Of a stretch of DNA of 64,000 nt, positions 1-64,000 are shown one piece after another; positions within the stretch are counted from its first letter, which is position 1, and the number at the start of each line of letters is the position of its first letter. A program made the position numbers and the translations under genes. This DNA is from Plantibacter sp. Leaf314. Its GTDB lineage: Bacteria > Actinomycetota > Actinomycetes > Actinomycetales > Microbacteriaceae. The DNA lies in contig NZ_LMOB01000001.1 in the NCBI RefSeq assembly GCF_001423185.1, positions 1-64,000 of the forward strand. Direction: 5' to 3'. The notes beneath the pieces were generated by a model, which saw only the letters and a program-made list of their open reading frames with translations, did no database searches and was not told the origin of the DNA.

Positions 1-57
1 GCTGGTCCTGGACGAGCACCGACACTCAACCACCCCCGGCAGACAGTGCCCTCATCT
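1..57. other. Unassigned sequence at window start
   Basis: These bases do not continue the S7 homology that begins at about 58, and I recognise no gene in them. Read on the minus strand, the S7 frame runs into nine unrelated residues and then a stop codon. The stretch is most simply a third piece of a chimeric edge. Confidence 0.4.
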
Positions 58-177
58 CGCGGCGGCCCTTCGCGTAGCTCACGAGCCAGCGGAGAGCGAG
101 GGTGTTGGCGCGGTGAGGCTTGACATCGACCGGCACCTGGTAGGTGGAACCACCGACGCGGCGCGAACGCACCTCCG
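58..177 (-). pseudogene. rpsG: Internal fragment of 30S ribosomal protein S7
   Basis: The minus-strand frame, starting opposite base 178, reads [17 protein letters not shown], then a stretch with [15 protein letters not shown], then VSYAKGRRE. This matches the middle of bacterial S7, a 16S rRNA-binding 30S protein, at roughly residues 75-115 of about 156. Both ends of the gene are missing. The homology ends abruptly near base 58, where KTMTER or similar would be expected, and on the other side at a CCGGA shared with 5S rRNA. The genes expected beside rpsG (rpsL, fusA) are absent, so I read this as a stray fragment at a misjoin rather than a working gene. Confidence 0.8.
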
Positions 178-247
178 GAAGCTAAGACTCTTTGCGCCGA
201 TGGTACTGCAGGGGGGACCCTGTGGGAGAGTAGGACACCGCCGGACT
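175..247 (+). rRNA. 5S ribosomal RNA, 3' part only
   Basis: The stretch GCGCCGATGGTACTGCAGGG followed by GGGACCCTGTGGGAGAGTAG is the conserved 3' half of actinobacterial 5S rRNA, and a normal 5S 3' end and terminator follow. About 45 bases of the 5' half are absent. Sequence upstream of CCGGAAGC belongs to rpsG on the other strand instead. The end coordinate is estimated from the conserved terminal stem. Confidence 0.85.
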
Positions 248-257
248 TCTTCGTTGA

Positions 258-290
258 AATGGCCACCCAAGGTTCTTGGGTGGCCATTTT
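258..290 (+). terminator. Rho-independent terminator of the rRNA operon
   Basis: A perfect 14-base-pair stem (AATGGCCACCCAAG with CTTGGGTGGCCATT), a 3-base loop and a closing T-run form a classic intrinsic terminator just after the 5S 3' end. Confidence 0.9.
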
Positions 291-306
291 GCGTTAACGC
301 GCAGTG

Positions 307-329
307 TGCTCAGGCGGTATGCCTGAGCA
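307..329. repeat. 9-bp inverted repeat before the TPR gene
   Basis: TGCTCAGGC, GGTAT and GCCTGAGCA form a perfect hairpin without a T-run. It lies in the gap between the rRNA terminator and the gene at 428. It may be a second weak terminator or an operator; nothing else in 291-427 is recognisable. Confidence 0.5.
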
Positions 330-427
330 GACGAACCGCGTGAAGTCGACGTCTCACGAGTAGCGTGGGACACAGGATTTAGCAGGCAGACGCCGGGTGG
401 CGGCGTTCGAACACCGTGGAGATCATC

Positions 428-2002
428 GTGAGTGACCAGTCAGCAGACCAGCCCGACAAGGGCGAGCGACGAGCACCTCGATCGTCCGGTGATGGACGCC
501 CGAACACGAACCCCGGTCGACGAAACGACAACCCGCGCGGTGACAGGCCGCAGCGTGGTGACGGTCCTCGAGGCGATCGGCCACAGGGCTCTGATCGCCC
601 CGCTTGGCAGCGGGATCGCCCGGCTTCCGGCGATCGCCCGCAGCGGTCGGACCGGCCGGCGCGGAGTGGCGACCGTCCTTCGTCAGGCGACCGCCCGCAG
701 CGTTCGGACCGCCCCGCTTGGCAACAGGATCGCCCTGCCTCGGGCGATCGACCGCAGCGCTCAGACCGTCCCGCCCGGAGCGGGGACCGTCCGTCATCCG
801 GCGATCGACCGCAGCGTTCCGATCGGCCTGCGTGGCAGCGTGATCGTCCGGCTTCGGGTGACCGCCCACAGCGGTCCGACCGTCCCGCGCGAAGCGGCGA
901 TCGTCCTGCATCGGGCGACCGACCGGATCGCGGGAACCGCACGGATCGCGGGCACTCGTCCGATCGTGGTGGCCGTCCCGACCGCGGCCGCGACAGTGGC
1001 GCACGGAGCGGCGGCCGCGAACTGTGGACGCGCGACGGTGCGCCGGCTCGGGGTGACCGCGACGCCTTCCGGAAGGAACGTGAGCTGACGGAGGAGGAGC
1101 GCATCGCGTTCGAGCTCAAGTCGATCCGTCCTCGCCACGACGACCCGGAGATTCCCGCGGACGTCACCCCCCAGGATCTCGACAAGGGAGCTCGCAACGA
1201 GCTCAAGACCCTCAGCAAGGAGAACGCCGACGGCGTCGCGCAGCACCTGGCCATGGCGGCCCGGCTGATCGACACCGACCCCGCGCTCGCTCATCTGCAT
1301 GCCATGTCCGCTGCACGTCGTGCCGGTCGGATCGCGATGGTCCGAGAGACCCTCGCGATCACCGCCTACGAGACCGGTGACTACGCCCTCGCACTCCGCG
1401 AACTCCGGACCTACCGACGGATCTCCGGCAAGGACGATCAGTTGCCGCTCATGGTGGACAGTGAGCGCGGTGTCGGCCGTCCGGAGCGCGCCCTGGAACT
1501 CGGCCGATCCGTCGACCGCGCCACGCTCGACGTCCCGGTGCGTGTCGCGTTGGCGATCGCCATGTCCGGGGCCCGCCTCGATCTCGGCCAGACCGAAGAC
1601 GCCCTGACCGAGCTGCAGATCCCGCAGCTCGATCCGAAGCGGGCCTTCTCCTACAGCCCGGCCCTGTTCAACGCCTACGCCGAGACGCTCGACGTCCTCG
1701 GCCGTTCCGATGAGGCATCCGTCTGGCACGACCGCGCGACGATCGCCGCTGAGGCGCTCGAGCAGTCGGCCGCCGACGACGAGGGGGAGACCATGGTCGT
1801 CGTCGAGGAGTTCTTCGACATCGACGATGCTCCTGACGCTGACGCTGACGCTGACGCTGACGCTGATGCTGATGCTGATGCTGATGCTGATGCTGATGCT
1901 GATGCTGATGCTGATGCTGATGCTGATGCTGACTCTGAGGTACCAGAGGAGCTGCCAGAGGAGGCACCGGCCGATGAGCCCGCTACTGACGAGAAGGCCT
2001 AA
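428..2002 (+). CDS. TPR-like protein with Arg/Asp-rich repeats and an Ala-Asp tail
   Basis: The protein has 524 residues and an unknown role. Three parts are visible. Residues 1 to about 215 are disordered and rich in G, D, R and P, including six 19-residue repeats (51-164). Residues about 218-455 form a helical, TPR-like conserved core of a type found upstream of HAD hydrolases in related actinobacteria. The C-terminus holds sixteen Ala-Asp dipeptides (471-502) and a Glu-rich end. The GTG at 428 is preferred because GTGGAG lies six bases upstream; a GTG at 416 is an alternative. The stop precedes the next gene by only a few bases, so the two are probably co-transcribed. The Arg-rich N-terminus suggests RNA or ribosome contact, but that is inference. 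Confidence 0.8.
   Translation: MSDQSADQPDKGERRAPRSSGDGRPNTNPGRRNDNPRGDRPQRGDGPRGDRPQGSDRPAWQRDRPASGDRPQRSDRPARSGDRPSSGDRPQRSDRPAWQQDRPASGDRPQRSDRPARSGDRPSSGDRPQRSDRPAWQRDRPASGDRPQRSDRPARSGDRPASGDRPDRGNRTDRGHSSDRGGRPDRGRDSGARSGGRELWTRDGAPARGDRDAFRKERELTEEERIAFELKSIRPRHDDPEIPADVTPQDLDKGARNELKTLSKENADGVAQHLAMAARLIDTDPALAHLHAMSAARRAGRIAMVRETLAITAYETGDYALALRELRTYRRISGKDDQLPLMVDSERGVGRPERALELGRSVDRATLDVPVRVALAIAMSGARLDLGQTEDALTELQIPQLDPKRAFSYSPALFNAYAETLDVLGRSDEASVWHDRATIAAEALEQSAADDEGETMVVVEEFFDIDDAPDADADADADADADADADADADADADADADADADSEVPEELPEEAPADEPATDEKA
578..919 (+). repeat. Six 57-bp tandem repeats inside a coding region
   Basis: Six copies encode 19-residue units of the form RPQRSDRPA-xxx-DRP-x-SGD. 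Units with AWQ and units with ARSG alternate, so the higher-order period is 38 residues (114 bp), which suggests duplication of a two-unit block. Confidence 0.9.
1838..1933 (+). repeat. Hexanucleotide repeat (GCTGAY)16
   Basis: There are four GCTGAC units, then eleven GCTGAT units, then one GCTGAC, all in frame and encoding (Ala-Asp)16. Asp is otherwise mostly GAC in this genome, so a run of eleven GAT codons points to recent slippage expansion. A unit of six bases keeps the frame at any copy number. Confidence 0.95.
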
Positions 2003-2006
2003 GCCC

Positions 2007-3008
2007 GTGACCCCCCTCGACGGTGTCGACGTCGTGCTTGCCGACCTGGACGGCGTCGTCTACGCCGGACCGAACGCGATCCCGTATGCGGTGGAGTCGC
2101 TGAACCTCGCCGCGACACACGTGCGGGTCGGCTACATCACGAACAACGCCTCCCGGACCGACGCCTCGGTCGCGCAACACCTGACGGACCTTGGCCTCAC
2201 CGTGGCACCCGCCGAGGTCGTGACGAGCCCCCAGGCCGCCGTGCGACTCCTGGCGGGCCTCGTGCCCGCCGGTTCCACCATCCTGGTCGTCGGCGGCGCC
2301 GGCCTCGTCGACGAGGTGGAGAAGGGTGGCTTCGTCGTCACCCGGTCCGCCGAGGACTCGCCGGCCGCCGTGATCCAGGGCTTCGCCCCGGAGGTCGGAT
2401 GGTCACACCTCGCCGAGGCGGCCTTCGCCCTGCAGACCCCGCGAGCGGACGGGACTGAACTGCCCTGGGTCGCCACGAACACCGACTGGACCATTCCCCA
2501 GGCCCGCGGTATCGCACCCGGCAACGGAACGCTCGTCTCAGCCGTCCACACCGCCGTCGGACGACTCGCCACGGTCGCCGGCAAGCCCGAAGTACCGATC
2601 TTCGACGAGGCGAAGGTGCGCTTCAACGCGTCCAAACCGCTGTTCATCGGCGACCGGCTCGACACGGACATCCTCGGGGCGAACCGCGCCGGCATCGCCT
2701 CCGCGCTCGTCCTCACCGGGATCGATCGAGCCAAGCACGTCCTCGCGGCTGACCAGCACTCCCGGCCGACGTTCATCCTCGAAGACCTGCGGCAGCTGCA
2801 CGAGCCGTACCCGGTCACGACGATGTCACGGGACGGCAAGGCGGCGACCGTCGGTGCCGCGACGGTCCGCATCCGCGGCAACGACGTCGTCGTGGAATCG
2901 AGCGGTCCGACGAAGATCGATCTGCTCCGTGCCGCGTGCGCGGCGATCTGGGCCTCCGGCCGGGCGATCTACGGGCTCAACGTCCCGGAGCACCTGTACG
3001 CGGAATGA
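2007..3008 (+). CDS. HAD-IIA family hydrolase (NagD/phosphoglycolate phosphatase-like)
   Basis: This 333-residue cytoplasmic phosphatase carries the HAD motifs: D13-L-D15-G-V-V for the aspartyl nucleophile, a TNN triplet at 45-47, and a GDRLDTDI motif near 215 that binds Mg2+. The cap insertion lies between motifs II and III, as in subfamily IIA (NagD, pyridoxal phosphatase, 4-nitrophenylphosphatase-like). The last 65 or so residues form an extension beyond the usual HAD fold. Start choice is open: GTG 2007 has GAGAAGG nine bases upstream, while ATG 1974 inside the previous gene has AGAGGAGG nine bases upstream and would add eleven residues. The substrate cannot be told from sequence. Confidence 0.85.
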   Translation: MTPLDGVDVVLADLDGVVYAGPNAIPYAVESLNLAATHVRVGYITNNASRTDASVAQHLTDLGLTVAPAEVVTSPQAAVRLLAGLVPAGSTILVVGGAGLVDEVEKGGFVVTRSAEDSPAAVIQGFAPEVGWSHLAEAAFALQTPRADGTELPWVATNTDWTIPQARGIAPGNGTLVSAVHTAVGRLATVAGKPEVPIFDEAKVRFNASKPLFIGDRLDTDILGANRAGIASALVLTGIDRAKHVLAADQHSRPTFILEDLRQLHEPYPVTTMSRDGKAATVGAATVRIRGNDVVVESSGPTKIDLLRAACAAIWASGRAIYGLNVPEHLYAE

Positions 3009-3078
3009 ACGCGCTCTCGGCCGCTACCGGCCGTGTTCGCCCTCAGCGCTCCCACCCGACGACGGTGGTGGTGGCCGG

Positions 3079-3084
3079 TAGGGT
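3079..3084 (+). promoter_or_regulatory. -10 box for a probably leaderless mRNA
   Basis: TAGGGT ends six bases before the GTG at 3091. This is the spacing expected when transcription begins at the start codon, and no Shine-Dalgarno sequence precedes that GTG. Confidence 0.45.
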
Positions 3085-3090
3085 TGCCCT

Positions 3091-3249
3091 GTGACGAATG
3101 AACCGGAGGACCCGAGCAACAGCCTCCCGTCCCGCGTCCACCGCATCGACGAGCAGCCGCTCCGGGAGCGTGCCGCCGCCTACGGCGAACTCGTCGATGA
3201 ACTCCGGGCAACGCTCGAAGGGAGCGACTCGCCGAGGACCTCGGCATAA
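3091..3249 (+). CDS. Small conserved hypothetical protein (52 aa)
   Basis: The product is short, acidic and hydrophilic, with a likely helical middle (IDEQPLRERAAAYGELVDEL). It has no membrane segment or metal-binding motif. It sits between the HAD phosphatase and tlyA, four bases before the latter's ATG, so it is probably the first gene of the tlyA-nadK-recN transcript. The GTG start follows a TAGGGT box by six bases. I recall similar small proteins at this place in related genomes but cannot confirm it here. Function unknown. Confidence 0.65.
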   Translation: MTNEPEDPSNSLPSRVHRIDEQPLRERAAAYGELVDELRATLEGSDSPRTSA

Positions 3250-3252
3250 CGC

Positions 3253-4104
3253 ATGCAGAACCTACCCGAACCGCCCGCAGCACCCGACACCGCGGAGGAG
3301 GACCGCTCGCCGGTCCGCCTCGACGCCGCCCTCGCCACCCGTGGGCTCGCCCGGTCCCGAACCCATGCAGCGCAACTCGTCGCCGACGGGCTGGTCACCG
3401 TGGACGGACGGACCATCGTCAAAGCAGCGCATCGGGTACGGCCCGACGCGAAGCTCACCGTCGCCGCGACCGACCACTACGTGAGCCGCGCCGCGCACAA
3501 ACTCCTCGCCGCGCTGGACGCGTTCCCCGTCTCCGTCGAGGACGCCCTGGTCCTCGACGCCGGGGCCTCGACCGGTGGGTTCACGCAGGTCCTCCTCGAG
3601 CGCGGCGCCCGACGGGTGGTCGCGCTGGACGTCGGCCATGACCAGCTCGTCCCGCAGCTGCGCGAGGACGAGCGGGTGCAGGTCGTCGAAGGATGCAACG
3701 TCCGATTCCTCACCCCTGAACAGTTCCGAGAATTGACCGGCGACGACGAGCGGCCGTCGGTCGTGGTCGGCGACCTCTCCTTCATCTCCCTCACCCAGGT
3801 GCTTCCGGCCCTCGTGAGCGTGGCAGCGGTCCCGGCCGAGCTCGTCCTCCTCGTCAAGCCGCAGTTCGAGGTCGGGCGTGGAGGCGTCCGCGAAGGCGTC
3901 GTCACCGACGCCGCGCTCCGAGCGGACGCCGTCGCCGGCGTCCTGTGGGCCGCCTGGGACCTCGGACTGGGCACGGCCGGGCTCATCCCGTCACCCATCG
4001 TCGGGACGCACGGCAACCGTGAGTACGTCGTGTGGATATCGGCTGAGCACGGCCGCAATCCGACAGAATGGATGCAGCAGATCACCTCGATGGCTGGAGC
4101 GTAA
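3253..4104 (+). CDS. tlyA: TlyA family rRNA (cytidine-2'-O)-methyltransferase
   Basis: The family methylates 2'-OH of cytidines in 16S and 23S rRNA using S-adenosylmethionine; in mycobacteria its loss gives capreomycin resistance. In these 283 residues an S4 RNA-binding domain (about 18-80, VRLDAALATRGLARSRTHA onward) precedes a Rossmann methyltransferase domain. The latter has the SAM loop VLDAGASTGGFTQVLLERGA near 98-118, the motif VVGDLSFISL, and VKPQFEVGRG with its conserved lysine. Length is normal for the family. It leads a tight run with nadK and recN, the usual actinobacterial order. Confidence 0.95.
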   Translation: MQNLPEPPAAPDTAEEDRSPVRLDAALATRGLARSRTHAAQLVADGLVTVDGRTIVKAAHRVRPDAKLTVAATDHYVSRAAHKLLAALDAFPVSVEDALVLDAGASTGGFTQVLLERGARRVVALDVGHDQLVPQLREDERVQVVEGCNVRFLTPEQFRELTGDDERPSVVVGDLSFISLTQVLPALVSVAAVPAELVLLVKPQFEVGRGGVREGVVTDAALRADAVAGVLWAAWDLGLGTAGLIPSPIVGTHGNREYVVWISAEHGRNPTEWMQQITSMAGA

Positions 4105-4108
4105 CCCG

Positions 4109-5119
4109 ATGCCACACCCCACCGATCCGACCGTCGCGGCGAGGAACATCCTGGTCGTCGCGCACACGGGCCGTGACGACTCCCGCGACGCCGCGGTCCT
4201 CGTCTCCCGACTGCTGCTGGACGCAGGCGTCCGCCCCGTGCTGAGCGCCCTGGAGCGCGCCGACCTCATCGCCGTCGACCCGGAACTCTCGGTCGTCTCC
4301 GTCCTCCACGACGAGGTCGGGCTCGGCGACATCGAGCTGACCATCGTGCTCGGTGGCGACGGCACGATCCTGCGCGCCGCCGAGGTCACCCGCGGCTCGG
4401 CTGCCCCGCTGCTCGGCGTGAACCTCGGCCACATCGGGTTCCTCGCCGAGAGCGAACGCGACGACCTCACCGAGACGGTCGAAAGGGTCGTCCGACGCGA
4501 CTACTTCGTCGAAGAGCGGATGACGCTGTCGGTGCGGGTGAAGGTCGGGGCCGAGGTCGTCTACGAGACGTGGGCGCTCAACGAGGCCACGGTCGAGAAG
4601 GCGAGCCGGGAGCGCATGCTCGAGGTCGTCATCGAGGTCGACCAGCGTCCGCTCTCGTCGTTCGGTTGCGACGGTGTGGTCATCTCGACACCCACCGGTT
4701 CCACCGCGTACAACTTCTCCGCAGGCGGGCCGGTCGTGTGGCCGTCCGTCGAGGCCATCACCCTCGTCCCGCTCAGCGCGCACGCGCTGTTCGCCAAGCC
4801 GTTGGTCGTCGGTCCGGAGTCGGCTCTCGCCGTGGAGGTGCTGGAGCGCACCGACGGGCTCGGTGTCCTCTGGTGCGACGGTCGCCGCGCGCGCGACCTC
4901 CAGCCGGGCGCGCGGGTCGTGGTCCGACGCTCGTCGGTGCCGGTGCGTCTGGCGCGTCTGCACGAGAGCACCTTCACCGACCGCCTCGTCAACAAGTTCC
5001 AGCTCCCGGTCACCGGCTGGCGTGGCCCGACCGGTCGGGAGGAGCCCATGACCGGCACGATCCACCTGCCGGGTCCGACGACCACCGGCCACGACGACGA
5101 TCAGGACGGCACTGCATGA
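4109..5119 (+). CDS. nadK: NAD kinase
   Basis: This enzyme phosphorylates NAD to NADP in the cytoplasm. The 336-residue product has the GGDGT motif at about 82-86, the NE motif (WALNEATVEK) and the glycine-rich TPTGSTAYNFSAGGP loop that defines the family. The ATG at 4109 lies four bases after the tlyA stop and matches a typical N-terminus. The last 35 residues, after the KFQLPVTGWRG end of the fold, are a polar tail. The stop codon overlaps the recN start (ATGA), so translation is coupled. Confidence 0.95.
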   Translation: MPHPTDPTVAARNILVVAHTGRDDSRDAAVLVSRLLLDAGVRPVLSALERADLIAVDPELSVVSVLHDEVGLGDIELTIVLGGDGTILRAAEVTRGSAAPLLGVNLGHIGFLAESERDDLTETVERVVRRDYFVEERMTLSVRVKVGAEVVYETWALNEATVEKASRERMLEVVIEVDQRPLSSFGCDGVVISTPTGSTAYNFSAGGPVVWPSVEAITLVPLSAHALFAKPLVVGPESALAVEVLERTDGLGVLWCDGRRARDLQPGARVVVRRSSVPVRLARLHESTFTDRLVNKFQLPVTGWRGPTGREEPMTGTIHLPGPTTTGHDDDQDGTA

Positions 5120-6813
5120 TCGAAGAGATCGAGATCCGCGACCTCGGGGTCATCGCCTCGGGCACCCTTCCGCTGGGACCAGGTTTCACGGCCGTCACCG
5201 GTGAGACGGGCGCCGGCAAGACCATGGTCGTCACCGCGCTCGGCCTCCTCCTCGGACAGCGCTCGGACAGCGGCGTCGTCCGCGCCGGCCAGAAGCAGAC
5301 CAGTGTCCAAGGACGCTGGTTGGTGCCGGCGGAGGGCGCCGTCGCAGATCGCGTCCGCGAAGCCGGGGGAGACCTCGACGAAGCGGGCGAGGCGGCGGAG
5401 CTGTTGCTCGGACGCATCGTGACCGCCGAGGGACGCGGTCGCGCGATCGTCGGTGGGCGCACAGCACCCATCGGGATCCTGTCCGAGCTCGGCGAGCAGC
5501 TCGTGGTGGTGCACGGACAGTCCGATCAAATCCGCCTGCGGGCTGCACCCGCCCAGCGGGACGCCCTCGACCGGTTCGCCGGCGAACCGCTCCACCAGGC
5601 GTTGGCCGACTACCAGGAGCGGTATCGCCGACTCATCGAACTGCGGACCGAGCTCGAGACCCTCACCGGGGAACGCGACACCCGCCTGCTCGAAGCCGAA
5701 CAGCTGCGCGCCGCGCTGGCGGAGATCGAACAGGCAGACCCGCAGCCCGGTGAGGACGCAGAGCTCGCCGAGCGCGCGGACCGACTCACGAACCTCGAGG
5801 AGCTCCGGCTCTCGGCGGCCGGAGCACGCGAACTCGTCTCCGCCGAAGCCGGCGAGGAGAGCGACGTCGTCGGACTCCTCGAAGGCGCACGGCGGCAGCT
5901 GGACCGCGCCGCGGTCCACGACCCTGCCCTCGGCGCGATCGCCGCGAGTGTGGCGAACGCGAGCTACCTGGCTGCCGAGATCGCCGCCGAGCTCTCCAGC
6001 TACCTGGCCGGACTCGACGAGGACGGCGCCCGCGAGCTCGAGGTCGTGCAGGAACGTCGCGCGACCCTCGCCACACTGGCCCGGAAGTACGGCCCGACCG
6101 CCGACGACGTCCTGCAGCTCCTCGAGACCGGGAGCACCCGCCTTCTGGAACTCGACGGCGACTCCGACCGCATCACCGAGTTGGAGGGTGAGGTCGAGCG
6201 CCTCGTCGGCGAGGTCGACACGGCCGCCGCGGCGCTGAGCGCGGTCCGGGTCGAGGCGGCGGCACGCCTCGGAGCAGCAGCCAGCACCGAACTGCGTTCG
6301 CTCGCCATGGCCGAAGCCGAGCTGGTCGTCGAGGTCACCGACCGCGACGACCTCACGGTGTACGGCAAGGATGTAATCGCCTTCCTCCTCCGACCCCACG
6401 CCGGAGCGGAACCGCGCCCGCTGGGGAAGGGTGCCTCGGGTGGAGAGCTCTCTCGCGTGATGCTGGCCCTCGAGGTCGTCATCGCCGGAGCGGACCCCGT
6501 CCCGACCTTCGTGTTCGACGAGGTCGACGCCGGTGTCGGCGGTGCTGCGGCGATCGAGATCGGTCGCCGTCTCGCGGCCCTCGCCGAACGATCCCAGGTG
6601 ATCGTCGTCACCCACCTCGCGCAGGTCGCGGCCTTCGCCAACAACCACCTGAGCGTGGTCAAGGGCGGAGACGGGTCCGTCACGGCCTCGAGCGTCCGTC
6701 AGCTCGTCGGTGCGGACCGCGAAGCGGAGATGGCCCGGTTGCTCTCAGGCCTCGCGGAATCGGACAGTGGCCTCGCCCACGCCCGCGAACTGCTCGCCCT
6801 CGCCGCCTCATGA
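5116..6813 (+). CDS. recN: DNA repair protein RecN
   Basis: RecN is an SMC-like ATPase acting in double-strand break repair. The 565-residue protein has a Walker A motif GETGAGKT at 29-36, a central coiled-coil-forming region (about 150-380) rich in E, L and R, the ABC signature GGELSRVMLAL, and a Walker B PTFVFDEVDAGVGG near 463. It ends with the HLAQVAAFANNH segment typical of RecN. The start codon overlaps the nadK stop. No LexA-type box is obvious upstream, so it is probably expressed with nadK. Confidence 0.96.
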   Translation: MIEEIEIRDLGVIASGTLPLGPGFTAVTGETGAGKTMVVTALGLLLGQRSDSGVVRAGQKQTSVQGRWLVPAEGAVADRVREAGGDLDEAGEAAELLLGRIVTAEGRGRAIVGGRTAPIGILSELGEQLVVVHGQSDQIRLRAAPAQRDALDRFAGEPLHQALADYQERYRRLIELRTELETLTGERDTRLLEAEQLRAALAEIEQADPQPGEDAELAERADRLTNLEELRLSAAGARELVSAEAGEESDVVGLLEGARRQLDRAAVHDPALGAIAASVANASYLAAEIAAELSSYLAGLDEDGARELEVVQERRATLATLARKYGPTADDVLQLLETGSTRLLELDGDSDRITELEGEVERLVGEVDTAAAALSAVRVEAAARLGAAASTELRSLAMAEAELVVEVTDRDDLTVYGKDVIAFLLRPHAGAEPRPLGKGASGGELSRVMLALEVVIAGADPVPTFVFDEVDAGVGGAAAIEIGRRLAALAERSQVIVVTHLAQVAAFANNHLSVVKGGDGSVTASSVRQLVGADREAEMARLLSGLAESDSGLAHARELLALAAS

Positions 6814-6858
6814 CGACGGTCCTGTGCAGGAATCGACACGGAAGCCCGAACTGGATGG

Positions 6859-6864
6859 TAGGAT
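6859..6864 (+). promoter_or_regulatory. Putative -10 box of pyrG
   Basis: TAGGAT lies eight bases before the GTG at 6873. If used, the transcript would have almost no leader. I see no good -35 box. Confidence 0.4.
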
Positions 6865-6866
6865 AA

Positions 6867-9225
<2,359 letters not shown>

Positions 9226-9228
9226 GGC

Positions 9229-10164
9229 GTGGCGCTCGATCGCGCGGTCGCCGACTACCTGCGGCACATCGCGATCGAGCGCGGCCTGTCGGCCAACACG
9301 CAGGCCGCCTACCGGCGGGATCTCGACGGTTACCTGGCCTGGCTCGGCGCCCACGGCGTCGATGAAGCGACAGCCGTCACGGCCGGACATGTGTCGGAGT
9401 ACACCGCGTCGCTTCGGACGCCCGAGGGACAGCCGGTCCGGGCGTCCTCGCTCGCCAGAGTCCTGTCGTCCATCCGCGGGCTCCACCGGTTCCTCCTCGA
9501 CGAGCAGCTCGTCGAGGTGGACGTGGCGCGTGAGGTGCGCCCGCCGAAGCTCCCCGGACGCCTGCCGAAGGCGATCACGATCGACCAGGTCCGGGCCCTG
9601 CTCGAGACGACCGACGGCGACGAGCTGCTCGCGATCCGCGACAAGGCGCTCCTCGAGCTGCTCTATGCCACCGGCGCCCGGGTCTCGGAGGCGGTCGGCC
9701 TGAACGTCGACGACGTCATCGACACCGACATCGTCCGGTTGCTCGGCAAGGGTGGCAAACAACGGATCGTGCCGCTCGGGAGCTTCGCCCGCGAAGCGGT
9801 CGACCGCTATCTGGTCCGGGTCCGTCCCGTCTTCTCAGCCCTCGGTCGTTCCACGCCGGCACTCTTCCTCGGGCAGCGTGGCGCACGCCTGTCCCGGCAG
9901 AGTGCCTGGCTCATCCTGCAGCGTGCGGCCGAGCGCGCGGGACTCGAAGCGCACATCTCGCCGCACACCCTGCGGCACTCGTTCGCCACCCACCTGTTGC
10001 AGGGCGGGGCCGACGTCCGGGTCGTGCAGGAACTCCTCGGTCACTCCTCCGTCGCGACGACGCAGCTGTACACCTTGGTGACGGTCGACAACCTCCGCGA
10101 CGTGTACACACAGTCGCATCCGCGGGCCAGATGGACCGCGGGCGGAGCGGCACCCCGGGCCTGA
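9229..10164 (+). CDS. xerD: Site-specific tyrosine recombinase XerD
   Basis: XerD works with XerC at dif to resolve chromosome dimers. The 311-residue protein has an N-terminal SAM-like core-binding domain (1-90) and a catalytic domain with the full active-site set: Arg151 ([11 protein letters not shown]), His246 and Arg249 ([10 protein letters not shown]), His272 (LLGHSS) and nucleophile Tyr281 (TQLYT). The GTG start follows the previous stop by three bases. Its place before parA-scpAB links it with chromosome segregation. Confidence 0.95.
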
Positions 10165-10176
10165 GCCGCGGCCCGG

Positions 10177-10182
10177 TAGACT
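10177..10182 (+). promoter_or_regulatory. Putative -10 box of parA
   Basis: TAGACT lies 40 bases before the GTG of parA in the only real gap (10165-10222) of the segment. The same hexamer recurs before tRNA-Pro and both GAF regulators in this window. Confidence 0.45.
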
Positions 10183-10222
10183 CGTCACTCGAACGACAGC
10201 AAGCGGGAGCGAGGCAACACCG

Positions 10223-11125
10223 GTGGCCGGTACGAAGCACACGAGCGCAGTGCAGCACGCTGCGCGCAAGACCGCCGCCGAAGCGAACCCGAACGGCCCC
10301 ACCGGCCGCCCGCGTCGCGAATTCGCGGTCCCGCCGACCCTGGCCCAGCACGGCCCGGCGCGCATCATCTCGCTCTGCAACCAGAAGGGCGGGGTCGGGA
10401 AGACGACGACCACCATCAGCCTCTCGGCCGCGCTGGCCGAGTACGGCCGTCGCGTCCTCGTCGTCGACTTCGACCCGCAGGGCGCCCTGTCCGCGGGGCT
10501 CGGTATCTCGACCCACGATTCGAACACCGTGTACGACCTGCTGCTCGGCACCGTGAAGGACCCGGCGGAGGTCATCCAGCACACCGCCATCGACGGTCTC
10601 GACGTCCTGCCGGCGAACATCGACCTCTCCGCCGCCGAGGTCCACCTCGTCAACGAGGTCGCGCGCGAGACGATCCTGGCCCGAGTGCTGCGGAAGGTCT
10701 CCGACGACTACGACGTCATCCTGATCGACTGCCAGCCCTCGCTCGGCCTACTCACCGTCAACGCCCTCACAGCGAGCCACGGGGTGCTCATCCCGCTCGA
10801 GTGCGAGTTCTTCGCCCTGCGTGGCGTCGCGCTGCTGATCGAGACGATCGACAAGGTCCGCGACCGCCTCAACCCGGCGATCGAGCTCGACGGCATCCTC
10901 GCGACCATGTACGACTCCCGGACGCTGCACTCGCGCGAGGTGCTCGAGCGGGTCGTCGACGCGTTCGACGACAAGGTGCTCGAGACGGTCATCGGCCGGA
11001 CCGTGAAGTTCCCGGACGCGAGCGTCGCCGGAACCCCGATCACCGAGTTCGCGCCGGAGCACGCGGCAGCGAAGGCCTACCGTCAGCTGGCGAGAGAGCT
11101 CATCTCCCGTGGCGCGATCGCCTGA
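10223..11125 (+). CDS. parA: ParA family ATPase (Soj-like)
   Basis: These are Walker-type ATPases that position chromosomes or large complexes. The deviant Walker A KGGVGKTTTT lies at about 55-64, followed by VLVVDFDPQGALSAGLG and IDCQPSLGLLTVNAL. The 300-residue length includes a basic N-terminal tail of about 45 residues before the fold. No parB lies beside it. In Actinobacteria this second ParA, encoded next to scpAB, is distinct from the parAB pair near oriC, so its partner is uncertain. It overlaps scpA by 17 bases. Confidence 0.9.
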   Translation: MAGTKHTSAVQHAARKTAAEANPNGPTGRPRREFAVPPTLAQHGPARIISLCNQKGGVGKTTTTISLSAALAEYGRRVLVVDFDPQGALSAGLGISTHDSNTVYDLLLGTVKDPAEVIQHTAIDGLDVLPANIDLSAAEVHLVNEVARETILARVLRKVSDDYDVILIDCQPSLGLLTVNALTASHGVLIPLECEFFALRGVALLIETIDKVRDRLNPAIELDGILATMYDSRTLHSREVLERVVDAFDDKVLETVIGRTVKFPDASVAGTPITEFAPEHAAAKAYRQLARELISRGAIA

Positions 11126-11996
11126 TCCCGCGCGGTCGTCCGTGGCCGTACTTCCTCCGGCCGACGAGACCGGCACGCACCCCACCGAGGCGTCGTCCGT
11201 CGAACCTGCGGCGACTCCGTCGTTCCGGGTGTCGTTCGACGGCTTCGAGGGCCCATTCGATCTCCTGTTGTCGCTCATCGGCAAACACGAGCTCGACATC
11301 ACCGAGGTGTCACTCAGCCGCGTGACCGACGAGTTCATCGGCTACCTGCGCACCCTCGAGGCCGACGACGAGCTCGATCAGGCGAGTGAGTTCCTCGTCG
11401 TCGCGGCCACGCTGCTCGACCTCAAGATCGCCGGCCTGCTGCCGCAAGGTGAGCTGGTCGACGCCGAGGACGTCGCCCTGCTGGAGGCGAGGGACCTCCT
11501 GTTCGCGCGCCTGCTCCAGTACCGCGCCTTCAAGCAGGCGTCGGCCTGGTTCGCCGAACGCCTCGAACGGGAGTCGGCGCGTCATCCCCGCTCCGTCCGC
11601 CTGGAGGAGCAGTACCGCCGCCAGACCCCGGAACTCGTCTGGACGCTGACGGCCCAGGATTTCGCGGCACTGGCGACGCTCGCGTTCACGCCACGCGAGC
11701 TGCCGACCGTCGGACTCGACCACCTGCACGCGCCGCTCGTGAGCATCCGCGAGCAGGCCGCGCACGTCGTCGCCATCCTCCGCAGCGGCGGATCCCACAC
11801 GTTCCGTGAACTCGTCGCCGGTGCCGAGCAGAAGGGCGTCGTCGTCGCTCGGTTCATCGCCGTGCTCGAGCTGTACCGCCACGCCGCGCTGTCGTTCGAG
11901 CAGATCGAACCACTCGGCGAGCTCACGCTGCGCTGGACGGCGGAGACGTGGGACGACGACAGCCTCGCGAACCTGGGAGCCGATTACGATGCCTGA
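11109..11996 (+). CDS. scpA: Segregation and condensation protein A
   Basis: ScpA is the kleisin that bridges SMC heads in the bacterial condensin. The 295-residue product has the N-terminal FEGPFDLLLSLIGKHELDITEV segment that docks to the SMC neck, a middle helical region, and a C-terminal winged helix with FIAVLELYRHAALSFEQ. The first 35 or so residues are a variable extension. The GTG start lies within the end of parA, and the end overlaps the scpB start. Confidence 0.95.
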   Translation: MARSPDPARSSVAVLPPADETGTHPTEASSVEPAATPSFRVSFDGFEGPFDLLLSLIGKHELDITEVSLSRVTDEFIGYLRTLEADDELDQASEFLVVAATLLDLKIAGLLPQGELVDAEDVALLEARDLLFARLLQYRAFKQASAWFAERLERESARHPRSVRLEEQYRRQTPELVWTLTAQDFAALATLAFTPRELPTVGLDHLHAPLVSIREQAAHVVAILRSGGSHTFRELVAGAEQKGVVVARFIAVLELYRHAALSFEQIEPLGELTLRWTAETWDDDSLANLGADYDA

Positions 11997-12624
11997 GCGG
12001 TCCGACGAGCCGATCGACCGGCCTGCCGACGTGGCGACGAGCCTCCCGCCCGAACCCGAGCCGGTACCGGCACCGGACGTCCCGAGGGCGCTCGAGGCGA
12101 TCCTCATGGTGGCCGACGAGCCGCAGAGCCTCGTGAACCTGGCTGCAGCCGTGCACGTGCCGGTCGGAACGGTGCGGCGTGCCATCGCCGAACTCGTGGC
12201 CGACTACGACGGGGAACGCGGCGGCGTGCGACGCGGCTTCGAGCTGCGCGAGGTCGGTGGCGGATGGCGGTTCTACGTCCGAGCAGACCATGACGCCCTC
12301 ATCGCCGACTACGTGGTGTCGCAGAACCCGACGAAGCTCTCGCAGGCGGCGCTCGAGACCCTCGCGGTCATCGCCTACAAACAACCCATCAGCCGTGGGG
12401 CGATCGCGTCGATCCGTGCCGTCAACGTCGACTCCGTCGTCCGGACGCTCCTCGGACGCGGTCTCATCACGGAGATGTTCACCGACAGCGAGACGGGTGC
12501 CATCAACTACGGCACCACCGATCTCCTGCTCACCCAACTTGGTATCAACGCCATCGAGGAGCTGCCGCGGATCTCGCCGTTGCTCGACGATGGCCGGGAA
12601 GGATTCGACAGTGACCAGCACTGA
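11989..12624 (+). CDS. scpB: Segregation and condensation protein B
   Basis: ScpB is the winged-helix (KITE) partner of ScpA. In 211 residues it shows two winged-helix domains: one from PRALEAILMVADEPQSLVNLA, the other around LSQAALETLAVIAYKQPISRG, the family hallmark. The C-terminal end (LDDGREGFDSDQH) is acidic. It overlaps scpA by eight bases and the following gene by fourteen, so the block is one operon. Confidence 0.95.
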   Translation: MPERSDEPIDRPADVATSLPPEPEPVPAPDVPRALEAILMVADEPQSLVNLAAAVHVPVGTVRRAIAELVADYDGERGGVRRGFELREVGGGWRFYVRADHDALIADYVVSQNPTKLSQAALETLAVIAYKQPISRGAIASIRAVNVDSVVRTLLGRGLITEMFTDSETGAINYGTTDLLLTQLGINAIEELPRISPLLDDGREGFDSDQH

Positions 12625-13411
12625 ACCAGAGGGCATCCGCTTGCAGAAGGTGCTCGCGAACGCGGGCGTCGCTTCCAGGCGCGTCTCCGAGCAGCTCATC
12701 GAGGACGGGCGTGTGGAGGTGAACGGCGTCGTCGTGACCGAGCTCGGCTCACGCATCGACCCGGAGCACGACCTCGTGTCGGTCGACGGCAGCGCCATCC
12801 AGCTCGACGCGTCGAAGCGGTACCTCATGCTCAACAAGCCGGTGGGCATCTACAGCTCGCTGAAGGACGACCGGGGCCGCCCCGATCTGCGCCGCTTCAC
12901 CGAGCAGTACGAGGAGCGGTTGTTCAACGTCGGGCGCCTCGACGCCGAGACGAGCGGCCTGCTCATCCTCACGAACGACGGCGATCTGGCCCACGTGCTC
13001 GCGCATCCGTCCTTCGGCGTGCAGAAGACGTACATCGCGAAGGTGACCGGCAAGGTGACCCCGCAGGTCCTCGCGAAGTTGACCGCGGGCATCGACCTGG
13101 AGGACGGACCCATCTCCGCCGACAAGGCGCGGCTCCTCGGCACCGAGGACGGCTTCAGCCTGGTCGAGCTCACGCTGCACTCCGGCCGCAACCGGATCGT
13201 CCGCCGCATGCTGGACGCCGTCGGACACCCGGTCGTGGACCTCGTCCGTCGCCAGTTCGGTCCCCTCCACCTCGGCACCCTCGGGTCCGGGCAGCTGCGC
13301 GAGCTCACCAAGGACGAGCTCGGCGCCATCCTGACGATCGCGCGTACGCACGGCCCTGAGGCGCGTGCAGCCGACGGCACCGCGGCGGAGGCGTCGGAGC
13401 CGACCGAATGA
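12611..13411 (+). CDS. rluB: RluB/RsuA family rRNA pseudouridine synthase
   Basis: The enzyme isomerises specific uridines in rRNA. The 266-residue protein has an S4 domain (RLQKVLANAGVASRRVSEQLI), the KYLMLNKPVG-like loop and the catalytic Asp111 in GRLDAETSGLLILTNDG. This is followed by the family motif LHSGRNRIVRRMLDAVGHPV. The usual target for a RluB-type enzyme is 23S rRNA helix 89, but RsuA-like activity on 16S cannot be excluded. The GTG start is inside the end of scpB, as is normal for this operon. Confidence 0.9.
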   Translation: MTSTEPEGIRLQKVLANAGVASRRVSEQLIEDGRVEVNGVVVTELGSRIDPEHDLVSVDGSAIQLDASKRYLMLNKPVGIYSSLKDDRGRPDLRRFTEQYEERLFNVGRLDAETSGLLILTNDGDLAHVLAHPSFGVQKTYIAKVTGKVTPQVLAKLTAGIDLEDGPISADKARLLGTEDGFSLVELTLHSGRNRIVRRMLDAVGHPVVDLVRRQFGPLHLGTLGSGQLRELTKDELGAILTIARTHGPEARAADGTAAEASEPTE

Positions 13412-14508
13412 CCGACGTCGTCGCCTCGCCACCGCGCGTCCAGGGTTCCGTCCGCATCGTGGGAGCCGGGCTGCTCGGCGCGAGCATCGGTCTCGCGCTG
13501 CGCGCCAAGGGCGTCGACATCATCCTCGACGACGCGTCGCCCAGCCAGTTGCGTCTCGCCATCGACTACGGAGCGGGTCGTGGTGCCGAGGCGACCGACA
13601 CCCCGTCCGTCGTCGTCATCTGCGTCCCGCCGGACGTCACGGCCCGCGTGATCGAGGCCGAGCTGGCGGCGTTCCCGGATGCGGTCGTCACCGACGTCGC
13701 GAGCGTGAAGCTCGAACCGTATCGGGCGCTGCTCGAGCGCGGCGTCGACCTCACCCGGTACATCGGCTCCCACCCACTCGCCGGGCGCGAGCGCGGCGGC
13801 GCCATCTCCGCGCGGGCGGACCTCTTCCTCGGTCGTCCCTGGGTGATCTGCCGCGACGCGGAGACCCCCGCCTGGGCGCTGGCACAGGTCGAGGGACTCG
13901 CGCTCGACCTCGGGACCATCCCGATGGAGATGACCCCCGAGGAACACGACCGGTTCGTCGCGCTCGTCTCGCACACCCCGCAGCTCGTCGCGAGTCTCCT
14001 CGCCGCCCAGCTGCGGGACGCGGAGGAGGGTGCCATCCAGCTCGCCGGCCAGGGCCTCCGCGACACCGTCCGCATCGCGTCGAGCGCGCCCGAACTCTGG
14101 GTGCAGATCCTCAGCGCGAACCATGCCGAAGTCCTCCCGGTGTTGGAGCGGCTGTCCACCGACCTCGACTCGGTCATCTCGTCGCTCCGTGACCCGGAGG
14201 TGCCAGGCGCACGCCGCACGATCGCGGACACGATCGCCGCCGGCAACACGGGCGTCGCTCGGCTGCCGGGCAAGCACGGACAGAACCGCCGGTTCGCCAG
14301 CATCGTCGTCCTCCTCGACGACCGTCCTGGCCAGCTGGGCGCACTGTTCACGGAGCTCGGCGAGATCGGCGTGAACATCGAAGACCTGCGTCTGGAGCAC
14401 TCGCCCGGCGCGAACATCGGTCTCGCGGAGGTCCAGGTCCTCCCCGAGGTCAAACAGCGCACCGTGGACGACCTCGAGTCGCGCGGTTGGCGCATCGCAG
14501 AGGTATAG
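13408..14508 (+). CDS. tyrA: Prephenate dehydrogenase
   Basis: It oxidises prephenate to 4-hydroxyphenylpyruvate for tyrosine synthesis. The 366-residue protein has an NAD-binding [17 protein letters not shown] (about 19-35), the [11 protein letters not shown] substrate loop with its conserved His, the helical dimerisation domain, and a C-terminal ACT domain (about 295-365, [19 protein letters not shown]). The ACT domain suggests feedback control by an amino acid, probably tyrosine. It overlaps the previous stop (ATGA). Confidence 0.93.
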
Positions 14509-14516
14509 GAAGAGAC

Positions 14517-15251
14517 ATGACTGAACAGCACCCCACCAGCACCGACGCGTCGACGCAGGCCGCACCCGTCGTGGTCGCGATCGACGGGCCTGCCGGCAGC
14601 GGGAAGTCGAGCGTCAGCAAGGCCGTCGCGCGCCGGCTCGGCTACCGGTACCTGGACACGGGCGCCTGGTACCGCGCGCTCGCCCTGCACACCGTGGAAG
14701 CAGGTGTCGATCCGGAGGACTCAGCGTCCGTCGTCGCCTCGCTCGAGGCCTTCGGTGAGGCGTTCTCCGTCTCGCTCGACCCGGATGTCACCGCCTTCTC
14801 CTTGGGCGGGCAGGACGTGACGGAGGAGATCCGCGGGCAGCGCGTGACGGCGGTCGTGTCGGCCGTCGCAAGGGTCCCCGAGGTGCGTGCGTGGATCAAC
14901 GACACGTTCCGATCGCTCATCGCGGGCGTCGATCGTCCGGGCATCGTCGTCGAGGGACGGGACATCACGACCGTCGTCGCACCGGATGCTCAAGCTCGGA
15001 TCCTGCTCACGGCGTCCGAAGCGGCTAGAATGGCCAGGCGTTCAGCGGAATTCGAGAGCCACCCTGCCGGCGACGTCGCGGAACAACTGCAGCGGCGTGA
15101 TCGGGCGGACTCCAGGGTCGTCGACTTCATGAACGCGGCGGACGGAGTGACCACGGTCGACTCCACGCACATCGACTTCGACGAGACGGTCGACGCGGTC
15201 GTCCGCGTCACCGAATCCCTCACAGCAAGGAACTCCCATGGCTCACGATGA
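14517..15251 (+). CDS. cmk: Cytidylate kinase
   Basis: It phosphorylates CMP and dCMP. In 244 residues the P-loop [12 protein letters not shown] (about 24-35), the [16 protein letters not shown]-binding segment and [12 protein letters not shown] are clear. The canonical TGAMYRA reads TGAWYRA here, common in this group. The ATG has AGGAAGAG upstream. The 3' end overlaps der by fourteen bases, the standard cmk-der pairing. Confidence 0.95.
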
Positions 15252-16746
15252 CGAGCAGTTCGACGGAGGCCCCGACGACCTCGCGGACCGCCTCCAGGAC
15301 ATGGACGAGGAGCTCGCGACCCAGCGGGCCGCGTCCCTCCGCTCCGGCCTGGCCGACTACGACCTCGAGGGCGACGACCTCGACATCCTCGACGGCGCGA
15401 CGGAGGACCCCGACGAGATCCGGTTCCTGCCGGCCCTGCCCGTCGTGGCCATCGTCGGCCGCCCGAACGTCGGCAAGTCCGCGCTGGTGAACCGCATCCT
15501 CGGCCGCCGCGAGGCCGTCGTCGAGGACACCCCCGGCGTCACCCGCGACCGCGTCAACTACAAGGCCGAGTGGAACGACCGCCGCTTCACGGTCGTCGAC
15601 ACCGGCGGGTGGGAACCCGACGCGAAGGGCATCGACGCGTCGGTCGCTGCGCAGGCCGAGATCGCCATCGACCTCTCCGACGTCGTCATCTTCGTCGTCG
15701 ACGCCATGGTCGGCGCCACGGCGACGGATGAGCAGGTCGTCAAGCTGCTCCGTAAGACCGGTCGTCCGGTGTTCCTCGTCGCCAACAAGGTCGACGACGC
15801 CCGCCAAGAGCCGGAGGCCGCTGCGCTCTGGAACCTCGGCCTCGGCGAGCCGTACCCGGTCTCCGCGATCCACGGTCGCGGCGTCGCCGACCTCCTCGAC
15901 ACGATCCTCAAGGTGCTCCCGCAGGTCTCGGCCGTCGCGAAGGACGAGTTCGGCGGCCCGCGCCGCGTCGCGATCCTCGGACGCCCGAACGTCGGCAAGT
16001 CCAGCCTGCTGAACAAGACCGCGGGGGAGGAGCGCGTCGTCGTCAACGACCTCGCCGGCACGACCCGCGACCCGGTCGACGAGCAGATCGAGCTCGGCGG
16101 CAAGATCTGGCGCTTCGTCGACACCGCCGGTATCCGTCGTCGCGTTCACCTCTCGCAGGGTGCTGACTTCTACGCTTCGCTCCGCACGAGCACCGCACTC
16201 GAGAAGGCCGAGGTCGCGGTCGTGCTCATCGACGTGACCGAGGTGATCAGCGAGCAGGACGTCCGCATCATCGACCTCGTGCTCGAGAGCGGGCGTGCGC
16301 TCGTCCTCGCGTTCAACAAGTGGGACCAGCTCGACGACGAACGCCGCAAGTACCTGGAGCGCGAGATCGAGCAGGACCTCTCGCACGTCTCCTGGGCTCC
16401 CCGCGTCAACATCTCGGCCCGCACCGGTCGTCACCTCGAACGGCTCGTTCCGGCACTCGAGGTCGCCCTCGAGTCGTGGGACATGCGGATCCCGACCGGC
16501 AAGTTCAACGCCTTCCTCGCGGAGCTCACCGCGGCGCACCCGCACCCGCTGCGCGGTGGCAAGCAGCCGCGCATCCTGTTCGGGACGCAGGCGGCCAGCC
16601 GGCCGCCGACCTTCGTGCTCTTCACCACGGGATTCCTCGACCCGGGTTACCGCCGATACGTCGTGCGGCGCCTGCGCGAGATCTGGGGCTTCGAGGGCAC
16701 GCCGATCAACGTCAACATGCGCGTCCGCGAGAAGCGTCAGCGCTGA
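15238..16746 (+). CDS. der: Ribosome biogenesis GTPase Der
   Basis: Der (EngA) is a double GTPase needed for 50S assembly. The 502-residue protein has two G domains, with GRPNVGKS P-loops at about 75-82 and 248-255, each with DTxG and NKxD motifs (DTGG/NKVD; DTAG/NKWD), then a KH-like domain. An acidic N-terminal extension of about 65 residues precedes the first G domain, as in other Actinobacteria. It ends the operon; a strong terminator follows. Confidence 0.97.
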
Positions 16747-16785
16747 TCCGACGCACGATGCTCCGCCGCAACGGCGGGTGCTGAC

Positions 16786-16824
16786 GAAGGCCCGGGACCG
16801 CTCGATGAGTGATCCCGGGCCTTC
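16786..16824. terminator. Terminator between der and the convergent tetR gene
   Basis: A perfect 12-bp stem (GAAGGCCCGGGA with TCCCGGGCCTTC) and a 15-base loop lie between two convergent genes. There is no clear T-run, but the placement suits termination from both sides. Confidence 0.75.
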
Positions 16825-16843
16825 GGCGTGCCGGAGCACGCGC

Positions 16844-17491
16844 TCAGAGGTGTTGCGGGGTGACCTCGACCGCAGGGGCGAGCACCGACTCGGCGTCCGC
16901 GTCGAACGGCCACCAGCTCGGCAGCAGTTCGCCGGTCAGCTGCAGGAATCCTTCGATGTCGCGTGGCCCGGGGGTGTCGAGCCACACGCGGGACGCGCCG
17001 ACGAACCCGGCCGACACGAAGTTGGCCGCCGAGCGGATGAAGACGTCGCGCTGTTCGGGGCTGAGGGACTCCTCGTGCGGGAGGCTGATCGCTCCGCGGT
17101 CGAAGATGTCCAGGATCGTGGCGGTGAAGATTCGGTTGAGCATCGGCTGCAGGCTCGCTCCGATGACGTCGTCGTCCAGCCCCACCCGGTAGATGTCGGC
17201 GCGGTCGTCGATGTGGCGGAGGGTCGCCACGGTGAGGCGCGCGATCGCGGCGGGTGCGTCGTCGGCCGACACCGTGGCCAGGTGGGTGACGCTCAGCTCC
17301 GTCAGTTCCTCGGCCAGTACCGACTCGAGCAGCTCGCACGGTGCCGCTGCGTGTTGGTAGAAGGTCGACCGGTTGATGCCGGCGCGGGCTGCGATCTCGG
17401 AGACGGACATCTCGCTGGTGGGGCGCTTGGCGGCGAGTTCCAGGATCGTTTTGGCGAGGCGAGCCCGCGTCCTGCGTTGACGTGCGTCCAT
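16844..17491 (-). CDS. TetR family transcriptional regulator
   Basis: The 215-residue protein has a typical N-terminal TetR helix-turn-helix (about 8-55, ILELAAKRPTSEMSVSEIAARAGINRSTFYQHA) and a helical ligand domain. The ligand is unknown. The upstream gap to the next gene (17492-17632) has an AT-rich patch, likely its promoter, and a CTCCA/TGGAG inverted repeat. The divergent neighbour, a Nudix-NYN protein, is a possible target, but so is tetR itself. Confidence 0.85.
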   Translation of the reverse strand: MDARQRRTRARLAKTILELAAKRPTSEMSVSEIAARAGINRSTFYQHAAAPCELLESVLAEELTELSVTHLATVSADDAPAAIARLTVATLRHIDDRADIYRVGLDDDVIGASLQPMLNRIFTATILDIFDRGAISLPHEESLSPEQRDVFIRSAANFVSAGFVGASRVWLDTPGPRDIEGFLQLTGELLPSWWPFDADAESVLAPAVEVTPQHL

Positions 17492-17541
17492 GGTGGTCCT
17501 TCGCGTGAATCGGTGGGGAGGGCGCGGCTGCGTCCGATGTG

Positions 17542-17581
17542 CTGATATTCAAGATATAACATACTCCATCAGGTGGTGGAG
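17542..17581. promoter_or_regulatory. AT-rich promoter patch with small inverted repeat
   Basis: Bases 17542-17562 are strikingly AT-rich for this genome and on the minus strand contain TATGTT and TATATC, plausible -10 boxes for the tetR gene. CTCCA (17564-17568) and TGGAG (17577-17581) form an inverted repeat that could be the operator. Confidence 0.35.
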
Positions 17582-17632
17582 AGTTTGTGCACAGCGGGCG
17601 TACGGCACGGGGTTTCGTGACAGGCTTGAAGC

Positions 17633-18547
17633 ATGACCGACACGCATCCGCCGAGCGACCCCGTGCGCGACGCGGGCGATGCCTGGGTCGAATCCGGAGA
17701 CGGCCGCAAGTTCTGGGGCCGATTCGGAGCTGCGGGTCTCTTGGTGCACGACCCCGTGCGCGGGGTGTTGCTGCAGCATCGAGCCGGATGGAGTCACTTC
17801 GGCGGAACCTGGGGCATCCCGGGTGGTGCGCGTCACCAGTTCGAGGACGCCGTCGATGGTGCCGTCCGGGAGTCGAACGAGGAGGCCGGGGTGCCGGCGG
17901 ACTTGATCGAGCTCCGGTTCGCCTCCGTGCTGGACCTCGGGTTCTGGTCGTACACGACGGTGATCGTCGAGGCGGTAGCACCCTTCGAACCGGTCGTCTC
18001 CGACCCCGAGAGCATCGCGCTCGCCTGGGTGCCGGTGGCGGAGGTCGAGACCTTGCCGCTGCACCCCGGCTTCGCCGACTCCTGGCCTGAGCTCCGGGCG
18101 CAGCTCGACCGCCGGGTCACCATCGTCGTCGACGTCGCCAACGTCGTCGGTTCGCAGCCGAACGGGTGGTGGAAGGACCGCGCGGGTGCCGCGCAGGGCT
18201 TCGTCTCGCGCCTGGTCGGTCTCGCTCATGCAGGCACCGACGCGTCCGCCCTCGGGCTGGACTTCGACCGGTGGTGGCCGGCATACGTCGCCGTGGTCGA
18301 GGGCCAGGCTCGTGGCGCTCGGCCGGACGCCACTGCAGCCGGGGCCGGTCCGTCATCGCGCGCGGGCGTCTCGGTCGTCGATGCGGCGGGGAGCGGCGAC
18401 GACGCGATCGTCGACGTCGTCGGCGGGCTCCAAGGGGCCGTCGTGGTGGTGACCTCGGATCGCGGACTCCGCGAGCGGGTCGAGCGACTAGGTGCGACGA
18501 CACGCGGCGCGGCTTGGTTGACCGATCGGCTCGACCGCACCGTCTGA
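17633..18547 (+). CDS. Nudix hydrolase fused to a NYN/YacP-like nuclease domain
   Basis: In 304 residues there are two domains. The Nudix domain (about 30-155) has the box GIPGGARHQFEDAVDGAVRE followed by SNEEAGV. The second domain (about 160-304) begins with VTIVVDVANVVGSQPNGWW and ends with AVVVVTSDRGLRERVERLGA and AWLTDRLD. The spaced acidic residues (D in VVDVANV, DD in SGDDAIVD, D in TSDRGL) resemble the YacP/NYN and PIN family of Mg2+-dependent ribonucleases. The region between (about 230-265) is a Gly/Ala linker. A combined job in nucleotide or RNA-end metabolism is possible but not shown. Confidence 0.7.
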   Translation: MTDTHPPSDPVRDAGDAWVESGDGRKFWGRFGAAGLLVHDPVRGVLLQHRAGWSHFGGTWGIPGGARHQFEDAVDGAVRESNEEAGVPADLIELRFASVLDLGFWSYTTVIVEAVAPFEPVVSDPESIALAWVPVAEVETLPLHPGFADSWPELRAQLDRRVTIVVDVANVVGSQPNGWWKDRAGAAQGFVSRLVGLAHAGTDASALGLDFDRWWPAYVAVVEGQARGARPDATAAGAGPSSRAGVSVVDAAGSGDDAIVDVVGGLQGAVVVVTSDRGLRERVERLGATTRGAAWLTDRLDRTV

Positions 18548-18620
18548 CCCCTGAACCGGATGCGGATCTGCGGTTGTCAAGCGGTCCGGTCGCATCCCCG
18601 GTGGAGCATACGGGTCCGCC

Positions 18621-18626
18621 TATCCT
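18621..18626 (+). promoter_or_regulatory. Putative -10 box of acyl-CoA ligase gene
   Basis: TATCCT would place the transcript start near 18633, giving a leader of about 37 bases that includes GGAGG six bases before the GTG at 18670. Confidence 0.4.
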
Positions 18627-18669
18627 GGGATGATGCGTGCGGTGTGCACGGCTCGTCTGGAGGATCAGC

Positions 18670-20451
18670 GTGGACCATCGAGGAAAGACACCCGAGCAGC
18701 GCGAGGGCGAAGCGTCGTCGGAGCCGACCGAGGCCGGCGAGGCCCAGCGTCAGCGTCTGGCCGAGCGGCCGTGGCTGTCCTCGTACGCGAGCGGCGTGCC
18801 GGCCGACATCGACGAGGTCACCGAGACGCTCGTGGACCTGCTCGACACCTCGGTGAAGCGGTTCGGCGATCGCATCGCCCTCGAGTTCTTCGGGGCCGAG
18901 ACGAGCTACAGCGAGCTCGGTGAGCAGGTCGCGCGAGCGGCTGAAGGCCTCCGGAAGCTCGGCGTGAAGCCGGGCGACCGCGTGGCGCTCGTGCTGCCGA
19001 ACTGTCCGCAGCACGTCGTCGCCTTCTATGCCGCCTTGCGGCTCGGTGCGACGGTCATCGAGCACAACCCGCTGTACACGGCTCGTGAGCTGCGTCACCA
19101 GTTCGAAGACCACGGAGCGCACGTCGCGATCGTGTGGGACAAGGTCTACGACCTCGTGGCAGACCTGCCGGCGGACGTCATGCGCGGCCGGATCGTCTCC
19201 GTCGACATCACCCAGGCCCTGCCGCTGTCGAAGCGCCTGGCGCTGCGGCTGCCCGTGAAGCGTGCGCGCGAGTCGCGAGCGGCGATGACCGCAACTCCGT
19301 CGGCGAAGCACGTGCTCCCGTGGGAGCGGCTGATCGGCGGCCGCAAGCTGTCGAAGCGGGTCGTGCGGCCGACGCTCGACGACACCGCACTCCTGCAGTA
19401 CACGAGCGGGACGACCGGAGCGCCGAAGGGCGCCATCCTGACGCATCGGAACCTGCGGGCGAACGCCGAGCAGGGGCGCGCCTGGGTGCCCGGGCTGAGC
19501 GAGGGCGAGGAGATCTTCTACGGCGTCCTGCCCCTGTTCCACGCGTACGGGATGACGCTGTGCCTGACGTTCGCGATGAGCATCGGTGCGCGGCTCGTGC
19601 TCTTCCCGAAGTTCGATCTGGAACTGGTGCTCACGGCGGCGAAGAAGTCGCCGCCGACGTTCCTGCCGGCGGTGCCGCCGATCTACGACGCGTTGTCGCG
19701 TGCTTCGACCCGGAAGGGTGTCGACCTGACGAGTGTGCGGTTCGCGATCTCCGGAGCGATGAGCCTGCCGGTGTCGACGGTCACGCGGTGGGAAGAGGCG
19801 ACCGGTGGGCTGCTCGTCGAGGGCTATGGAATGACGGAGTCGTCGCCGGTCGCGCTCGGCAACCCGATCGGTCCGTCGCGTCGGCCGGGCACCGTGGGTG
19901 TGCCGTTCCCGAGCACCGAGATCCGCGTCGTCGATCCCGAGCACCCGGACGTCGACCGCCCGGCGGGGGAGGCCGGCGAGTTGCTGCTCCGTGGCCCGCA
20001 GGTGTTCCAGGGCTACTGGGGCCGCGCCGATGAAACCCGCGAAGCGCTGCTTGAGGGCGGCTGGCTGCGGACCGGCGACATCGTGATGGTGTCGGCGGAC
20101 GGTTTCGTGACCGTCATCGACCGGGTGAAGGAGCTCATCATCACCGGCGGGTTCAACGTGAGCCCGTCCGAGGTGGAGGAGACGCTGCTGTCGCACCCGG
20201 ACGTCGAGTCGGCCGCCGTCGTCGGACTACCGCGCGATTCCGGCGGTGAAGACGTGACGGCCGCGGTCGTCATGCGTGCCGGAACGGTCTTCGACGCCGG
20301 TTCGCTGCGCGACTACTGCCGCACGCGCCTGACGGCGTACAAGGTGCCGAAGCGGGTCGAGCAGCTCGACGAGCTGCCCACGTCGCTCATCGGCAAGGTG
20401 CTGCGCCGCAAGGTGCGCGACCAGCTCGTCGAGGCCCGCAAGGCCGAATAG
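18670..20451 (+). CDS. Long-chain fatty acid-CoA ligase (AMP-forming)
   Basis: This 593-residue member of the ANL superfamily activates a carboxylate to its CoA thioester through an acyl-AMP. The P-loop YTSGTTGAPKG starts at about 244, with VEGYGMTESSP, the adenine-binding TGDIVMVSADGFVTVIDR and the catalytic-lysine end LPTSLIGKVLRRKVR. Overall it is closest to FadD-type long-chain ligases; the exact chain length is unknown. GTG 18670 is chosen over GTG 18637 because of the GGAGG box. It stands alone, not with beta-oxidation genes. Confidence 0.9.
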   Translation: MDHRGKTPEQREGEASSEPTEAGEAQRQRLAERPWLSSYASGVPADIDEVTETLVDLLDTSVKRFGDRIALEFFGAETSYSELGEQVARAAEGLRKLGVKPGDRVALVLPNCPQHVVAFYAALRLGATVIEHNPLYTARELRHQFEDHGAHVAIVWDKVYDLVADLPADVMRGRIVSVDITQALPLSKRLALRLPVKRARESRAAMTATPSAKHVLPWERLIGGRKLSKRVVRPTLDDTALLQYTSGTTGAPKGAILTHRNLRANAEQGRAWVPGLSEGEEIFYGVLPLFHAYGMTLCLTFAMSIGARLVLFPKFDLELVLTAAKKSPPTFLPAVPPIYDALSRASTRKGVDLTSVRFAISGAMSLPVSTVTRWEEATGGLLVEGYGMTESSPVALGNPIGPSRRPGTVGVPFPSTEIRVVDPEHPDVDRPAGEAGELLLRGPQVFQGYWGRADETREALLEGGWLRTGDIVMVSADGFVTVIDRVKELIITGGFNVSPSEVEETLLSHPDVESAAVVGLPRDSGGEDVTAAVVMRAGTVFDAGSLRDYCRTRLTAYKVPKRVEQLDELPTSLIGKVLRRKVRDQLVEARKAE

Positions 20452-20478
20452 CGGCTGCCGGAGGGCGAGCCACAGCGA

Positions 20479-20679
20479 TCAGCCGCGGGACTCGGGGTGC
20501 AGCCAGTGGCGCACGACGGGGATGAGTAGTGACAGCGCGACGAAGGTGATGGCGCCGCCGATGATGGCGTCGTCGATCGGCGTGTTCCGGCTGACCTGCA
20601 CGATGCCCGAGACGATCGCGACGGGCAGGGCGGTGAGTGCCGCGACGCGGACCTCTTTCCAGTAGTGGCTGTAGCGCAT
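20479..20679 (-). CDS. Small membrane protein (66 aa)
   Basis: Two hydrophobic stretches (about 12-28, VAALTALPVAIVSGIVQV, and 37-55, IIGGAITFVALSLLIPVV) suggest two membrane helices with a short loop containing SRNTPIDD. The ATG has GAAGGACC just upstream. I do not recognise the family. It converges with the acyl-CoA ligase, 27 bases apart. The gap upstream (20680-20861) shows nothing I can name. Confidence 0.6.
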   Translation of the reverse strand: MRYSHYWKEVRVAALTALPVAIVSGIVQVSRNTPIDDAIIGGAITFVALSLLIPVVRHWLHPESRG

Positions 20680-20861
20680 GATGGTCCTTCGTCGGGCGGC
20701 CGCAATGGCCGGCTCATCCTGTCGCGCGGGTGCGGACGAGTCACGGTAGCGTGCCCCGTTCGAGGGTGGGCAGGGGAGACCTCCCGTGTGTCGTGACGGC
20801 GGTGCGCTCGGTCGCCGGCACGACCGTCGGAGACGTGTCACGAGGTGGTCGCCGGATCCGC

Positions 20862-20867
20862 TAGACT
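20862..20867 (+). promoter_or_regulatory. Putative -10 box of tRNA-Pro
   Basis: TAGACT lies 36 bases before the tRNA. A small hairpin (CTCCGCT with AGCGGAG, 20882-20896) lies between it and the tRNA. Confidence 0.5.
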
Positions 20868-20903
20868 GTTCGAGTTGTCTTCTCCGCTCAGCGGAGATGG
20901 CAT

Positions 20904-20980
<77 letters not shown>

Positions 20981-20982
20981 TG

Positions 20983-21016
20983 AAGTCCCGGAAACCGTCT
21001 GGTTTCCGGGACTTTT
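20983..21016 (+). terminator. Terminator after tRNA-Pro
   Basis: AAGTCCCGGAAACC and GGTTTCCGGGACTT make a 14-bp perfect stem around a 4-base loop, followed by a T-run. Confidence 0.92.
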
Positions 21017-21040
21017 TCGTTGGTGGCAGGGCGGCAACGG

Positions 21041-21415
21041 TCAGAACCGCTCGTCGTACGCGTTCCGATTCGCTTCGATCGTCGGGACGTGCTCGCCGGC
21101 CCACTCGGCGAGCGCCACCGCATGGGGAATCAGTGATTCGGCGAGGTCTGTCAGCTCGTACTCGACCCGTGGCGGCACCTCGGCGAAAGCGGTGCGGGTG
21201 ATGAGTCCGTCGCGTTCCAGGTTCCTGAGGGTGAGAGTGAGCATGCGTCGGGAGATGCCCGGGATGCGCTGCTCGAGTTCCGTGAACCGGAATGGGCCAT
21301 CGTGGAGTGTCGCGATGAGGAGGAGCGCCCACTTGTCGGCGATGCGGTCGAGGAGGGAGCGGATGGCTTTGCCCTGATCGCCTCGGACGGAACACAGCCT
21401 TGCGTAGCGGAACAT
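21041..21415 (-). CDS. HxlR family transcriptional regulator
   Basis: In 124 residues this winged-helix regulator shows the HxlR pattern: a Cys near the N-terminus (RLCSVRG, the usual redox or aldehyde-sensing site), KWALLLIATLHDGPFRFTEL, IPGISRRMLTLTLRNLERDGLI and PRVEYELTDLAESL. The start at MFRYARLC has AGAGGTG close upstream. It is divergent from a DoxX gene, with a perfect palindrome in the shared gap. It most likely represses that gene in response to oxidative or electrophile stress. Confidence 0.88.
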   Translation of the reverse strand: MFRYARLCSVRGDQGKAIRSLLDRIADKWALLLIATLHDGPFRFTELEQRIPGISRRMLTLTLRNLERDGLITRTAFAEVPPRVEYELTDLAESLIPHAVALAEWAGEHVPTIEANRNAYDERF

Positions 21416-21479
21416 GGCACCTCTCGCGACTCGGTCACACGCGTGTGCCTTTTGTACGCCGGTCCGATCCGGTCCACAC

Positions 21480-21508
21480 TTGCTTTGGTTACCTATCGTA
21501 ACCATAGA
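21480..21508 (+). promoter_or_regulatory. doxX promoter with HxlR operator in the spacer
   Basis: TTGCTT (21480-21485) and CATAGA (21503-21508) are separated by exactly 17 bases. The perfect inverted repeat TGGTTAC-CTATC-GTAACCA (21486-21504) fills that spacer, the ideal place for a repressor. Confidence 0.65.
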
Positions 21509-21534
21509 CGCACACACGCACTCGGAGGTTGCAC

Positions 21535-21879
21535 ATGGTCATCGCCTATTGGATCGTCGCAGGACTGCTCGCGGTCCTGTACCTGTACTCGGGCGGCACG
21601 AAGCTCGTCCGCTCGGCGGAGCAGCTGCGCCCCATGATGGCCTGGGTCGACACCATGCCGCTCTCGGCCGTTCGCGTGGTCGGCGCCCTCGAGATCCTGG
21701 GCGTGGTCGGCCTGATCCTGCCACCGCTCGTGGGCGTCCTCACCTGGCTGACCGTCGCGGCCGCGGTCGGCCTCGTCCTCGTGCAGGTCGGTGGCATCAC
21801 CGTGCACCTGCGTCGCGGCGAGGTCCGCGTCCTCGGACTGAACGTCGTCCTGCTGGTGCTCGCCGCGATCGAGGTCTGA
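21535..21879 (+). CDS. DoxX family membrane protein
   Basis: The 114-residue protein has four hydrophobic segments (about 3-20, 43-60, 62-85, 95-113), with the conserved SGGTKL motif after the first helix as in DoxX-like proteins. Some relatives belong to quinone- or thiol-linked redox systems; the role here is unknown. The ATG has GGAGG six bases upstream. A divergent HxlR regulator probably controls it. Confidence 0.8.
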   Translation: MVIAYWIVAGLLAVLYLYSGGTKLVRSAEQLRPMMAWVDTMPLSAVRVVGALEILGVVGLILPPLVGVLTWLTVAAAVGLVLVQVGGITVHLRRGEVRVLGLNVVLLVLAAIEV

Positions 21880-21934
21880 CTGGCAACCGTCTGGTTGTAG
21901 CGGTGGCGGATCGGTGCCTGCCTCGTCAGCCGAC

Positions 21935-22897
21935 TCAGGGGACGAGCACGACGCGCCCGAACACGTCCCCGGCGTCCATGAGACGGTGCGCCTCGGCTGC
22001 GTCGCTCAGCGGCAGGGTGTCGTGGACCACCGGCGAGAGCGCGCCTTGGACGGCGTCATCGAACACCTCGGCCCGGACCCGGGCGAGGTCCTCGCGCGGC
22101 ACGGTGTCGAGGCTCAGGGTTCCGAAGGTGATCGATCGGCGGAAGCCGGCCAGCAGAGCCGTGCCGAAGTCGGTGGGCGGGAACCCGCCCACCACGCCCA
22201 CGGCGATCAGGCGGCCGTTCGGCGAGAGTCGCTCGATGAACCGGGGGAGGTCGGGGCCGCCGACGATGTCGAGGATGACGTCGAACTCGGCCGGGGCGTC
22301 CATATCGCCTGCACCGGAGCGGTCGAGCACGTGGGTTGCACCGAACGCCCGCAGACGTTCCCCGCGTTCGGAGGACGAGGTGGTGACGGCGATGACGCCG
22401 GCGCCGGCACGAGCGGCCAGCTCGACGCCGGCCAGGCCGATACTCCCGGCGGCCCCGCGCACGAGGACGGATTCGCCCTCGGCCAGGCGAGCGCGTTCGA
22501 GCGCGAAGTGCGCGACCGGGAACGCACTGCCCAGCGTGACCGCCTGGACGGACGTCAGGTCGGACGGCAGCTCGACGATCTCGTCGGCGCGCGCGATCAC
22601 GTATTCGGCGTACGCGCCCGAGGTCCCCGTGAACGCCCAGACCCGTCGACCGAGCCATGCGGGGTCGACGCCAGGCCCGGTCGCGGTGATGACGCCGGCG
22701 GCCTCACTCCCCGGGATCATCCCCGAGTCCCGCGCGGCTTCGGCGATGCCGCCCCGGCGGATCACGACGTCGACCCCGCCGACGCCGACGGCCTCCGTTC
22801 GCACGAGGACCTCGCCGACCCCGGGCGTGGGGACGGGCAGGTCCGTCACCTCCATCCCACTCGGGTCGCCGAAGGTCCGGATGATCACTGCGCGCAT
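21935..22897 (-). CDS. Zinc-independent quinone oxidoreductase, MDR superfamily
   Basis: The 320-residue protein has an N-terminal GroES-like domain and a Rossmann domain with the NADPH motif RGAAGSIGLAGVELAARAG. Catalytic zinc cysteines are absent, which points to the quinone oxidoreductase branch (QOR) that reduces quinones or enones. The start at MRAVIIRTFGDP matches the usual family N-terminus. It is divergent from a TetR regulator with a palindrome between, so probably induced by an electrophilic or xenobiotic ligand. Confidence 0.85.
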   Translation of the reverse strand: MRAVIIRTFGDPSGMEVTDLPVPTPGVGEVLVRTEAVGVGGVDVVIRRGGIAEAARDSGMIPGSEAAGVITATGPGVDPAWLGRRVWAFTGTSGAYAEYVIARADEIVELPSDLTSVQAVTLGSAFPVAHFALERARLAEGESVLVRGAAGSIGLAGVELAARAGAGVIAVTTSSSERGERLRAFGATHVLDRSGAGDMDAPAEFDVILDIVGGPDLPRFIERLSPNGRLIAVGVVGGFPPTDFGTALLAGFRRSITFGTLSLDTVPREDLARVRAEVFDDAVQGALSPVVHDTLPLSDAAEAHRLMDAGDVFGRVVLVP

Positions 22898-22948
22898 GGG
22901 TGCACTCCGTTTCGCGGCGGGGGATCTGACCCGCCTCCCGAAACGTAA

Positions 22949-22964
22949 TGGACGCACCCGTCCA
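22949..22964. promoter_or_regulatory. TetR operator palindrome
   Basis: TGGACG-CACC-CGTCCA is a perfect 16-base palindrome-type site in the gap between the divergent quinone oxidoreductase and tetR genes. It starts 35 bases before the tetR ATG. Confidence 0.65.
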
Positions 22965-22983
22965 CTTGAGTAATGTGAGACAC

Positions 22984-23613
22984 ATGTCCGCGACACTGCC
23001 TCAGAACCTGCGTTCCGACGCGCAGGAGAACCGTGACCGCGTCCTCTCGGCAGCCCGCGAACTGTTCGGGACCGACGGTCTCCACGTGACGATGCGAGAG
23101 ATCGCCCGACGAGCCGGTGTCGGGCCGGCCACCCTCTACCGGCGGTTCCCGACCAAAGCCGATCTCGTCAGAGCCGCCTTCGAGAACGAGCTCGGCGACT
23201 GCCGCTCGATCGTGGTCGACGCCCTCGCGGACGTCGACCCCTGGCGTGGATTCCGCAGCATCATCGAGGAGGTTTTGGTCCTCAACGCTCGGAACCAGGG
23301 GTTCACGGACGCGTTCCTCGCCGCCTACCCCGATGCCGTCGACTTCCGGACCCAGCGTGAACAGGCCGTGCGCGCGATCACCGCCGTCGCTCGTCGTGCC
23401 ATCGACGCCGGTGCGCTGCGCGCGGACTTCGTCCTCGACGACTTCCTCGTGATCCTGCTCGCGGCTCGCGGACTCTCGAGGACGACGGAGACGGAGCGCG
23501 TCCGAGCCGCGCGACGCTACGCCGCACTCGTGATCGACGGACTGCGTGCGTCCGACCGGCACGGACCGCTCCCTCCCGCGCCGCGACTCATCCCGAGCGT
23601 CATCCCGACGTAG
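22984..23613 (+). CDS. TetR family transcriptional regulator
   Basis: The 209-residue protein has a clear TetR HTH (RVLSAARELFGTDGLHVTMREIARRAGVGPATLYRRFPTKADL). The C-terminal domain is of the type seen beside oxidoreductase genes. ATG 22984 is preferred to an upstream start at 22948, which would run through the palindrome. It probably represses itself and the divergent oxidoreductase. Confidence 0.87.
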   Translation: MSATLPQNLRSDAQENRDRVLSAARELFGTDGLHVTMREIARRAGVGPATLYRRFPTKADLVRAAFENELGDCRSIVVDALADVDPWRGFRSIIEEVLVLNARNQGFTDAFLAAYPDAVDFRTQREQAVRAITAVARRAIDAGALRADFVLDDFLVILLAARGLSRTTETERVRAARRYAALVIDGLRASDRHGPLPPAPRLIPSVIPT

Positions 23614-23628
23614 GCCGCGGCTGCAGGT

Positions 23629-24027
23629 TCACGATGCGACGCGTTCACCTGCGTCAGCGGTGATCGGCGTGAAGACGTTCACGAGGTTGCCGTCGGGGTC
23701 ACGGAACAGGAGCGACCGGTTGCCCCACGGCATGTCCGTCGGCTCGTTCACGAACGTCTCCACGACGCCCTGCAGCGTCGCGTAGATCGCATCGACGTCG
23801 TCGACGAGCAGGTCGAGGATGACGGACCGGTTGGCACGCGGCGCGGCAGCGTTCTCACCCAGCAGCGGAATGGTCGCGGAACTGGCGATCGCGAGGGTGC
23901 CGGTGTCGGTGCGCACCTCGGCGAAGAGCGGATGCAAGCGTGCCGCGGTCACGCCGGTGACTCGTTCGTAGAACGCAACCATGCGGTCCACGTCGTCGGT
24001 GATGATCCGGGTGGCTGCGAGTCGCAT
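23629..24027 (-). CDS. VOC/glyoxalase superfamily protein
   Basis: The 132-residue protein has two beta-alpha-beta-beta-beta repeats (ATRIITDDVDRMVAFYERVTG near the start; LLVDDVDAIYATLQG in the middle) and the ending RSLLFRDPDGNLVNVFTP. These metal-dependent folds include glyoxalase, dioxygenase and antibiotic-binding proteins; the substrate is unknown. It is divergent from a WYL regulator with a 27-base palindrome between, which must control it. Confidence 0.8.
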   Translation of the reverse strand: MRLAATRIITDDVDRMVAFYERVTGVTAARLHPLFAEVRTDTGTLAIASSATIPLLGENAAAPRANRSVILDLLVDDVDAIYATLQGVVETFVNEPTDMPWGNRSLLFRDPDGNLVNVFTPITADAGERVAS

Positions 24028-24087
24028 GAAGTCTCCTTGGTTCGGTGTGGTTGCCGCTCTTGCGGCGGCCGTCCCGACGATAGAAGC

Positions 24088-24114
24088 AATACCGGGCAGA
24101 AATTGCCCGGTATT
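24088..24114. promoter_or_regulatory. Perfect 11-bp inverted repeat, probable WYL-regulator operator
   Basis: AATACCGGGCA, five bases, TGCCCGGTATT. It lies eight bases before the WYL gene ATG and 60 bases before the VOC gene start, in the only gap between the divergent pair. Confidence 0.75.
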
Positions 24115-24122
24115 CTGAGGTC

Positions 24123-25115
24123 ATGGCACGATCGGGCTCGTCGACCTCTCGCGCGCTGCAGCTCCTCGAGTTGCTCCAGTCGGCGGAGATCCGCACCGTG
24201 CCTGAACTGGCCGAGCGGTTGGGCGTCGATGAGCGCACCGTGCGCCGCACCGTGCAGCGTCTCGTGGACATGGAGGTGCCGATCGAGTCGGTGCGAGGCC
24301 GCTACGGCGGGTACCGCCTGGCCGGCGGACGCGGAGTGTCGCCGCTGATGCTCACTGACGAGGAGGCGGTCGCCGTCTTCCTCGGCTTGAGCGAAGCCCA
24401 GTCGACCTCCGGCTCCCCGGATGTCGCGGCGCAGATCGCTCTCGCGAAGATCCGGCGTTCCCTCCCCGCCGCATCCCTGGAGCGCATCGAAGCGGTCATC
24501 GACGCCGCAGCGTTGAACCAGTCGCGCCTCGACGTACCTGATGCCGGCATCCTGCTCACCGTCTCCGACGCACTTCGCTCGCGGCGTCCGCTGGAGTTGC
24601 GCTACCGCAACGTGGAGGAAACGCCTTCGCGCCGCACGGTGCATCCACTCGACCTGCTCGTCCATGCCGGTCGCTGGTACTTGGATGCGTTCGACGTCGA
24701 GCGAGCGGAGGACCGCACCTTCCGTGTCGACCGGATCCGATCCGCGCGGACGCTGCCCGGCGTGCTCTCGACCCCGGTATCCCGAGCGGAGCGTCCTCGA
24801 CTCGTCGACCGCTTCGCGGGGGCGGACTACCGATGGCACATCCGGTTGCGCATCCAGGCGACCGTCCCGCAGATTCGGGCCCACCTCCCAGAGAGCGTGG
24901 CCATGGTGGAGTCGATCGAGGACGCACCCGGCTGGCATCGGCTTTCGATCCGAGCCAAACGCCTCGACTGGCTTCCAGCGGTGATCGCCGGGCTGGGAGA
25001 TCACGCGGTGATCGTCGACGAACCTGAAGACCTCAGAAACCTCCTCCACGCGACAGCGACGCGGATGCTCCGCATCGCTCGCGGTGCTGACACGGCACCA
25101 CCAGTCGCCGACTAG
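24123..25115 (+). CDS. YafY/WYL-domain transcriptional regulator
   Basis: In 330 residues it has an N-terminal HTH_11 (SRALQLLELLQSAEIRTVPELAERLGVDERTVRRTV), a WYL domain (about 140-215, LELRYRN through HPLDLLVHAGRWYLDAFDV, then FRVDRI) and a C-terminal WCX-like domain. WYL domains usually sense nucleic acid or small ligands. This one is a stand-alone regulator of the adjacent VOC gene rather than part of a defence island; no phage-defence genes are nearby. Confidence 0.88.
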   Translation: MARSGSSTSRALQLLELLQSAEIRTVPELAERLGVDERTVRRTVQRLVDMEVPIESVRGRYGGYRLAGGRGVSPLMLTDEEAVAVFLGLSEAQSTSGSPDVAAQIALAKIRRSLPAASLERIEAVIDAAALNQSRLDVPDAGILLTVSDALRSRRPLELRYRNVEETPSRRTVHPLDLLVHAGRWYLDAFDVERAEDRTFRVDRIRSARTLPGVLSTPVSRAERPRLVDRFAGADYRWHIRLRIQATVPQIRAHLPESVAMVESIEDAPGWHRLSIRAKRLDWLPAVIAGLGDHAVIVDEPEDLRNLLHATATRMLRIARGADTAPPVAD

Positions 25116-25276
25116 CGTGCGGTGGACGTCGAGGGGCTGATGCTCAGCGCCACTCGTCAGCGAGCCCGGCCACGGCAGCGCCGACACGAGCACGCCCCCG
25201 CGCCCGAAGGCAACCCCTGTCCCGTCGACGACGCCGGCGGCCGCACCGGGCTACAGTGCGAGCCAGGCACCACCAC

Positions 25277-25295
25277 GTCCCGTGACTCGCGGGAC
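25277..25295. promoter_or_regulatory. Inverted repeat before FMN reductase gene
   Basis: GTCCCG, seven bases, CGGGAC, 28 bases before the ATG at 25324. It could be an operator or a hairpin in the leader. The rest of 25116-25323 shows nothing recognisable apart from the ribosome-binding site AAGGAGAG. Confidence 0.35.
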
Positions 25296-25323
25296 AGGCA
25301 CGCACATCGAAGGAGAGCACCCC

Positions 25324-25884
25324 ATGTCAGACCTCCGTATCGCCATCATCCTCGGCAGCACCCGCCCGGGCCGCAACGGCAAGGCCGTCGCCGATTGGGT
25401 CGTCGAGCAGGCCGCCGGTCGGAGCGCCAGCTACGAGCTCATCGACCTGCTCGACCACCCCCTGCCCCTCCTCGACGAGCCGACGCCGCCGTCGTTCGGC
25501 GCGTACGAGAACGAGCACACGAAGGCCTGGGCGGCGACGATCGCGCCCTACGACGGATTCGTCTTCGTCACGCCCGAGTACAACCACTCCACGTCCGCTG
25601 TCCTGAAGAACGCCATCGACTACCTGTACGCCGAGTGGAACAACAAGGCCGCCGGGTTCGTGGCATGGGGCAGCCTCGGCGGCGCACGCGCGATCGAGCA
25701 CCTTCGCGGCATCAGCGCCGAACTGCAGATCGCGGATGTGCGGCAGCAGCTGAGCTTCTCGCTCTTCGCCGACTTCGAGGACTTCAGCACCTTCACGCCC
25801 GGGCCGCAGCACACCGAGGCCGCCGGGGTGCTCTTCGACCAGCTCGAGGCGTGGGCGGGCGCTCTGAAACCACTCCGCGCCTGA
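25324..25884 (+). CDS. NADPH-dependent FMN reductase family protein
   Basis: The 186-residue flavodoxin-like protein has the phosphate-binding loop LGSTRPGRNGKAVADWV near the N-terminus, PEYNHSTSAVLKNAIDYL in the middle, and WGSLGGARAIEHLR. It matches NAD(P)H-dependent FMN, azo or quinone reductases. The physiological acceptor is unknown. The gene is alone on its strand with a good ribosome-binding site. Confidence 0.87.
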   Translation: MSDLRIAIILGSTRPGRNGKAVADWVVEQAAGRSASYELIDLLDHPLPLLDEPTPPSFGAYENEHTKAWAATIAPYDGFVFVTPEYNHSTSAVLKNAIDYLYAEWNNKAAGFVAWGSLGGARAIEHLRGISAELQIADVRQQLSFSLFADFEDFSTFTPGPQHTEAAGVLFDQLEAWAGALKPLRA

Positions 25885-25989
25885 TCGAAGGACTGCACGC
25901 TCGGCGATCCCGCCGTGCGCCGAGGGGAGCGAGCACGACAACATGCCGGGGGACCCTCCGCCCGGGTGTCCGCTCAGCCCGTCGGCTTC

Positions 25990-26313
25990 CTACGCGCCCG
26001 GGAAGGGGCGCAGCTCCAGGCGGCCGTTGCGAGCCATCGGGTGGCGGGCGGCGATGTCGAGCGCCTCGTCGAGGTCGGCGCAGTCGAGGATGTCGAAGCC
26101 CCAGAGGGTGTCGGTCGCGCCCGGGATCGGGCCATTGGTGACGAGGCGCTCGCCGGCGCGGACACGGACGCCGCGCGCCTCACTCGGATCGAGTACGTCG
26201 CCGAGGAGACGTCGCCCCGTCGTGTCGAGCTCCTCGACCCAGTGGTCGACATCCGAATCGTCGGTGGGGTCGTCGGGCACGGGGTCCGCGAGGACGAACA
26301 TCATGAATCGCAT
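25990..26313 (-). CDS. YCII-related (DGPF) domain protein
   Basis: The 107-residue protein starts MRFMMFVLADP and contains an alpha-beta ferredoxin-like fold of the YCII/DGPF type (LVTNGPIPGATDTLWGFDILDCADLDEALDIAARHP). Function is unknown for the group; such genes often sit next to ECF sigma factors, but none is here. The start is chosen at the conserved MRFMMF, not at upstream in-frame codons inside the neighbouring gene. Confidence 0.75.
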   Translation of the reverse strand: MRFMMFVLADPVPDDPTDDSDVDHWVEELDTTGRRLLGDVLDPSEARGVRVRAGERLVTNGPIPGATDTLWGFDILDCADLDEALDIAARHPMARNGRLELRPFPGA

Positions 26314-26363
26314 CAGGCGCTTCCTCTCTGTCGGCGCGCATGGGGGCGCACTCGTCGTTGCTC

Positions 26364-27773
26364 TCAGGCCTCGGCGGCGACCGGTACTGCGCTGTCGTCG
26401 CGCCAGAGGGTGTCGATGGGGATGGCCTGGCCGAGGACCCGCTCGGCGGCGCGATGCCCGGAGTGCAGGGCGGCCGACACCGTCGCCGGGTCGTCCGTCC
26501 ACGTCGCCTCGCCAGCGAGGTGCAGGACGCCGCCGACCGGGGTCGCGAGGGCGTCGTGGTCCTCGGTCGTCGAGCCGACGGTCATGTAGGCGTAGGACCC
26601 ACGGGTGAAGGGGTCCTCGTGCCAGCGGGTGACGTGCACCTCCGTTGGTTCCTCGACGCGCTCGCCGTAGAGGCGCCGCAGCTGCTCGAGGATCGACTCC
26701 ACGACGCGCGAGTCCTCCCAATCCCGGATCTCCACGGCCGTCGGGCCGGCGGCGAAGGTGAGCAGTGTCGGTGAGCCGTGCGCCGACGTCAGGTCGTACC
26801 AGGAGTGCCAGCGACGACTCTCCGGCCCCTGCTGCCTGACGGCGTAGACGTCGTCGTCCCAGAACCGCCGCTCGAACCGGAGGAACACCTTCTCGAACGC
26901 GTTCATCCGCAACCGGGAGAGCGCACCTGCCACCGGCTCCGGCAGCGGGGGATCGATCGTGAACGCCTCCGACTGCAACACACCGACCGGCACCGTCACC
27001 ACCGCCGAGCCCGCGTGCAGCACCAGCCCGCCCAACGGCCCCTGGGCAGCGACCTCGACGCCGTCCGCGGACCACCGGACGCTCGTCACCACGTGCTCCA
27101 GGCGCACGTCGAGCCCCTCGGACAGCCGTCGGGGGAGCACGTCGTAGCCGTCGGGGAACACGACCTCGTCGCCGTCGATCGCGTCGTCGTCGAGGCCGTG
27201 CGCCGCGAGATCCTCGATCCACGCGCCGTACTGCTCCTCCGAACGATGCTCCAGGTACTCGCGGACCCGCTGCACCCGCTCGGCGTCCCACGCCTGCAGG
27301 GCGAGTGCCGCCTCGGTCACGTCGCGATACGAGGCGTCAGGAGCGGACTCGGCGACCACCCCGAGCAGGGTCGCGTCGAGCGCGTGGACGTCCTTGGCGA
27401 AGCCGCGAGCGTCGGCGTCCGACAGGTGCTCGCCGTCGGGACCGTAGTAGGTGATCGGCCGGCTGTCGGGTTGGTAACCGCCGACGGTGAATTCCACCGT
27501 CCGCATCCCGAACGCCTCGGCCGCCGCAGCGACGGCACTGTCCGTCACCCCGTGCACCCACGACGCACCGAGATCGGTCACCAGGCCGTCGCGGCGCTCG
27601 GTCGACACGCGCCCGCCGACCCGGTCCCGCGCCTCGAGCACGACGACCGTTCGACCGGCGGCCGCGAGGAGCCGCGCGGCGACGAGGCCGGCGACACCCG
27701 CGCCCACGACGACCGTGTCGAAGCGGGCGTCAGCGGACGGGCGGGATGCGGACGCCTCGTCAGACCCGCTCAT
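26364..27773 (-). CDS. Flavin-containing amine oxidase (polyamine/MAO-like)
   Basis: The 469-residue FAD enzyme starts its Rossmann fold with VVVGAGVAGLVAARLLAAAGRTVVVLEARDRVGGR (about 20-54) and ends with the second FAD motif LAGEATWTDDPATVSAALHSGHRAA. It fits the polyamine oxidase branch of the amine oxidase family. The substrate is unknown. No signal peptide is seen. It overlaps the DHFR-like gene by four bases (ATGA), so the two form an operon, possibly with the YCII gene downstream. Confidence 0.85.
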   Translation of the reverse strand: MSGSDEASASRPSADARFDTVVVGAGVAGLVAARLLAAAGRTVVVLEARDRVGGRVSTERRDGLVTDLGASWVHGVTDSAVAAAAEAFGMRTVEFTVGGYQPDSRPITYYGPDGEHLSDADARGFAKDVHALDATLLGVVAESAPDASYRDVTEAALALQAWDAERVQRVREYLEHRSEEQYGAWIEDLAAHGLDDDAIDGDEVVFPDGYDVLPRRLSEGLDVRLEHVVTSVRWSADGVEVAAQGPLGGLVLHAGSAVVTVPVGVLQSEAFTIDPPLPEPVAGALSRLRMNAFEKVFLRFERRFWDDDVYAVRQQGPESRRWHSWYDLTSAHGSPTLLTFAAGPTAVEIRDWEDSRVVESILEQLRRLYGERVEEPTEVHVTRWHEDPFTRGSYAYMTVGSTTEDHDALATPVGGVLHLAGEATWTDDPATVSAALHSGHRAAERVLGQAIPIDTLWRDDSAVPVAAEA

Positions 27774-28396
27774 CGAGGGTCACCCATGTCGCCGGTCGCC
27801 GGTGCGCCGTCCACGCGCTCATAGCGGAGGTGGACGGTGCCGGCGGGCGAGGTGGTCGCCGGTCCCAGCAGTCGCAACAACGACGGCACCGTCCCGTCGG
27901 CGAAGACGCGCTTGCCCGTGCCGAGCGTGATCGGATACACCCAGAGGTTCAGCTGATCGAACAGGGCCTCCGCGAAGAGGGTCTGCACGAGATCGAGACT
28001 GCCGATGACGTGGATCTGCGCGTGACGCTCGCGCAGGTCCCGAACGGCCTTCGGGAGGTCGGGTCCGAGCTGTGTCGAGTTCGCCCACGCCAGGTCCCGC
28101 GGCTCACGCAACGCGACGACCTTCGGCAGGCGGTTGAAGAGCCTGGCGATGCCGTCGTCCTGACCTCCTTCCTGCTGCGGCCAGTACCCGGCGAAGATGT
28201 CGTAGGTCCGTCGTCCGAGGAGGAGGGCGTCCATGCCGACCATGCCGGCATCGATCTGCTGACCGTCGACCTCGTCGATGAGCGGCGCCTGCCACCCGCC
28301 GAACGGGAACCCGCCGCTGGGATCCTCCTCGGGCCCACCCGGCGCCTGAGCGACGCCGTCGAGGGTCATGAAGAGGTCGATGTGGATGCGCCCCAT
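27770..28396 (-). CDS. DHFR/RibD-C family reductase
   Basis: The 208-residue protein begins MGRIHIDLFMTLDGVAQAPGG and has LLGRRTYDIFAGYW and VIGSLDLVQTLFAEALFDQL, the marks of the dihydrofolate reductase-like RibD C-terminal family, probably an NADPH-dependent reductase of unknown substrate. Translation from this ATG is preferred because upstream in-frame codons lack conservation. It is first in a two-gene operon with the amine oxidase. Confidence 0.82.
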   Translation of the reverse strand: MGRIHIDLFMTLDGVAQAPGGPEEDPSGGFPFGGWQAPLIDEVDGQQIDAGMVGMDALLLGRRTYDIFAGYWPQQEGGQDDGIARLFNRLPKVVALREPRDLAWANSTQLGPDLPKAVRDLRERHAQIHVIGSLDLVQTLFAEALFDQLNLWVYPITLGTGKRVFADGTVPSLLRLLGPATTSPAGTVHLRYERVDGAPATGDMGDPR

Positions 28397-28580
28397 GTCC
28401 TGCTCCGATCTGCTGCACTCACGATCCACCGGAGGGAGAGCCCTGTCAACGGCTGTCGGCTGAGAACGCACTGACGAAAGGGCGCCGGGCACCTCGGGGG
28501 CGAGTAGCGTTCGAGGAGGCACGCACGCGCGTCACGACGCTCGTGGACGAAGCCGTTCCGCTGATGAGAGGCACCGCACC

Positions 28581-29066
28581 ATGACCGATCTGGACACCAT
28601 CCCCGTCACCACCCTCGACGGCCGCGACACCACCCTGGCGGAGTGGGACGGTAAGGCGAAACTCGTCGTCAACGTCGCCAGCCGCTGTGGTCTCGCCCCG
28701 CAGTACGAGAAGCTCGAGGCCCTCCAGAAGGAGTACGCCGACCGCGGCTTCACTGTGATCGGCTTCCCGAGCAACCAGTTCCTGCAGGAGCTCGGCGACA
28801 ACGAGAAGATCGCCGAATACTGCTCGGCCACCTGGGGTGTCACCTTCCCGATGATGGACAAGGTGAAGGTCAACGGCCGGAACCGTCACCCGCTCTACCA
28901 GGAGCTCGTGAAGACCGCCGACGCCAACGGCAAGGCCGGCAACGTCAAGTGGAACTTCGAGAAGTTCCTCATCGCCCCCGACGGCACCGTGCACCGCTTC
29001 CGTCCGACGACCGAACCCGATGCTCCCGAGGTCATCGCGGCGATCGAGGAGAGCCTGCCCGCCTAG
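28581..29066 (+). CDS. Glutathione peroxidase family protein
   Basis: The 161-residue protein has the peroxidatic cysteine in NVASRCGLAPQYEKLE, followed by VIGFPSNQFLQEL (the Gln of the tetrad), a second cysteine in EYCSATWGV and the conserved KWNFEKFLIAPDG with its Trp and Asn. Most bacterial members use thioredoxin, and Actinobacteria lack glutathione, so it is probably a thioredoxin- or mycothiol-linked peroxidase. The gap upstream (28397-28580) has no feature I recognise. Confidence 0.92.
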   Translation: MTDLDTIPVTTLDGRDTTLAEWDGKAKLVVNVASRCGLAPQYEKLEALQKEYADRGFTVIGFPSNQFLQELGDNEKIAEYCSATWGVTFPMMDKVKVNGRNRHPLYQELVKTADANGKAGNVKWNFEKFLIAPDGTVHRFRPTTEPDAPEVIAAIEESLPA

Positions 29067-29087
29067 CGGTCTGGCGTCCGGCGCCGA

Positions 29088-29960
29088 TCAGGCGAAGGTC
29101 ACGCCGGTGAGAGCCTCCGCCGTGGACCAGAGTTCGGCGGCGACGTGTTCGTCGCGCGCCGCCGAGCTCCGGCCGACGGGCTTCGGATCGCCGCGCATCT
29201 CACCGAAGCCGCTCGGTCCGTAGTAGCCGCCCGGTTCGACGTCCGGCGACACCGCCGCGTAGAGCGTCGGGAGCGCACCCATCTCGGCGCTCTGACCGAG
29301 GAGTCGCGTTCCCCAACCGAGGAGCGGTCCCTGCGCGGACTCGGTGTGGGACTGGAGTTCGGTCGACGCGAAGCCGGGGTGCGCCGCGACGGACAGCACG
29401 GGGGAGCCGTTCGCCGTGAGGCGTCGCTGCAGCTCGGCCGAGAACATGAGGTCGGCGAGTTTCGACTGGCCGTAGGCGGCCCAGCGTCGGTACCTCCGGC
29501 TCCGCCAGTTGAGATCGGCCAGGTCGATCGTGCCGGCCCGGTGGGCGGCGCTCGACAGGGTCACGACCCGCGTCGTGATGCGGTCCAACAGCAGGCCGGT
29601 GAGCGCGAAGGGGCCGAGGAAGTTGGTACCGATCTGCATCTCGAAGCCGTCGGCCGTGCGGCGCTCGGGCACCGCCATGACCCCGGCGTTGTTCACGAGC
29701 ACGTCGACCCCATCGACGCCCTCGGCAAAGCGGCGGACCGATGCGAGGTCGGCGAGGTCGAGCCGGCGCACCTCGACATCGCCCGTCATCGTCGACGCGG
29801 CCCGCGCACCCTTCTCGATGTCGCGGCAGGCGAGGATGACGGTTGCGCCGTGCGCGGCGAGTTCCCGAGCCGTGACGGCCCCGATCCCGCTGTTCGCGCC
29901 GGTCACGATCACGGTGCGGCCGTACTGGTCGGGGATGTCTGCTGTCGTCCAAGCGCTCAT
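29088..29960 (-). CDS. Short-chain dehydrogenase/reductase
   Basis: In 290 residues the TGANSGIG NAD(P)-binding loop (about 20-27), NNAGVM, a catalytic Ser (VVTLSSAAHRAG) and YGQSK active-site pair are all present. The layout is like retinol-dehydrogenase/WWOX-type SDRs. It is divergent from a PadR gene; the shared gap has palindromic ATATCG elements, so it may be PadR-controlled. Substrate unknown. Confidence 0.88.
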   Translation of the reverse strand: MSAWTTADIPDQYGRTVIVTGANSGIGAVTARELAAHGATVILACRDIEKGARAASTMTGDVEVRRLDLADLASVRRFAEGVDGVDVLVNNAGVMAVPERRTADGFEMQIGTNFLGPFALTGLLLDRITTRVVTLSSAAHRAGTIDLADLNWRSRRYRRWAAYGQSKLADLMFSAELQRRLTANGSPVLSVAAHPGFASTELQSHTESAQGPLLGWGTRLLGQSAEMGALPTLYAAVSPDVEPGGYYGPSGFGEMRGDPKPVGRSSAARDEHVAAELWSTAEALTGVTFA

Positions 29961-30000
29961 GTGGCCGAGGTTACGCCATCCTGTTTTCTTGCGACCACAC

Positions 30001-30049
30001 ATATCGTTCACAGCTTCACCGATATATCGTTGAGCATCGTTCACGAACT
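30001..30049. promoter_or_regulatory. ATATCG-rich repeat region, likely PadR operator
   Basis: CGATATATCG (30020-30029) is a perfect 10-base palindrome. ATATCGTTCA (30001-30010) and CATCGTTCA (30035-30043) are related direct repeats about 34 bases apart. The region is AT-rich and lies before padR, whose ribosome-binding site is GAAGGAGAG. Confidence 0.5.
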
Positions 30050-30065
30050 ACGAAGGAGAGCAATC

Positions 30066-30653
30066 ATGGGTGGATTCCCAAGCGGTGGCGCAGGATTCGG
30101 TGGCGCAGGATTCGGGAACGGTGGCGGATTCGGCAGCGGAGCCGGCTTCGGTACCGAGAACATGTGGCAGATGATGGAACAGCTGCGTTCCAAGTTCGAG
30201 AAGAGCGCCGGATCGCGCGCGGGCCGCGGCGACGTCCGCTCCGCCGTGCTGGCCCTGCTGGCCGAGCAGCCGATGCACGGCTACCAGATCATCCGCGAGA
30301 TCGACGAGCGCAGTGGCGGCTCCTGGAAGCCGAGCGCCGGCTCGGTCTACCCGACCCTGCAGCTGCTCTCCGACGAGGGCATCATCACGGCCGAGGAGTC
30401 GGGCGGTCGGAAGACCTACGCCCTGACCGAGGCCGGCCGCGACGAGGTCGCCGAGTCCGGAGCGACCGCTCCGTGGCAGACCGGTGAGTCGTCCGAGCAC
30501 CCCGGCATCACCGCGCTGCCGAAGGCCGGCGTCGAGCTGGCCCAGGCTGCCGCGCAGGTCGGCCGGACCGGTTCGCCCGAGCAGGTCCAGCAGGCCGTCG
30601 CGGTCCTCGACGAAGCTCGCAAGCGCCTCTACGCGATCCTCGCCCAGGACTGA
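30066..30653 (+). CDS. PadR family transcriptional regulator with Gly/Phe-rich N-terminus
   Basis: The 195-residue protein has a flexible N-terminus (1-30) of repeated GGAGFG/GSGAGFG units, then a PadR winged helix (about 55-135, SAVLALLAEQPMHGYQIIREI, SAGSVYPTLQLLSDEGII) and a C-terminal helical dimer segment. Similar Gly-rich PadR proteins occur in other actinobacteria. It probably regulates itself and the divergent SDR. It is followed after four bases by the ABC1 kinase gene. Confidence 0.87.
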   Translation: MGGFPSGGAGFGGAGFGNGGGFGSGAGFGTENMWQMMEQLRSKFEKSAGSRAGRGDVRSAVLALLAEQPMHGYQIIREIDERSGGSWKPSAGSVYPTLQLLSDEGIITAEESGGRKTYALTEAGRDEVAESGATAPWQTGESSEHPGITALPKAGVELAQAAAQVGRTGSPEQVQQAVAVLDEARKRLYAILAQD

Positions 30654-30657
30654 CCGG

Positions 30658-32418
30658 GTGTCGTCGACCGGCGGGACGCCCAGCGATTCAGCGTCCCGTT
30701 TCGGCGACGTCCCAGGCGTCGTGCGGGCCGGTGTCCACACCGGCCCGCCCGCCGACGGGCGCGCGCGGTACCGCCGCATCCTCAGGTTCGCGAGCTGGCA
30801 TCTGGCCAACGCATGGTGGTTCGAGATCGTGCTGCCGCGCTTCGGGCTCATCAAGCTGACCGAGCGCACCCGCACGCGCCGGATGCAGCGGTTCGCCCGC
30901 CGCTTCCACGTGCTCGCCGTCGATCTCGGCGGACTCATGATCAAGGTCGGGCAGTTCATGTCGTCCCGGCTCGACGTCCTGCCGCCGGAGATCACCAAGG
31001 AGCTCGAAGGCCTGCAGGACGAGGTGCCGCCGGTCGCGTTCCCGGAGATCCGCGCGCTCGCCGAGTCGGAGCTCCGTGTGCCCCTGTCGCAGGTGTTCTC
31101 CACCATCGACGAACGGGCGGTGGCCGCCGCCTCCCTCGGCCAGGCCCACCGCGCACATCTCGTCCCCTCGCTTGCGGCGGACTCCGGCCTCGACGCCGTC
31201 GTGCTCAAGGTGCAGCGTCCCGGTATCGACCGGATCGTCGCCGTCGACCTCGCCGCGCTGCGGAAGGTCGGCGGATGGCTCCGGCGCGTCCGCCTCGTCT
31301 CGGACCGCGTCGACATGCCTGCGCTCGTCGAGGAGTTCGCCGCGACGAGCCTGGAGGAGATCGACTACCTCCACGAGGCCGCCAGTTCCGAACGCTTCGC
31401 CGCCGACTTCGCCGGTGACGACCGCGTGGGCGTCCCCGCCGTCGTGTGGGAACGGACCTCGCAACGCGTGCTGACGCTCGAGGACGTCACCGCGATCAAG
31501 ATCACCGACACCGAGGCGCTCCTGGCCGCCGGGATCGATCCGGCCGAGGTGGCCCCGGTGTTCGCGGCGGTCATGTTCGACCAGCTGTTCACCAACGGGT
31601 TCTTCCACGCCGATCCGCACCCCGGCAACATCTTCGTCACGCCGATCTCCGCCGCCCCGGGTGAGCGCTCCTGGAAACTGACGTTCATCGACTTCGGCAT
31701 GATGGGCGAGGTCCCGCCGACGACGCGGCGCGGCCTGCGGAAGCTCCTCATCGCCGCCGCCTCCCGCGACGGCAAGGGACTCGTCGGCGCGATCCGCGAC
31801 CTCGGGGTCCTCCTGCCCTCGGCGGACACGACCGAGCTGGAGCGCGCGATGACGGCCCTCTTCGGGCGGTTCGGCGGCATGGGGTTCGCCGAGCTCCGCG
31901 ACGTCGACCCGAAGGAGTTCCGCGACTTCGGCAACCAGTTCAGCGAGGTCGTGCGGGCGCTGCCGTTCCAGCTGCCGGAGAACTTCCTGCTCATCATCCG
32001 TGCCATCTCGCTCACCTCGGGCGTCTGCAGTTCGCTCGATCCCCAGTTCAACCTGTGGGACTCCGTCGAGCCGTACGCGGCGCAGCTCCTGCGCGACGAA
32101 CGCGGCAACGTCGTCCAGGACCTCGGCCGGGAGGCGCTCGAGATCGCGACGGTCGCGGCCCGACTGCCGAAGCGTCTCGACGCGGTCATCACGCGGGTCG
32201 AGGACGGCTCCGTCGCCGTCACCAACCCGCGGTTGGAGCAGCGGATCGCACGACTCGATCGCACGACGGGCAGGGTCGTCTCGGCGGTGCTGTTCGCCGC
32301 CCTGCTCGTGGCCGGCACCGTCCTCCGGATCGACGACGCCGTGCTCGGCACCGTCTTCATGTCGGTCTCCGCCCTGCCACTGCTCCACGCGTTGTTCTCC
32401 GGACGTCGCGGGCGGTAG
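30658..32418 (+). CDS. ABC1/UbiB family atypical kinase
   Basis: The 586-residue protein has the ABC1 signature KVGQFMSSRLDVLPPEITKEL, the ATP-lysine loop VVLKVQRPGI, HADPHPGNIFV and DFGMMGEV. Two hydrophobic helices at the C-terminus (about 540-580) suggest membrane anchoring. In other bacteria UbiB-type proteins support quinone synthesis; actinobacteria make menaquinone, so the role is unclear. The GTG start is four bases after padR with a weak ribosome-binding site; GTG 30721 is an alternative. Confidence 0.85.
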   Translation: MSSTGGTPSDSASRFGDVPGVVRAGVHTGPPADGRARYRRILRFASWHLANAWWFEIVLPRFGLIKLTERTRTRRMQRFARRFHVLAVDLGGLMIKVGQFMSSRLDVLPPEITKELEGLQDEVPPVAFPEIRALAESELRVPLSQVFSTIDERAVAAASLGQAHRAHLVPSLAADSGLDAVVLKVQRPGIDRIVAVDLAALRKVGGWLRRVRLVSDRVDMPALVEEFAATSLEEIDYLHEAASSERFAADFAGDDRVGVPAVVWERTSQRVLTLEDVTAIKITDTEALLAAGIDPAEVAPVFAAVMFDQLFTNGFFHADPHPGNIFVTPISAAPGERSWKLTFIDFGMMGEVPPTTRRGLRKLLIAAASRDGKGLVGAIRDLGVLLPSADTTELERAMTALFGRFGGMGFAELRDVDPKEFRDFGNQFSEVVRALPFQLPENFLLIIRAISLTSGVCSSLDPQFNLWDSVEPYAAQLLRDERGNVVQDLGREALEIATVAARLPKRLDAVITRVEDGSVAVTNPRLEQRIARLDRTTGRVVSAVLFAALLVAGTVLRIDDAVLGTVFMSVSALPLLHALFSGRRGR

Positions 32419-32421
32419 GCG

Positions 32422-32437
32422 CGCGGCATGTGCCGCG
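32422..32437. repeat. Short hairpin after the ABC1 gene
   Basis: CGCGGCA, TG, TGCCGCG lies just after the stop codon. It may help end transcription but has no T-run. The remainder of the gap to 32596 holds nothing I recognise. Confidence 0.3.
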
Positions 32438-32596
32438 ACCGTCGCGCAGGCGTCGGTTGTGGTGCCGGAGGACATGTCGATGCCCTCGTCCGCGGTGACA
32501 GGATCGCCACGCACCGGCGGGACCGTTCCGCGGTGCAGAGCGGAGTGACATGCGCAGGCGACCACAGACCACCGTCCCGACGTCGGGTGGCACCCG

Positions 32597-33886
32597 ATGA
32601 TCGACGAGGATCTGCGGGTCCGGCTCGCCGACCTCGGCGGGTTCGACACGGAACGCGGTTCGCTCGCCGGGGTCGTCGTGGTCGACGTGACCCGGGTCGT
32701 CGCCGGGCCGTACTGCTCGATGGTCCTCGCGGACCTCGGAGCCACGGTGATCAAGGTCGAACACCCGGACGAACCCGACTACACCCGCACGTTCCCGCCG
32801 TTGCTGCCGGCTGCGGACGACGCCGACGGGCAGCCGGTCGAGGACCCGGCGCTCAGCGGGTTCTTCGCACAGTACAACCGCAACAAGCTCGGCGTCACGG
32901 CCAACCTCCGGCACCCGTCCGGCGCCGCGCTCCTCGAACATCTGGTGGCCAGGGCCGACGTCCTCGTCGAGAACTTCCGACCGGGCACGATGGACCGGCT
33001 CGGGCTCGGGTACGAGCGGCTCCGAGAGGTCAACCCGCGCCTCGTCTACGCCGCGCTCAGCGGATACGGCCAGACCGGACCGTCCCGTGGTCGACCGGCC
33101 TACGACAACAGCGCCCAGGCGACCGGAGGTCTCTGGTCGATGAACGGGCCGGCCGGTGGCCCACCGACACGGGTCGGCACGATCATCGGCGACCTCGCGG
33201 CCAGTCTCTACGGCACCATCGGCGTCCTCGCTGCACTCCGACACGCCGAGAGCACCGGGGACGGGCAGCTCGTCGACATCTCGCAGCAGGACTCGGTGCT
33301 CACCCTGACCGAGAACGCCGTCGTGGCGTATACGACCGAGGGCACGATGCCGACCCCGCTCGGCAACGCCCACCCGTTCGTGCGCCCGTACGAGGCGTTC
33401 CCCTGCCGGGACGGCTTCGTTTTCTTCGGCGGGTACACCGACAAGTTCTGGAAGCTGTCCTGCGAGCTGTTCGGCGGTCCGGACGAGTACGAGGCCCATC
33501 CGGACCTCCAGGCGATGGCGGACCGGTTCGACGAGGAGGTCTACGAGCGGGCGGTCCGTCCGATCATCGAGCGCTGGTTCGCGGATCGCACGAAGGCGGA
33601 ACTGGAGGCGCTCGCCGGGGACCTCGTCCCGCTCAGTGCCGTCAAGGACATCGGCGAGGTGGTAGCCGACCCGCAGATCGTCGCCAGGGACATGGTCGTC
33701 GAGACCGCCTACCCGGGCTTCGGCCCGCTCCGGACGTTCGGTTCCCCCGTCAAGCTGCAGGGAACCCCACCGCGGACGACCGGCCGGGCGCCGGCGACCG
33801 GGGCCCACACGGCCGCGGTCCTCCGGGAGCTGCTCGACTACGATCAAGCAGCCATCGACGAGCTCCGCTCCGCCGGGACCATCTGA
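32597..33886 (+). CDS. CaiB/BaiF family (family III) CoA-transferase
   Basis: Family III enzymes move CoA between carboxylic acids through an enzyme-bound aspartyl anhydride. The 429-residue product shows VVVVDVTRVVAGPYCSMVLADLGATVIKVE at the N-terminus and the catalytic Asp170 in RPAYDNSAQATGG, at the same position as in formyl-CoA transferase. It overlaps the enoyl-CoA hydratase start by one base (TGATG), so the two act together. It likely activates a free acid to its CoA ester using an acyl-CoA donor. An alpha-methylacyl-CoA racemase role is less likely but possible. Confidence 0.88.
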   Translation: MIDEDLRVRLADLGGFDTERGSLAGVVVVDVTRVVAGPYCSMVLADLGATVIKVEHPDEPDYTRTFPPLLPAADDADGQPVEDPALSGFFAQYNRNKLGVTANLRHPSGAALLEHLVARADVLVENFRPGTMDRLGLGYERLREVNPRLVYAALSGYGQTGPSRGRPAYDNSAQATGGLWSMNGPAGGPPTRVGTIIGDLAASLYGTIGVLAALRHAESTGDGQLVDISQQDSVLTLTENAVVAYTTEGTMPTPLGNAHPFVRPYEAFPCRDGFVFFGGYTDKFWKLSCELFGGPDEYEAHPDLQAMADRFDEEVYERAVRPIIERWFADRTKAELEALAGDLVPLSAVKDIGEVVADPQIVARDMVVETAYPGFGPLRTFGSPVKLQGTPPRTTGRAPATGAHTAAVLRELLDYDQAAIDELRSAGTI

Positions 33887-34665
33887 TGGACGGCGTCCGC
33901 CTCGACCGCTCCGGAGCGACGGCCGTCATCACCATCGATCGCCCGGACAAGCTCAACGCGCTGACCCTCGCGATGTACGACCAGCTCGGCGCGGCGTTCG
34001 CCGAGGTCCGCGACGATCCCCGGATCGGCGTCGCGATCCTGACGGGGGCGGGGGAGCGGGCGTTCTGCGTCGGCGCAGACCTCGGGGAGTCGATCCCTGC
34101 GCTGGCCGAGGGGCGATTCGACATCAGCGAGTGGGACGCCGCCCACCAGAAGCACACCACCCTCGACAAACCGGTCATCGGGGCGGTCAACGGCCTCTGC
34201 CTCGGAGGCGGGTTCGAGATCCTGCTGTCCACCGACATCCGTGTCGCCGCCGACCACGCGACGTTCGCGCTGCCCGAGACGGGGATCGGTGTGGTGCCTG
34301 CAGGAGGCACCCTCAGCCGGTTGGTGCGTCAGATCCCGTACGCCTTCGCCATGGACCTCATGTTGCGCGGCGGGCGGATCGACGCTGCGACGGCCGCCCG
34401 GTACGGCATCGTCAACCAGGTGGTCCCGGCCGCCGAGCTGACGGACACCGCGCACCGCCTCGCGGACGAGCTCCTCGCGCGGAGCGGTGCCGCGCTCGCC
34501 ACGGTCAAACGTGCGGTGCGGGAGCTGTCCGCGTTGCCGCTGGAGGAGGCCTTCCACCGTGAGGCGGTGCTCGGACAGGCCGCGTTCACGAGCGACGACG
34601 CACGGGCCGGCCTGGCGGCGTTCGCCGCGCGCACGCCACCGGTCTTCCCCTCACGGGCGTCCTAG
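33886..34665 (+). CDS. Enoyl-CoA hydratase/isomerase family protein
   Basis: The 259-residue crotonase-fold protein keeps both catalytic glutamates of true hydratases: Glu111 (GGGFEILLS) and Glu131 (LPETGIGVVPAGGT), twenty residues apart as in the mammalian enzyme. The oxyanion-hole glycine in GLCLGGG is present. It should hydrate a 2-enoyl-CoA or work in reverse. It is translationally coupled to the CoA-transferase, which suggests the acid activated there is the enoyl substrate or the hydroxyacyl product. Confidence 0.88.
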   Translation: MDGVRLDRSGATAVITIDRPDKLNALTLAMYDQLGAAFAEVRDDPRIGVAILTGAGERAFCVGADLGESIPALAEGRFDISEWDAAHQKHTTLDKPVIGAVNGLCLGGGFEILLSTDIRVAADHATFALPETGIGVVPAGGTLSRLVRQIPYAFAMDLMLRGGRIDAATAARYGIVNQVVPAAELTDTAHRLADELLARSGAALATVKRAVRELSALPLEEAFHREAVLGQAAFTSDDARAGLAAFAARTPPVFPSRAS

Positions 34666-34668
34666 ACT
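34663..34668 (+). promoter_or_regulatory. Putative -10 box of first GAF-PucR gene
   Basis: TAGACT overlaps the stop codon of the hydratase gene, 53 bases before the ATG at 34722. Confidence 0.4.
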
Positions 34669-34721
34669 GAGGCCACCCTGCTCGAGGTGGACGCGGTCCG
34701 CCCCACGCTGATGGAGGCCTC

Positions 34722-36668
34722 ATGCGTCCCCCGACCGCTTCCGACGACGTCCGCGCGGACGTCGAGCCCTCCTCGGCGACCGCGACGTTCGCGCTCGACC
34801 TCCTCGCCGCCTCCCGCGCGGAGCCGGGACGCCCGGGCGCCGGCGTCGAGGAGCTCCTCAGCCGGGCGGGACTCGACGGGGCCGACGCCGAGGCCGTGGT
34901 CGAGTCCGTCCGCGAAGCACAGGTACGGGGTGCACGGCAGCGCCGTCGGGCGAGCGAGCTCGAGGCGCTCTTCTCCACCGCTCGCGAGCTGGTCCGCCTC
35001 CAGGACGTCGACGAGGTCCTCGGCCGTCTCGTGGAACGGGCCCATCAGCTCATGGGCACCGACGTCACGTACCTCTCCGAGGTCGAGAACACCAGGGGTG
35101 ACCTCCGCGTCCGGCACTCCGTCGGCACGGTGACCCCGGGGTTCCGGGACCTCGCGGTGCCCGCCGGGGTGGGACTCGCCAGCCTGGTCGCCGGCACGCG
35201 GGAACCCGCCTGGGTCGCACGGTACGAGACGATGACCGAGGCCGGGCACGACGACCGCATCGATGCCGCCGTCCGGGCCGAAGGACTCGTGTCGTTCCTC
35301 GGCGTCCCGCTCGCGGTCGGTGACGAGGTGCTCGGTGCGTTGTTCGCGTGCAACCGCTTCGGCTACGACTACACCCCGGACGACGTCCTCCTGCTCTCCG
35401 CCTTCGCCGACCACGCCGCGGCGGTCCTGCACACCGCACGGGCGCTCGCCGAACGTGCTGCGGCCGTCGTGCGCGCCGAGGAGGCTTATCGCGAACTGGA
35501 GCGACACCTCGCCGCCACGGAGCTGGCGAGCGGTATCCACGAAGAGCTCACCTCGGCGGCGATGTCGGGCGGGACCGTCGTGGACCTCGTCGCCACCGTG
35601 TCGCGCCGGATCGGTCTGCGGGTGTGGGTGCTCGACGACCAGGCACGACTGCTCGACGGCACGGGGGAGCTGCCGAGCCGTGCCGTCCTCCGCGACGCGG
35701 TCGCCCGGAGTCAGGTGAGCGGGCACGCCGAAGCGGTCGAGGCTCGGGATCGCGCGTGGCTCGTCGTGGCGATCGTGGGCGCCGACCGGGTGCTCGGGTC
35801 CATCCTCGCGGAGGACGGAACCGATCCCGCCGACCGGGTCGTCCGACGCACCCTGGAACGGGCCGCCCAGGTCGCCGCCCTGGTCTCCTTCAAACGCGAC
35901 GCCGTGGTCGCCCTGCGCGCCGAGCGTCGTGCGCACTGGCTCCTGGCCGTCGTCGACGGCGGTGCCTCGGAGCCGTCAGCGGACGTCGAGCCCGCTCTGC
36001 TCGCGCTGACGCTCGGGGCGTGCGCCGTGATCGACGTGTTGGAGCGGGACGTCGCCGATGCGGCGTTCGTCGCCGCCGGTGCCGTCGGCGATGACGGCGT
36101 CGTCGCCCGCCGCGACCATCGGGTGATCATCGCCTGGGCGGTCGACGATGCGATCGAGGCCACCGAGCGGGTCCGGCGGCTGCTGGCCGACCGGCTGCAC
36201 GAGCCGGCGCTCACCGCGGTGGTCTGTACCGGGCTGCTCGGCCGGGCGGACCTCGGGCCCGCGGTCGAGCGAGCCGCCGCCGATCTGCGGTTCCTGCGAC
36301 CGCTCGGCATCGAGGCCACCACGGTCCCCTCCGCCGGTCTCGCGCCGTACCACGCGCTCTCCTCCGGGGAGCCGACCTCGGTGATCCGTTTCGTCGACGA
36401 GCTCCTCGGGCCGGTGCTCGGGTGGGACGAACGTCGTGGGACCGCGCTCTTCGACACCCTCGCCTGCTACTTCGACGGCGGTGAGAGCCGGCACGCCGTT
36501 TCGAAACGACTCCGGATCCACCCGAACACCGTGCAGCAACGGCTGGATCGCATCCGGTCCCTCCTCGTCGGCGACTGGGACGACAGCGAGTTCCGGTTCC
36601 GGGTGCAGGCGGCCGCCCGACTCGAACGCCTCCGACGCTCCCTGCGTGAGGCCCATCCGACGAGCTGA
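34722..36668 (+). CDS. GAF-domain regulator with PucR-type C-terminal HTH
   Basis: The 648-residue protein has a GAF sensor domain (about 80-245; LEALFSTARELVRLQDVDEVLGRLVERAHQLMG at its start), a linker domain, and a C-terminal PucR-type HTH (about 570-640; RLRIHPNTVQQRLDRIRSLL). PucR regulators usually activate catabolic genes in response to substrates such as purines or amino acids. A paralogue with the same layout lies at 43651 on the other strand. The pair brackets the oxidase and ABC transporter, so these genes are the likely targets. Confidence 0.85.
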   Translation: MRPPTASDDVRADVEPSSATATFALDLLAASRAEPGRPGAGVEELLSRAGLDGADAEAVVESVREAQVRGARQRRRASELEALFSTARELVRLQDVDEVLGRLVERAHQLMGTDVTYLSEVENTRGDLRVRHSVGTVTPGFRDLAVPAGVGLASLVAGTREPAWVARYETMTEAGHDDRIDAAVRAEGLVSFLGVPLAVGDEVLGALFACNRFGYDYTPDDVLLLSAFADHAAAVLHTARALAERAAAVVRAEEAYRELERHLAATELASGIHEELTSAAMSGGTVVDLVATVSRRIGLRVWVLDDQARLLDGTGELPSRAVLRDAVARSQVSGHAEAVEARDRAWLVVAIVGADRVLGSILAEDGTDPADRVVRRTLERAAQVAALVSFKRDAVVALRAERRAHWLLAVVDGGASEPSADVEPALLALTLGACAVIDVLERDVADAAFVAAGAVGDDGVVARRDHRVIIAWAVDDAIEATERVRRLLADRLHEPALTAVVCTGLLGRADLGPAVERAAADLRFLRPLGIEATTVPSAGLAPYHALSSGEPTSVIRFVDELLGPVLGWDERRGTALFDTLACYFDGGESRHAVSKRLRIHPNTVQQRLDRIRSLLVGDWDDSEFRFRVQAAARLERLRRSLREAHPTS

Positions 36669-36772
36669 GCCCTTCGGGTCGGATCGGGTCCGCCGGCCGG
36701 TCGTTCCGACACATCGTCAGCCCGCAAACATGGGTCGAAGATCCATAGGACGCATTTCCCTGCTCCACCACA

Positions 36773-36795
36773 CTTGCCTGAATCGAACGGGCAAG
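36773..36795. promoter_or_regulatory. Inverted repeat before the oxidase gene
   Basis: CTTGCC, eleven bases, GGCAAG, 18 bases before the ATG at 36814. A possible regulator site; there is no similar copy I could see before the other cluster genes. Confidence 0.35.
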
Positions 36796-36813
36796 CATGA
36801 GGGAGCACCACGG

Positions 36814-37974
36814 ATGGAATCATTCGACGTCGCGGTTGTCGGCATGGGAGCCCTCGGCAGTGCGGCCGCCTACCACCTCGCCAGGCGGGGTGCGAAGGTC
36901 GTCGCCTTCGAACAGTTCGAGCTCGGACACGTTCGCGGTGCCTCCCACGACACCTCGCGGATCGTCCGGACGTCGTACGGCGCACCCCAGTACGTGCGGC
37001 TCGCGCAGTCGGCCTACCGTGACTGGGCGGACCTGGAGCAGGAGTCGGGCGAACGGCTGCTCACCATCACCGGTGGCGTCATCTTCCTCCCGGTCGACGG
37101 ACCCTACTCCGCCTCCGACTTCACCGCGGCGCTCGAGGAGTGCGGTGTGCCGCACGAACTCCTGACGCCCGCCGAGGTGCAGGAACGGTGGCCGCAGTTC
37201 CGGATCCCGGAGAACGTCGAGACGGTGTACACCGCGGACACCGGTATCGCCCATGCCGCCCGCACCGTGGCCACGCTCCAGCTCCGAGCTCGGGCGCTCG
37301 GCGCCGACATCCGCGACCGCACGCGGGTCGACGCCCTCATTCCGGACGGACAGGGCGTCGTCGTGCAGACCTCGGCCGGCACCGTCCGCGCCGGCAAGGT
37401 CGTCCTCGCCGCCGACGCCTGGGCGAACGAACTCCTCGAACCCCTCGGCGCGGCGATCCCGCTCGACGTCATGCAGGAGCAGGTCACCTACTTCCGCCCA
37501 TCGGACGCCGAGCTGCTCGACCGCGAGCGGTTCCCGGTGTGGATCTGGGAGGACGAGGAGTGCTACTACGGGTTCCCGACCTTCGGCGAACCGACCGTGA
37601 AGGCCGCCCGTGACGTCTCGGAGAACCGCATGTCGCCGGCCGAGCGCACCTTCGTGCCGTCGCCGGAGCTCACCGGACAGCTGGCCGACTTCATGGCGGA
37701 CCTCGTGCCGGCGTCCGGACCGGAACTCCGCACCGTGACCTGTCAGTACGCGCTCACCCCCGACCGGAACTTCGTCCTCGGCCCGCTCGACGAGCATCCC
37801 GACGTCATCGTCGCCCTCGCCGCCGGGCACGGATTCAAGTTCACGCCCGCGTTCGGCCGGATCCTCGCGGAGCTCGCCCTCGACGGTGAGACGAGCGACG
37901 ACGTCTCGAGCTTCCGCCCGTCGCAGGCACGCCGTGCCGACCGCGTCTCACCGATGCCGATCTCCGCGAGCTGA
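36814..37974 (+). CDS. Sarcosine/N-methyl-amino-acid oxidase family flavoenzyme
   Basis: The 386-residue protein has the FAD loop VVGMGALGSAAAYHLARRG, the GASHDTSRIVRTSYG segment and RLAQSAYRDWADLE, all typical of monomeric sarcosine and N-methyltryptophan oxidases. Cys310 (CQYALTPDRNF) matches the cysteine that binds FAD covalently in that group, and AGHGFKFTPAFG follows. It should oxidise a secondary amine to an aldehyde or ketone, releasing peroxide. It is followed by an ABC importer six bases on, which probably brings in the amine. Confidence 0.88.
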   Translation: MESFDVAVVGMGALGSAAAYHLARRGAKVVAFEQFELGHVRGASHDTSRIVRTSYGAPQYVRLAQSAYRDWADLEQESGERLLTITGGVIFLPVDGPYSASDFTAALEECGVPHELLTPAEVQERWPQFRIPENVETVYTADTGIAHAARTVATLQLRARALGADIRDRTRVDALIPDGQGVVVQTSAGTVRAGKVVLAADAWANELLEPLGAAIPLDVMQEQVTYFRPSDAELLDRERFPVWIWEDEECYYGFPTFGEPTVKAARDVSENRMSPAERTFVPSPELTGQLADFMADLVPASGPELRTVTCQYALTPDRNFVLGPLDEHPDVIVALAAGHGFKFTPAFGRILAELALDGETSDDVSSFRPSQARRADRVSPMPISAS

Positions 37975-37979
37975 TCCCC

Positions 37980-38930
37980 ATGGCGCGATACCTCGTCTCA
38001 CGGATCCTGTCGTCGCTGTTCGTCCTGTTCGTCCTCTCCGTCCTCGTGTTCTCGATGGTGCGGGTCATCCCGGGCGACCCGCTGTCGGCGTTCGCGGACC
38101 CCTCGAACCCCGACCCCGCGGCGCTCGACGCCCTCCGCACCGAACTCGGCCTCGACCGGCCCTGGTTGACCCAGTACCTCGTCTGGCTGCTCGGCGTGCT
38201 GCAGGGGGACTTCGGCCGGGCCATCACCGTCCCGAACGAGGTCTCCAACCTCATCGCCCAGCGCCTCCCACTCAGCCTCACCCTCGCCGTCATGGCGACG
38301 CTGTTCGGGACGGTGCTCGGCATCCCGGCCGGGGTGCTCGCCGCGACCCGGTGGCGTCGGGCACCGGACAACACCGTCCGCGGGCTGTCCTTCGTGCTCC
38401 TCGCGACCCCGCCGTTCGTCCTCGGAACCGTCCTCATCCTCGTGAACTCCCTCACCCTGCGACTCCCGCTCGTCGGCACGGCCGGCGCGAGCGGCGATCC
38501 GTTACGCCTCGTGGGGGTGCTCGTCCTGCCCGCCCTGCTCATCGGGCTCGTGCTGGCGGCGATCGTCGCCCGGTACACCCGCGGCACCCTGCTCGACACG
38601 CTCGGCCAGGACTTCGTCCGGACCGCCAGGGCCAAGGGGGCGTCGCCGTCCCGACTGGTCGGCCGACATGCGCTGCGCAACGCGCTCATCCCCGTCACGA
38701 CCGTCATCGGGATCGAGCTCGCCGCGCTCGTCGGCGGGACGGTCGTCATCGAGACCGTGTTCGCGCTCCCGGGGATGGGCTCGCTCCTCCTCACCGGCAT
38801 CCGCTCATCGGACTACCCGATCATCCAGGCGACCGTCCTGCTCATCGGCGCGGTCTACGTGCTCATCAACTTCATCGTCGATCTCATCTACCCGCTGATC
38901 GACCCACGAGTGAGGGTCCACACGTCATGA
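37980..38930 (+). CDS. Peptide-type ABC transporter permease (DppB-like)
   Basis: The 316-residue membrane protein has six predicted helices and the permease loop DFVRTARAKGASPSRLVGRHALRNALIP, which contacts the ATPases. The long periplasmic-type segment after helix 1 (PGDPLSAFADP through LGLDRPWLTQYL) is diagnostic of DppB/OppB. It is the first gene of a five-gene importer and overlaps the second permease by four bases. Confidence 0.92.
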   Translation: MARYLVSRILSSLFVLFVLSVLVFSMVRVIPGDPLSAFADPSNPDPAALDALRTELGLDRPWLTQYLVWLLGVLQGDFGRAITVPNEVSNLIAQRLPLSLTLAVMATLFGTVLGIPAGVLAATRWRRAPDNTVRGLSFVLLATPPFVLGTVLILVNSLTLRLPLVGTAGASGDPLRLVGVLVLPALLIGLVLAAIVARYTRGTLLDTLGQDFVRTARAKGASPSRLVGRHALRNALIPVTTVIGIELAALVGGTVVIETVFALPGMGSLLLTGIRSSDYPIIQATVLLIGAVYVLINFIVDLIYPLIDPRVRVHTS

Positions 38931-39910
38931 CGGTCACCCGCGCCATCGCGCTCGCAACGGTCGCCGGCAGACGCCGACGCCGCAACCGGTTCGGCCCCGC
39001 CTTCTGGAGCGGATCCATCATCCTCGTCGGCATCCTCCTGCTCGCCGCCTGGATGACCCTCGCACCGCCACACGACCCGTTCGCGGCGTCCGGGCCGGCA
39101 CTCGCCGGGCCGAGCCTCGACCATCTCCTCGGCACCGACAACCTCGGCCGCGACAACCTCACCCGGCTGGCGCTCGCCGCGCGGACCAGCCTGCTCATCT
39201 CGGGGGCCGCCGCGCTGCTCGGCGCCGTCATCGGGACGGCCCTGGGGCTCGTGGCCGGGTACCTCGGCGGCTGGGTCGACGCGATCATCATGCGGATCGT
39301 GGACGCGGCGCTCGCCCTGCCGGCGATCCTCGTCGCCCTCGTGGTCGGGGTCGTCATCGGCACCGGGCCCTGGCCGCTCATCATCGCGCTGGGTCTCGTC
39401 TTCGCTCCGGGCTTCGCCCGCGTCATGCGGGCCCCGGTCATCGCCCTGCGCGAACGGGACTTCGTCCTCGCGGCGACGCTGAGCGGCGTGCGTGGACACC
39501 GGGTGATCGCCGAACACCTGTTGCCCAACGTGCTGACGCCGCTGTTCGTGCAGTTCGCCTCCGTCGCCTCACAGGTGGTCCTCATCGAGGCCGCCCTCAG
39601 CTACCTCGGGCAGGGCGTCCAGGCCCCCGAGCCATCGGCCGGTCGCATGATCAGCGAGTTCACGCGGTTCATGCAGGTGCAGCCGCTGCTGATCATCCTC
39701 CCCTCCCTCGTGATCATCCTGCTGTCGGCGGCGTGGAACCTCCTCGCCGACGGGCTGCAGGACTACTTCGCGCCGAGACGGGAACCCGCCTTCTCGCTCG
39801 GTCGCCCACGCCGGCGACGGGCAGCCGCGGCAGCACAGCACGGTACGTCATCCAGCACCACCATCGACGCGGCGTCCACGGACGACGCTCCAGAGAAGAG
39901 GCAGCAATGA
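38927..39910 (+). CDS. Peptide-type ABC transporter permease (DppC-like)
   Basis: In 327 residues it has an N-terminal helix, then the DHLLGTDNLGRDNLTRL segment and five further helices with RDFVLAATLSGVRGHRVIAEHLLPN as the EAA loop; these define DppC/OppC. The last 45 residues are a charged tail not seen in typical members. It overlaps both neighbours by four bases (ATGA). Confidence 0.92.
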   Translation: MTVTRAIALATVAGRRRRRNRFGPAFWSGSIILVGILLLAAWMTLAPPHDPFAASGPALAGPSLDHLLGTDNLGRDNLTRLALAARTSLLISGAAALLGAVIGTALGLVAGYLGGWVDAIIMRIVDAALALPAILVALVVGVVIGTGPWPLIIALGLVFAPGFARVMRAPVIALRERDFVLAATLSGVRGHRVIAEHLLPNVLTPLFVQFASVASQVVLIEAALSYLGQGVQAPEPSAGRMISEFTRFMQVQPLLIILPSLVIILLSAAWNLLADGLQDYFAPRREPAFSLGRPRRRRAAAAAQHGTSSSTTIDAASTDDAPEKRQQ

Positions 39911-41478
39911 AGACTCGCATCCTCGCGGGGACGGTCGCCATCGTGGCGGCGTCCCTCGCGCTCAGCGGCTGTGCGCCGGCCGGTCCCGCCGGCGACACGG
40001 GCGGCGACCCCGTCGCCGGCGGCACCCTCCACTGGGGCGTCCCGGCCGAACCGTCCGCGGGCGGTCTCGACCCGATGGCCGCCAGTGCGATCGCCGCCGA
40101 GGTCATCAACGCGGTCGCCTACGACACGCTCCTCGCGAAGGACGACGACGGTGAGGTCGTCCCCGCCCTCGCCACCGAGTGGTCCCAGCCGGACGAGCTC
40201 ACCTGGGTGTTCGAGCTGCGTGACGACGTCACCTTCGCCGACGGCAGTGCGTTCAGCGCCGACGACGTCGTCTACTCCTTCAAGCTGATGAAGGAGGCGA
40301 CCACCTCCGCGAGCACGTATCTCGCGAACGTCTCGAGCATCGAGAAGACCGGCGACACCCAGGTCACGTTCCGGTTCAGCGCACCGGACGGCACGTTCCT
40401 GGACGCCGTGTCCGCCCGCCAGACGTTCTTCATCGTGAGCGAAGAAGGGTACGGGGCTGCGACGCCCGACGAGCGGCAACGGACGACCTTCGGGACCGGC
40501 GCGTTCCAGGTGACCGACTGGAGCGACGGTGTCAGCGTCACGATGGAGAAGAACGAGAACGCCTGGCAGGACACGAAGCCGTACCTCGACGAGATCGTCT
40601 TCGACTTCATCCCCGACGAGTCCGCGCGCCTCGCCGCGCTGCAGCAGGGGAGCATCCAGGCCGCGTACTTCATCGACGGCAGCCTCGCCGATCAGGCCGT
40701 CCAGGCGGGCTTCACCCTCGGCGAGGCCTCCTACCGTCAGAACCTCGCCATCTACATCAACCCGGAGACCGGGCCGCTCGCCGACATCGACGTCCGTCGG
40801 GCCGTCGCGCTGTCCCTCGACCGCCAGGCGCTCGTCGACACGGCGATGCTCGGTTACGCCGCGCTCTCGTTCGTGCCCCCGGCCGGTGACCCCGGTGCCC
40901 TCGACCCGGCAGGCCTGCCCTACTACGAGCGCGACGTCGACCAGGCGAAGCAGCTCCTCGCCGACGCCGGCCAGCCGAACCCGACCATCACGCTCAGCTA
41001 CATGGGCGACATCGCGCAGTCGCACCACCCCGTCTACGAGATGATGCAGCAGCAGCTCGCCGAAGCGGGGATCACCCTGAAGCTCGACGCGAAGCCGCTG
41101 TCGGAGATCGCTCCAGTCTTCACGACCGGCGAGAGCTGGACGGACCTCGTCGCCATCCCGGGCAGCCCCCGCGCCGCGTCGCTGTTCTACTACGACCCCG
41201 TCCTCGTCGACGGCGGCGTGTACAACCACTGGGAGGGCAACCCCGAGGCGGACGCCGCACGAGAACTGTTCCAGCAGGCGAAGAGCGCCTCGGACCCGGC
41301 GGAGTACGCGAAGCTCGTCGACCAGCTGGCGGAAGAGGCGGCCGAGCAGGTGCTGGAGATCGTGCCGGTCGCGGTCCCCGTCTACTTCGAGGTCTGGGAC
41401 AGCGCGAAGCTGCACGACTACCAGAGCGACGCGTACTACTCCCGGTACCGGCTCGACGAGGCCTGGCTGAGCCAGTAG
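39907..41478 (+). CDS. Peptide-type ABC transporter substrate-binding lipoprotein
   Basis: The 523-residue protein starts with a lipoprotein signal (MKTRILAGTVAIVAASLALSG then Cys21) and has the SBP_bac_5 fold: GGTLHWGVPAEP, LATEWSQPDELTWVFELRDDVTFADG and FSADDVVYSFKL. This family binds di- and oligopeptides, opines, nickel complexes or other amides. It gives the importer its specificity, but which ligand cannot be read from sequence. It lies at the heart of the amine/amide cluster. Confidence 0.92.
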   Translation: MKTRILAGTVAIVAASLALSGCAPAGPAGDTGGDPVAGGTLHWGVPAEPSAGGLDPMAASAIAAEVINAVAYDTLLAKDDDGEVVPALATEWSQPDELTWVFELRDDVTFADGSAFSADDVVYSFKLMKEATTSASTYLANVSSIEKTGDTQVTFRFSAPDGTFLDAVSARQTFFIVSEEGYGAATPDERQRTTFGTGAFQVTDWSDGVSVTMEKNENAWQDTKPYLDEIVFDFIPDESARLAALQQGSIQAAYFIDGSLADQAVQAGFTLGEASYRQNLAIYINPETGPLADIDVRRAVALSLDRQALVDTAMLGYAALSFVPPAGDPGALDPAGLPYYERDVDQAKQLLADAGQPNPTITLSYMGDIAQSHHPVYEMMQQQLAEAGITLKLDAKPLSEIAPVFTTGESWTDLVAIPGSPRAASLFYYDPVLVDGGVYNHWEGNPEADAARELFQQAKSASDPAEYAKLVDQLAEEAAEQVLEIVPVAVPVYFEVWDSAKLHDYQSDAYYSRYRLDEAWLSQ

Positions 41479-41534
41479 TCCGTCGCCCGTCGCCCACCCC
41501 TCCCGCACCACCCGAGCGAAAGCTGGTCTGCCTC

Positions 41535-42404
41535 ATGGATCGAGACGTCGACGCCCTCCACGTGGAGGCGCTGAGCATCGCCTACGGCGGCGCTGCGCCA
41601 TCGGTGCAGGACGTGTCCCTGCGGGTCGGCCCGGGGGAGATCGTCGGCGTGATCGGCGAGTCCGGGAGTGGCAAGTCCAGCATCGCGCTCGCGATGATGG
41701 GGCTGCTGCCGGACTCGGCGACGGTGACCGCCTCACGTCTCGACGTCGCGGGGACCGACATGCAGGGCGCCACGGAACACGACTGGTCGGCGCTCCGCGG
41801 TTCGCGCGCCTCGATGGTGTTCCAGGAACCCATGTCGGCCCTCAACCCGTGTATGCGGATCGGCGCGCAGATCGCCGAGGTCCTCCGGATCCACGGGGTC
41901 GCCGACAAACGGACGGCCAGGGCACGGGCGTTGGAGATCCTCCACCTCGTCCGGATGCCCGACGCAGAACGTCGGCTCGGCTACTACCCCCACCAACTGT
42001 CCGGCGGTCAACGCCAGCGAGTCGTGATCGCCATCGCGGTGGCCGCCGGACCGACCCTCCTCGTCGCCGACGAGCCGACGACCGCCCTCGACGTGACGGT
42101 GCAGGCGCAGATCCTCGAGCTGCTGCGGACCCTGCGCGATGAGACCGGCATGGGCGTGCTCTTCATCAGCCACGATCTCGGAGTCGTCGGACAGCTCTGC
42201 GAACGGGTCGCCGTCATGTACCGCGGTCGGATCGTCGAGACCGGCCGCGCCGAGCGGGTCCTCGCCGACCCACGGCATCCGTACACGAAGGCGCTCCTCG
42301 AGAGCATCCCGCGGCCGTCGGTCCCGGTCCGGTCACCACTGGCGGTCATCCCCGCCGACAACGACTTCGCCGACGCCCCGGCGGTCCTGGAGGAGGTCCG
42401 ATGA
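41535..42404 (+). CDS. Peptide-type ABC transporter ATP-binding protein (DppD-like)
   Basis: In 289 residues: Walker [10 protein letters not shown], signature [16 protein letters not shown], Walker [14 protein letters not shown] and switch His (SHDLG). The C-terminal [14 protein letters not shown] extension is that of the DppD/OppD family. The start ATG has only a weak ribosome-binding site. The 3' end overlaps the partner ATPase by four bases. Confidence 0.92.
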
Positions 42405-43174
42405 ACGACACCCTGCTCCGCGTCGACGGCGTCACGCAGCGGTTCGGCCACGGCGAGCACGCCACGCTCGCCCTCGACGACGTGTCCCTCGAGGTGCGTC
42501 GCGGCGAGACCCTCGGCCTCGTCGGCGAGTCCGGCTCCGGGAAGAGCACGCTCGCTCGCGCGATCCTGCTCATGCGCCGCCCAAGTTCGGGCCGTGTCGA
42601 GTTCGACGGCGAGGACGTCTCGCGGCTCCGCGGGTCCACGTTGCGCACGCACCGTCGACGGGTGCAGATGGTGTTCCAGGACCCCAACGACTCCCTCGAC
42701 CCTCGGTTCACCGTGGCACGGTCCATCGCCGAACCGCTCGTGGCGGCGGGCATGGGTGCGGCCGGGCGTCGGGCACGGGTCGTCGAGTCGCTCCACCAGG
42801 TCGGACTGCCCGGAGACGCCGCCGGTCGGTTCCCGCACGAGTTCTCCGGCGGACAACGGCAACGCATCGCGATCGCCCGGGCCATGGCGGCGAAGCCGGA
42901 GTTCGTCGTCCTGGACGAGCCGACCTCCGCCCTCGACGTCTCCGTCCAGGCCCAGGTGCTCAACCTGCTCGTCCGACTCCAGGAGGAGACCGGCGTCACC
43001 TACCTGTTCATCACCCACAACCTCGCGGTCGTCCACCACGTCGCGCATCGGGTGGCGGTGATGCGCAACGGCCGCGTCGTCGAGGAGGGCACGGGGGAGC
43101 AGGTCATGACGAGGCCGCAGGACGCCTACACGCGCGAACTCCTCGAGTCGATGCCCGTCCTCTACCGGACCTGA
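42401..43174 (+). CDS. Peptide-type ABC transporter ATP-binding protein (DppF-like)
   Basis: The 257-residue second ATPase shows Walker [10 protein letters not shown], signature [16 protein letters not shown], Walker [14 protein letters not shown] and a switch His in ITHNLA. The end [16 protein letters not shown] is typical of DppF/OppF. It pairs with the preceding ATPase to power the importer. A cupin gene follows 36 bases later, with its own strong ribosome-binding site. Confidence 0.92.
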
Positions 43175-43210
43175 CCCCACCACCGATCGACGACCAGCAG
43201 GAGGAACCCG

Positions 43211-43636
43211 ATGCGCGTGCAACGACTCGGCGACAACGCCCATGAGGCGGCGCTGTACGAGGGCCCCGGCCGGATCGATCTGGAGTGGTACTTCCAGCAG
43301 ACCACGGCCCTGCCGTCGTCGGTCATGCGGTACCGCCTCGAACCGGGAGCGGCCGAGGGTGAGCATCTCCACCTGGAGGGCGACGACGCGAGCTGTTCGC
43401 CGAACAGTTCCGACGAACTGTACGTCGTCACCGCCGGTGAACTCGTCGTGACCTCGGGCGAGCATCGGAGGCGGTTGCGATCCGGCGACGCGTTCTACGC
43501 GCCGGCCGGGCTCGTCCACGGTGTCCGCAACGAGTCCGACGCCGTCGCCGAGATGATCCTCGTCTTCGGCCAGCCGACGGGGAACCCGTTCCCGCAATCC
43601 GGCGAGGAGGCCTTCTCAACGGACGCGGACCGCTGA
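43211..43636 (+). CDS. Cupin domain protein
   Basis: In 141 residues a single cupin barrel is visible: the first motif around [17 protein letters not shown], with two histidines and a Glu able to bind a metal, and the second around [17 protein letters not shown] with a His. AGGAGG lies six bases before the ATG. Cupins of this size are often metal sensors, isomerases or small dioxygenases. Its place after the importer suggests a step on the imported compound, but this is a guess. Confidence 0.82.
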
Positions 43637-43650
43637 ACCGGCGACCTCCG

Positions 43651-45468
43651 CTACCGTCCGGCCTGCAACTGCTCCCGGAGCTCGTCGAGGCGGACGGCGA
43701 TGCCGAGCCGGAACATGCGCTCGTCCTCGCGCCAGGACGCTCCGAGCACCTGGTCCAGGCGGTCGAGTCGCTGCAGGATCGTGTTCGTGTGGAAGTTGAG
43801 GGCCCGCGCGGTCCGGGTGGGGCTCGCGTTGTTCCGCACGAACGCGCGCAAGGTGCCCAGCAGGTCCGCGTTCCGCTCCGTGTCGTACCGCCGGACGAGT
43901 CCGATGGTGTCACGCAGGAAGTCGGCCAGGGCCCGCGCATCGGTGTCGAAGATCGCGGAGTAGGGCAGGAAGTCGTCGGTCGATGCGGTGAGGTCCGTGA
44001 GTTCGAGCGCCGCGATGAGCCTGGCGGTGCGCATCGCTGTCGTGAACGAGGAGGCGAGGGCACCGGGAGCCGCACGGGGGACGACGGCGACCACCGGATG
44101 CTGGAGGCCCGACGCGATGTGCCGGCGGAGCGCCTCGGCGTCGAGGGGCCGACGGTCGGAGGCGTGCGCCGCGACGACGTACCCGCGGTATTCGCCCACG
44201 AGGGCATGGTCGTCCAGTTGGCGGCTGAGCGCGCGGGCGGCCGCGGTCTGTTGATCGCCCGGGACCGCGAGCAGCAGTAGGGAGTCCAGTGCCTGCAGGT
44301 CGATCCCGAGGCGACGCGCGCGTCGCTCGACGTCGGTCCGTCGTTCGGGCACGTCGTCGAGGAGGTCGGCGATGAGTTCGCTGCGGATCCGGTGGTCGGC
44401 GCCGGACGCGGCCTCCTGTTGGAGTTCGAGGAGCGCCGCGACCTGGGCGGCGCGCTCGACGGTGCGGATGTCGACGGCGCCGAGGTCGAACGCCCCGTCG
44501 CCGAGGATCAGCGCACCGAAGTGCCGGGTCCCGGCCGACAGGGCGGCGATCGCCCCGACACCGCCACTCGCGACCGTGACGCAGTGCCCGGAACGCCGGC
44601 TCTCGGCGATGGCCGCTCGGGCGTCGTCGTCGAGGTCGAGCATGCCGGCCGAGAGCGGCAGGCCGGCGGCGGCGATCACGCGGTCCTGCGCGTCCGTCAC
44701 GGCGACGGCCCGGCCGAGTGCGGTGGCGAGCGTCTCGGCGACCGGTGCGAACCCGCCCCCGGCGAGGACCGCCTGCACGAGTTCCTGGTGGACGGTGTTC
44801 GCGCGGTCGCGCTCGACGAGATGCGCCGTGAGGTCGGCGAGGGTCCGGCGGCTGGCGTCCTCCGAGTCCTGCAGATCGCGCAAGGTCTGCGTCGTCTGCA
44901 GGATCACCGAGGCGTGGTCGGCGAGCGCCGAGAGGAGTGCGACCTCCTCGGCGGAGAAGTCCTTCCGGTCGCGGTTGCCGACGAACAGCACCCCGAGCAC
45001 GTCGTCGCTCGTGAGCATGGGCACGCCGAGCAGCGACACGAGCCCTTCCGCGGCGACGGCGTCGTCGATCCCGCGTTCGTGTCGATCGGTCGTGTAGTCG
45101 GAGTACTCGGCGACCCACTGCGCCGTCCGTGATTCGACGACGACGCTCGCGAGCCCACGACCCGGCGGCACGCGGAGGGTCTGGAAGGAGGCGCTGACGG
45201 AGCCGCTCGTCTCACGGACCCGCAGCTCGTGGGTGACGGGGTCGAACTCGGACAGGTAGGCGAGGTCGACGCCCATCATCTCGTGGGCACGCTGGACGAG
45301 CCGGGCGAGCACGGCATCACTGTCGCGGAGCTCGGCGAGTTCGCGGGCACTGGAGAACAGGGCGGACAACTCGTGTTCGCGGCGTCGCAGCCGGATCAGT
45401 TCCTGCTGGGGATCGGCATCGGCGTGATCGAAACCGGTGGCCGTTCGCGCGTCGGCAGGCTCTCGCAT
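43651..45468 (-). CDS. GAF-domain regulator with PucR-type C-terminal HTH (paralogue)
   Basis: The 605-residue protein has the same plan as the regulator at 34722: a GAF domain (about 30-200; LSALFSSARELAELRDSDAVLARLVQRAHEMMG), a central region and a C-terminal HTH (about 555-605; LNFHTNTILQRLDRLDQVLG). The start at MREPADAR has AGGAG six bases upstream. It converges on the cupin gene and is divergent from the HMG-CoA reductase gene, so that operon is its likely target. Confidence 0.85.
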   Translation of the reverse strand: MREPADARTATGFDHADADPQQELIRLRRREHELSALFSSARELAELRDSDAVLARLVQRAHEMMGVDLAYLSEFDPVTHELRVRETSGSVSASFQTLRVPPGRGLASVVVESRTAQWVAEYSDYTTDRHERGIDDAVAAEGLVSLLGVPMLTSDDVLGVLFVGNRDRKDFSAEEVALLSALADHASVILQTTQTLRDLQDSEDASRRTLADLTAHLVERDRANTVHQELVQAVLAGGGFAPVAETLATALGRAVAVTDAQDRVIAAAGLPLSAGMLDLDDDARAAIAESRRSGHCVTVASGGVGAIAALSAGTRHFGALILGDGAFDLGAVDIRTVERAAQVAALLELQQEAASGADHRIRSELIADLLDDVPERRTDVERRARRLGIDLQALDSLLLLAVPGDQQTAAARALSRQLDDHALVGEYRGYVVAAHASDRRPLDAEALRRHIASGLQHPVVAVVPRAAPGALASSFTTAMRTARLIAALELTDLTASTDDFLPYSAIFDTDARALADFLRDTIGLVRRYDTERNADLLGTLRAFVRNNASPTRTARALNFHTNTILQRLDRLDQVLGASWREDERMFRLGIAVRLDELREQLQAGR

Positions 45469-45493
45469 CGGGTCTCCTGACTGGTCCCTCAGG

Positions 45494-45499
45494 AGTCTA
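45494..45499 (-). promoter_or_regulatory. Putative -10 box of second GAF-PucR gene
   Basis: On the minus strand the hexamer is TAGACT, 25 bases before the ATG. It matches the -10 box of the paralogous gene. Confidence 0.4.
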
Positions 45500-45592
45500 A
45501 GGTGATCGTCCGTCGAGAGGCGTGTGTCATCCACCCACACGATCGCAGATCCACTGAGTCATCCGCCCATCGTCGTCGATGATCCCCGCTCG

Positions 45593-45598
45593 TAGGGT
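45593..45598 (+). promoter_or_regulatory. Putative -10 box of the HMG-CoA reductase operon
   Basis: TAGGGT would start transcription near 45605, about 48 bases before the ATG at 45653. It sits in the gap shared with the divergent GAF-PucR gene. Confidence 0.4.
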
Positions 45599-45652
45599 CA
45601 TCATGACCGCAGCGCCGAGGACCCGGTGTCTGCATGTACCGAAGGGCGAGCC

Positions 45653-46927
45653 ATGCCGAGAAACAGCCGAATCCAGGGGCTGCGCGACCACACCACCGAG
45701 GAGCGACTCGAGCTCGTCGCCGAGGGTGCCGGCGTGCCGGTCGGGGCGCTCGCCGCCCTGCATCCCGACGCCGGGCTGTCGATCGCCCAAGCGGACCACC
45801 TGGTCGAGAACGTCGTCGGCGTCATCGCCATCCCGGTGGGTGTCGCCACCAACTTCACCGTCGACGGCGAGGATCGCCTCGTCCCCATGGCGACGGAGGA
45901 ACCCAGCGTCGTCGCCGCGGCCTCCAACGCAGCCCGGATCGCGCGGGTGCACGGCGGGTTCCGCACCTCGTCGTCGGGTGACGTGATGATCGCGCAGATC
46001 CAGATCCTCGACGCGGTCGACCCGCACGCCGCACGACTCCGGGTCCTGGAGGCGCGCGAGGAACTGCTCGCCCTCGCGAACGAGCTGGACCCGATCCTCG
46101 TCTCCTTCGGCGGGGGTGCCAGGGACATCGAGGTCCGGGTCTTGCCGACGCGGGTGGGCACCCAGGTCATCGTCCACCTCCACGTCGACGTCCGTGACGC
46201 CATGGGCGCGAACGCCGTCAACACCATGGCGGAGGCGATCGCACCGCGTCTCGCCGAGATCGCCGGCTCGCGCACCCTCCTGCGGATCCTGACGAACAAG
46301 GCCGACCAGCGCATCACCCGCGCCAGGGCCGTGTTCGACGCCGAACTCCTCGGCGGACCACAGGTGGTCGCAGACATCGTCGCCGCGAGCGCCTTCGCCG
46401 AAGCCGACCCGTACCGGGCGGCCACGCACAACAAGGGCATCATGAACGGCATCACCGCCGTCGTCCTCGCCACCGGCAACGACACCCGCGCGGTCGAGGC
46501 GGGCTGCCACTCCCACGCCGCGCGGTCCGGCCGGTACTCGGCGCTGTCGCAGTTCGAACAGGACGCCGACGGGAACCTGGTCGGCACGATCGAGGTCCCG
46601 CTGGCCGTCGGGCTCGTCGGGGGAGCCACGAAGGCGCACCCGACCGCGCAGGCGGGCGTCACCCTCCTCGGCGTCGAGACGGCCAGGGAACTGGCGGCCG
46701 TCATCGCCTCCGTCGGCCTCGCCCAGAACCTGGCCGCCTGTCGTGCGCTCGCCGCGGAGGGTATCCAGCGCGGCCACATGACCCTGCACGCGAGGACGAT
46801 CGCGGCGAGCGCCGGTGCGACGGTGGACGAGATCGGCGCGGTGGCGGCGCGGATCGTCGCCGACCGTCGGATCCGGGTCGAGTACGCGCGCGAGGTCCTC
46901 GACGAGCTCCGGGCCGGAACCGCATGA
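45653..46927 (+). CDS. mvaA: Hydroxymethylglutaryl-CoA reductase, class II (degradative type)
   Basis: It interconverts mevalonate plus CoA and HMG-CoA using NAD(P). The 424-residue protein closely follows the Pseudomonas mevalonii enzyme: LVENVVGVIAIPVGVATNF, TEEPSVVAAASNAARIAR and RDAMGANAVNTMAEAIAP. The catalytic residues are Glu83 (EEPS), Lys261 (HNKGIMNG), Asp277 (GNDTRAVEAG) and His375 (RGHMTLHAR), with spacing like the known enzyme. Class II forms in mevalonate users run in the oxidative direction. The start has GAAGGGCGAG upstream. It overlaps the lyase gene by four bases, repeating the mvaAB layout. Confidence 0.93.
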   Translation: MPRNSRIQGLRDHTTEERLELVAEGAGVPVGALAALHPDAGLSIAQADHLVENVVGVIAIPVGVATNFTVDGEDRLVPMATEEPSVVAAASNAARIARVHGGFRTSSSGDVMIAQIQILDAVDPHAARLRVLEAREELLALANELDPILVSFGGGARDIEVRVLPTRVGTQVIVHLHVDVRDAMGANAVNTMAEAIAPRLAEIAGSRTLLRILTNKADQRITRARAVFDAELLGGPQVVADIVAASAFAEADPYRAATHNKGIMNGITAVVLATGNDTRAVEAGCHSHAARSGRYSALSQFEQDADGNLVGTIEVPLAVGLVGGATKAHPTAQAGVTLLGVETARELAAVIASVGLAQNLAACRALAAEGIQRGHMTLHARTIAASAGATVDEIGAVAARIVADRRIRVEYAREVLDELRAGTA

Positions 46928-47904
46928 GCGGGCTCCCGCGGCCACAGGTGGAGCCGGTCGACGGGCTGCCGACGCGTGTGCGCGTGTACGAGGTGGCGCC
47001 GCGTGACGGGTTGCAGGCCGAGACGGACATCCTGCCCACCGCGGTGAAGGCGGAGCTGTGTCGGCGCCTGTACGAGGCGGGGTCGCGCGATCTCGAGGTG
47101 ACGAGTTTCGTGCCGGCCACCTGGATCCCGCAGTTCGCGGATGCGGAACGACTCGTCGCGGAGCTCGAGGTGCCGTCGGGGGCCCGTGCCGTCGCCCTCG
47201 TGCCGAACCTGCGAGGCCTGCATCGTGCGTTGGACGCGGGCATCCGTGCGGTGTCGGTGGTCGTCAGCGCCTCGGAGTCCTTCGCGCGGGCGAACCTCAA
47301 CACCTCGCGCGAGGGCGCCATCGAACGGGCCGAGGAGGTCGTGGCGGCGGCGACTGCCGCCGACGTCCCGGTCCGCGGCTACGTGTCGATGGCGTTCGGC
47401 GATCCGTGGGAGGGTGCCGTGGATCCGGCGACGGTCGTCGACGCGGTCGTGCGTCTGCACCGTGCCGGATGTTCGACGGTCGCGATCAGCGACACGATCG
47501 GTGTGGGGACCCCGGGGCTCACGACGCGGATGGTCCGGGACGTGCTCGACGCGGGGATCCCCGTGGATGCGGTCGCGCTGCACCTGCACGACACCTACGG
47601 TCAGGGGCTCGCGAACGTGTATGCGGCGCTCTCGCTCGGGGTCGCGGAGTTCGACTCGTCCGTCGGAGGCCTGGGTCGGTGCCCGTACGCGAAGGGTGCC
47701 ACCGGTAACCTCGCCACGGAGGACCTCGTGTGGATGCTCCACGGTCTCGGCATCGAGACCGGTCTCGACCTCGACGCCCTCGCCGCGACGACCGCCTGGC
47801 TGTCGCGCGTCCGGGGCGTCGGAGCCCCGTCGAGCGTGGCGACGGCCTTCGCGGCCGCAGCGTCATCGGTCGACACCCCGAACGCCACTGGAGGCAGCAG
47901 ATGA
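46924..47904 (+). CDS. mvaB: Hydroxymethylglutaryl-CoA lyase
   Basis: It splits HMG-CoA to acetyl-CoA and acetoacetate. In 326 residues the TIM-barrel signature is plain: EVAPRDGLQAE (catalytic Arg, Asp), SDTIGVGTPG, His220 and His222 in HLHDTYGQGL, and the active-site Cys253 in GGLGRCPYAKGATGN. One change is the second Gly of the usual GGLGGCP to Arg. It overlaps the reductase by four bases, so the two products are made together. Leucine catabolism also uses this lyase, but none of its other genes is here. Confidence 0.93.
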   Translation: MSGLPRPQVEPVDGLPTRVRVYEVAPRDGLQAETDILPTAVKAELCRRLYEAGSRDLEVTSFVPATWIPQFADAERLVAELEVPSGARAVALVPNLRGLHRALDAGIRAVSVVVSASESFARANLNTSREGAIERAEEVVAAATAADVPVRGYVSMAFGDPWEGAVDPATVVDAVVRLHRAGCSTVAISDTIGVGTPGLTTRMVRDVLDAGIPVDAVALHLHDTYGQGLANVYAALSLGVAEFDSSVGGLGRCPYAKGATGNLATEDLVWMLHGLGIETGLDLDALAATTAWLSRVRGVGAPSSVATAFAAAASSVDTPNATGGSR

Positions 47905-48575
47905 GGCACACCGACGAGTACGTGCTCGACGACGTCGAGGCGGTGCGCGCCCTCGTGCGTGAACACCCCTGGGCCACGGTGGTCAGTCACGTGCCGGGTC
48001 GGGGTCTCGTCTCCTCGCACTACCCGATGCTGCTCGACGAGGACGAGGACGGGATCGTCCTCCTCAGCCACGTCGGGCGTCCGGACGAGCGGCTGCACGA
48101 GCTCGGACAGCATGAGGCGATGGTGATCGTCTCCGGCCCACAGGGGTACGTGTCGCCGAGTTGGTACGACACGACGCCGGCGGTGCCCACCTGGAACTTC
48201 GCGGTCGCCCACCTGTACGGTGTGCCCGAGCTGCTGTCCGACGAGGAGAACCTGCGGGTGCTCGACCGCCTCGTGGCCCACTTCGAGCGGGTCCTGCCCG
48301 AGCCGTACCTGATGAACGGGACGATCGCGAACAGCGAGTACGCGGCCCGGATCGTCCACGGCACCGTCGGCTTCCGCATGCGCGTGACCCGGATCGAGGC
48401 CAAGGAGAAGATGAGTCAGGACAAGCCGGCCGAGGTCGTGGAGCGCGTGATCGCGGCCCTCGGCGAGCCGGGACCGTATCGGAATCCGGCGCTGGCGGCA
48501 CGGATGGGCGCGATCCACGGCATCGGCACCGGAGCCGCCGCGGCGACCACCGACGGCGGGGTGGCGGCATCGTGA
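47901..48575 (+). CDS. PaiB-like FMN-binding family protein
   Basis: The 224-residue protein has the FMN_bind_2 motifs of the PaiB family: VREHPWATVVSHVPGRGLVSSHYPMLL, HVGRPDERLHEL, GPQGYVSPSWY and PTWNFAVAHLYG. PaiB was described in Bacillus as a negative regulator of sporulation and protease genes, but the fold suggests a flavin enzyme. Its position between HMG-CoA lyase and amidohydrolase genes, with four-base overlaps on both sides, ties it to this pathway. Confidence 0.85.
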   Translation: MRHTDEYVLDDVEAVRALVREHPWATVVSHVPGRGLVSSHYPMLLDEDEDGIVLLSHVGRPDERLHELGQHEAMVIVSGPQGYVSPSWYDTTPAVPTWNFAVAHLYGVPELLSDEENLRVLDRLVAHFERVLPEPYLMNGTIANSEYAARIVHGTVGFRMRVTRIEAKEKMSQDKPAEVVERVIAALGEPGPYRNPALAARMGAIHGIGTGAAAATTDGGVAAS

Positions 48576-50041
48576 CGGACGCGGCGCTGACGCTGCTGAA
48601 CGCGCGGCCGTACGGCCAGGATCCCGTCGACCTCGTGATCCGCGACGGTCGCATCGCCGGAATCGGCCCGGCAGGGACCCTCGAGACCGCCGGGGAGGTC
48701 GTCGACGTCGCCGGCCGCAGCATCGGGCCGGGCCTGTGGGACGCCCACGTCCACCTGACCCAGTGGGTGATCCAGCGGCGTCGGATCGACCTGACGGAGA
48801 CCGCGAGCGCCGCCGACGTCCTGGCAGCCGTCCGTCGCGCGGTCGACACCGGTGCACCGCTCACCGACGGATTCCTCATGGGGTACGGCTTCCGAGACGG
48901 CCTGTGGGCGCAGCCGGCGACGCTCGCCGCGTTGGAGGCCACCGAGTCGGACCTCCCCGTGATCCTCGTCAGCGGTGACCTGCACTGCGCGTGGATGAAC
49001 ACCCGGGCCGCGCACCGGCTCGGCCTGGAGCTCGACGCGAGCGGTGTCGTCGCCGAAGCACCGTGGATCGACGCACTGCAACGGATCGACCAGCACTCGG
49101 GGCTCGCCGTCCACGCCTATCGCGACGCCGCCGAGGACGCAGCGCGACGCGGTGTCGTCGGCGTCGTCGAATTCGAGAACACCGACAACCTCGGTGAGTG
49201 GTCCGAGCGCATCGCCGGCGGGGCGACGAGCCTGCGGATCGAGGCCGCCGCCTGGCCGGACCGCCTCGAATCCGTCATCGCGGCCGGTCTCCGTACCGGG
49301 GACCCGATCGACCCGGCTGGCCTCCTCACCATGGGCCGCCTGAAGGTCGTCGTCGACGGTTCCCTCAACACGCGGACCGCCTGGTGCTGGGACCCGTACC
49401 CGGGTGCCGATCCGTCGAGCCCGCACGCCTGCGGCGTCGAGAGCGTCTCGATCGACGAGCTGCGCCGGCTGTTGGAGCGTGCGAGGGGCGCCGGGATCGA
49501 GGCTGCCGTGCACGCCATCGGCGACCGTGCCAACACCGAGGTCCTCGACACCTTCGAAGCGCTGGGGATGCGCGGGGTCGTCGAACACGCGCAGCTCGTG
49601 CGCGAGGAGGACTTCGCCCGGTTCGCCGAGCTCGGACTCATCGCGAGCGTGCAACCCGAGCACGCGATGGACGACCGCGACGTCGCCGATCGCCACTGGA
49701 GCGGCCGCACGGGTCGCGCCTTCGCCTTCGGATCGCTGCACCGTGCCGGGGTCGGGCTCCGGCTCGGATCCGACGCCCCGGTCTCGCCGCTGGACCCGTG
49801 GCAGGCGATCGCCGCCGCGACGACCAGGAGTCGCGACGGCCGCGACGCCTGGCACCCCGAACAACGGCTCCCGATGGACGTCGCCCTCACGGCGAGCGTG
49901 CGGACGTCGATCGCGGTCGGACAACCCGCCGACCTCGTCATCACCGACCTCGACCCGCTCAGCACCGACCCCGAGCGGTTGCGGTCGATGCCGGTGTCCG
50001 CGACCCTGCTCGGCGGCCGCTTCACGTGGAGGGCCATCTGA
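48572..50041 (+). CDS. YtcJ-like amidohydrolase
   Basis: In 489 residues it has the metal-dependent hydrolase fold: GLWDAHVHL (two metal His) near 55-65, a Lys in KVVVDGSLNTRTAW, His in VHAIGDRANTEVLD and VVEHAQLVREEDF, and Asp in GSDAPVSPLDPW. The family (amidohydrolase 3) cleaves amide or related bonds, with few known substrates. It starts with GTG overlapping the PaiB-like stop. Together with the next two genes it makes a set of three hydrolases. Confidence 0.87.
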   Translation: MTDAALTLLNARPYGQDPVDLVIRDGRIAGIGPAGTLETAGEVVDVAGRSIGPGLWDAHVHLTQWVIQRRRIDLTETASAADVLAAVRRAVDTGAPLTDGFLMGYGFRDGLWAQPATLAALEATESDLPVILVSGDLHCAWMNTRAAHRLGLELDASGVVAEAPWIDALQRIDQHSGLAVHAYRDAAEDAARRGVVGVVEFENTDNLGEWSERIAGGATSLRIEAAAWPDRLESVIAAGLRTGDPIDPAGLLTMGRLKVVVDGSLNTRTAWCWDPYPGADPSSPHACGVESVSIDELRRLLERARGAGIEAAVHAIGDRANTEVLDTFEALGMRGVVEHAQLVREEDFARFAELGLIASVQPEHAMDDRDVADRHWSGRTGRAFAFGSLHRAGVGLRLGSDAPVSPLDPWQAIAAATTRSRDGRDAWHPEQRLPMDVALTASVRTSIAVGQPADLVITDLDPLSTDPERLRSMPVSATLLGGRFTWRAI

Positions 50042-51654
50042 TGCGCGGGTCGCAGCTGTTCAGCAACGCGCGGGTCTTCACCGGCACCGACGAGACGGGG
50101 TTCGCCTCGGCGTTCCGCATCGTCGACGGACGCTTCGACTGGGTGGGCGATGCGGCGGACGTCGCGGGCGAGCCCGCCGTCGACCTCGGCGGGCGGACGG
50201 TGCTGCCCGGCCTCATCGACAGCCACACCCATCCGGCGCTCATGGCCGCCACCGCCGTGGCAGCCGAGTGCTTCCCGCCGTCCGTGGTGTCGATCACCGG
50301 CCTCGTCGACCGCCTCCGCGAGCACGCGGCGACCCTGACCTCAGCGAGCGCCTGGGTCCTCGGTCGCGGCTTCGACGACACGAAGTTCCCCGAGGGACGC
50401 ATGCCGACGGCGGCGGACCTCGACGCCGTGTCCACCGAGCGGCCCGTCCTCGTCTGGCGTTGCGACGCCCACTCCGCCGTTTGCAACAGCGCGGCGCTCA
50501 GACTCGCGGGCATCACCGCCACGACACCCGACCCGCCCGGCGCGCGCTTCGAACGTGGACCGGCCGGCGAACCGAACGGCGTCCTCACCGAGATCGCCGC
50601 GGTCGAGGCCGTCTCGCGGTTCATCCCGGTCCCGGAGCGCGAGGAACAGCGCGCATCGTTGGTGGCGATCGGCGAGGAACTGGCGTCCCGCGGGATCGTG
50701 GCGGTGTGCGACCTGCTGTCGAACCGTCTGCACGACCCCCTCGATGCCTTCCGGAGCGCCGCCGATCAGGGCCTGCGCACCCGGGTCGCCCTCTACCCGG
50801 GGTGGGATCCGTCCGCGCCGCTCGCCGAGCTGACCGAGGACGACCGCGAGGGTCGGATCCGCATCGGCGGGGTCAAGGTCGTCCTCGACGGGGCCTACTC
50901 GAACCGCACGGCCTGGGTCGCCGAACCATACCCGGAATCCTGCGACCACGGACTCCGCCTCGTCGACGACGAGGACGTCCTCGCCGCAGGCGCCTGGGCT
51001 CGCCGCAACGGCGTCCAGCTCGCCGTGCACGCCATGGGCGACCGCGCGCTCGACCGCGTCGCGAGCCTCTTCGAACACGAGGAACCCTGGCTCGACGGGA
51101 TCCCGTCGGTCCGGATCGAGCACGCCACCATCATCAGCGAGCCCTACGCCGAACGACTCCGGTCCGCTCGGATGACGTTCGGGATCGCCACCCACACCGT
51201 CTTCTTCTTCGCCGAGTACGACGGGTACGAGCTGGCCCTGCGCGCCGAACAGGTGCCGGACGCCTACCCGATCGCGCGGCTGTACCGCACGATCGAACCG
51301 CTCGCGCTGTCTTCGGACCGTCCCGCGACCGCGTGGAGTGGCGCGGACGACGTCATGCTGAGCGTGGAGGCCGCGGTCCGACGCCAGGCCTACAACGGCG
51401 CCGACTTCGTCCCGGCCGAGGCGATCAGTGTCGCCCAAGCACTGCTGCTGTACACCGGACGGGCCGCGCTGCTCTCGCCCCTCGAGGGCGTCGGCCGGAT
51501 CGCTCCCGGATACGACGGCAGCTTCGCCGTCCTCGACCGTGACGTCTTCAGCGTGCCCACGGACGAGATCGCCGCCGTGCGGGTCGCCGAGACGTGGATC
51601 GACGGTGAGCAGGTGTACCGGCGTCCGCCGGAGGACGAGGAGGACCGGACATGA
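50041..51654 (+). CDS. YtcJ-like amidohydrolase (second copy)
   Basis: The 537-residue protein has GLIDSHTHPALMAATAV (metal His pair), GVKVVLDGAYSNRTAW, VHAMGDRALDRV and RIEHATIISEPY. The final SD-x-P stretch reads SSDRPATAWSGADDVM rather than the SDAPV of its neighbour, so the two copies are diverged and probably act on different substrates. Its ATG shares one base with the previous stop. Like its neighbour it lacks a signal peptide, so the substrate must be imported first. Confidence 0.86.
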   Translation: MRGSQLFSNARVFTGTDETGFASAFRIVDGRFDWVGDAADVAGEPAVDLGGRTVLPGLIDSHTHPALMAATAVAAECFPPSVVSITGLVDRLREHAATLTSASAWVLGRGFDDTKFPEGRMPTAADLDAVSTERPVLVWRCDAHSAVCNSAALRLAGITATTPDPPGARFERGPAGEPNGVLTEIAAVEAVSRFIPVPEREEQRASLVAIGEELASRGIVAVCDLLSNRLHDPLDAFRSAADQGLRTRVALYPGWDPSAPLAELTEDDREGRIRIGGVKVVLDGAYSNRTAWVAEPYPESCDHGLRLVDDEDVLAAGAWARRNGVQLAVHAMGDRALDRVASLFEHEEPWLDGIPSVRIEHATIISEPYAERLRSARMTFGIATHTVFFFAEYDGYELALRAEQVPDAYPIARLYRTIEPLALSSDRPATAWSGADDVMLSVEAAVRRQAYNGADFVPAEAISVAQALLLYTGRAALLSPLEGVGRIAPGYDGSFAVLDRDVFSVPTDEIAAVRVAETWIDGEQVYRRPPEDEEDRT

Positions 51655-52832
51655 CGACGTTCCAGGAGGATGCGACCACACTGCTCGAGGAGCTCGTGGC
51701 CGTCCGGCGCGAACTGCATCAGGCCGTCGAGGTCGGGCTGGACCTGCCGGCGACCCAGCTGATCATCCTGCGCGAGCTGGCCGACCTCGGGCTCGAGATC
51801 ACGACCGGGGACGGCATCTCCTCCGTGGTCGCGGTCCTGCGCGGCGACCTCCCCGGGCCGACCGTCCTCCTCCGAGCCGACATGGACGGGCTGCCCGTCA
51901 CCGAGGCGACCGGGCTCCCGTTCGCCGCGACGTCGGGGGCGATGCACGCCTGCGGTCACGATCTGCACATGGCCGGCCTCCTCGGTGCGGTCCGCCTCCT
52001 CGTGGCCCGTCGCGACCGGCTCGCCGGCACCGTGGTGTTCATGTTCCAGCCCGGTGAGGAGGGGCAGGCTGGCGCCAGGGTCATGCTCGAGGCGGGACTC
52101 CTCGACGTCGCGGGGGAGCGACCCGTCGCCGCCTACGCGCTCCACGTCGACCCCAGCACCCGCCGCGGCGACCTCGTCACCCGGGAGGGCGCGATGATGG
52201 CGAGCGCCAACGCGCTGCGCGTCACCGTCCGTGGGACGGGCGGTCACGCGGCGTTCCCGCATCTCGCCGTCGACCCGGTGCCGGTGGCCGCGCACCTCAT
52301 CCTGGCCGTGCAGACCTTCGCGGCGCGTCGGTTGCCGGCCACCGATCAGGCCGTGATCTCCATCACCCGCCTCGGCAGCGACTCGGAGGCGAGCAACGTC
52401 CTGGCGTCGGCGGTCAGCCTCGAGGCGAACATCCGCACGCTGTCGAAGGCCACGCTCACGACGGTGCGCGAGCAGCTGCCTGAGCTGCTGCGGGCCATCG
52501 CGGACGCGCACGGCTGCACCCTGGAGTCGACGTTCATCGAGTCCTACCCGGTCACCGTCAACGACCCCGCCGAGACACGGTTCGTGCTCGGCACCCTCGA
52601 CGCGCTCGTCGGACCCGACCGGGTCGTCCGGCAGGAGGCCCCGTCGATGGCGTCCGAGGACTTCGCCTACGTGCTCGACGAGGTCCCGGGAACGCTCGTC
52701 TTCGTCGGTGCGGCACCCGAGGGTGGGTCTCCAGCGCTCCATTCGGAACGGGCCGTCTTCGACGACAGCGTCCTGGGCCTCCAGGCCACGGTCCTCGCCG
52801 AGCTCGCGTGGGAGCGGCTCCAGCTGCGCTGA
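51651..52832 (+). CDS. M20D family amidohydrolase (IAA-amino acid/hippurate hydrolase-like)
   Basis: M20D enzymes split N-acyl amino acids, for example hippurate or indole-3-acetyl amino acids. The 393-residue protein has the metal site HACGHD (His99, Cys101, His103), PGEEG (Glu136, Glu137), a His in YALHV, and MASEDFAY and LHSERAVFDDS near the end. The usual RRxxHxxPExxxxE start is altered to RRELHQAVEVGLDLP. It overlaps the previous gene by four bases and ends the cluster. Confidence 0.9.
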   Translation: MTTFQEDATTLLEELVAVRRELHQAVEVGLDLPATQLIILRELADLGLEITTGDGISSVVAVLRGDLPGPTVLLRADMDGLPVTEATGLPFAATSGAMHACGHDLHMAGLLGAVRLLVARRDRLAGTVVFMFQPGEEGQAGARVMLEAGLLDVAGERPVAAYALHVDPSTRRGDLVTREGAMMASANALRVTVRGTGGHAAFPHLAVDPVPVAAHLILAVQTFAARRLPATDQAVISITRLGSDSEASNVLASAVSLEANIRTLSKATLTTVREQLPELLRAIADAHGCTLESTFIESYPVTVNDPAETRFVLGTLDALVGPDRVVRQEAPSMASEDFAYVLDEVPGTLVFVGAAPEGGSPALHSERAVFDDSVLGLQATVLAELAWERLQLR

Positions 52833-52863
52833 TGCGCGGGTGGTCGACCCGAACGGCCCGCGA

Positions 52864-52892
52864 GATCCCCGACACCTGGGGGATCGGGTGTC
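52864..52892. repeat. Overlapping, mutually exclusive hairpins
   Basis: GATCCCC (52864-52870) can pair with GGGGATC (52879-52885), or GACACC (52871-52876) can pair with GGTGTC (52887-52892), but not both. The site lies after the M20 gene and just before a -10-like TAGCAT at 52904-52909. Confidence 0.35.
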
Positions 52893-52945
52893 CCCTGGAT
52901 GGGTAGCATTGACTCGTTCCGGATTCCGACGACGAGAGGGCACGC

Positions 52946-54130
52946 GTGATCACCGCAGAGGACATCACGAGGCGTGCCGCGATCGCCGAGTACCAGATCG
53001 TCGGCCGCCCGCCCGAGACCGATCTCGAGAGCCTGGTCCAATTGGCGGCGACGATGTGCGACGTGCCGAAGGCCGTCATCAACATCATCGACGACCGCTT
53101 CCAGCACCAGGTCGCGGCGGTGGGGCTCGAGCCCGCGAGTTGCTCGCGTGAGGACTCGATGTGCGCGGTCGTGTTCCAGCAGCAGTCCCGCACGATGGTC
53201 CCCGACGCCCGCGAGGACGAGCGGTTCGCGTCGAACCCCTTCGTCACCGGCGAGGTCGCGAACGTCCGCTTCTACGCCTCGAGTCCACTCGTCACGCCGG
53301 ACGGGGTGCCCATCGGGACCCTGTGCATCTTCGACGACCGGGTGCGCGAGCTCGCCCCGGAGCACGGCCGGGCGCTGGACCTGCTCGCCCGGCAGGTCGT
53401 CGACGTCCTCGAGCTGCTCCGCCTCACGCATGAGCTCGGCCAATCGAACGAGCAGCTCGCGCAGTTCGCCGGACAGGTGAGCCACGACCTGCGCAACCCG
53501 CTCATGGCGGTCTCCGGGTTCCTCGAACTCGCGACCGACAGCCCCGAGATGGCGAACGCACCGCACGCGGCGAAGGCGCTCGCCCGGGCCGAGTCCGCCG
53601 CCGACCGGATGGCGGCGATGATCACCGACCTGCTGGACTTCGCCCGGATCGGTGGCGCCCGTCCGCGGCGCGAGACGATCGACCTCGAGCCGCTCGTCTC
53701 CTCGGTGATCGAAGACCTCGATGCGGTCATCGTCGCGACTGGTGCGACCGTCGTCGTCGACACGCCGCTGCCGGTGCACGGCGACGAGACGCTGCTGCGC
53801 GCGCTGCTGCAGAACCTGGTCGCGAACGCGGTGAAGTTCAGTGCGGCGGACGGGGTCGTCCCACACGTGCTGGTGCAGGCCGAACGGGTCTCCGCCGGGG
53901 TGCTGGTCGCGGTCGAGGACAACGGTCCCGGTGTCACGCCGGAGCAGCGCGAACGCGTCTTCGATCTCATGGAGCGTGCGGCGGGGAGCGAGGTCGCCGG
54001 CCTCGGCATCGGCCTCTCGACCTGTCGGAGGATCGTCGAGGCGCACGGTGGCCGGATCGAGATCGACGAGTCCGGGCTCGGGGGAGCGAGCGTCTGGTTC
54101 CTGCTGCCGGACCCCCGTTCAGCGGGCTGA
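52946..54130 (+). CDS. GAF-domain sensor histidine kinase
   Basis: The 394-residue protein has an N-terminal GAF domain (about 25-155, with SREDSMCAVVFQQ and FYASSPLVTPDGVPIGTLCIFD), a HisKA helix with phospho-acceptor His180 (VSHDLRNPL) and an ATPase domain with NLVANAVKFS, VEDNGPG and GLGIGLSTCRRIVEAHGG. It has no membrane segment, so it is a soluble kinase. No response regulator is beside it. Start is GTG 52946 downstream of a TAGCAT box. Confidence 0.9.
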   Translation: MITAEDITRRAAIAEYQIVGRPPETDLESLVQLAATMCDVPKAVINIIDDRFQHQVAAVGLEPASCSREDSMCAVVFQQQSRTMVPDAREDERFASNPFVTGEVANVRFYASSPLVTPDGVPIGTLCIFDDRVRELAPEHGRALDLLARQVVDVLELLRLTHELGQSNEQLAQFAGQVSHDLRNPLMAVSGFLELATDSPEMANAPHAAKALARAESAADRMAAMITDLLDFARIGGARPRRETIDLEPLVSSVIEDLDAVIVATGATVVVDTPLPVHGDETLLRALLQNLVANAVKFSAADGVVPHVLVQAERVSAGVLVAVEDNGPGVTPEQRERVFDLMERAAGSEVAGLGIGLSTCRRIVEAHGGRIEIDESGLGGASVWFLLPDPRSAG

Positions 54131-54664
54131 GCCTCCTCCGCGCGCCCGGTGCCGACGCACACCCGAGCGGTTGGCGCACCGCACCGAGCAGTACCGCTGC
54201 CGACCGTTGCGGGTGACGTCGACGACGACGTTCCGACAGGTGTCGCCCGGTTCCGACCCGGCGGCACAGCGGCTGAGACGCTGCATGCCCCGGGTGGTGA
54301 GGTGCAGGGCCGTCCCGACGCTGATCACGGCGGCGAGCACCGCCGGCAGGGTCTGATGCTCGTCACGGTAGTGGAGATGCCAGCCTTCACCATCATGGTC
54401 GGTCAGCCGCGGGAACGCGGCCGCTGAGGCCATCTGCCGGTTGAGCGCCGCCGCCCTGGCCTGGTCGTCCGTCGCGTCCACGACCGTCAGCCACTCGTCG
54501 ACGACGGCGCGCACCCGCCGATGGTCGTCGACCGCTTCGGTGAACGGCATCGTCATCCCGTGCTCGCGGGTGCGATCGACGATGCCGTCCCGGTCGTCGG
54601 GCCAGGCGTTCGCGAGTGACGCGGCGAGCAGGACCGCGTACGATCCGTAAGGGTTGAGATGCAT
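54119..54664 (-). CDS. CGNR zinc-finger family regulator
   Basis: The 181-residue protein has the helical ABATE-type N-terminal region and a C-terminal zinc finger with Cys in RCAAGSEPGDTCRNVVVDV and QRYCSVRCANRSGVRRHRAR. The hallmark CGNR reads CANR here. These are common actinobacterial transcription regulators of unknown ligand. The promoter appears leaderless. It is divergent from a small zinc-ribbon protein only 25 bases away, so the two are surely co-regulated. Confidence 0.85.
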   Translation of the reverse strand: MHLNPYGSYAVLLAASLANAWPDDRDGIVDRTREHGMTMPFTEAVDDHRRVRAVVDEWLTVVDATDDQARAAALNRQMASAAAFPRLTDHDGEGWHLHYRDEHQTLPAVLAAVISVGTALHLTTRGMQRLSRCAAGSEPGDTCRNVVVDVTRNGRQRYCSVRCANRSGVRRHRARGGGSAR

Positions 54665-54670
54665 AACGCC

Positions 54671-54676
54671 ATTACA
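54671..54676 (-). promoter_or_regulatory. -10 box for a leaderless CGNR transcript
   Basis: On the minus strand TGTAAT is followed by six bases (GGCGTT) and the ATG, the leaderless spacing. The 25-base gap to the divergent ATG also holds ATGGT and ACCAT (54679-54697 region), a possible operator. Confidence 0.45.
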
Positions 54677-54689
54677 TCATGGTTGGTGC

Positions 54690-54908
54690 ATGACCATCCT
54701 CGACGCACCACCACAGCCGTCCGCTCCGACCACCGAGCTGTCCGATGCACACCCGCACGCCTGGACGACCGAGTCGGCGCACACCACCTCGGAGGGCCGC
54801 CTCCGCTACCTCCGGTGCGCTTCCTGCGGGTCCCGCCGGATGGTCCTCGAGCCGTACGAGGAGCTCGGGGCCGTCGTCGTCACCCGCCACGACATCCCGC
54901 CACGGTGA
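54690..54908 (+). CDS. Small CxxC zinc-ribbon-like protein (72 aa)
   Basis: The 72-residue protein has a single RYLRCASCGSRRMVL motif, with one CxxC pair and a His-rich upstream part (DAHPHAWTTESAHTT) that could complete a metal site. The C-terminus (VVTRHDIPPR) is short. I do not recognise a family. It lies divergent to the CGNR regulator with almost no gap, so the start may be leaderless as well. Confidence 0.6.
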   Translation: MTILDAPPQPSAPTTELSDAHPHAWTTESAHTTSEGRLRYLRCASCGSRRMVLEPYEELGAVVVTRHDIPPR

Positions 54909-54985
54909 CGTCCCTCCCGTCGTGCGCGTTAGCGTTGGACCGAGGGGCTGCGGAACCGCGCCCGCCGAGCGAGGAGAGGAACCCC

Positions 54986-55450
54986 ATGAGCGCCGACGTC
55001 TGGCTCGACAAGGAATCACCCGAGGTCTACCAGGCGCTCGTCGAGACCGGTCGTGCAGCGGGCCGCGCCGCGCTCGCCGCCGGCATCGACAAGCGCCTCA
55101 TCGAGCTCGTCCGGATCCGCGCCTCCCAGATCAACGGGTGCGCCTACTGCCTGCGCATCCACGTGGCCGACGCGATCGCGCTCGGCGAGACCACCGAACG
55201 CCTGGCGATCCTGTCCGCCTGGCGGGACACCACCTACTTCAGCCCGGTCGAACAGGCGGCGCTCGCGATCACCGAGGACGTCACCCTCATCGCGGACGTG
55301 CAACACCGCCGGCGACTGCCGGACGACGACCTGTCGACGCTCACGAACGGTCAGATCGCCGCGGTCCGATGGTTGGCGATCGTCATCAACGCCTTCAACC
55401 GCGTCTCGATCACGAGCCACCACCCGGTGCACCCGGACGCGGCGCACTGA
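54986..55450 (+). CDS. Carboxymuconolactone decarboxylase/AhpD family protein
   Basis: The 154-residue helical protein has the AhpD core: IRASQINGCAYCLRIHVADAIALGET, with the redox pair CAYC and a His four residues on. This is typical of alkylhydroperoxidase-like enzymes. It probably reduces peroxides with a dithiol partner. GAGGAGAGGAA lies before the ATG. Confidence 0.9.
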   Translation: MSADVWLDKESPEVYQALVETGRAAGRAALAAGIDKRLIELVRIRASQINGCAYCLRIHVADAIALGETTERLAILSAWRDTTYFSPVEQAALAITEDVTLIADVQHRRRLPDDDLSTLTNGQIAAVRWLAIVINAFNRVSITSHHPVHPDAAH

Positions 55451-55456
55451 CCCGGG

Positions 55457-55642
55457 TCAGTCCTTCCGTCGCCTCGCCCCGCGGAACCATGCTGCGACGC
55501 GGGTGCCCAGGGAATCGGAGTACTCGTTCGACAGGTCGAGCGTCTCCTTGCCCAGGTCGCCACCGTTCCTGATCGCCTCGAGCGCACGGAGCGCACGCGC
55601 CTCCTGTTCGGCCGCCCGTCTCCTGCGCTCGTCCTCACCCAT
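55457..55642 (-). CDS. Hypothetical protein (61 aa)
   Basis: The product is short, highly charged and helical (RRRRAAEQEARALRALEAIRNGG), with an Arg/Lys-rich end. It sits between the AhpD-like gene and the siderophore ABC operon, ending six bases after the convergent AhpD-like gene. No known domain. Function unknown. Confidence 0.5.
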   Translation of the reverse strand: MGEDERRRRAAEQEARALRALEAIRNGGDLGKETLDLSNEYSDSLGTRVAAWFRGARRRKD

Positions 55643-55651
55643 GCGCCCAGC

Positions 55652-56482
55652 CTAGACGCGGTCGGCGTCGGCACCAGGCCCGACGGTGACGTGGTGTCGG
55701 CCGATGGGCAGCATGAGCGGTTTCCCGGAGGTGGGGTCGGTGATCACCTGGTTCTGGAGACCGAACACGGCGCGGACGGTCGCTTCCGTCAGCACCTCAT
55801 GTGGCGTGCCGGCCGCGTGGAGTCGCCCGCCGGCGAGGGCGATGAGGTGGTCGGCGTACCGTGCGGCGAGGTTGAGGTCGTGGAGCACCATCACGATCGT
55901 GGTGCCGCGGGAGCGGTTGAGGTCGGTGAGGAGGTCGAGCACCTCGACCTGATGGCTGACGTCGAGGAAGGTGGTCGGTTCGTCGAGGAGGAGCAGGTCC
56001 GTCTGCTGGGCGAGTGCCATCGCGATCCACACCCGCTGGCGTTGCCCGCCGGACAGTTCGTCCACATGCCGGTCGGCGAGCTCGCTCGTCTCGGTGGCGT
56101 CGAGCGCCGCGGCGACGGCGACGTCGTCCTCCGTGCTCCACCGCGAGAGGATGCCCTGGTGCGGGTGCCTGCCACGACCGACGAGGTCGGCGACGGTGAT
56201 GCCCTCCGGCGCGATCGGCGACTGCGGGAGGAGGCCGAGCGTGCGTGCGAGCTGCTTGGCCGGCGTCCGGTGGACCTCCTTGCCGTCGAGGACGACCCGT
56301 CCACCGCGCGGGGCGAGCAGACGCGACATCGACCGGAGCAGGGTGGACTTCCCACAGGCGTTGGCGCCGACGATCGCCGTCACCTTGCCCGGTGGGACGA
56401 CGAGGTCCAGGTGCTCGATGACGGTGCGATCGCCGTATCCGAGGGTGAGTCGCTCGACGAGGAGCTGATGATCGGTGGTCAC
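55652..56482 (-). CDS. Siderophore ABC transporter ATP-binding protein
   Basis: The 276-residue FecE/FepC-type ATPase has Walker A GANACGKST (39-47), signature [17 protein letters not shown] and Walker B LLLLDEPTTFLDV. It powers import of ferric siderophores through the two permeases encoded upstream. It is the last gene of the operon 59679-55652, 55 bases after the second permease. Confidence 0.93.
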   Translation of the reverse strand: MTTDHQLLVERLTLGYGDRTVIEHLDLVVPPGKVTAIVGANACGKSTLLRSMSRLLAPRGGRVVLDGKEVHRTPAKQLARTLGLLPQSPIAPEGITVADLVGRGRHPHQGILSRWSTEDDVAVAAALDATETSELADRHVDELSGGQRQRVWIAMALAQQTDLLLLDEPTTFLDVSHQVEVLDLLTDLNRSRGTTIVMVLHDLNLAARYADHLIALAGGRLHAAGTPHEVLTEATVRAVFGLQNQVITDPTSGKPLMLPIGRHHVTVGPGADADRV

Positions 56483-56537
56483 GGGGTGCCTCCCGGGCGC
56501 GGAGTCGAGACGGGGGTCGGAGCGCCGCGGGGCCGCG

Positions 56538-57614
56538 TCACAGCGAGCCTCCGGAGCGGTTCGTGCGGATGATGAGCCAGATGAGGAACGGGGCGCCGAG
56601 GACGCCGGTCACGACGCCGACCGGGTAGCGGGTACCGAGCAGGTACTGTCCGGCCAGGTCGGCGACCAGCACGAGGAGCGCGCCGACCAGGGCGGCGGGG
56701 ACGAGCATCGAGCCGCCGCGACCGACGATGCGGGACGCGATGGGGCCGGACAGGAACGCGACGAACGCGATCGGACCGGAGGCGGCGGTCGCGAACGCGA
56801 TCAGGCCGACGGCGGCCACGATGACGATCAACCGCGTGCGGTCCACCCGGACCCCCAGGGCGGCGGCGGTGTCGTCGCCCAGCTGGGTCGCGGCGAGGTT
56901 CCTCGACTGGCCGAGGAGGACCGGTCCGAGCACGAACAGGGCCGCGACGACCGGCCAGACCTGGGCCCAGTTGGTGCCGTTGAGGCTCCCGGTCAGCCAG
57001 CGGGTCGCCTCCTGGAGGTCCCACTGGGCGGCACGGGACAGGATGTAGGCGGTGACGCTGTCGAGCATGGCCGCGATGCCGATCCCGATGAGGATGAGGC
57101 GCGTGCCCGCCACCCCGCTGCGGTACGACAGCAGGTAGACGAGGACGGCGACGGCCAGGCCCACGACGATCGCGAAGACGGAGACCGCGGTCGCGCCGAG
57201 CGAGAGGGTGACGATGGCGAACGCCGCCGCGGCGCTCGATCCGGCGCTGATCCCGATGATGTCGGGACTCGCGAGCGGGTTCCGGAGCATCGTCTGGAAG
57301 GTGACCCCCGCGAGACCGAAGGAGGCGCCGGCGATGACCGCGAGGACGGCTCGGGGGAGGCGGAGCCGACCGACGGTGAAGCCCGCGCCGGCGACGTCTT
57401 CGCCGAGGATGACGCGGACGACGTCCACCGGTGTGTAGAGCGTGTTCCCGACCATGAGGGAGACGAGGAACACGGCGACGATGAGCGCTCCGAGCACGCC
57501 CATGACGAGACCTCGGCGCCGCATTCGCGCGCCGCGTCCCGCGGTGACGAGATCGAGTGTGGACGGTTCCTGCCCGGCGATCGTCGGGTGTGTGCTCCGT
57601 GCGTCGACGCTCAC
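56538..57614 (-). CDS. Siderophore ABC transporter permease (FecCD family)
   Basis: The 358-residue protein has eight or more hydrophobic segments and the FecCD motifs RLPRAVLAVIAGASFGLAGVTFQTMLRNPLASPDIIG and TAASGPIAFVAFLSGPIASRIVG. It pairs with the permease before it. The GTG start overlaps the preceding stop (GTGA). Confidence 0.93.
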   Translation of the reverse strand: MSVDARSTHPTIAGQEPSTLDLVTAGRGARMRRRGLVMGVLGALIVAVFLVSLMVGNTLYTPVDVVRVILGEDVAGAGFTVGRLRLPRAVLAVIAGASFGLAGVTFQTMLRNPLASPDIIGISAGSSAAAAFAIVTLSLGATAVSVFAIVVGLAVAVLVYLLSYRSGVAGTRLILIGIGIAAMLDSVTAYILSRAAQWDLQEATRWLTGSLNGTNWAQVWPVVAALFVLGPVLLGQSRNLAATQLGDDTAAALGVRVDRTRLIVIVAAVGLIAFATAASGPIAFVAFLSGPIASRIVGRGGSMLVPAALVGALLVLVADLAGQYLLGTRYPVGVVTGVLGAPFLIWLIIRTNRSGGSL

Positions 57615-58657
57615 AGGGCGCTCACCTTCTGCCGGCGCACGATCGCGATGAAGATCGGCGCCCCGATGAGCGCCGTGATGATGCCGACGTCGATCTCGGA
57701 GGGGCGGGCGACGACCCGGCCGAGCACGTCGGCGACGGTGAGGAGGACGGCGCCGATCACGGCTGAGAACGGGAGCAACCACCGGTGGTCGACGCCGACG
57801 ACGAGCCGACAGGCGTGCGGCACGACGAGCCCGACGAAACCGATGGGGCCGGTGACGGCGGTGGCCGCGCCGCACAGGACGACGGACCCGAGTGCCGCGG
57901 CTCCACGAGCGACCGCGACGCGCTCACCGAGACCGGCCGCGAGGTCGTCACCGAGGGCGAGCGAGTTCAGGCCGCGCGCGGACAGGAGGCAGATGACGAG
58001 GCCGACGATCAGGAACGGCAGCACCTGTTCGATCTGTACGAAGGTGCCACCGCCGACGCCGCCGATCTGCCAGGACCGCACGCTGCTCGCGATGTCGCCG
58101 CGGGGAAGGACGACCGCGGTGATGAACGAGGCGAGCGCGGCGGACGTCGCGGCGCCGGCCAGGGCGAGTTTCAGCGGGGTGGCCCCGCCGCGGCCCAGCG
58201 AACCGACGGTGTAGACGAAGACGGCGGAGGCGGCGGCGCCGATGATGGCCACCCAGATGGTGGTGCTCGCCGCGGCGAGTCCGAAGTAGGCGAGGCCGGT
58301 GACGACCGCGAGCGAGGCGCCGAGGTTGATGCCGAGGATGCCGGGGTCGGCCAGGGGGTTCCGGGTGACGCCCTGCATGACGGCCCCCGAGACGCCGAGG
58401 GCCGCGCCGGCGACGACGGCGAGGAGGGTCCGGGGGATGCGCTTGGCCACCGCGGCCTGGTCGAAGCCGTCGACACCGCCCGCGAAGGCGCCGAGGACGG
58501 CCGACCACTCGACGTCCCGAGATCCGATGGTGACGGAGCAGAGCATGGCCGCGACGAGGACGAGGGCTGCGACGAGGAGCCAGAGCCCGCGAACCCGCCT
58601 CGGGCGTCGCACGACGGCGACACCCGAGGCGGGTGGGGTGGCGGTGCCGGTGATCAC
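57611..58657 (-). CDS. Siderophore ABC transporter permease (FecCD family)
   Basis: In 348 residues it has the same motifs as its partner (RIPRTLLAVVAGAALGVSGAVMQGVTRNPLADPGILGIN; TGPIGFVGLVVPHACRLVVG), so the two form a heterodimeric channel like FepD/FepG. It overlaps the binding-protein stop by four bases. Confidence 0.93.
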   Translation of the reverse strand: MITGTATPPASGVAVVRRPRRVRGLWLLVAALVLVAAMLCSVTIGSRDVEWSAVLGAFAGGVDGFDQAAVAKRIPRTLLAVVAGAALGVSGAVMQGVTRNPLADPGILGINLGASLAVVTGLAYFGLAAASTTIWVAIIGAAASAVFVYTVGSLGRGGATPLKLALAGAATSAALASFITAVVLPRGDIASSVRSWQIGGVGGGTFVQIEQVLPFLIVGLVICLLSARGLNSLALGDDLAAGLGERVAVARGAAALGSVVLCGAATAVTGPIGFVGLVVPHACRLVVGVDHRWLLPFSAVIGAVLLTVADVLGRVVARPSEIDVGIITALIGAPIFIAIVRRQKVSAL

Positions 58658-59679
58658 GCCGCCTTGTCTGCCGCCTGCGCGAGCAGCTCGAGGTAGTCGC
58701 CGAGGATCCAGGAGATCGAGAGCGGCGTCGGGTTCGCGGCGGTGCCGAGGGGGCTGGTGCCGGGGAGCGCGACGATCGCGCCGTTCGCGACGGCGGGCAT
58801 CTGCGAGAGCAGCGGGTCGGCCTCGAGCGCCGCGATGAGCTCGTCGCCACCGTAGGTCACGATGATGTCGACGTCACTGAAGGCGTCCGCCTGCTCAGCG
58901 CTCTGGGTGAGGGAGAACAGCTCGGTCTCGGCGGAGGCCGTCGCGACGCTCTCCGGGAACGCGAGGCCGAGGTCCTCGAAGAACGCGGTGCGCGTGTCGT
59001 GCGTCGTGTAGTAGCTGACCTCGCTGAGGTCGCTCGTGTCGACGTGGGTGAGGAACATCGCGGTCTTGCCCTCGAGCTGCGGGTACGCCTTCGCGGCCTC
59101 GGTGATCTCGCCCTCCAACTCGGTGACGAGCGCTTCGCCTTCGTCGGCCATGCCCATCGCCTCACTGTTGAAAAGGATGGTGTCGCGCCAGGACGTGCCC
59201 CAGGCGGTCTCCGGGTACGCGACGACGGGCGCGATCTCGCTGAGCGTGTCGTAGTCCTCCTGCGTGAGGCCGGAGTACGCGGCGAGGATGACGTCCGGGT
59301 TCGTGTCGGCGACCGCCTCGAAGTCGATGCCGTCGGTCTCGTCGAAGAGGACGGGGGTCTCGGCGTCGAGGGATTCGAGCTTCTCCTCGACCCAGGGGAG
59401 CAGGCCGTCGCCGTCGTCGTCACCGAAGTTGGCGGCGGCCATCCCGACGGGGACGACGCCGAGGGCGAGGGGCACCTCGTGGTTCGCCCAGTTGACGGTG
59501 GCCACGCGCTCGGGCTTGGCGTCGATCGTCGTCGTGCCGAGGGCGTGCTCGATCGTGATCGGCGTGAAGCCGGCGTCGCCGCCGGCCGCCTCTTCTGCTG
59601 ACGACGAGGAGCAGGCCGCGAGGCCGACGGTGAGGAACGCCGCCGCGGAGAGGGCGACGAGACGTGGTGCGCGCTGCAT
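58654..59679 (-). CDS. Iron-siderophore ABC transporter binding lipoprotein
   Basis: The 341-residue protein starts with a lipoprotein signal (VGLAAC, Cys23) and has the FepB/BtuF fold: PITIEHALGTTTIDAKPERVATV, NPDVILAAYSGLTQEDYDTLSEIAPVVAYPE and VANGAIVALPGT. It should bind a ferric siderophore outside the membrane. It is the first gene of the operon, downstream of an iron-box-like site. Confidence 0.92.
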   Translation of the reverse strand: MQRAPRLVALSAAAFLTVGLAACSSSSAEEAAGGDAGFTPITIEHALGTTTIDAKPERVATVNWANHEVPLALGVVPVGMAAANFGDDDGDGLLPWVEEKLESLDAETPVLFDETDGIDFEAVADTNPDVILAAYSGLTQEDYDTLSEIAPVVAYPETAWGTSWRDTILFNSEAMGMADEGEALVTELEGEITEAAKAYPQLEGKTAMFLTHVDTSDLSEVSYYTTHDTRTAFFEDLGLAFPESVATASAETELFSLTQSAEQADAFSDVDIIVTYGGDELIAALEADPLLSQMPAVANGAIVALPGTSPLGTAANPTPLSISWILGDYLELLAQAADKAA

Positions 59680-59809
59680 GGGGTCCTTTCGGGTGCTGCT
59701 GACTGACGCCGGTGCGCTGGCACGACGAACGACGGCGTCGGAGGACGTCGTCTGTGGTTCGAAGAGGGTGGCCGGTGGAGACCGGCACCGCGCGTGGAGC
59801 GGCGGTGAT

Positions 59810-59828
59810 GAAGGGTTGCCTAACCAAA
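59810..59828. promoter_or_regulatory. Putative DtxR/IdeR iron box
   Basis: GAAGGGTTGCCTAACCAAA matches 14 of 19 positions of the known consensus TTAGGTTAGSCTAACCTAA. It lies 130 bases before the siderophore operon, in the gap (59680-59918) behind the AraC gene, whose iron link it supports. Confidence 0.6.
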
Positions 59829-59918
59829 GTTAGCTGGCGGCCGGTGGCAGCGCAATCGAGCGGATACGACGCCTTCCTTCGCGAAACGGACACATAGGGA
59901 CCGGGCGCGTGAGCCGCT

Positions 59919-60749
59919 TCAGCCCGCGCGGAAGCGTCCTGGACTCGTCCCGGTGACCCGGCGGAACGCCGTGCCGAACGCCGTGGTCGAGCGGTACCCG
60001 ACAGCCGCCGCCACCTCGTCGATGCCGTCACCGGCGATGAGACGCGTGATCGCGTGCTGCACCCGGGCAGCGGCGACCCAGCGCGCGAACCCGAGTCCCG
60101 TCTCCGACTCGAACGTCCGGGTCACCGTCCGGGTGCTCACGCCGAGGAATGTCGCCCATTCCGCGAGGGAGGTCCCGTCGGACGGACTCGCGCGGAGGCG
60201 CTCGACGATCGGCGCGAGGAGCGCTGACCGGGGGAGGCGCAGGAGCAGCTCGTGCTCGGCGGGTTCGAGGACGTCCAGGATGGTCGCCTCGGTGGTGGCC
60301 CTGGCGCGATCGTCGAGCCCGGCCGCGCTCAGGCGGTCGAGCAGGAGCCGGAGCAACGGGGTGAGCTCGACCGCCGTCGGCAGCTCGGAGATGGCGGGCA
60401 CCTGATCCACACTGAACATCGCGGCCCGCTGCCAGGTGCCGGCCGGCGTCCAGCCGGTATGGCGCACGCCGGCCGGGATCCAGAGCGCGTGATGCGGGGT
60501 CACGGTCCAGACACGGTCGCCGACGGTGGCGGTGGACGCGCCGTGGTCGTTCCACAGGAGCTCGTGCGTGGGGTGCGAGTGTTCGTCCCAATGGGTGTCG
60601 CGTGCGATCCGCTCGGTGTTCCCACGGATGACGAACGGCACGGGGATCGCTCCCGCCTCGTAGAGCGGGAGTCGACGGCGTACCGGTCCGGTGTCCGCCC
60701 GGACGTCGACGGACTGCTCCCACGGGTCGAGGGCGGTGGGGGCGGACAC
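59919..60749 (-). CDS. AraC family transcriptional regulator
   Basis: The 276-residue protein has an N-terminal cupin-like ligand domain (DEHSHPTHELLWNDHG) and a C-terminal pair of HTH motifs (about 185-276; LAEWATFLGVSTRTVTRTFESETG and IDEVAAAVGYRSTTAFGTAFRRVTGTSPGRFR). It lies just upstream of the siderophore uptake operon on the same strand. In related cases such regulators sense the siderophore and activate uptake genes. Confidence 0.88.
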   Translation of the reverse strand: MSAPTALDPWEQSVDVRADTGPVRRRLPLYEAGAIPVPFVIRGNTERIARDTHWDEHSHPTHELLWNDHGASTATVGDRVWTVTPHHALWIPAGVRHTGWTPAGTWQRAAMFSVDQVPAISELPTAVELTPLLRLLLDRLSAAGLDDRARATTEATILDVLEPAEHELLLRLPRSALLAPIVERLRASPSDGTSLAEWATFLGVSTRTVTRTFESETGLGFARWVAAARVQHAITRLIAGDGIDEVAAAVGYRSTTAFGTAFRRVTGTSPGRFRAG

Positions 60750-60786
60750 CGCTCCAGCGTACGGGCGTCCGCGCCGGACCGCGTCG

Positions 60787-60803
60787 CTTCAGCGCTGCTT
60801 CAG
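60787..60803 (+). promoter_or_regulatory. CTTCAG direct repeats before the response regulator
   Basis: CTTCAG occurs at 60787-60792 and 60798-60803, eleven bases apart (one helical turn), 68 bases before the response regulator ATG. The same hexamer appears in tandem at 62906-62932. Confidence 0.6.
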
Positions 60804-60870
60804 CTTGCCCGCGCCACACTGGGAGGCGCCGCTCGAGCGTCGACGGCACGGAGCCGAGAGGTCACACCCC

Positions 60871-61548
60871 ATGCGGATACTCGTCGTCGACGATGAGGTA
60901 CGTCTCGCCGAGGGCGTCAGGAGGGGCCTCGAGGCCGAGGGCTTCGCCGTCGACGTCGCCGCGAACGGGGTCGACGGACTCTGGATGGCCGGCGAACACC
61001 GGTACGACGCGATCATCCTCGACATCATGATGCCCGGCATGAGCGGGTACCGCGTCTGCCAGCAGCTCCGCGACGCGGGGGACTGGACGCCGATCCTCAT
61101 GCTCACCGCGAAGGATGGCGACTGGGACCAGGTCGAGGCCCTCGACACCGGCGCCGACGACTTCCTGAGCAAGCCGTTCTCGTTCGCCGTGCTCGTGGCC
61201 CGGATCCGGTCGCTCGTCCGGCGGGGGTCCCGCGAGCGCCCGGCGGTCCTCGAGGTCGGCGAGCTCCGGCTCGATCCCGCATCCAAGCAGGTCCACCGCG
61301 GTGATGTCCCGATCGATCTCACCTCCCGCGAGTTCGCCGTCCTCGAGTTCCTCATGCGGCGCGGCGGCGAGGTCGTGTCGAAGCGCGAGGTCCTGCAGAA
61401 CGTCTGGGACGACGACTTCGAGGGCGATCCCAACATCGTCGAGGTCTACGTCGGTCACCTGCGGAACAAGGTGGACCGGCCGTTCGAGCGGGCGTCGCTC
61501 GAGACCGTGCGCGGCTTCGGATACCGACTCGTGGGCGGCCGTGGCTGA
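60871..61548 (+). CDS. OmpR-family response regulator
   Basis: The 225-residue protein has a receiver domain with phospho-acceptor Asp51 (LDIMMPG) and Lys101 (LSKPF) and a C-terminal winged helix (TSREFAVLEFLMRRGGEVVSKREVL, NIVEVYVGHLRNKVD, TVRGFGYRLV). It works with the kinase that overlaps it by eight bases. CTTCAG repeats before it suggest self-regulation. Confidence 0.95.
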   Translation: MRILVVDDEVRLAEGVRRGLEAEGFAVDVAANGVDGLWMAGEHRYDAIILDIMMPGMSGYRVCQQLRDAGDWTPILMLTAKDGDWDQVEALDTGADDFLSKPFSFAVLVARIRSLVRRGSRERPAVLEVGELRLDPASKQVHRGDVPIDLTSREFAVLEFLMRRGGEVVSKREVLQNVWDDDFEGDPNIVEVYVGHLRNKVDRPFERASLETVRGFGYRLVGGRG

Positions 61549-62899
61549 CGCCGGGCGGCATGATCCGGACACCGCCGGCCGGGCACCGTGGCGGTCCGTC
61601 CGCGCTCGGGCGGCCCTGGGCTCGGTGCTCGCCGTCGCCCTGTTCCTCGGCGTCGGTTCCATCGTCTTCGTCGGCCTGTTCTCGGCGACGTTGCGATCCG
61701 GCGTCGAGCAGAGTGCGGCGGCCGAGGCGGAGAGCGTCTCCGCGCAACTGACCGCCGCCGACGCCACGACGCTGCCCGCGGACGACGGCCGGCTGCTGGT
61801 GCTGCTCGAGGACGGGCGCGTCGTCGACCGGACGGACGACGAGATCGAGCTGCCGACCCCGGTCCCGGACGGCGACTCCTTCGTCGCCGTCGTCGACGAC
61901 GAGTCGGTGCTGTTCGCGAGCGAGGACCTCGAGGTCGACGGACGAGACCTCGTGGTCCTCGCGGGTCGTTCCCTCGAGGAGACCGACGACGCCGTCGGAC
62001 TCGTGGGGGTGCTGCTGCTGGTCGCCGTCCCCGTGCTCGTCGTGCTGATCGGCGCACTCACCTGGCTCCTCGTCGGACGGGCACTGGCGCCGGTGGAGCG
62101 CATCCGCCGCGAGGTCTCGGAGCTGGGAGCGGGGGAGCTGCATCGACGGATCGACGTGCCCGCGACGGGCGACGAGATCGGACGCCTGGCCGGGACGATG
62201 AACGCGTTGCTCGGTCGTCTGGAGGACGCCCAGACGGCGCAGCGCCGCTTCGTGTCCGACGCCTCGCACGAGCTGCGGTCGCCGCTCGCGGTCATCAGGC
62301 AGTACGCGGAGGTCGCGTCGCTCCACCCGGACCGGGTCGACACCGCCGAGCTGTCCGCGACGGTGCTCGACGAAGGCGCCAGGATGCAGACCCTCGTCGA
62401 GTCGCTCCTGCTCCTCGCGAAACTCGACGAGGGGGCGACGGGTGCCGGACGGCATGCGCTCGACGTCGACGACCTGCTCCTGGCCGAGGCCGGCCGTCTC
62501 CGGTCCGTCGGTGGGCTGCGGATCGAGTCGTCGTCGGTCGCCGCGGCGAGGGTCGACGGCGACGAGGCGCTGCTCGCGCGGGTCGTGCGGAACCTCGTCG
62601 ACAATGCTGCGCGGCACGCGCGCTCGGTGGTCCGTCTCGGATGCTCGTCCGACGGCCGGTCCGTGAGGATCACCGTGGAGGACGACGGTCCGGGTGTGCC
62701 GGTCGAGCTGCGTGCGCGCGTCTTCGAACGTTTCGTGCGCCTCGACGAGAGCCGATCCCGCGACGCCGGTGGATCAGGCCTGGGACTCGCGATCGTGGCC
62801 GACGTCGTGCGGGTGCACGGCGGCTCGGTCGAGCTCGTGGACAGCGGGCTCGGGGGAGCCGCGTTCATCGTGACGCTGCCGGCTTCGCCCGCTTCCTGA
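61541..62899 (+). CDS. Membrane sensor histidine kinase
   Basis: In 452 residues it has two membrane helices (about 25-47 and 150-172) flanking an acidic extracytoplasmic sensor loop, then HAMP, HisKA with phospho-acceptor His243 (SDASHELRSPL), and an ATPase domain with VVRNLVDNAARHA, VEDDGPG and GSGLGLAIVADVVRVHGG. The GTG start overlaps the regulator stop. The acidic sensor loop could bind cations, but this is inference. Confidence 0.93.
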   Translation: MADAGRHDPDTAGRAPWRSVRARAALGSVLAVALFLGVGSIVFVGLFSATLRSGVEQSAAAEAESVSAQLTAADATTLPADDGRLLVLLEDGRVVDRTDDEIELPTPVPDGDSFVAVVDDESVLFASEDLEVDGRDLVVLAGRSLEETDDAVGLVGVLLLVAVPVLVVLIGALTWLLVGRALAPVERIRREVSELGAGELHRRIDVPATGDEIGRLAGTMNALLGRLEDAQTAQRRFVSDASHELRSPLAVIRQYAEVASLHPDRVDTAELSATVLDEGARMQTLVESLLLLAKLDEGATGAGRHALDVDDLLLAEAGRLRSVGGLRIESSSVAAARVDGDEALLARVVRNLVDNAARHARSVVRLGCSSDGRSVRITVEDDGPGVPVELRARVFERFVRLDESRSRDAGGSGLGLAIVADVVRVHGGSVELVDSGLGGAAFIVTLPASPAS

Positions 62900-62905
62900 A
62901 CGCGG

Positions 62906-62932
62906 CTTCAGCTCGCTTCAGGCCCGCTTCAG
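62906..62932 (+). promoter_or_regulatory. Three CTTCAG direct repeats before the PepSY-like gene
   Basis: CTTCAG at 62906, 62916 and 62927, spaced ten and eleven bases, 25 bases before the ATG at 62957. A weaker CTTCCTG precedes at 62892. This matches the pair before the response regulator. Confidence 0.65.
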
Positions 62933-62956
62933 CGCTCCTCGGACAGTCTGGGGCAC

Positions 62957-63511
62957 ATGAACGAGAACACAGCCTCTCAGCCCACCGACCCCACGCAGCC
63001 CACCGCAGCCACCGAGCGCATCGAGCCCGTCGAGCGCGTCGAGGCGACCGAGCACACGAACATCCCCGCAGCCCCCGCGTCCAAGCCGAGCTTCTGGCGC
63101 CGCAAGCCCGTCTGGATCACCGCGATCGTCGTCGGTGCCCTCGCCCTCGGCGGAGCCGGTGCCGCCTACGCGGTGGACGAGTTCGGAGACGCCGACGACG
63201 ACCGCGTCGCATCGGCGTCGAACGTCGATCGCGACGGTGGCCCCGTCACCGACGACGCCGCCGCCGGAACCACCGACGACCGCGACGTCAGGGACGCCGA
63301 CGACGTGCCGCTCACCCAGGACGAGTCGGACGCGGCCTCGAAGGCGGCCCTCGCCGAGGCCAAGGGTGGCACGGTGACCGACGTCGACCGCAGCGACGAC
63401 CCCGGCGTCGCCTTCGAGGTCGACGTGCTCCTCGACAACGGTGACGAGCTCGAGGTCGCCCTCGACGCCGACTACGCCGTGGTCACGAGCGTCCTCGACC
63501 CGCGCGACTGA
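62957..63511 (+). CDS. PepSY-like membrane-anchored protein
   Basis: The 184-residue protein has a charged cytoplasmic N-terminus (1-50), a single membrane helix (about 52-72, VWITAIVVGALALGGAGAAYA), an acidic linker and a C-terminal domain (about 120-184, TQDESDAASKAALAEAKGG, VTDVDRSDDPGVAFEVDVLLDNGDELEVALDADYAVV) resembling a PepSY domain. PepSY proteins are often found beside two-component systems. The CTTCAG repeats before it make it a likely direct target of the regulator at 60871. Confidence 0.8.
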   Translation: MNENTASQPTDPTQPTAATERIEPVERVEATEHTNIPAAPASKPSFWRRKPVWITAIVVGALALGGAGAAYAVDEFGDADDDRVASASNVDRDGGPVTDDAAAGTTDDRDVRDADDVPLTQDESDAASKAALAEAKGGTVTDVDRSDDPGVAFEVDVLLDNGDELEVALDADYAVVTSVLDPRD

Positions 63512-63533
63512 GGTCGACGCCGCCTGGTGCGGA

Positions 63534-63581
63534 ACGACGAGGGCCGGACGGAATCCCAGGATTCCGTCCGGCCCTCGTCGT
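63534..63581. terminator. Long bidirectional terminator
   Basis: A perfect 22-bp stem (63534-63555 with 63560-63581) around a 4-base loop sits between the convergent PepSY-like and helicase genes. Confidence 0.8.
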
Positions 63582-63593
63582 GTGCGCGGAGCG

Positions 63594-64000
63594 CTAGGAG
63601 CGCGGCTTGCGGTCGTATGACCCGCCGCCCGTGCCCGACTCGTCGTCACGCCGGCGCGCGGGGCCACCACGGTCGGGGCGGAGCTCGATGAGCTTGCCGC
63701 TGATCCGGGTGTTCTCGAGCCGGTCGAAGACGTCGTTGCCGAGGCTCGCAGGCAGTTCGACGATCGAGAAGTCCGGCTTGATCTGGATCGCGCCGAAGTC
63801 TTCGCGCTTCAGCCCGCCCTCGTTCGCGAGCGCGCCCACGATCTGGCGCGGGTCCACCTTCTGGCGACGACCGACCGCGATGCGGTAGGGCGCCATCGGT
63901 CCGCTGGACGGACGGCTGCGACGCTCGGGACGGTCGCCCTGATCGCCACGGTCGCCGCGGTCGAACCGCGCGCCGCGGTCGCCGGAGTCGCGGCGGTCGC
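63594..64000 (-). CDS. deaD: DEAD-box RNA helicase, 3' end only
   Basis: The gene continues past the window. The visible 135 residues are an Arg/Asp/Gly-rich linker (DRRDSGDRGARFDRGDRGD and similar) and a C-terminal DbpA-type RNA-binding domain (YRIAVGRRQKVDPRQIVGALANEGG, IQIKPDFSIVELP), as in DeaD/CsdA cold-shock helicases. The helicase core is not in view. The linker composition resembles the N-terminus of the TPR protein at 428. Confidence 0.85.
   Translation of the reverse strand, partial: DRRDSGDRGARFDRGDRGDQGDRPERRSRPSSGPMAPYRIAVGRRQKVDPRQIVGALANEGGLKREDFGAIQIKPDFSIVELPASLGNDVFDRLENTRISGKLIELRPDRGGPARRRDDESGTGGGSYDRKPRS

Follow-up and report, generated by a model that had tools for sequence, protein, structure and literature searches.

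The window analysed is a stretch of 64,000 nucleotides from Plantibacter sp. Leaf314 (contig NZ_LMOB01000001.1, positions 1 to 64,000), in which positions 32597-52832 hold the gene island described here (Table 1). A preliminary description had listed a CoA-transferase, a hydratase with both catalytic Glu residues, a peptide-type importer, an N-methyl-amine oxidase, three amidohydrolases and an mvaAB pair with intact catalytic residues, and all of these were recovered, with their motifs intact, by Pfam/NCBIfam profile searches and a motif check. Two of the three amidohydrolases are assigned by Pfam profiles, and hydrolase b, which has no NCBIfam match, is classed by its solved relatives and metal motifs. 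Absent from the earlier list were the NohD/PaiB-like gene, a small cupin gene and the genes of two GAF-PucR-type regulators. Since one of these regulators, PucR2, is encoded on the other strand and divides the block, the island is not a single operon; five 4-base overlaps chain the six genes for HMG-CoA reductase (HMGR), HMG-CoA lyase (HMGL), the NohD-like protein, AH3a, AH3b and the M20 enzyme.

Table 1. Genes of the island and of the neighbouring importer, with the evidence for each assignment
Feature	Position	Strand	Evidence
Class III (CaiB/BaiF-type) CoA-transferase (CoAT), clade A	32597..33886	+	PF02515 400 bits
Crotonase-type enoyl-CoA hydratase (ECH)	33886..34665	+	PF00378 204 bits; GGGFE and LPETGIG motifs
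PucR1, GAF-PucR-type regulator	34722..36668	+	PF13556 and PF01590
DAO, FAD-dependent amino-acid/secondary-amine oxidase, monomeric-sarcosine-oxidase-like	36814..37974	+	PF01266 190 bits (longer ORF)
Opp/Dpp-type ABC permease	37980..38930	+	PF00528 140 bits
Opp/Dpp-type ABC permease	38927..39910	+	PF00528 102 bits on containing ORF
Solute-binding lipoprotein, family 5	39907..41478	+	PF00496 241 bits on containing ORF
ABC ATPase, OppD-like	41535..42404	+	PF00005 95 bits, PF08352
ABC ATPase, OppF-like	42401..43174	+	PF00005 125 bits
Small cupin	43211..43636	+	PF07883 52 bits
PucR2, GAF-PucR-type regulator, divergent from HMGR	43651..45540	-	PF13556 and PF13185
HMG-CoA reductase, degradative type (mvaA-like)	45653..46927	+	TIGR00532 427 bits, cut-off 260; motifs
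HMG-CoA lyase (mvaB-like)	46924..47904	+	NF004283 331 bits, cut-off 246
NohD/PaiB/piperazate-synthase-family protein	47901..48575	+	
Amidohydro_3 (YtcJ-type) metal hydrolase a (AH3a)	48572..50041	+	PF07969 171 bits on containing ORF; metal-ligand motifs
Amidohydro_3-like metal hydrolase b (AH3b)	50038..51654	+	Solved relatives 3icj 2e-30, 3igh 1e-28; metal-ligand motifs
M20 amidohydrolase/peptidase	51651..52832	+	PF01546 128 bits; TIGR01891 272 bits, cut-off 154
Neighbouring FecCD-type importer (ATPase, two permeases, binding protein)	55652..59679	-	PF00005, PF01032 twice, PF01497

Enzymes of the island

The island HMGR scores above the cut-off of the degradative-class model, HMGL above that of its own family, and both carry their catalytic motifs. 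At E<=1e-20 the island copy is the genome's only HMGL. A second, different HMGR is encoded on contig 2, where it adjoins an HMG-CoA-synthase-like gene, with kinase and decarboxylase neighbours recognised by eye, and the genome also encodes IspH. That the island HMGR serves isoprenoid biosynthesis, a role suggested by its being a mevalonate-pathway enzyme, was considered and rejected as extremely improbable in view of the degradative profile match, the biosynthetic setting of the second copy and the presence of IspH.

The closest solved structure to the CoA-transferase is human SUGCT, a succinate-hydroxymethylglutarate CoA-transferase (9br7, 224 bits), whose QRAGYD motif aligns with RPAYD of the island protein and contains the catalytic Asp; dicarboxylate and hydroxy-acid specificities are not separated by this alignment. 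The protein falls outside the families of succinate-glutarate CoA-transferase (NF052585, 269 bits against a cut-off of 750) and succinyl-CoA:mesaconate CoA-transferase (NF041294, 303 bits against 700). The hydratase ORF overlaps it by 1 base and retains both Glu residues in its two motifs. Elsewhere in the same genome lies a second CoA-transferase/hydratase pair, with an unrelated MaoC-type hydratase.

Annotated as "FMN-binding", the NohD-like protein has NohD, PaiB and piperazate synthases as its closest solved relatives, in both sequence and fold, and the fold comparison does not separate NohD from PaiB, the wild-type NohD entry scoring no higher than PaiB. Eight aligned copies all share H60, T100, K171 and K173 (numbering from 47892). 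N-hydroxyornithine is the compound on which piperazate synthases act, and structures of NohD (T98A/K167A mutant) and piperazate synthase have been solved with N5-hydroxyornithine, according to their entry titles. The island protein is proposed to be a heme-dependent N5-hydroxyornithine dehydratase.

DAO exceeds the cut-off for N-methyl-L-tryptophan oxidase (NF008425, 307 bits against 257) and its closest solved structures are sarcosine oxidases (7exs, 1l9c). A full Opp/Dpp-type importer spans 37980-43174, the solved relatives closest to its binding lipoprotein being 5u4o, AgaA (6hlx) and AapF (7kz8). Siderophore-type FecCD importers adjoin three loci, and the one next to the island, a permease of which has FhuB as its top NCBIfam match (281 bits, under the cut-off of 727), is a possible iron-side partner; a search for DtxR-type boxes gave no matches. 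The M20 enzyme is proposed to act as an N-deacylase or dipeptidase.

Recurrence in other genomes

The preliminary description had made its reading depend on the genes being conserved together, and in other genera they are: the island gene set recurs there, so that the grouping exceeds chance. The genes for DAO, the importer, the cupin, the PaiB-like protein and AH3 recur with HMGR in altered order, DAO being found in the islands of genomes G258, G667, G058, G269, G429 and G409. Among 394 genomes of the class, CoAT (E<=1e-110) was found in eight, Plantibacter sp. Leaf314 included, all of which are among the 16 that have this HMGR (E<=1e-90), and at 10 of the 11 places where CoAT occurs HMGR is no more than 24 kb away; both cut-offs were set after earlier searches, and four candidates were scored per genome. 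A further set of relative loci comprises the best 80 of 588, found through HMGR, so that the presence of HMGR there is by construction; 35 chosen relative loci were annotated.

The CoA-transferases form two clades split at a branch with 100/100 support. Clade A, to which the island copy belongs, adjoins a crotonase-type hydratase in 13 of 13 other loci, and for clade B the neighbour is MaoC/itaconyl-CoA-hydratase-like in 10 of 12 loci, with such a gene one position further off in the other two, in counts that omit CoA-transferases under 250 bits (Pseudonocardia L091 and a 37% copy in L111) and include near-copies from Plantibacter itself (L112, L114). In G651 and G632, HMGR, CoAT and hydratase are adjacent and the best HMGL sits on a different contig, an arrangement that links the pair with HMGR and not with HMGL. 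The preliminary description was right in listing both enzymes, yet gave neither a specific place; both track HMGR. A function of the class III CoA-transferase in activating acetoacetate was also considered and is unlikely, since the G058 operon contains, besides the clade-B CoAT and MaoC hydratase, a 3-oxoacid CoA-transferase (subunit B 322 bits, cut-off 244; subunit A assigned from its location and the appearance of its sequence).

Ornithine cyclodeaminase is encoded inside the island of three genomes from two genera (G058 copy 514 bits, cut-off 350; those of G258 and G667 69-70% identical to it). Related islands contain an esterase-like gene, as does the second CoA-transferase/hydratase locus of Plantibacter sp. 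Leaf314; the G058 copy of this gene lies outside macrolide esterase (NF052610, 144 bits against 420). HyuAB proteins adjoin CoAT-ECH in Streptomyces (L022), Brevibacterium (L025), Sciscionella (L030) and Conexibacter (L031). A carboxylase assignment was rejected for the L022 copies, which are closer to N-methylhydantoinase and caprolactamase, yet under the caprolactamase cut-off; ring or lactam opening is a candidate function.

Proposed substrate and pathway

The combination of N-hydroxyornithine with an acyl group derived from mevalonate suggests that the substrates are fungal hydroxamate siderophores of the fusarinine and coprogen type. In fusarinine C, TAFC and coprogen the N5-hydroxyornithine bears an anhydromevalonyl group, as excerpts of one source state (PMC10500206); the SidF substrate is given in part of another as cis-anhydromevalonyl-CoA, derived from mevalonate (PMC11380514), and ferrichromes contain both anhydromevalonyl isomers according to a passage of a third (PMC8781417). 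From the genes that co-occur, the island most likely, at a probability of roughly 0.55, degrades compounds of N5-anhydromevalonyl-N5-hydroxyornithine, the fusarinine/coprogen building block, for carbon and nitrogen. The system for amide and mevalonate catabolism proposed earlier is upheld in part, in line with the conserved gene set, the sole HMGL and the separate HMGR in a biosynthetic setting. Its generic N-acyl amine with an oxidised amine part gives way to N5-hydroxyornithine, which is the better fit because a NohD/PaiB/piperazate-synthase-family gene lies within the mva operon.

Uptake of the substrate would fall to the Opp-type importer, perhaps with a contribution from the nearby FecCD importers, and an ester or ring would be opened, for which the esterase-like gene is a candidate. 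The two YtcJ-type amidohydrolases and the M20 enzyme would then cut the amide to yield anhydromevalonate and N5-hydroxyornithine, the latter being dehydrated by the NohD-like protein to an imine/P5C and converted to glutamate. On the acyl side, the clade-A CoAT, proposed as an anhydromevalonate:mevalonyl-CoA CoA-transferase, would shift CoA from mevalonyl-CoA to anhydromevalonate, and the crotonase, proposed as an anhydromevalonyl-CoA hydratase, would add water to form mevalonyl-CoA, from which the next CoA exchange would release mevalonate. HMGR would convert mevalonate, CoA and two NAD to HMG-CoA, and HMGL would cleave this to acetoacetate and acetyl-CoA.

Because crotonases hydrate the face opposite to that hydrated by MaoC enzymes, one pair would be suited to the cis and the other to the trans isomer, with the same mevalonate enantiomer as the outcome. 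A more tentative extension, somewhat less likely than not, is that a complete and previously undescribed bacterial pathway consumes fungal anhydromevalonyl-hydroxamate siderophores, the crotonase and MaoC pairs converting both isomers to one and the same mevalonyl-CoA while a NohD-type heme enzyme disposes of N-hydroxyornithine.

Alternative readings

The acyl acid might instead be 3-methylglutaconate, as in ferrichrome A, or HMG, in which case a SUGCT-like transferase would form 3-methylglutaconyl-CoA, the hydratase HMG-CoA and HMGL would cleave it, HMGR serving a separate mevalonate input. The solved relative 9br7 is consistent with such a route, as is clade B, in which CoAT, an itaconyl-CoA-hydratase-related hydratase and a lyase mirror itaconate breakdown and, at 9 of the 12 loci, no more than 100 bases separate CoAT from HMGL; methylglutaconyl is moreover named as a siderophore acyl group in excerpts of PMC10500206. 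This route appears unlikely, however, as it leaves HMGR without a task in the same pathway although HMGR is present in all eight CoAT-positive genomes, and as the HMGR-CoAT-hydratase clusters of G651 and G632 lack an HMGL, which is also missing near L027, L028 and L033 (among the best 80 of 588 relatives).

A catabolic route for mevalonate or anhydromevalonate in free form (lactones), with importer, oxidase and amidohydrolases as unrelated neighbours, would accord with PucR-HMGR-HMGL-TctA loci in Nocardia (L023, L044), Rhodococcus (L024), Agrococcus (L026) and Brevibacterium (L046), which resemble plain mevalonate uptake and oxidation, and with a CoAT-ECH-HMGR cluster in Luteimonas (L027) without a match to the island's amide genes. 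The overlaps that chain HMGR and HMGL to the NohD-like gene and the three hydrolases argue against it, as does the reordered recurrence of the DAO, importer, cupin, PaiB-like and AH3 genes with HMGR in other genera. TctA/TRAP-like transporters occur in 0 of 8 CoAT loci against 14 of 35 others, counted in the 43 named loci with full flanks among the best 80 of 588 (37 of the 80 were dropped for one flank under 7.5 kb) and with TRAP-like genes called by size and order. Taken together, this makes free-acid catabolism quite unlikely. The general version proposed earlier, a mevalonate-type acid in conjugated form (N-acyl amine or N-methyl amino acid) whose amine part DAO oxidises, without a hydroxamate, agrees with the sarcosine-oxidase-like character of DAO, its N-methyl-tryptophan-oxidase match and its recurrence in six genomes' islands, and the NohD-like gene could encode a PaiB-type regulator. 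We regard it as improbable, since it offers no enzymatic role for the NohD-like protein or for the ornithine cyclodeaminase of the sister islands.

Siderophore piracy for iron is well known. Within the literature searched, by title and abstract start and with thin coverage of subscription papers, no bacterial gene set for anhydromevalonyl-siderophore catabolism was found, and little gene-level work addressed what becomes of a siderophore's carbon skeleton in bacteria. If the siderophore reading is correct, bacteria would turn a rival's iron-capture molecule into food, and the island would make siderophore turnover in soil and on plants genetically accessible. It would further suggest that NohD/PaiB-type proteins, for the most part annotated as regulatory or FMN-binding, may act in catabolism, and that anhydromevalonate reaches HMG-CoA by a route that recycles CoA, and it would yield a clear stereochemical prediction as to which hydratase fold takes which isomer.

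Comparison with known systems

In Pseudomonas mevalonii, mvaAB is the gene pair of mevalonate catabolism, and the island shares with it a degradative HMGR followed by HMGL in one operon; it differs in the linked CoA-transferase and hydratase, the NohD/PaiB-like gene and three hydrolases in the same operon, the Opp importer and the GAF-PucR regulators. CaiB and CaiD of carnitine metabolism likewise pair a class III CoA-transferase with a crotonase, the transferase exchanging CoA between the unsaturated acid and the product of its hydration (crotonobetainyl-CoA:carnitine), whereas the island enzymes fall well below the respective cut-offs (CoAT 111 bits against 413 for CaiB, NF002914; ECH 179 against 500) and are linked to HMGR. 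Itaconate breakdown proceeds by a CoA-transferase, itaconyl-CoA hydratase and citramalyl-CoA lyase, an arrangement resembled by the clade-B pair beside an HMGL-type lyase in related islands, where, in contrast, the lyase is HMG-CoA lyase and HMGR is part of the set. NohD, PaiB and the piperazate synthases share a heme-binding PaiB fold, from which the island relative, with its putative activity, is set apart by its location in a catabolic operon. Compared by chemistry, the fungal SidI/SidH/SidF route would run through the same intermediates in reverse, the island being bacterial and catabolic and using a CoA-transferase in place of the CoA ligase.

Gene content and catabolic character

The 3.96 Mb genome's largest contig begins with the window, whose G+C content is about 70%. 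Its seventeen-gene island, called from codon-position G+C and Pfam, is real, conserved and catabolic. The 5' part holds, in order, a class III CoA-transferase (CoAT), a crotonase-type enoyl-CoA hydratase (ECH), the GAF-PucR-type regulator PucR1, a sarcosine-oxidase-like FAD oxidase (DAO), a five-gene Opp-type importer and a cupin; PucR2 lies on the reverse strand between the cupin and HMG-CoA reductase (HMGR), followed by HMGR, HMG-CoA lyase (HMGL), a NohD/PaiB-like gene, two YtcJ-type amidohydrolases (AH3a, AH3b) and an M20 hydrolase. The six genes from HMGR to M20 are linked by five overlaps, each of 4 bases. The complete mvaAB pair of the preliminary description is borne out, as HMGR scores above the degradative-model cut-off and HMGL above the cut-off for the HMGL model, and the two genes are joined by one of these overlaps.

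Coordinates of the island and related features
Feature	Position	Strand	Remark
Island	32597-52832		Seventeen genes
Flavin amine oxidase overlapping RibD-C-domain reductase	26364-28522	-	Stays near the island within the genus
Small cupin	43211-43636		Also with DAO in other genera's islands (L110, L118, L119, L153)
NohD/PaiB-like gene	47901-48575	+	Proposed heme-dependent N5-hydroxyornithine dehydratase
FecCD-type (siderophore-type) importer with binding protein	55652-59679	-	2.8 kb beyond M20
Second own locus (L147 8875-14113 through L204)	~1.8139-1.8323 Mb of own genome		MaoC-type hydratase, clade-B CoAT, divergent FecCD importer, Opp importer, HyuA-like, PucR3, esterase-like hydrolase
Second HMGR (L205)	contig 2, own genome ~371-377 kb		Adjoins HMG-CoA-synthase-like gene

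The mevalonate/HMG-CoA end of the pathway is well supported. The window HMGL is the sole one of the genome at E<=1e-20, and beside the second HMGR lie ORFs resembling mevalonate kinase, phosphomevalonate kinase and diphosphomevalonate decarboxylase (names assigned by eye). The genome also encodes IspH, which belongs to the other isoprenoid route, and with this biosynthetic mevalonate cluster it possibly holds two isoprenoid routes. Archaeal and Chloroflexota MAGs (loci among L032-L100) have HMGRs with 51-59% identity to the window's, mostly without catabolic neighbours; a biosynthetic HMGR may have been transferred into catabolism.

Conservation across genomes

Joint conservation of the gene sets, on which the proposal of a catabolic system had been staked, was found, the sets recurring together in other genera. 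HMGR (E<=1e-20) occurs in 16 of 299 genomes of the family, although six of these matches are only 48-52% identical and may be other HMGRs. Among the best 80 of 588 relatives, HMGR has both CoAT and ECH nearby at eight named loci from outside the family (Streptomyces, Brevibacterium, Luteimonas, Aquamicrobium, Sciscionella, Conexibacter, Xanthobacter and Pseudonocardia). A class-wide CoAT search, a test independent of HMGR as starting point, found CoAT (E<=1e-110) in 8 of 394 genomes, all eight within the 16 with HMGR (E<=1e-90); by genus, own excluded, all four CoAT genera fall within the 8 of 137 with HMGR (~5e-6 by hand arithmetic, kinship above genus ignored). This search scored four candidates per genome and may have missed others; the CoAT of G498 was missed, and tblastn located it beside that genome's HMGR. 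CoAT lies <=24 kb from HMGR at 10 of 11 places, the eleventh being the second own copy.

In the most complete island (genome G667) the gene order is DAO, importer, cupin, PucR2, esterase-like, HMGR, HMGL, clade-B CoAT, MaoC hydratase, NohD-like, ornithine cyclodeaminase, AH3a, AH3b, then PucR3, HyuA-like, second importer, M20, two MFS genes, clade-A CoAT, ECH and PucR1. In four genera (L022, L025, L030, L031), caprolactamase/N-methylhydantoinase-like HyuAB adjoin CoAT-ECH and HMGR, which suggests a cyclic amide substrate variant.

Substrate

The best single reading, to which we give a probability of about 0.55, is that the island breaks down fungal siderophores. In the published excerpts, anhydromevalonyl is carried on N5-hydroxyornithine in fusarinine C, TAFC and coprogen (PMC10500206), and SidI and SidH make its CoA ester from mevalonate (PMC10500206, PMC11380514, PMC8781417), a route that the island could run in reverse. 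The same excerpts give the cis form as the one used by SidF of Aspergillus fumigatus (PMC11380514) and both isomers in ferrichromes (PMC8781417). The N-hydroxyornithine end is moderately supported.

The proximity of FecCD genes was noticed post hoc. One window permease has FhuB (hydroxamate) as its best NCBIfam match, far below cut-off; at the second own locus FecCD genes lie ~0.3 kb from CoAT, and in G651 <=6 kb from the PaiB-like gene. Two of six strong FecCD sites in the own genome and one of two in G651 stand beside the system. The other CoAT-bearing loci examined gave no FecCD permease or binding protein at E<=1e-15, and two loci without CoAT (L068, L121) also have FecCD.

Transporters were tallied over the 43 named loci with full flanks among the best 80 of 588 relatives: 8 have CoAT, 9 have TctA and 5 have TRAP-like genes, and none of the CoAT loci has either transporter. 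This fits free mevalonate entering simple loci through its own transporter and reaching the island as a conjugate. A Peripla_BP_6 binding-protein gene is present in 5 of the 43, two of them with CoAT; this family, near degradative HMGR in Alphaproteobacteria (L029, L033, L042, L045, L068), is a candidate mevalonate importer.

Two CoA-transferase pairs and the proposed order of steps

In the CoAT tree a 100/100 branch separates clade A from clade B; as drawn, B is nested in A, the midpoint root serving for drawing only. CoAT_A is next to a crotonase in 13/13 loci. For CoAT_B the partner is a MaoC gene resembling itaconyl-CoA hydratase, adjacent in 10 of 12 loci and one gene off in two. The own genome holds both, A within the window and B at 1.815 Mb. 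Crotonases add water to one face and MaoC hydratases to the opposite one; by our own working of priorities, (R)-mevalonyl-CoA would be the product both of a crotonase acting on Z and of a MaoC hydratase acting on E anhydromevalonyl-CoA. Since CoAT-ECH-PucR1 is kept here in two of five same-genus genomes and absent in three (in one, G266, with importer and cupin gone too), the clade-A pair forms a removable module; this agrees with isomer specificity and weakens the case for every part being needed.

Were the hydratase to feed HMG-CoA directly, the pair would be expected to track HMGL, and CoAT_B indeed lies <=100 bases from HMGL in 9 of 12 clade-B loci. However, HMGL is absent near 3 of 8 CoAT loci in the named set (best 80 of 588 relatives, full flanks), and in G651 and G632 HMGR and CoAT are ~0.1 kb apart and the hydratase comes next, whereas the best HMGL match (52% and 38% identity) is on a different contig. 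We infer that HMGR acts downstream of the CoAT/hydratase pair. CoAT would shift CoA from mevalonyl-CoA to anhydromevalonate, releasing mevalonate to HMGR with no ATP spent. The window CoAT and hydratase are not CaiB/CaiD members, because both score far below those cut-offs; the likeness lies instead in the logic of the proposed step, as in CaiB/CaiD CoA is exchanged between acids at no ATP cost.
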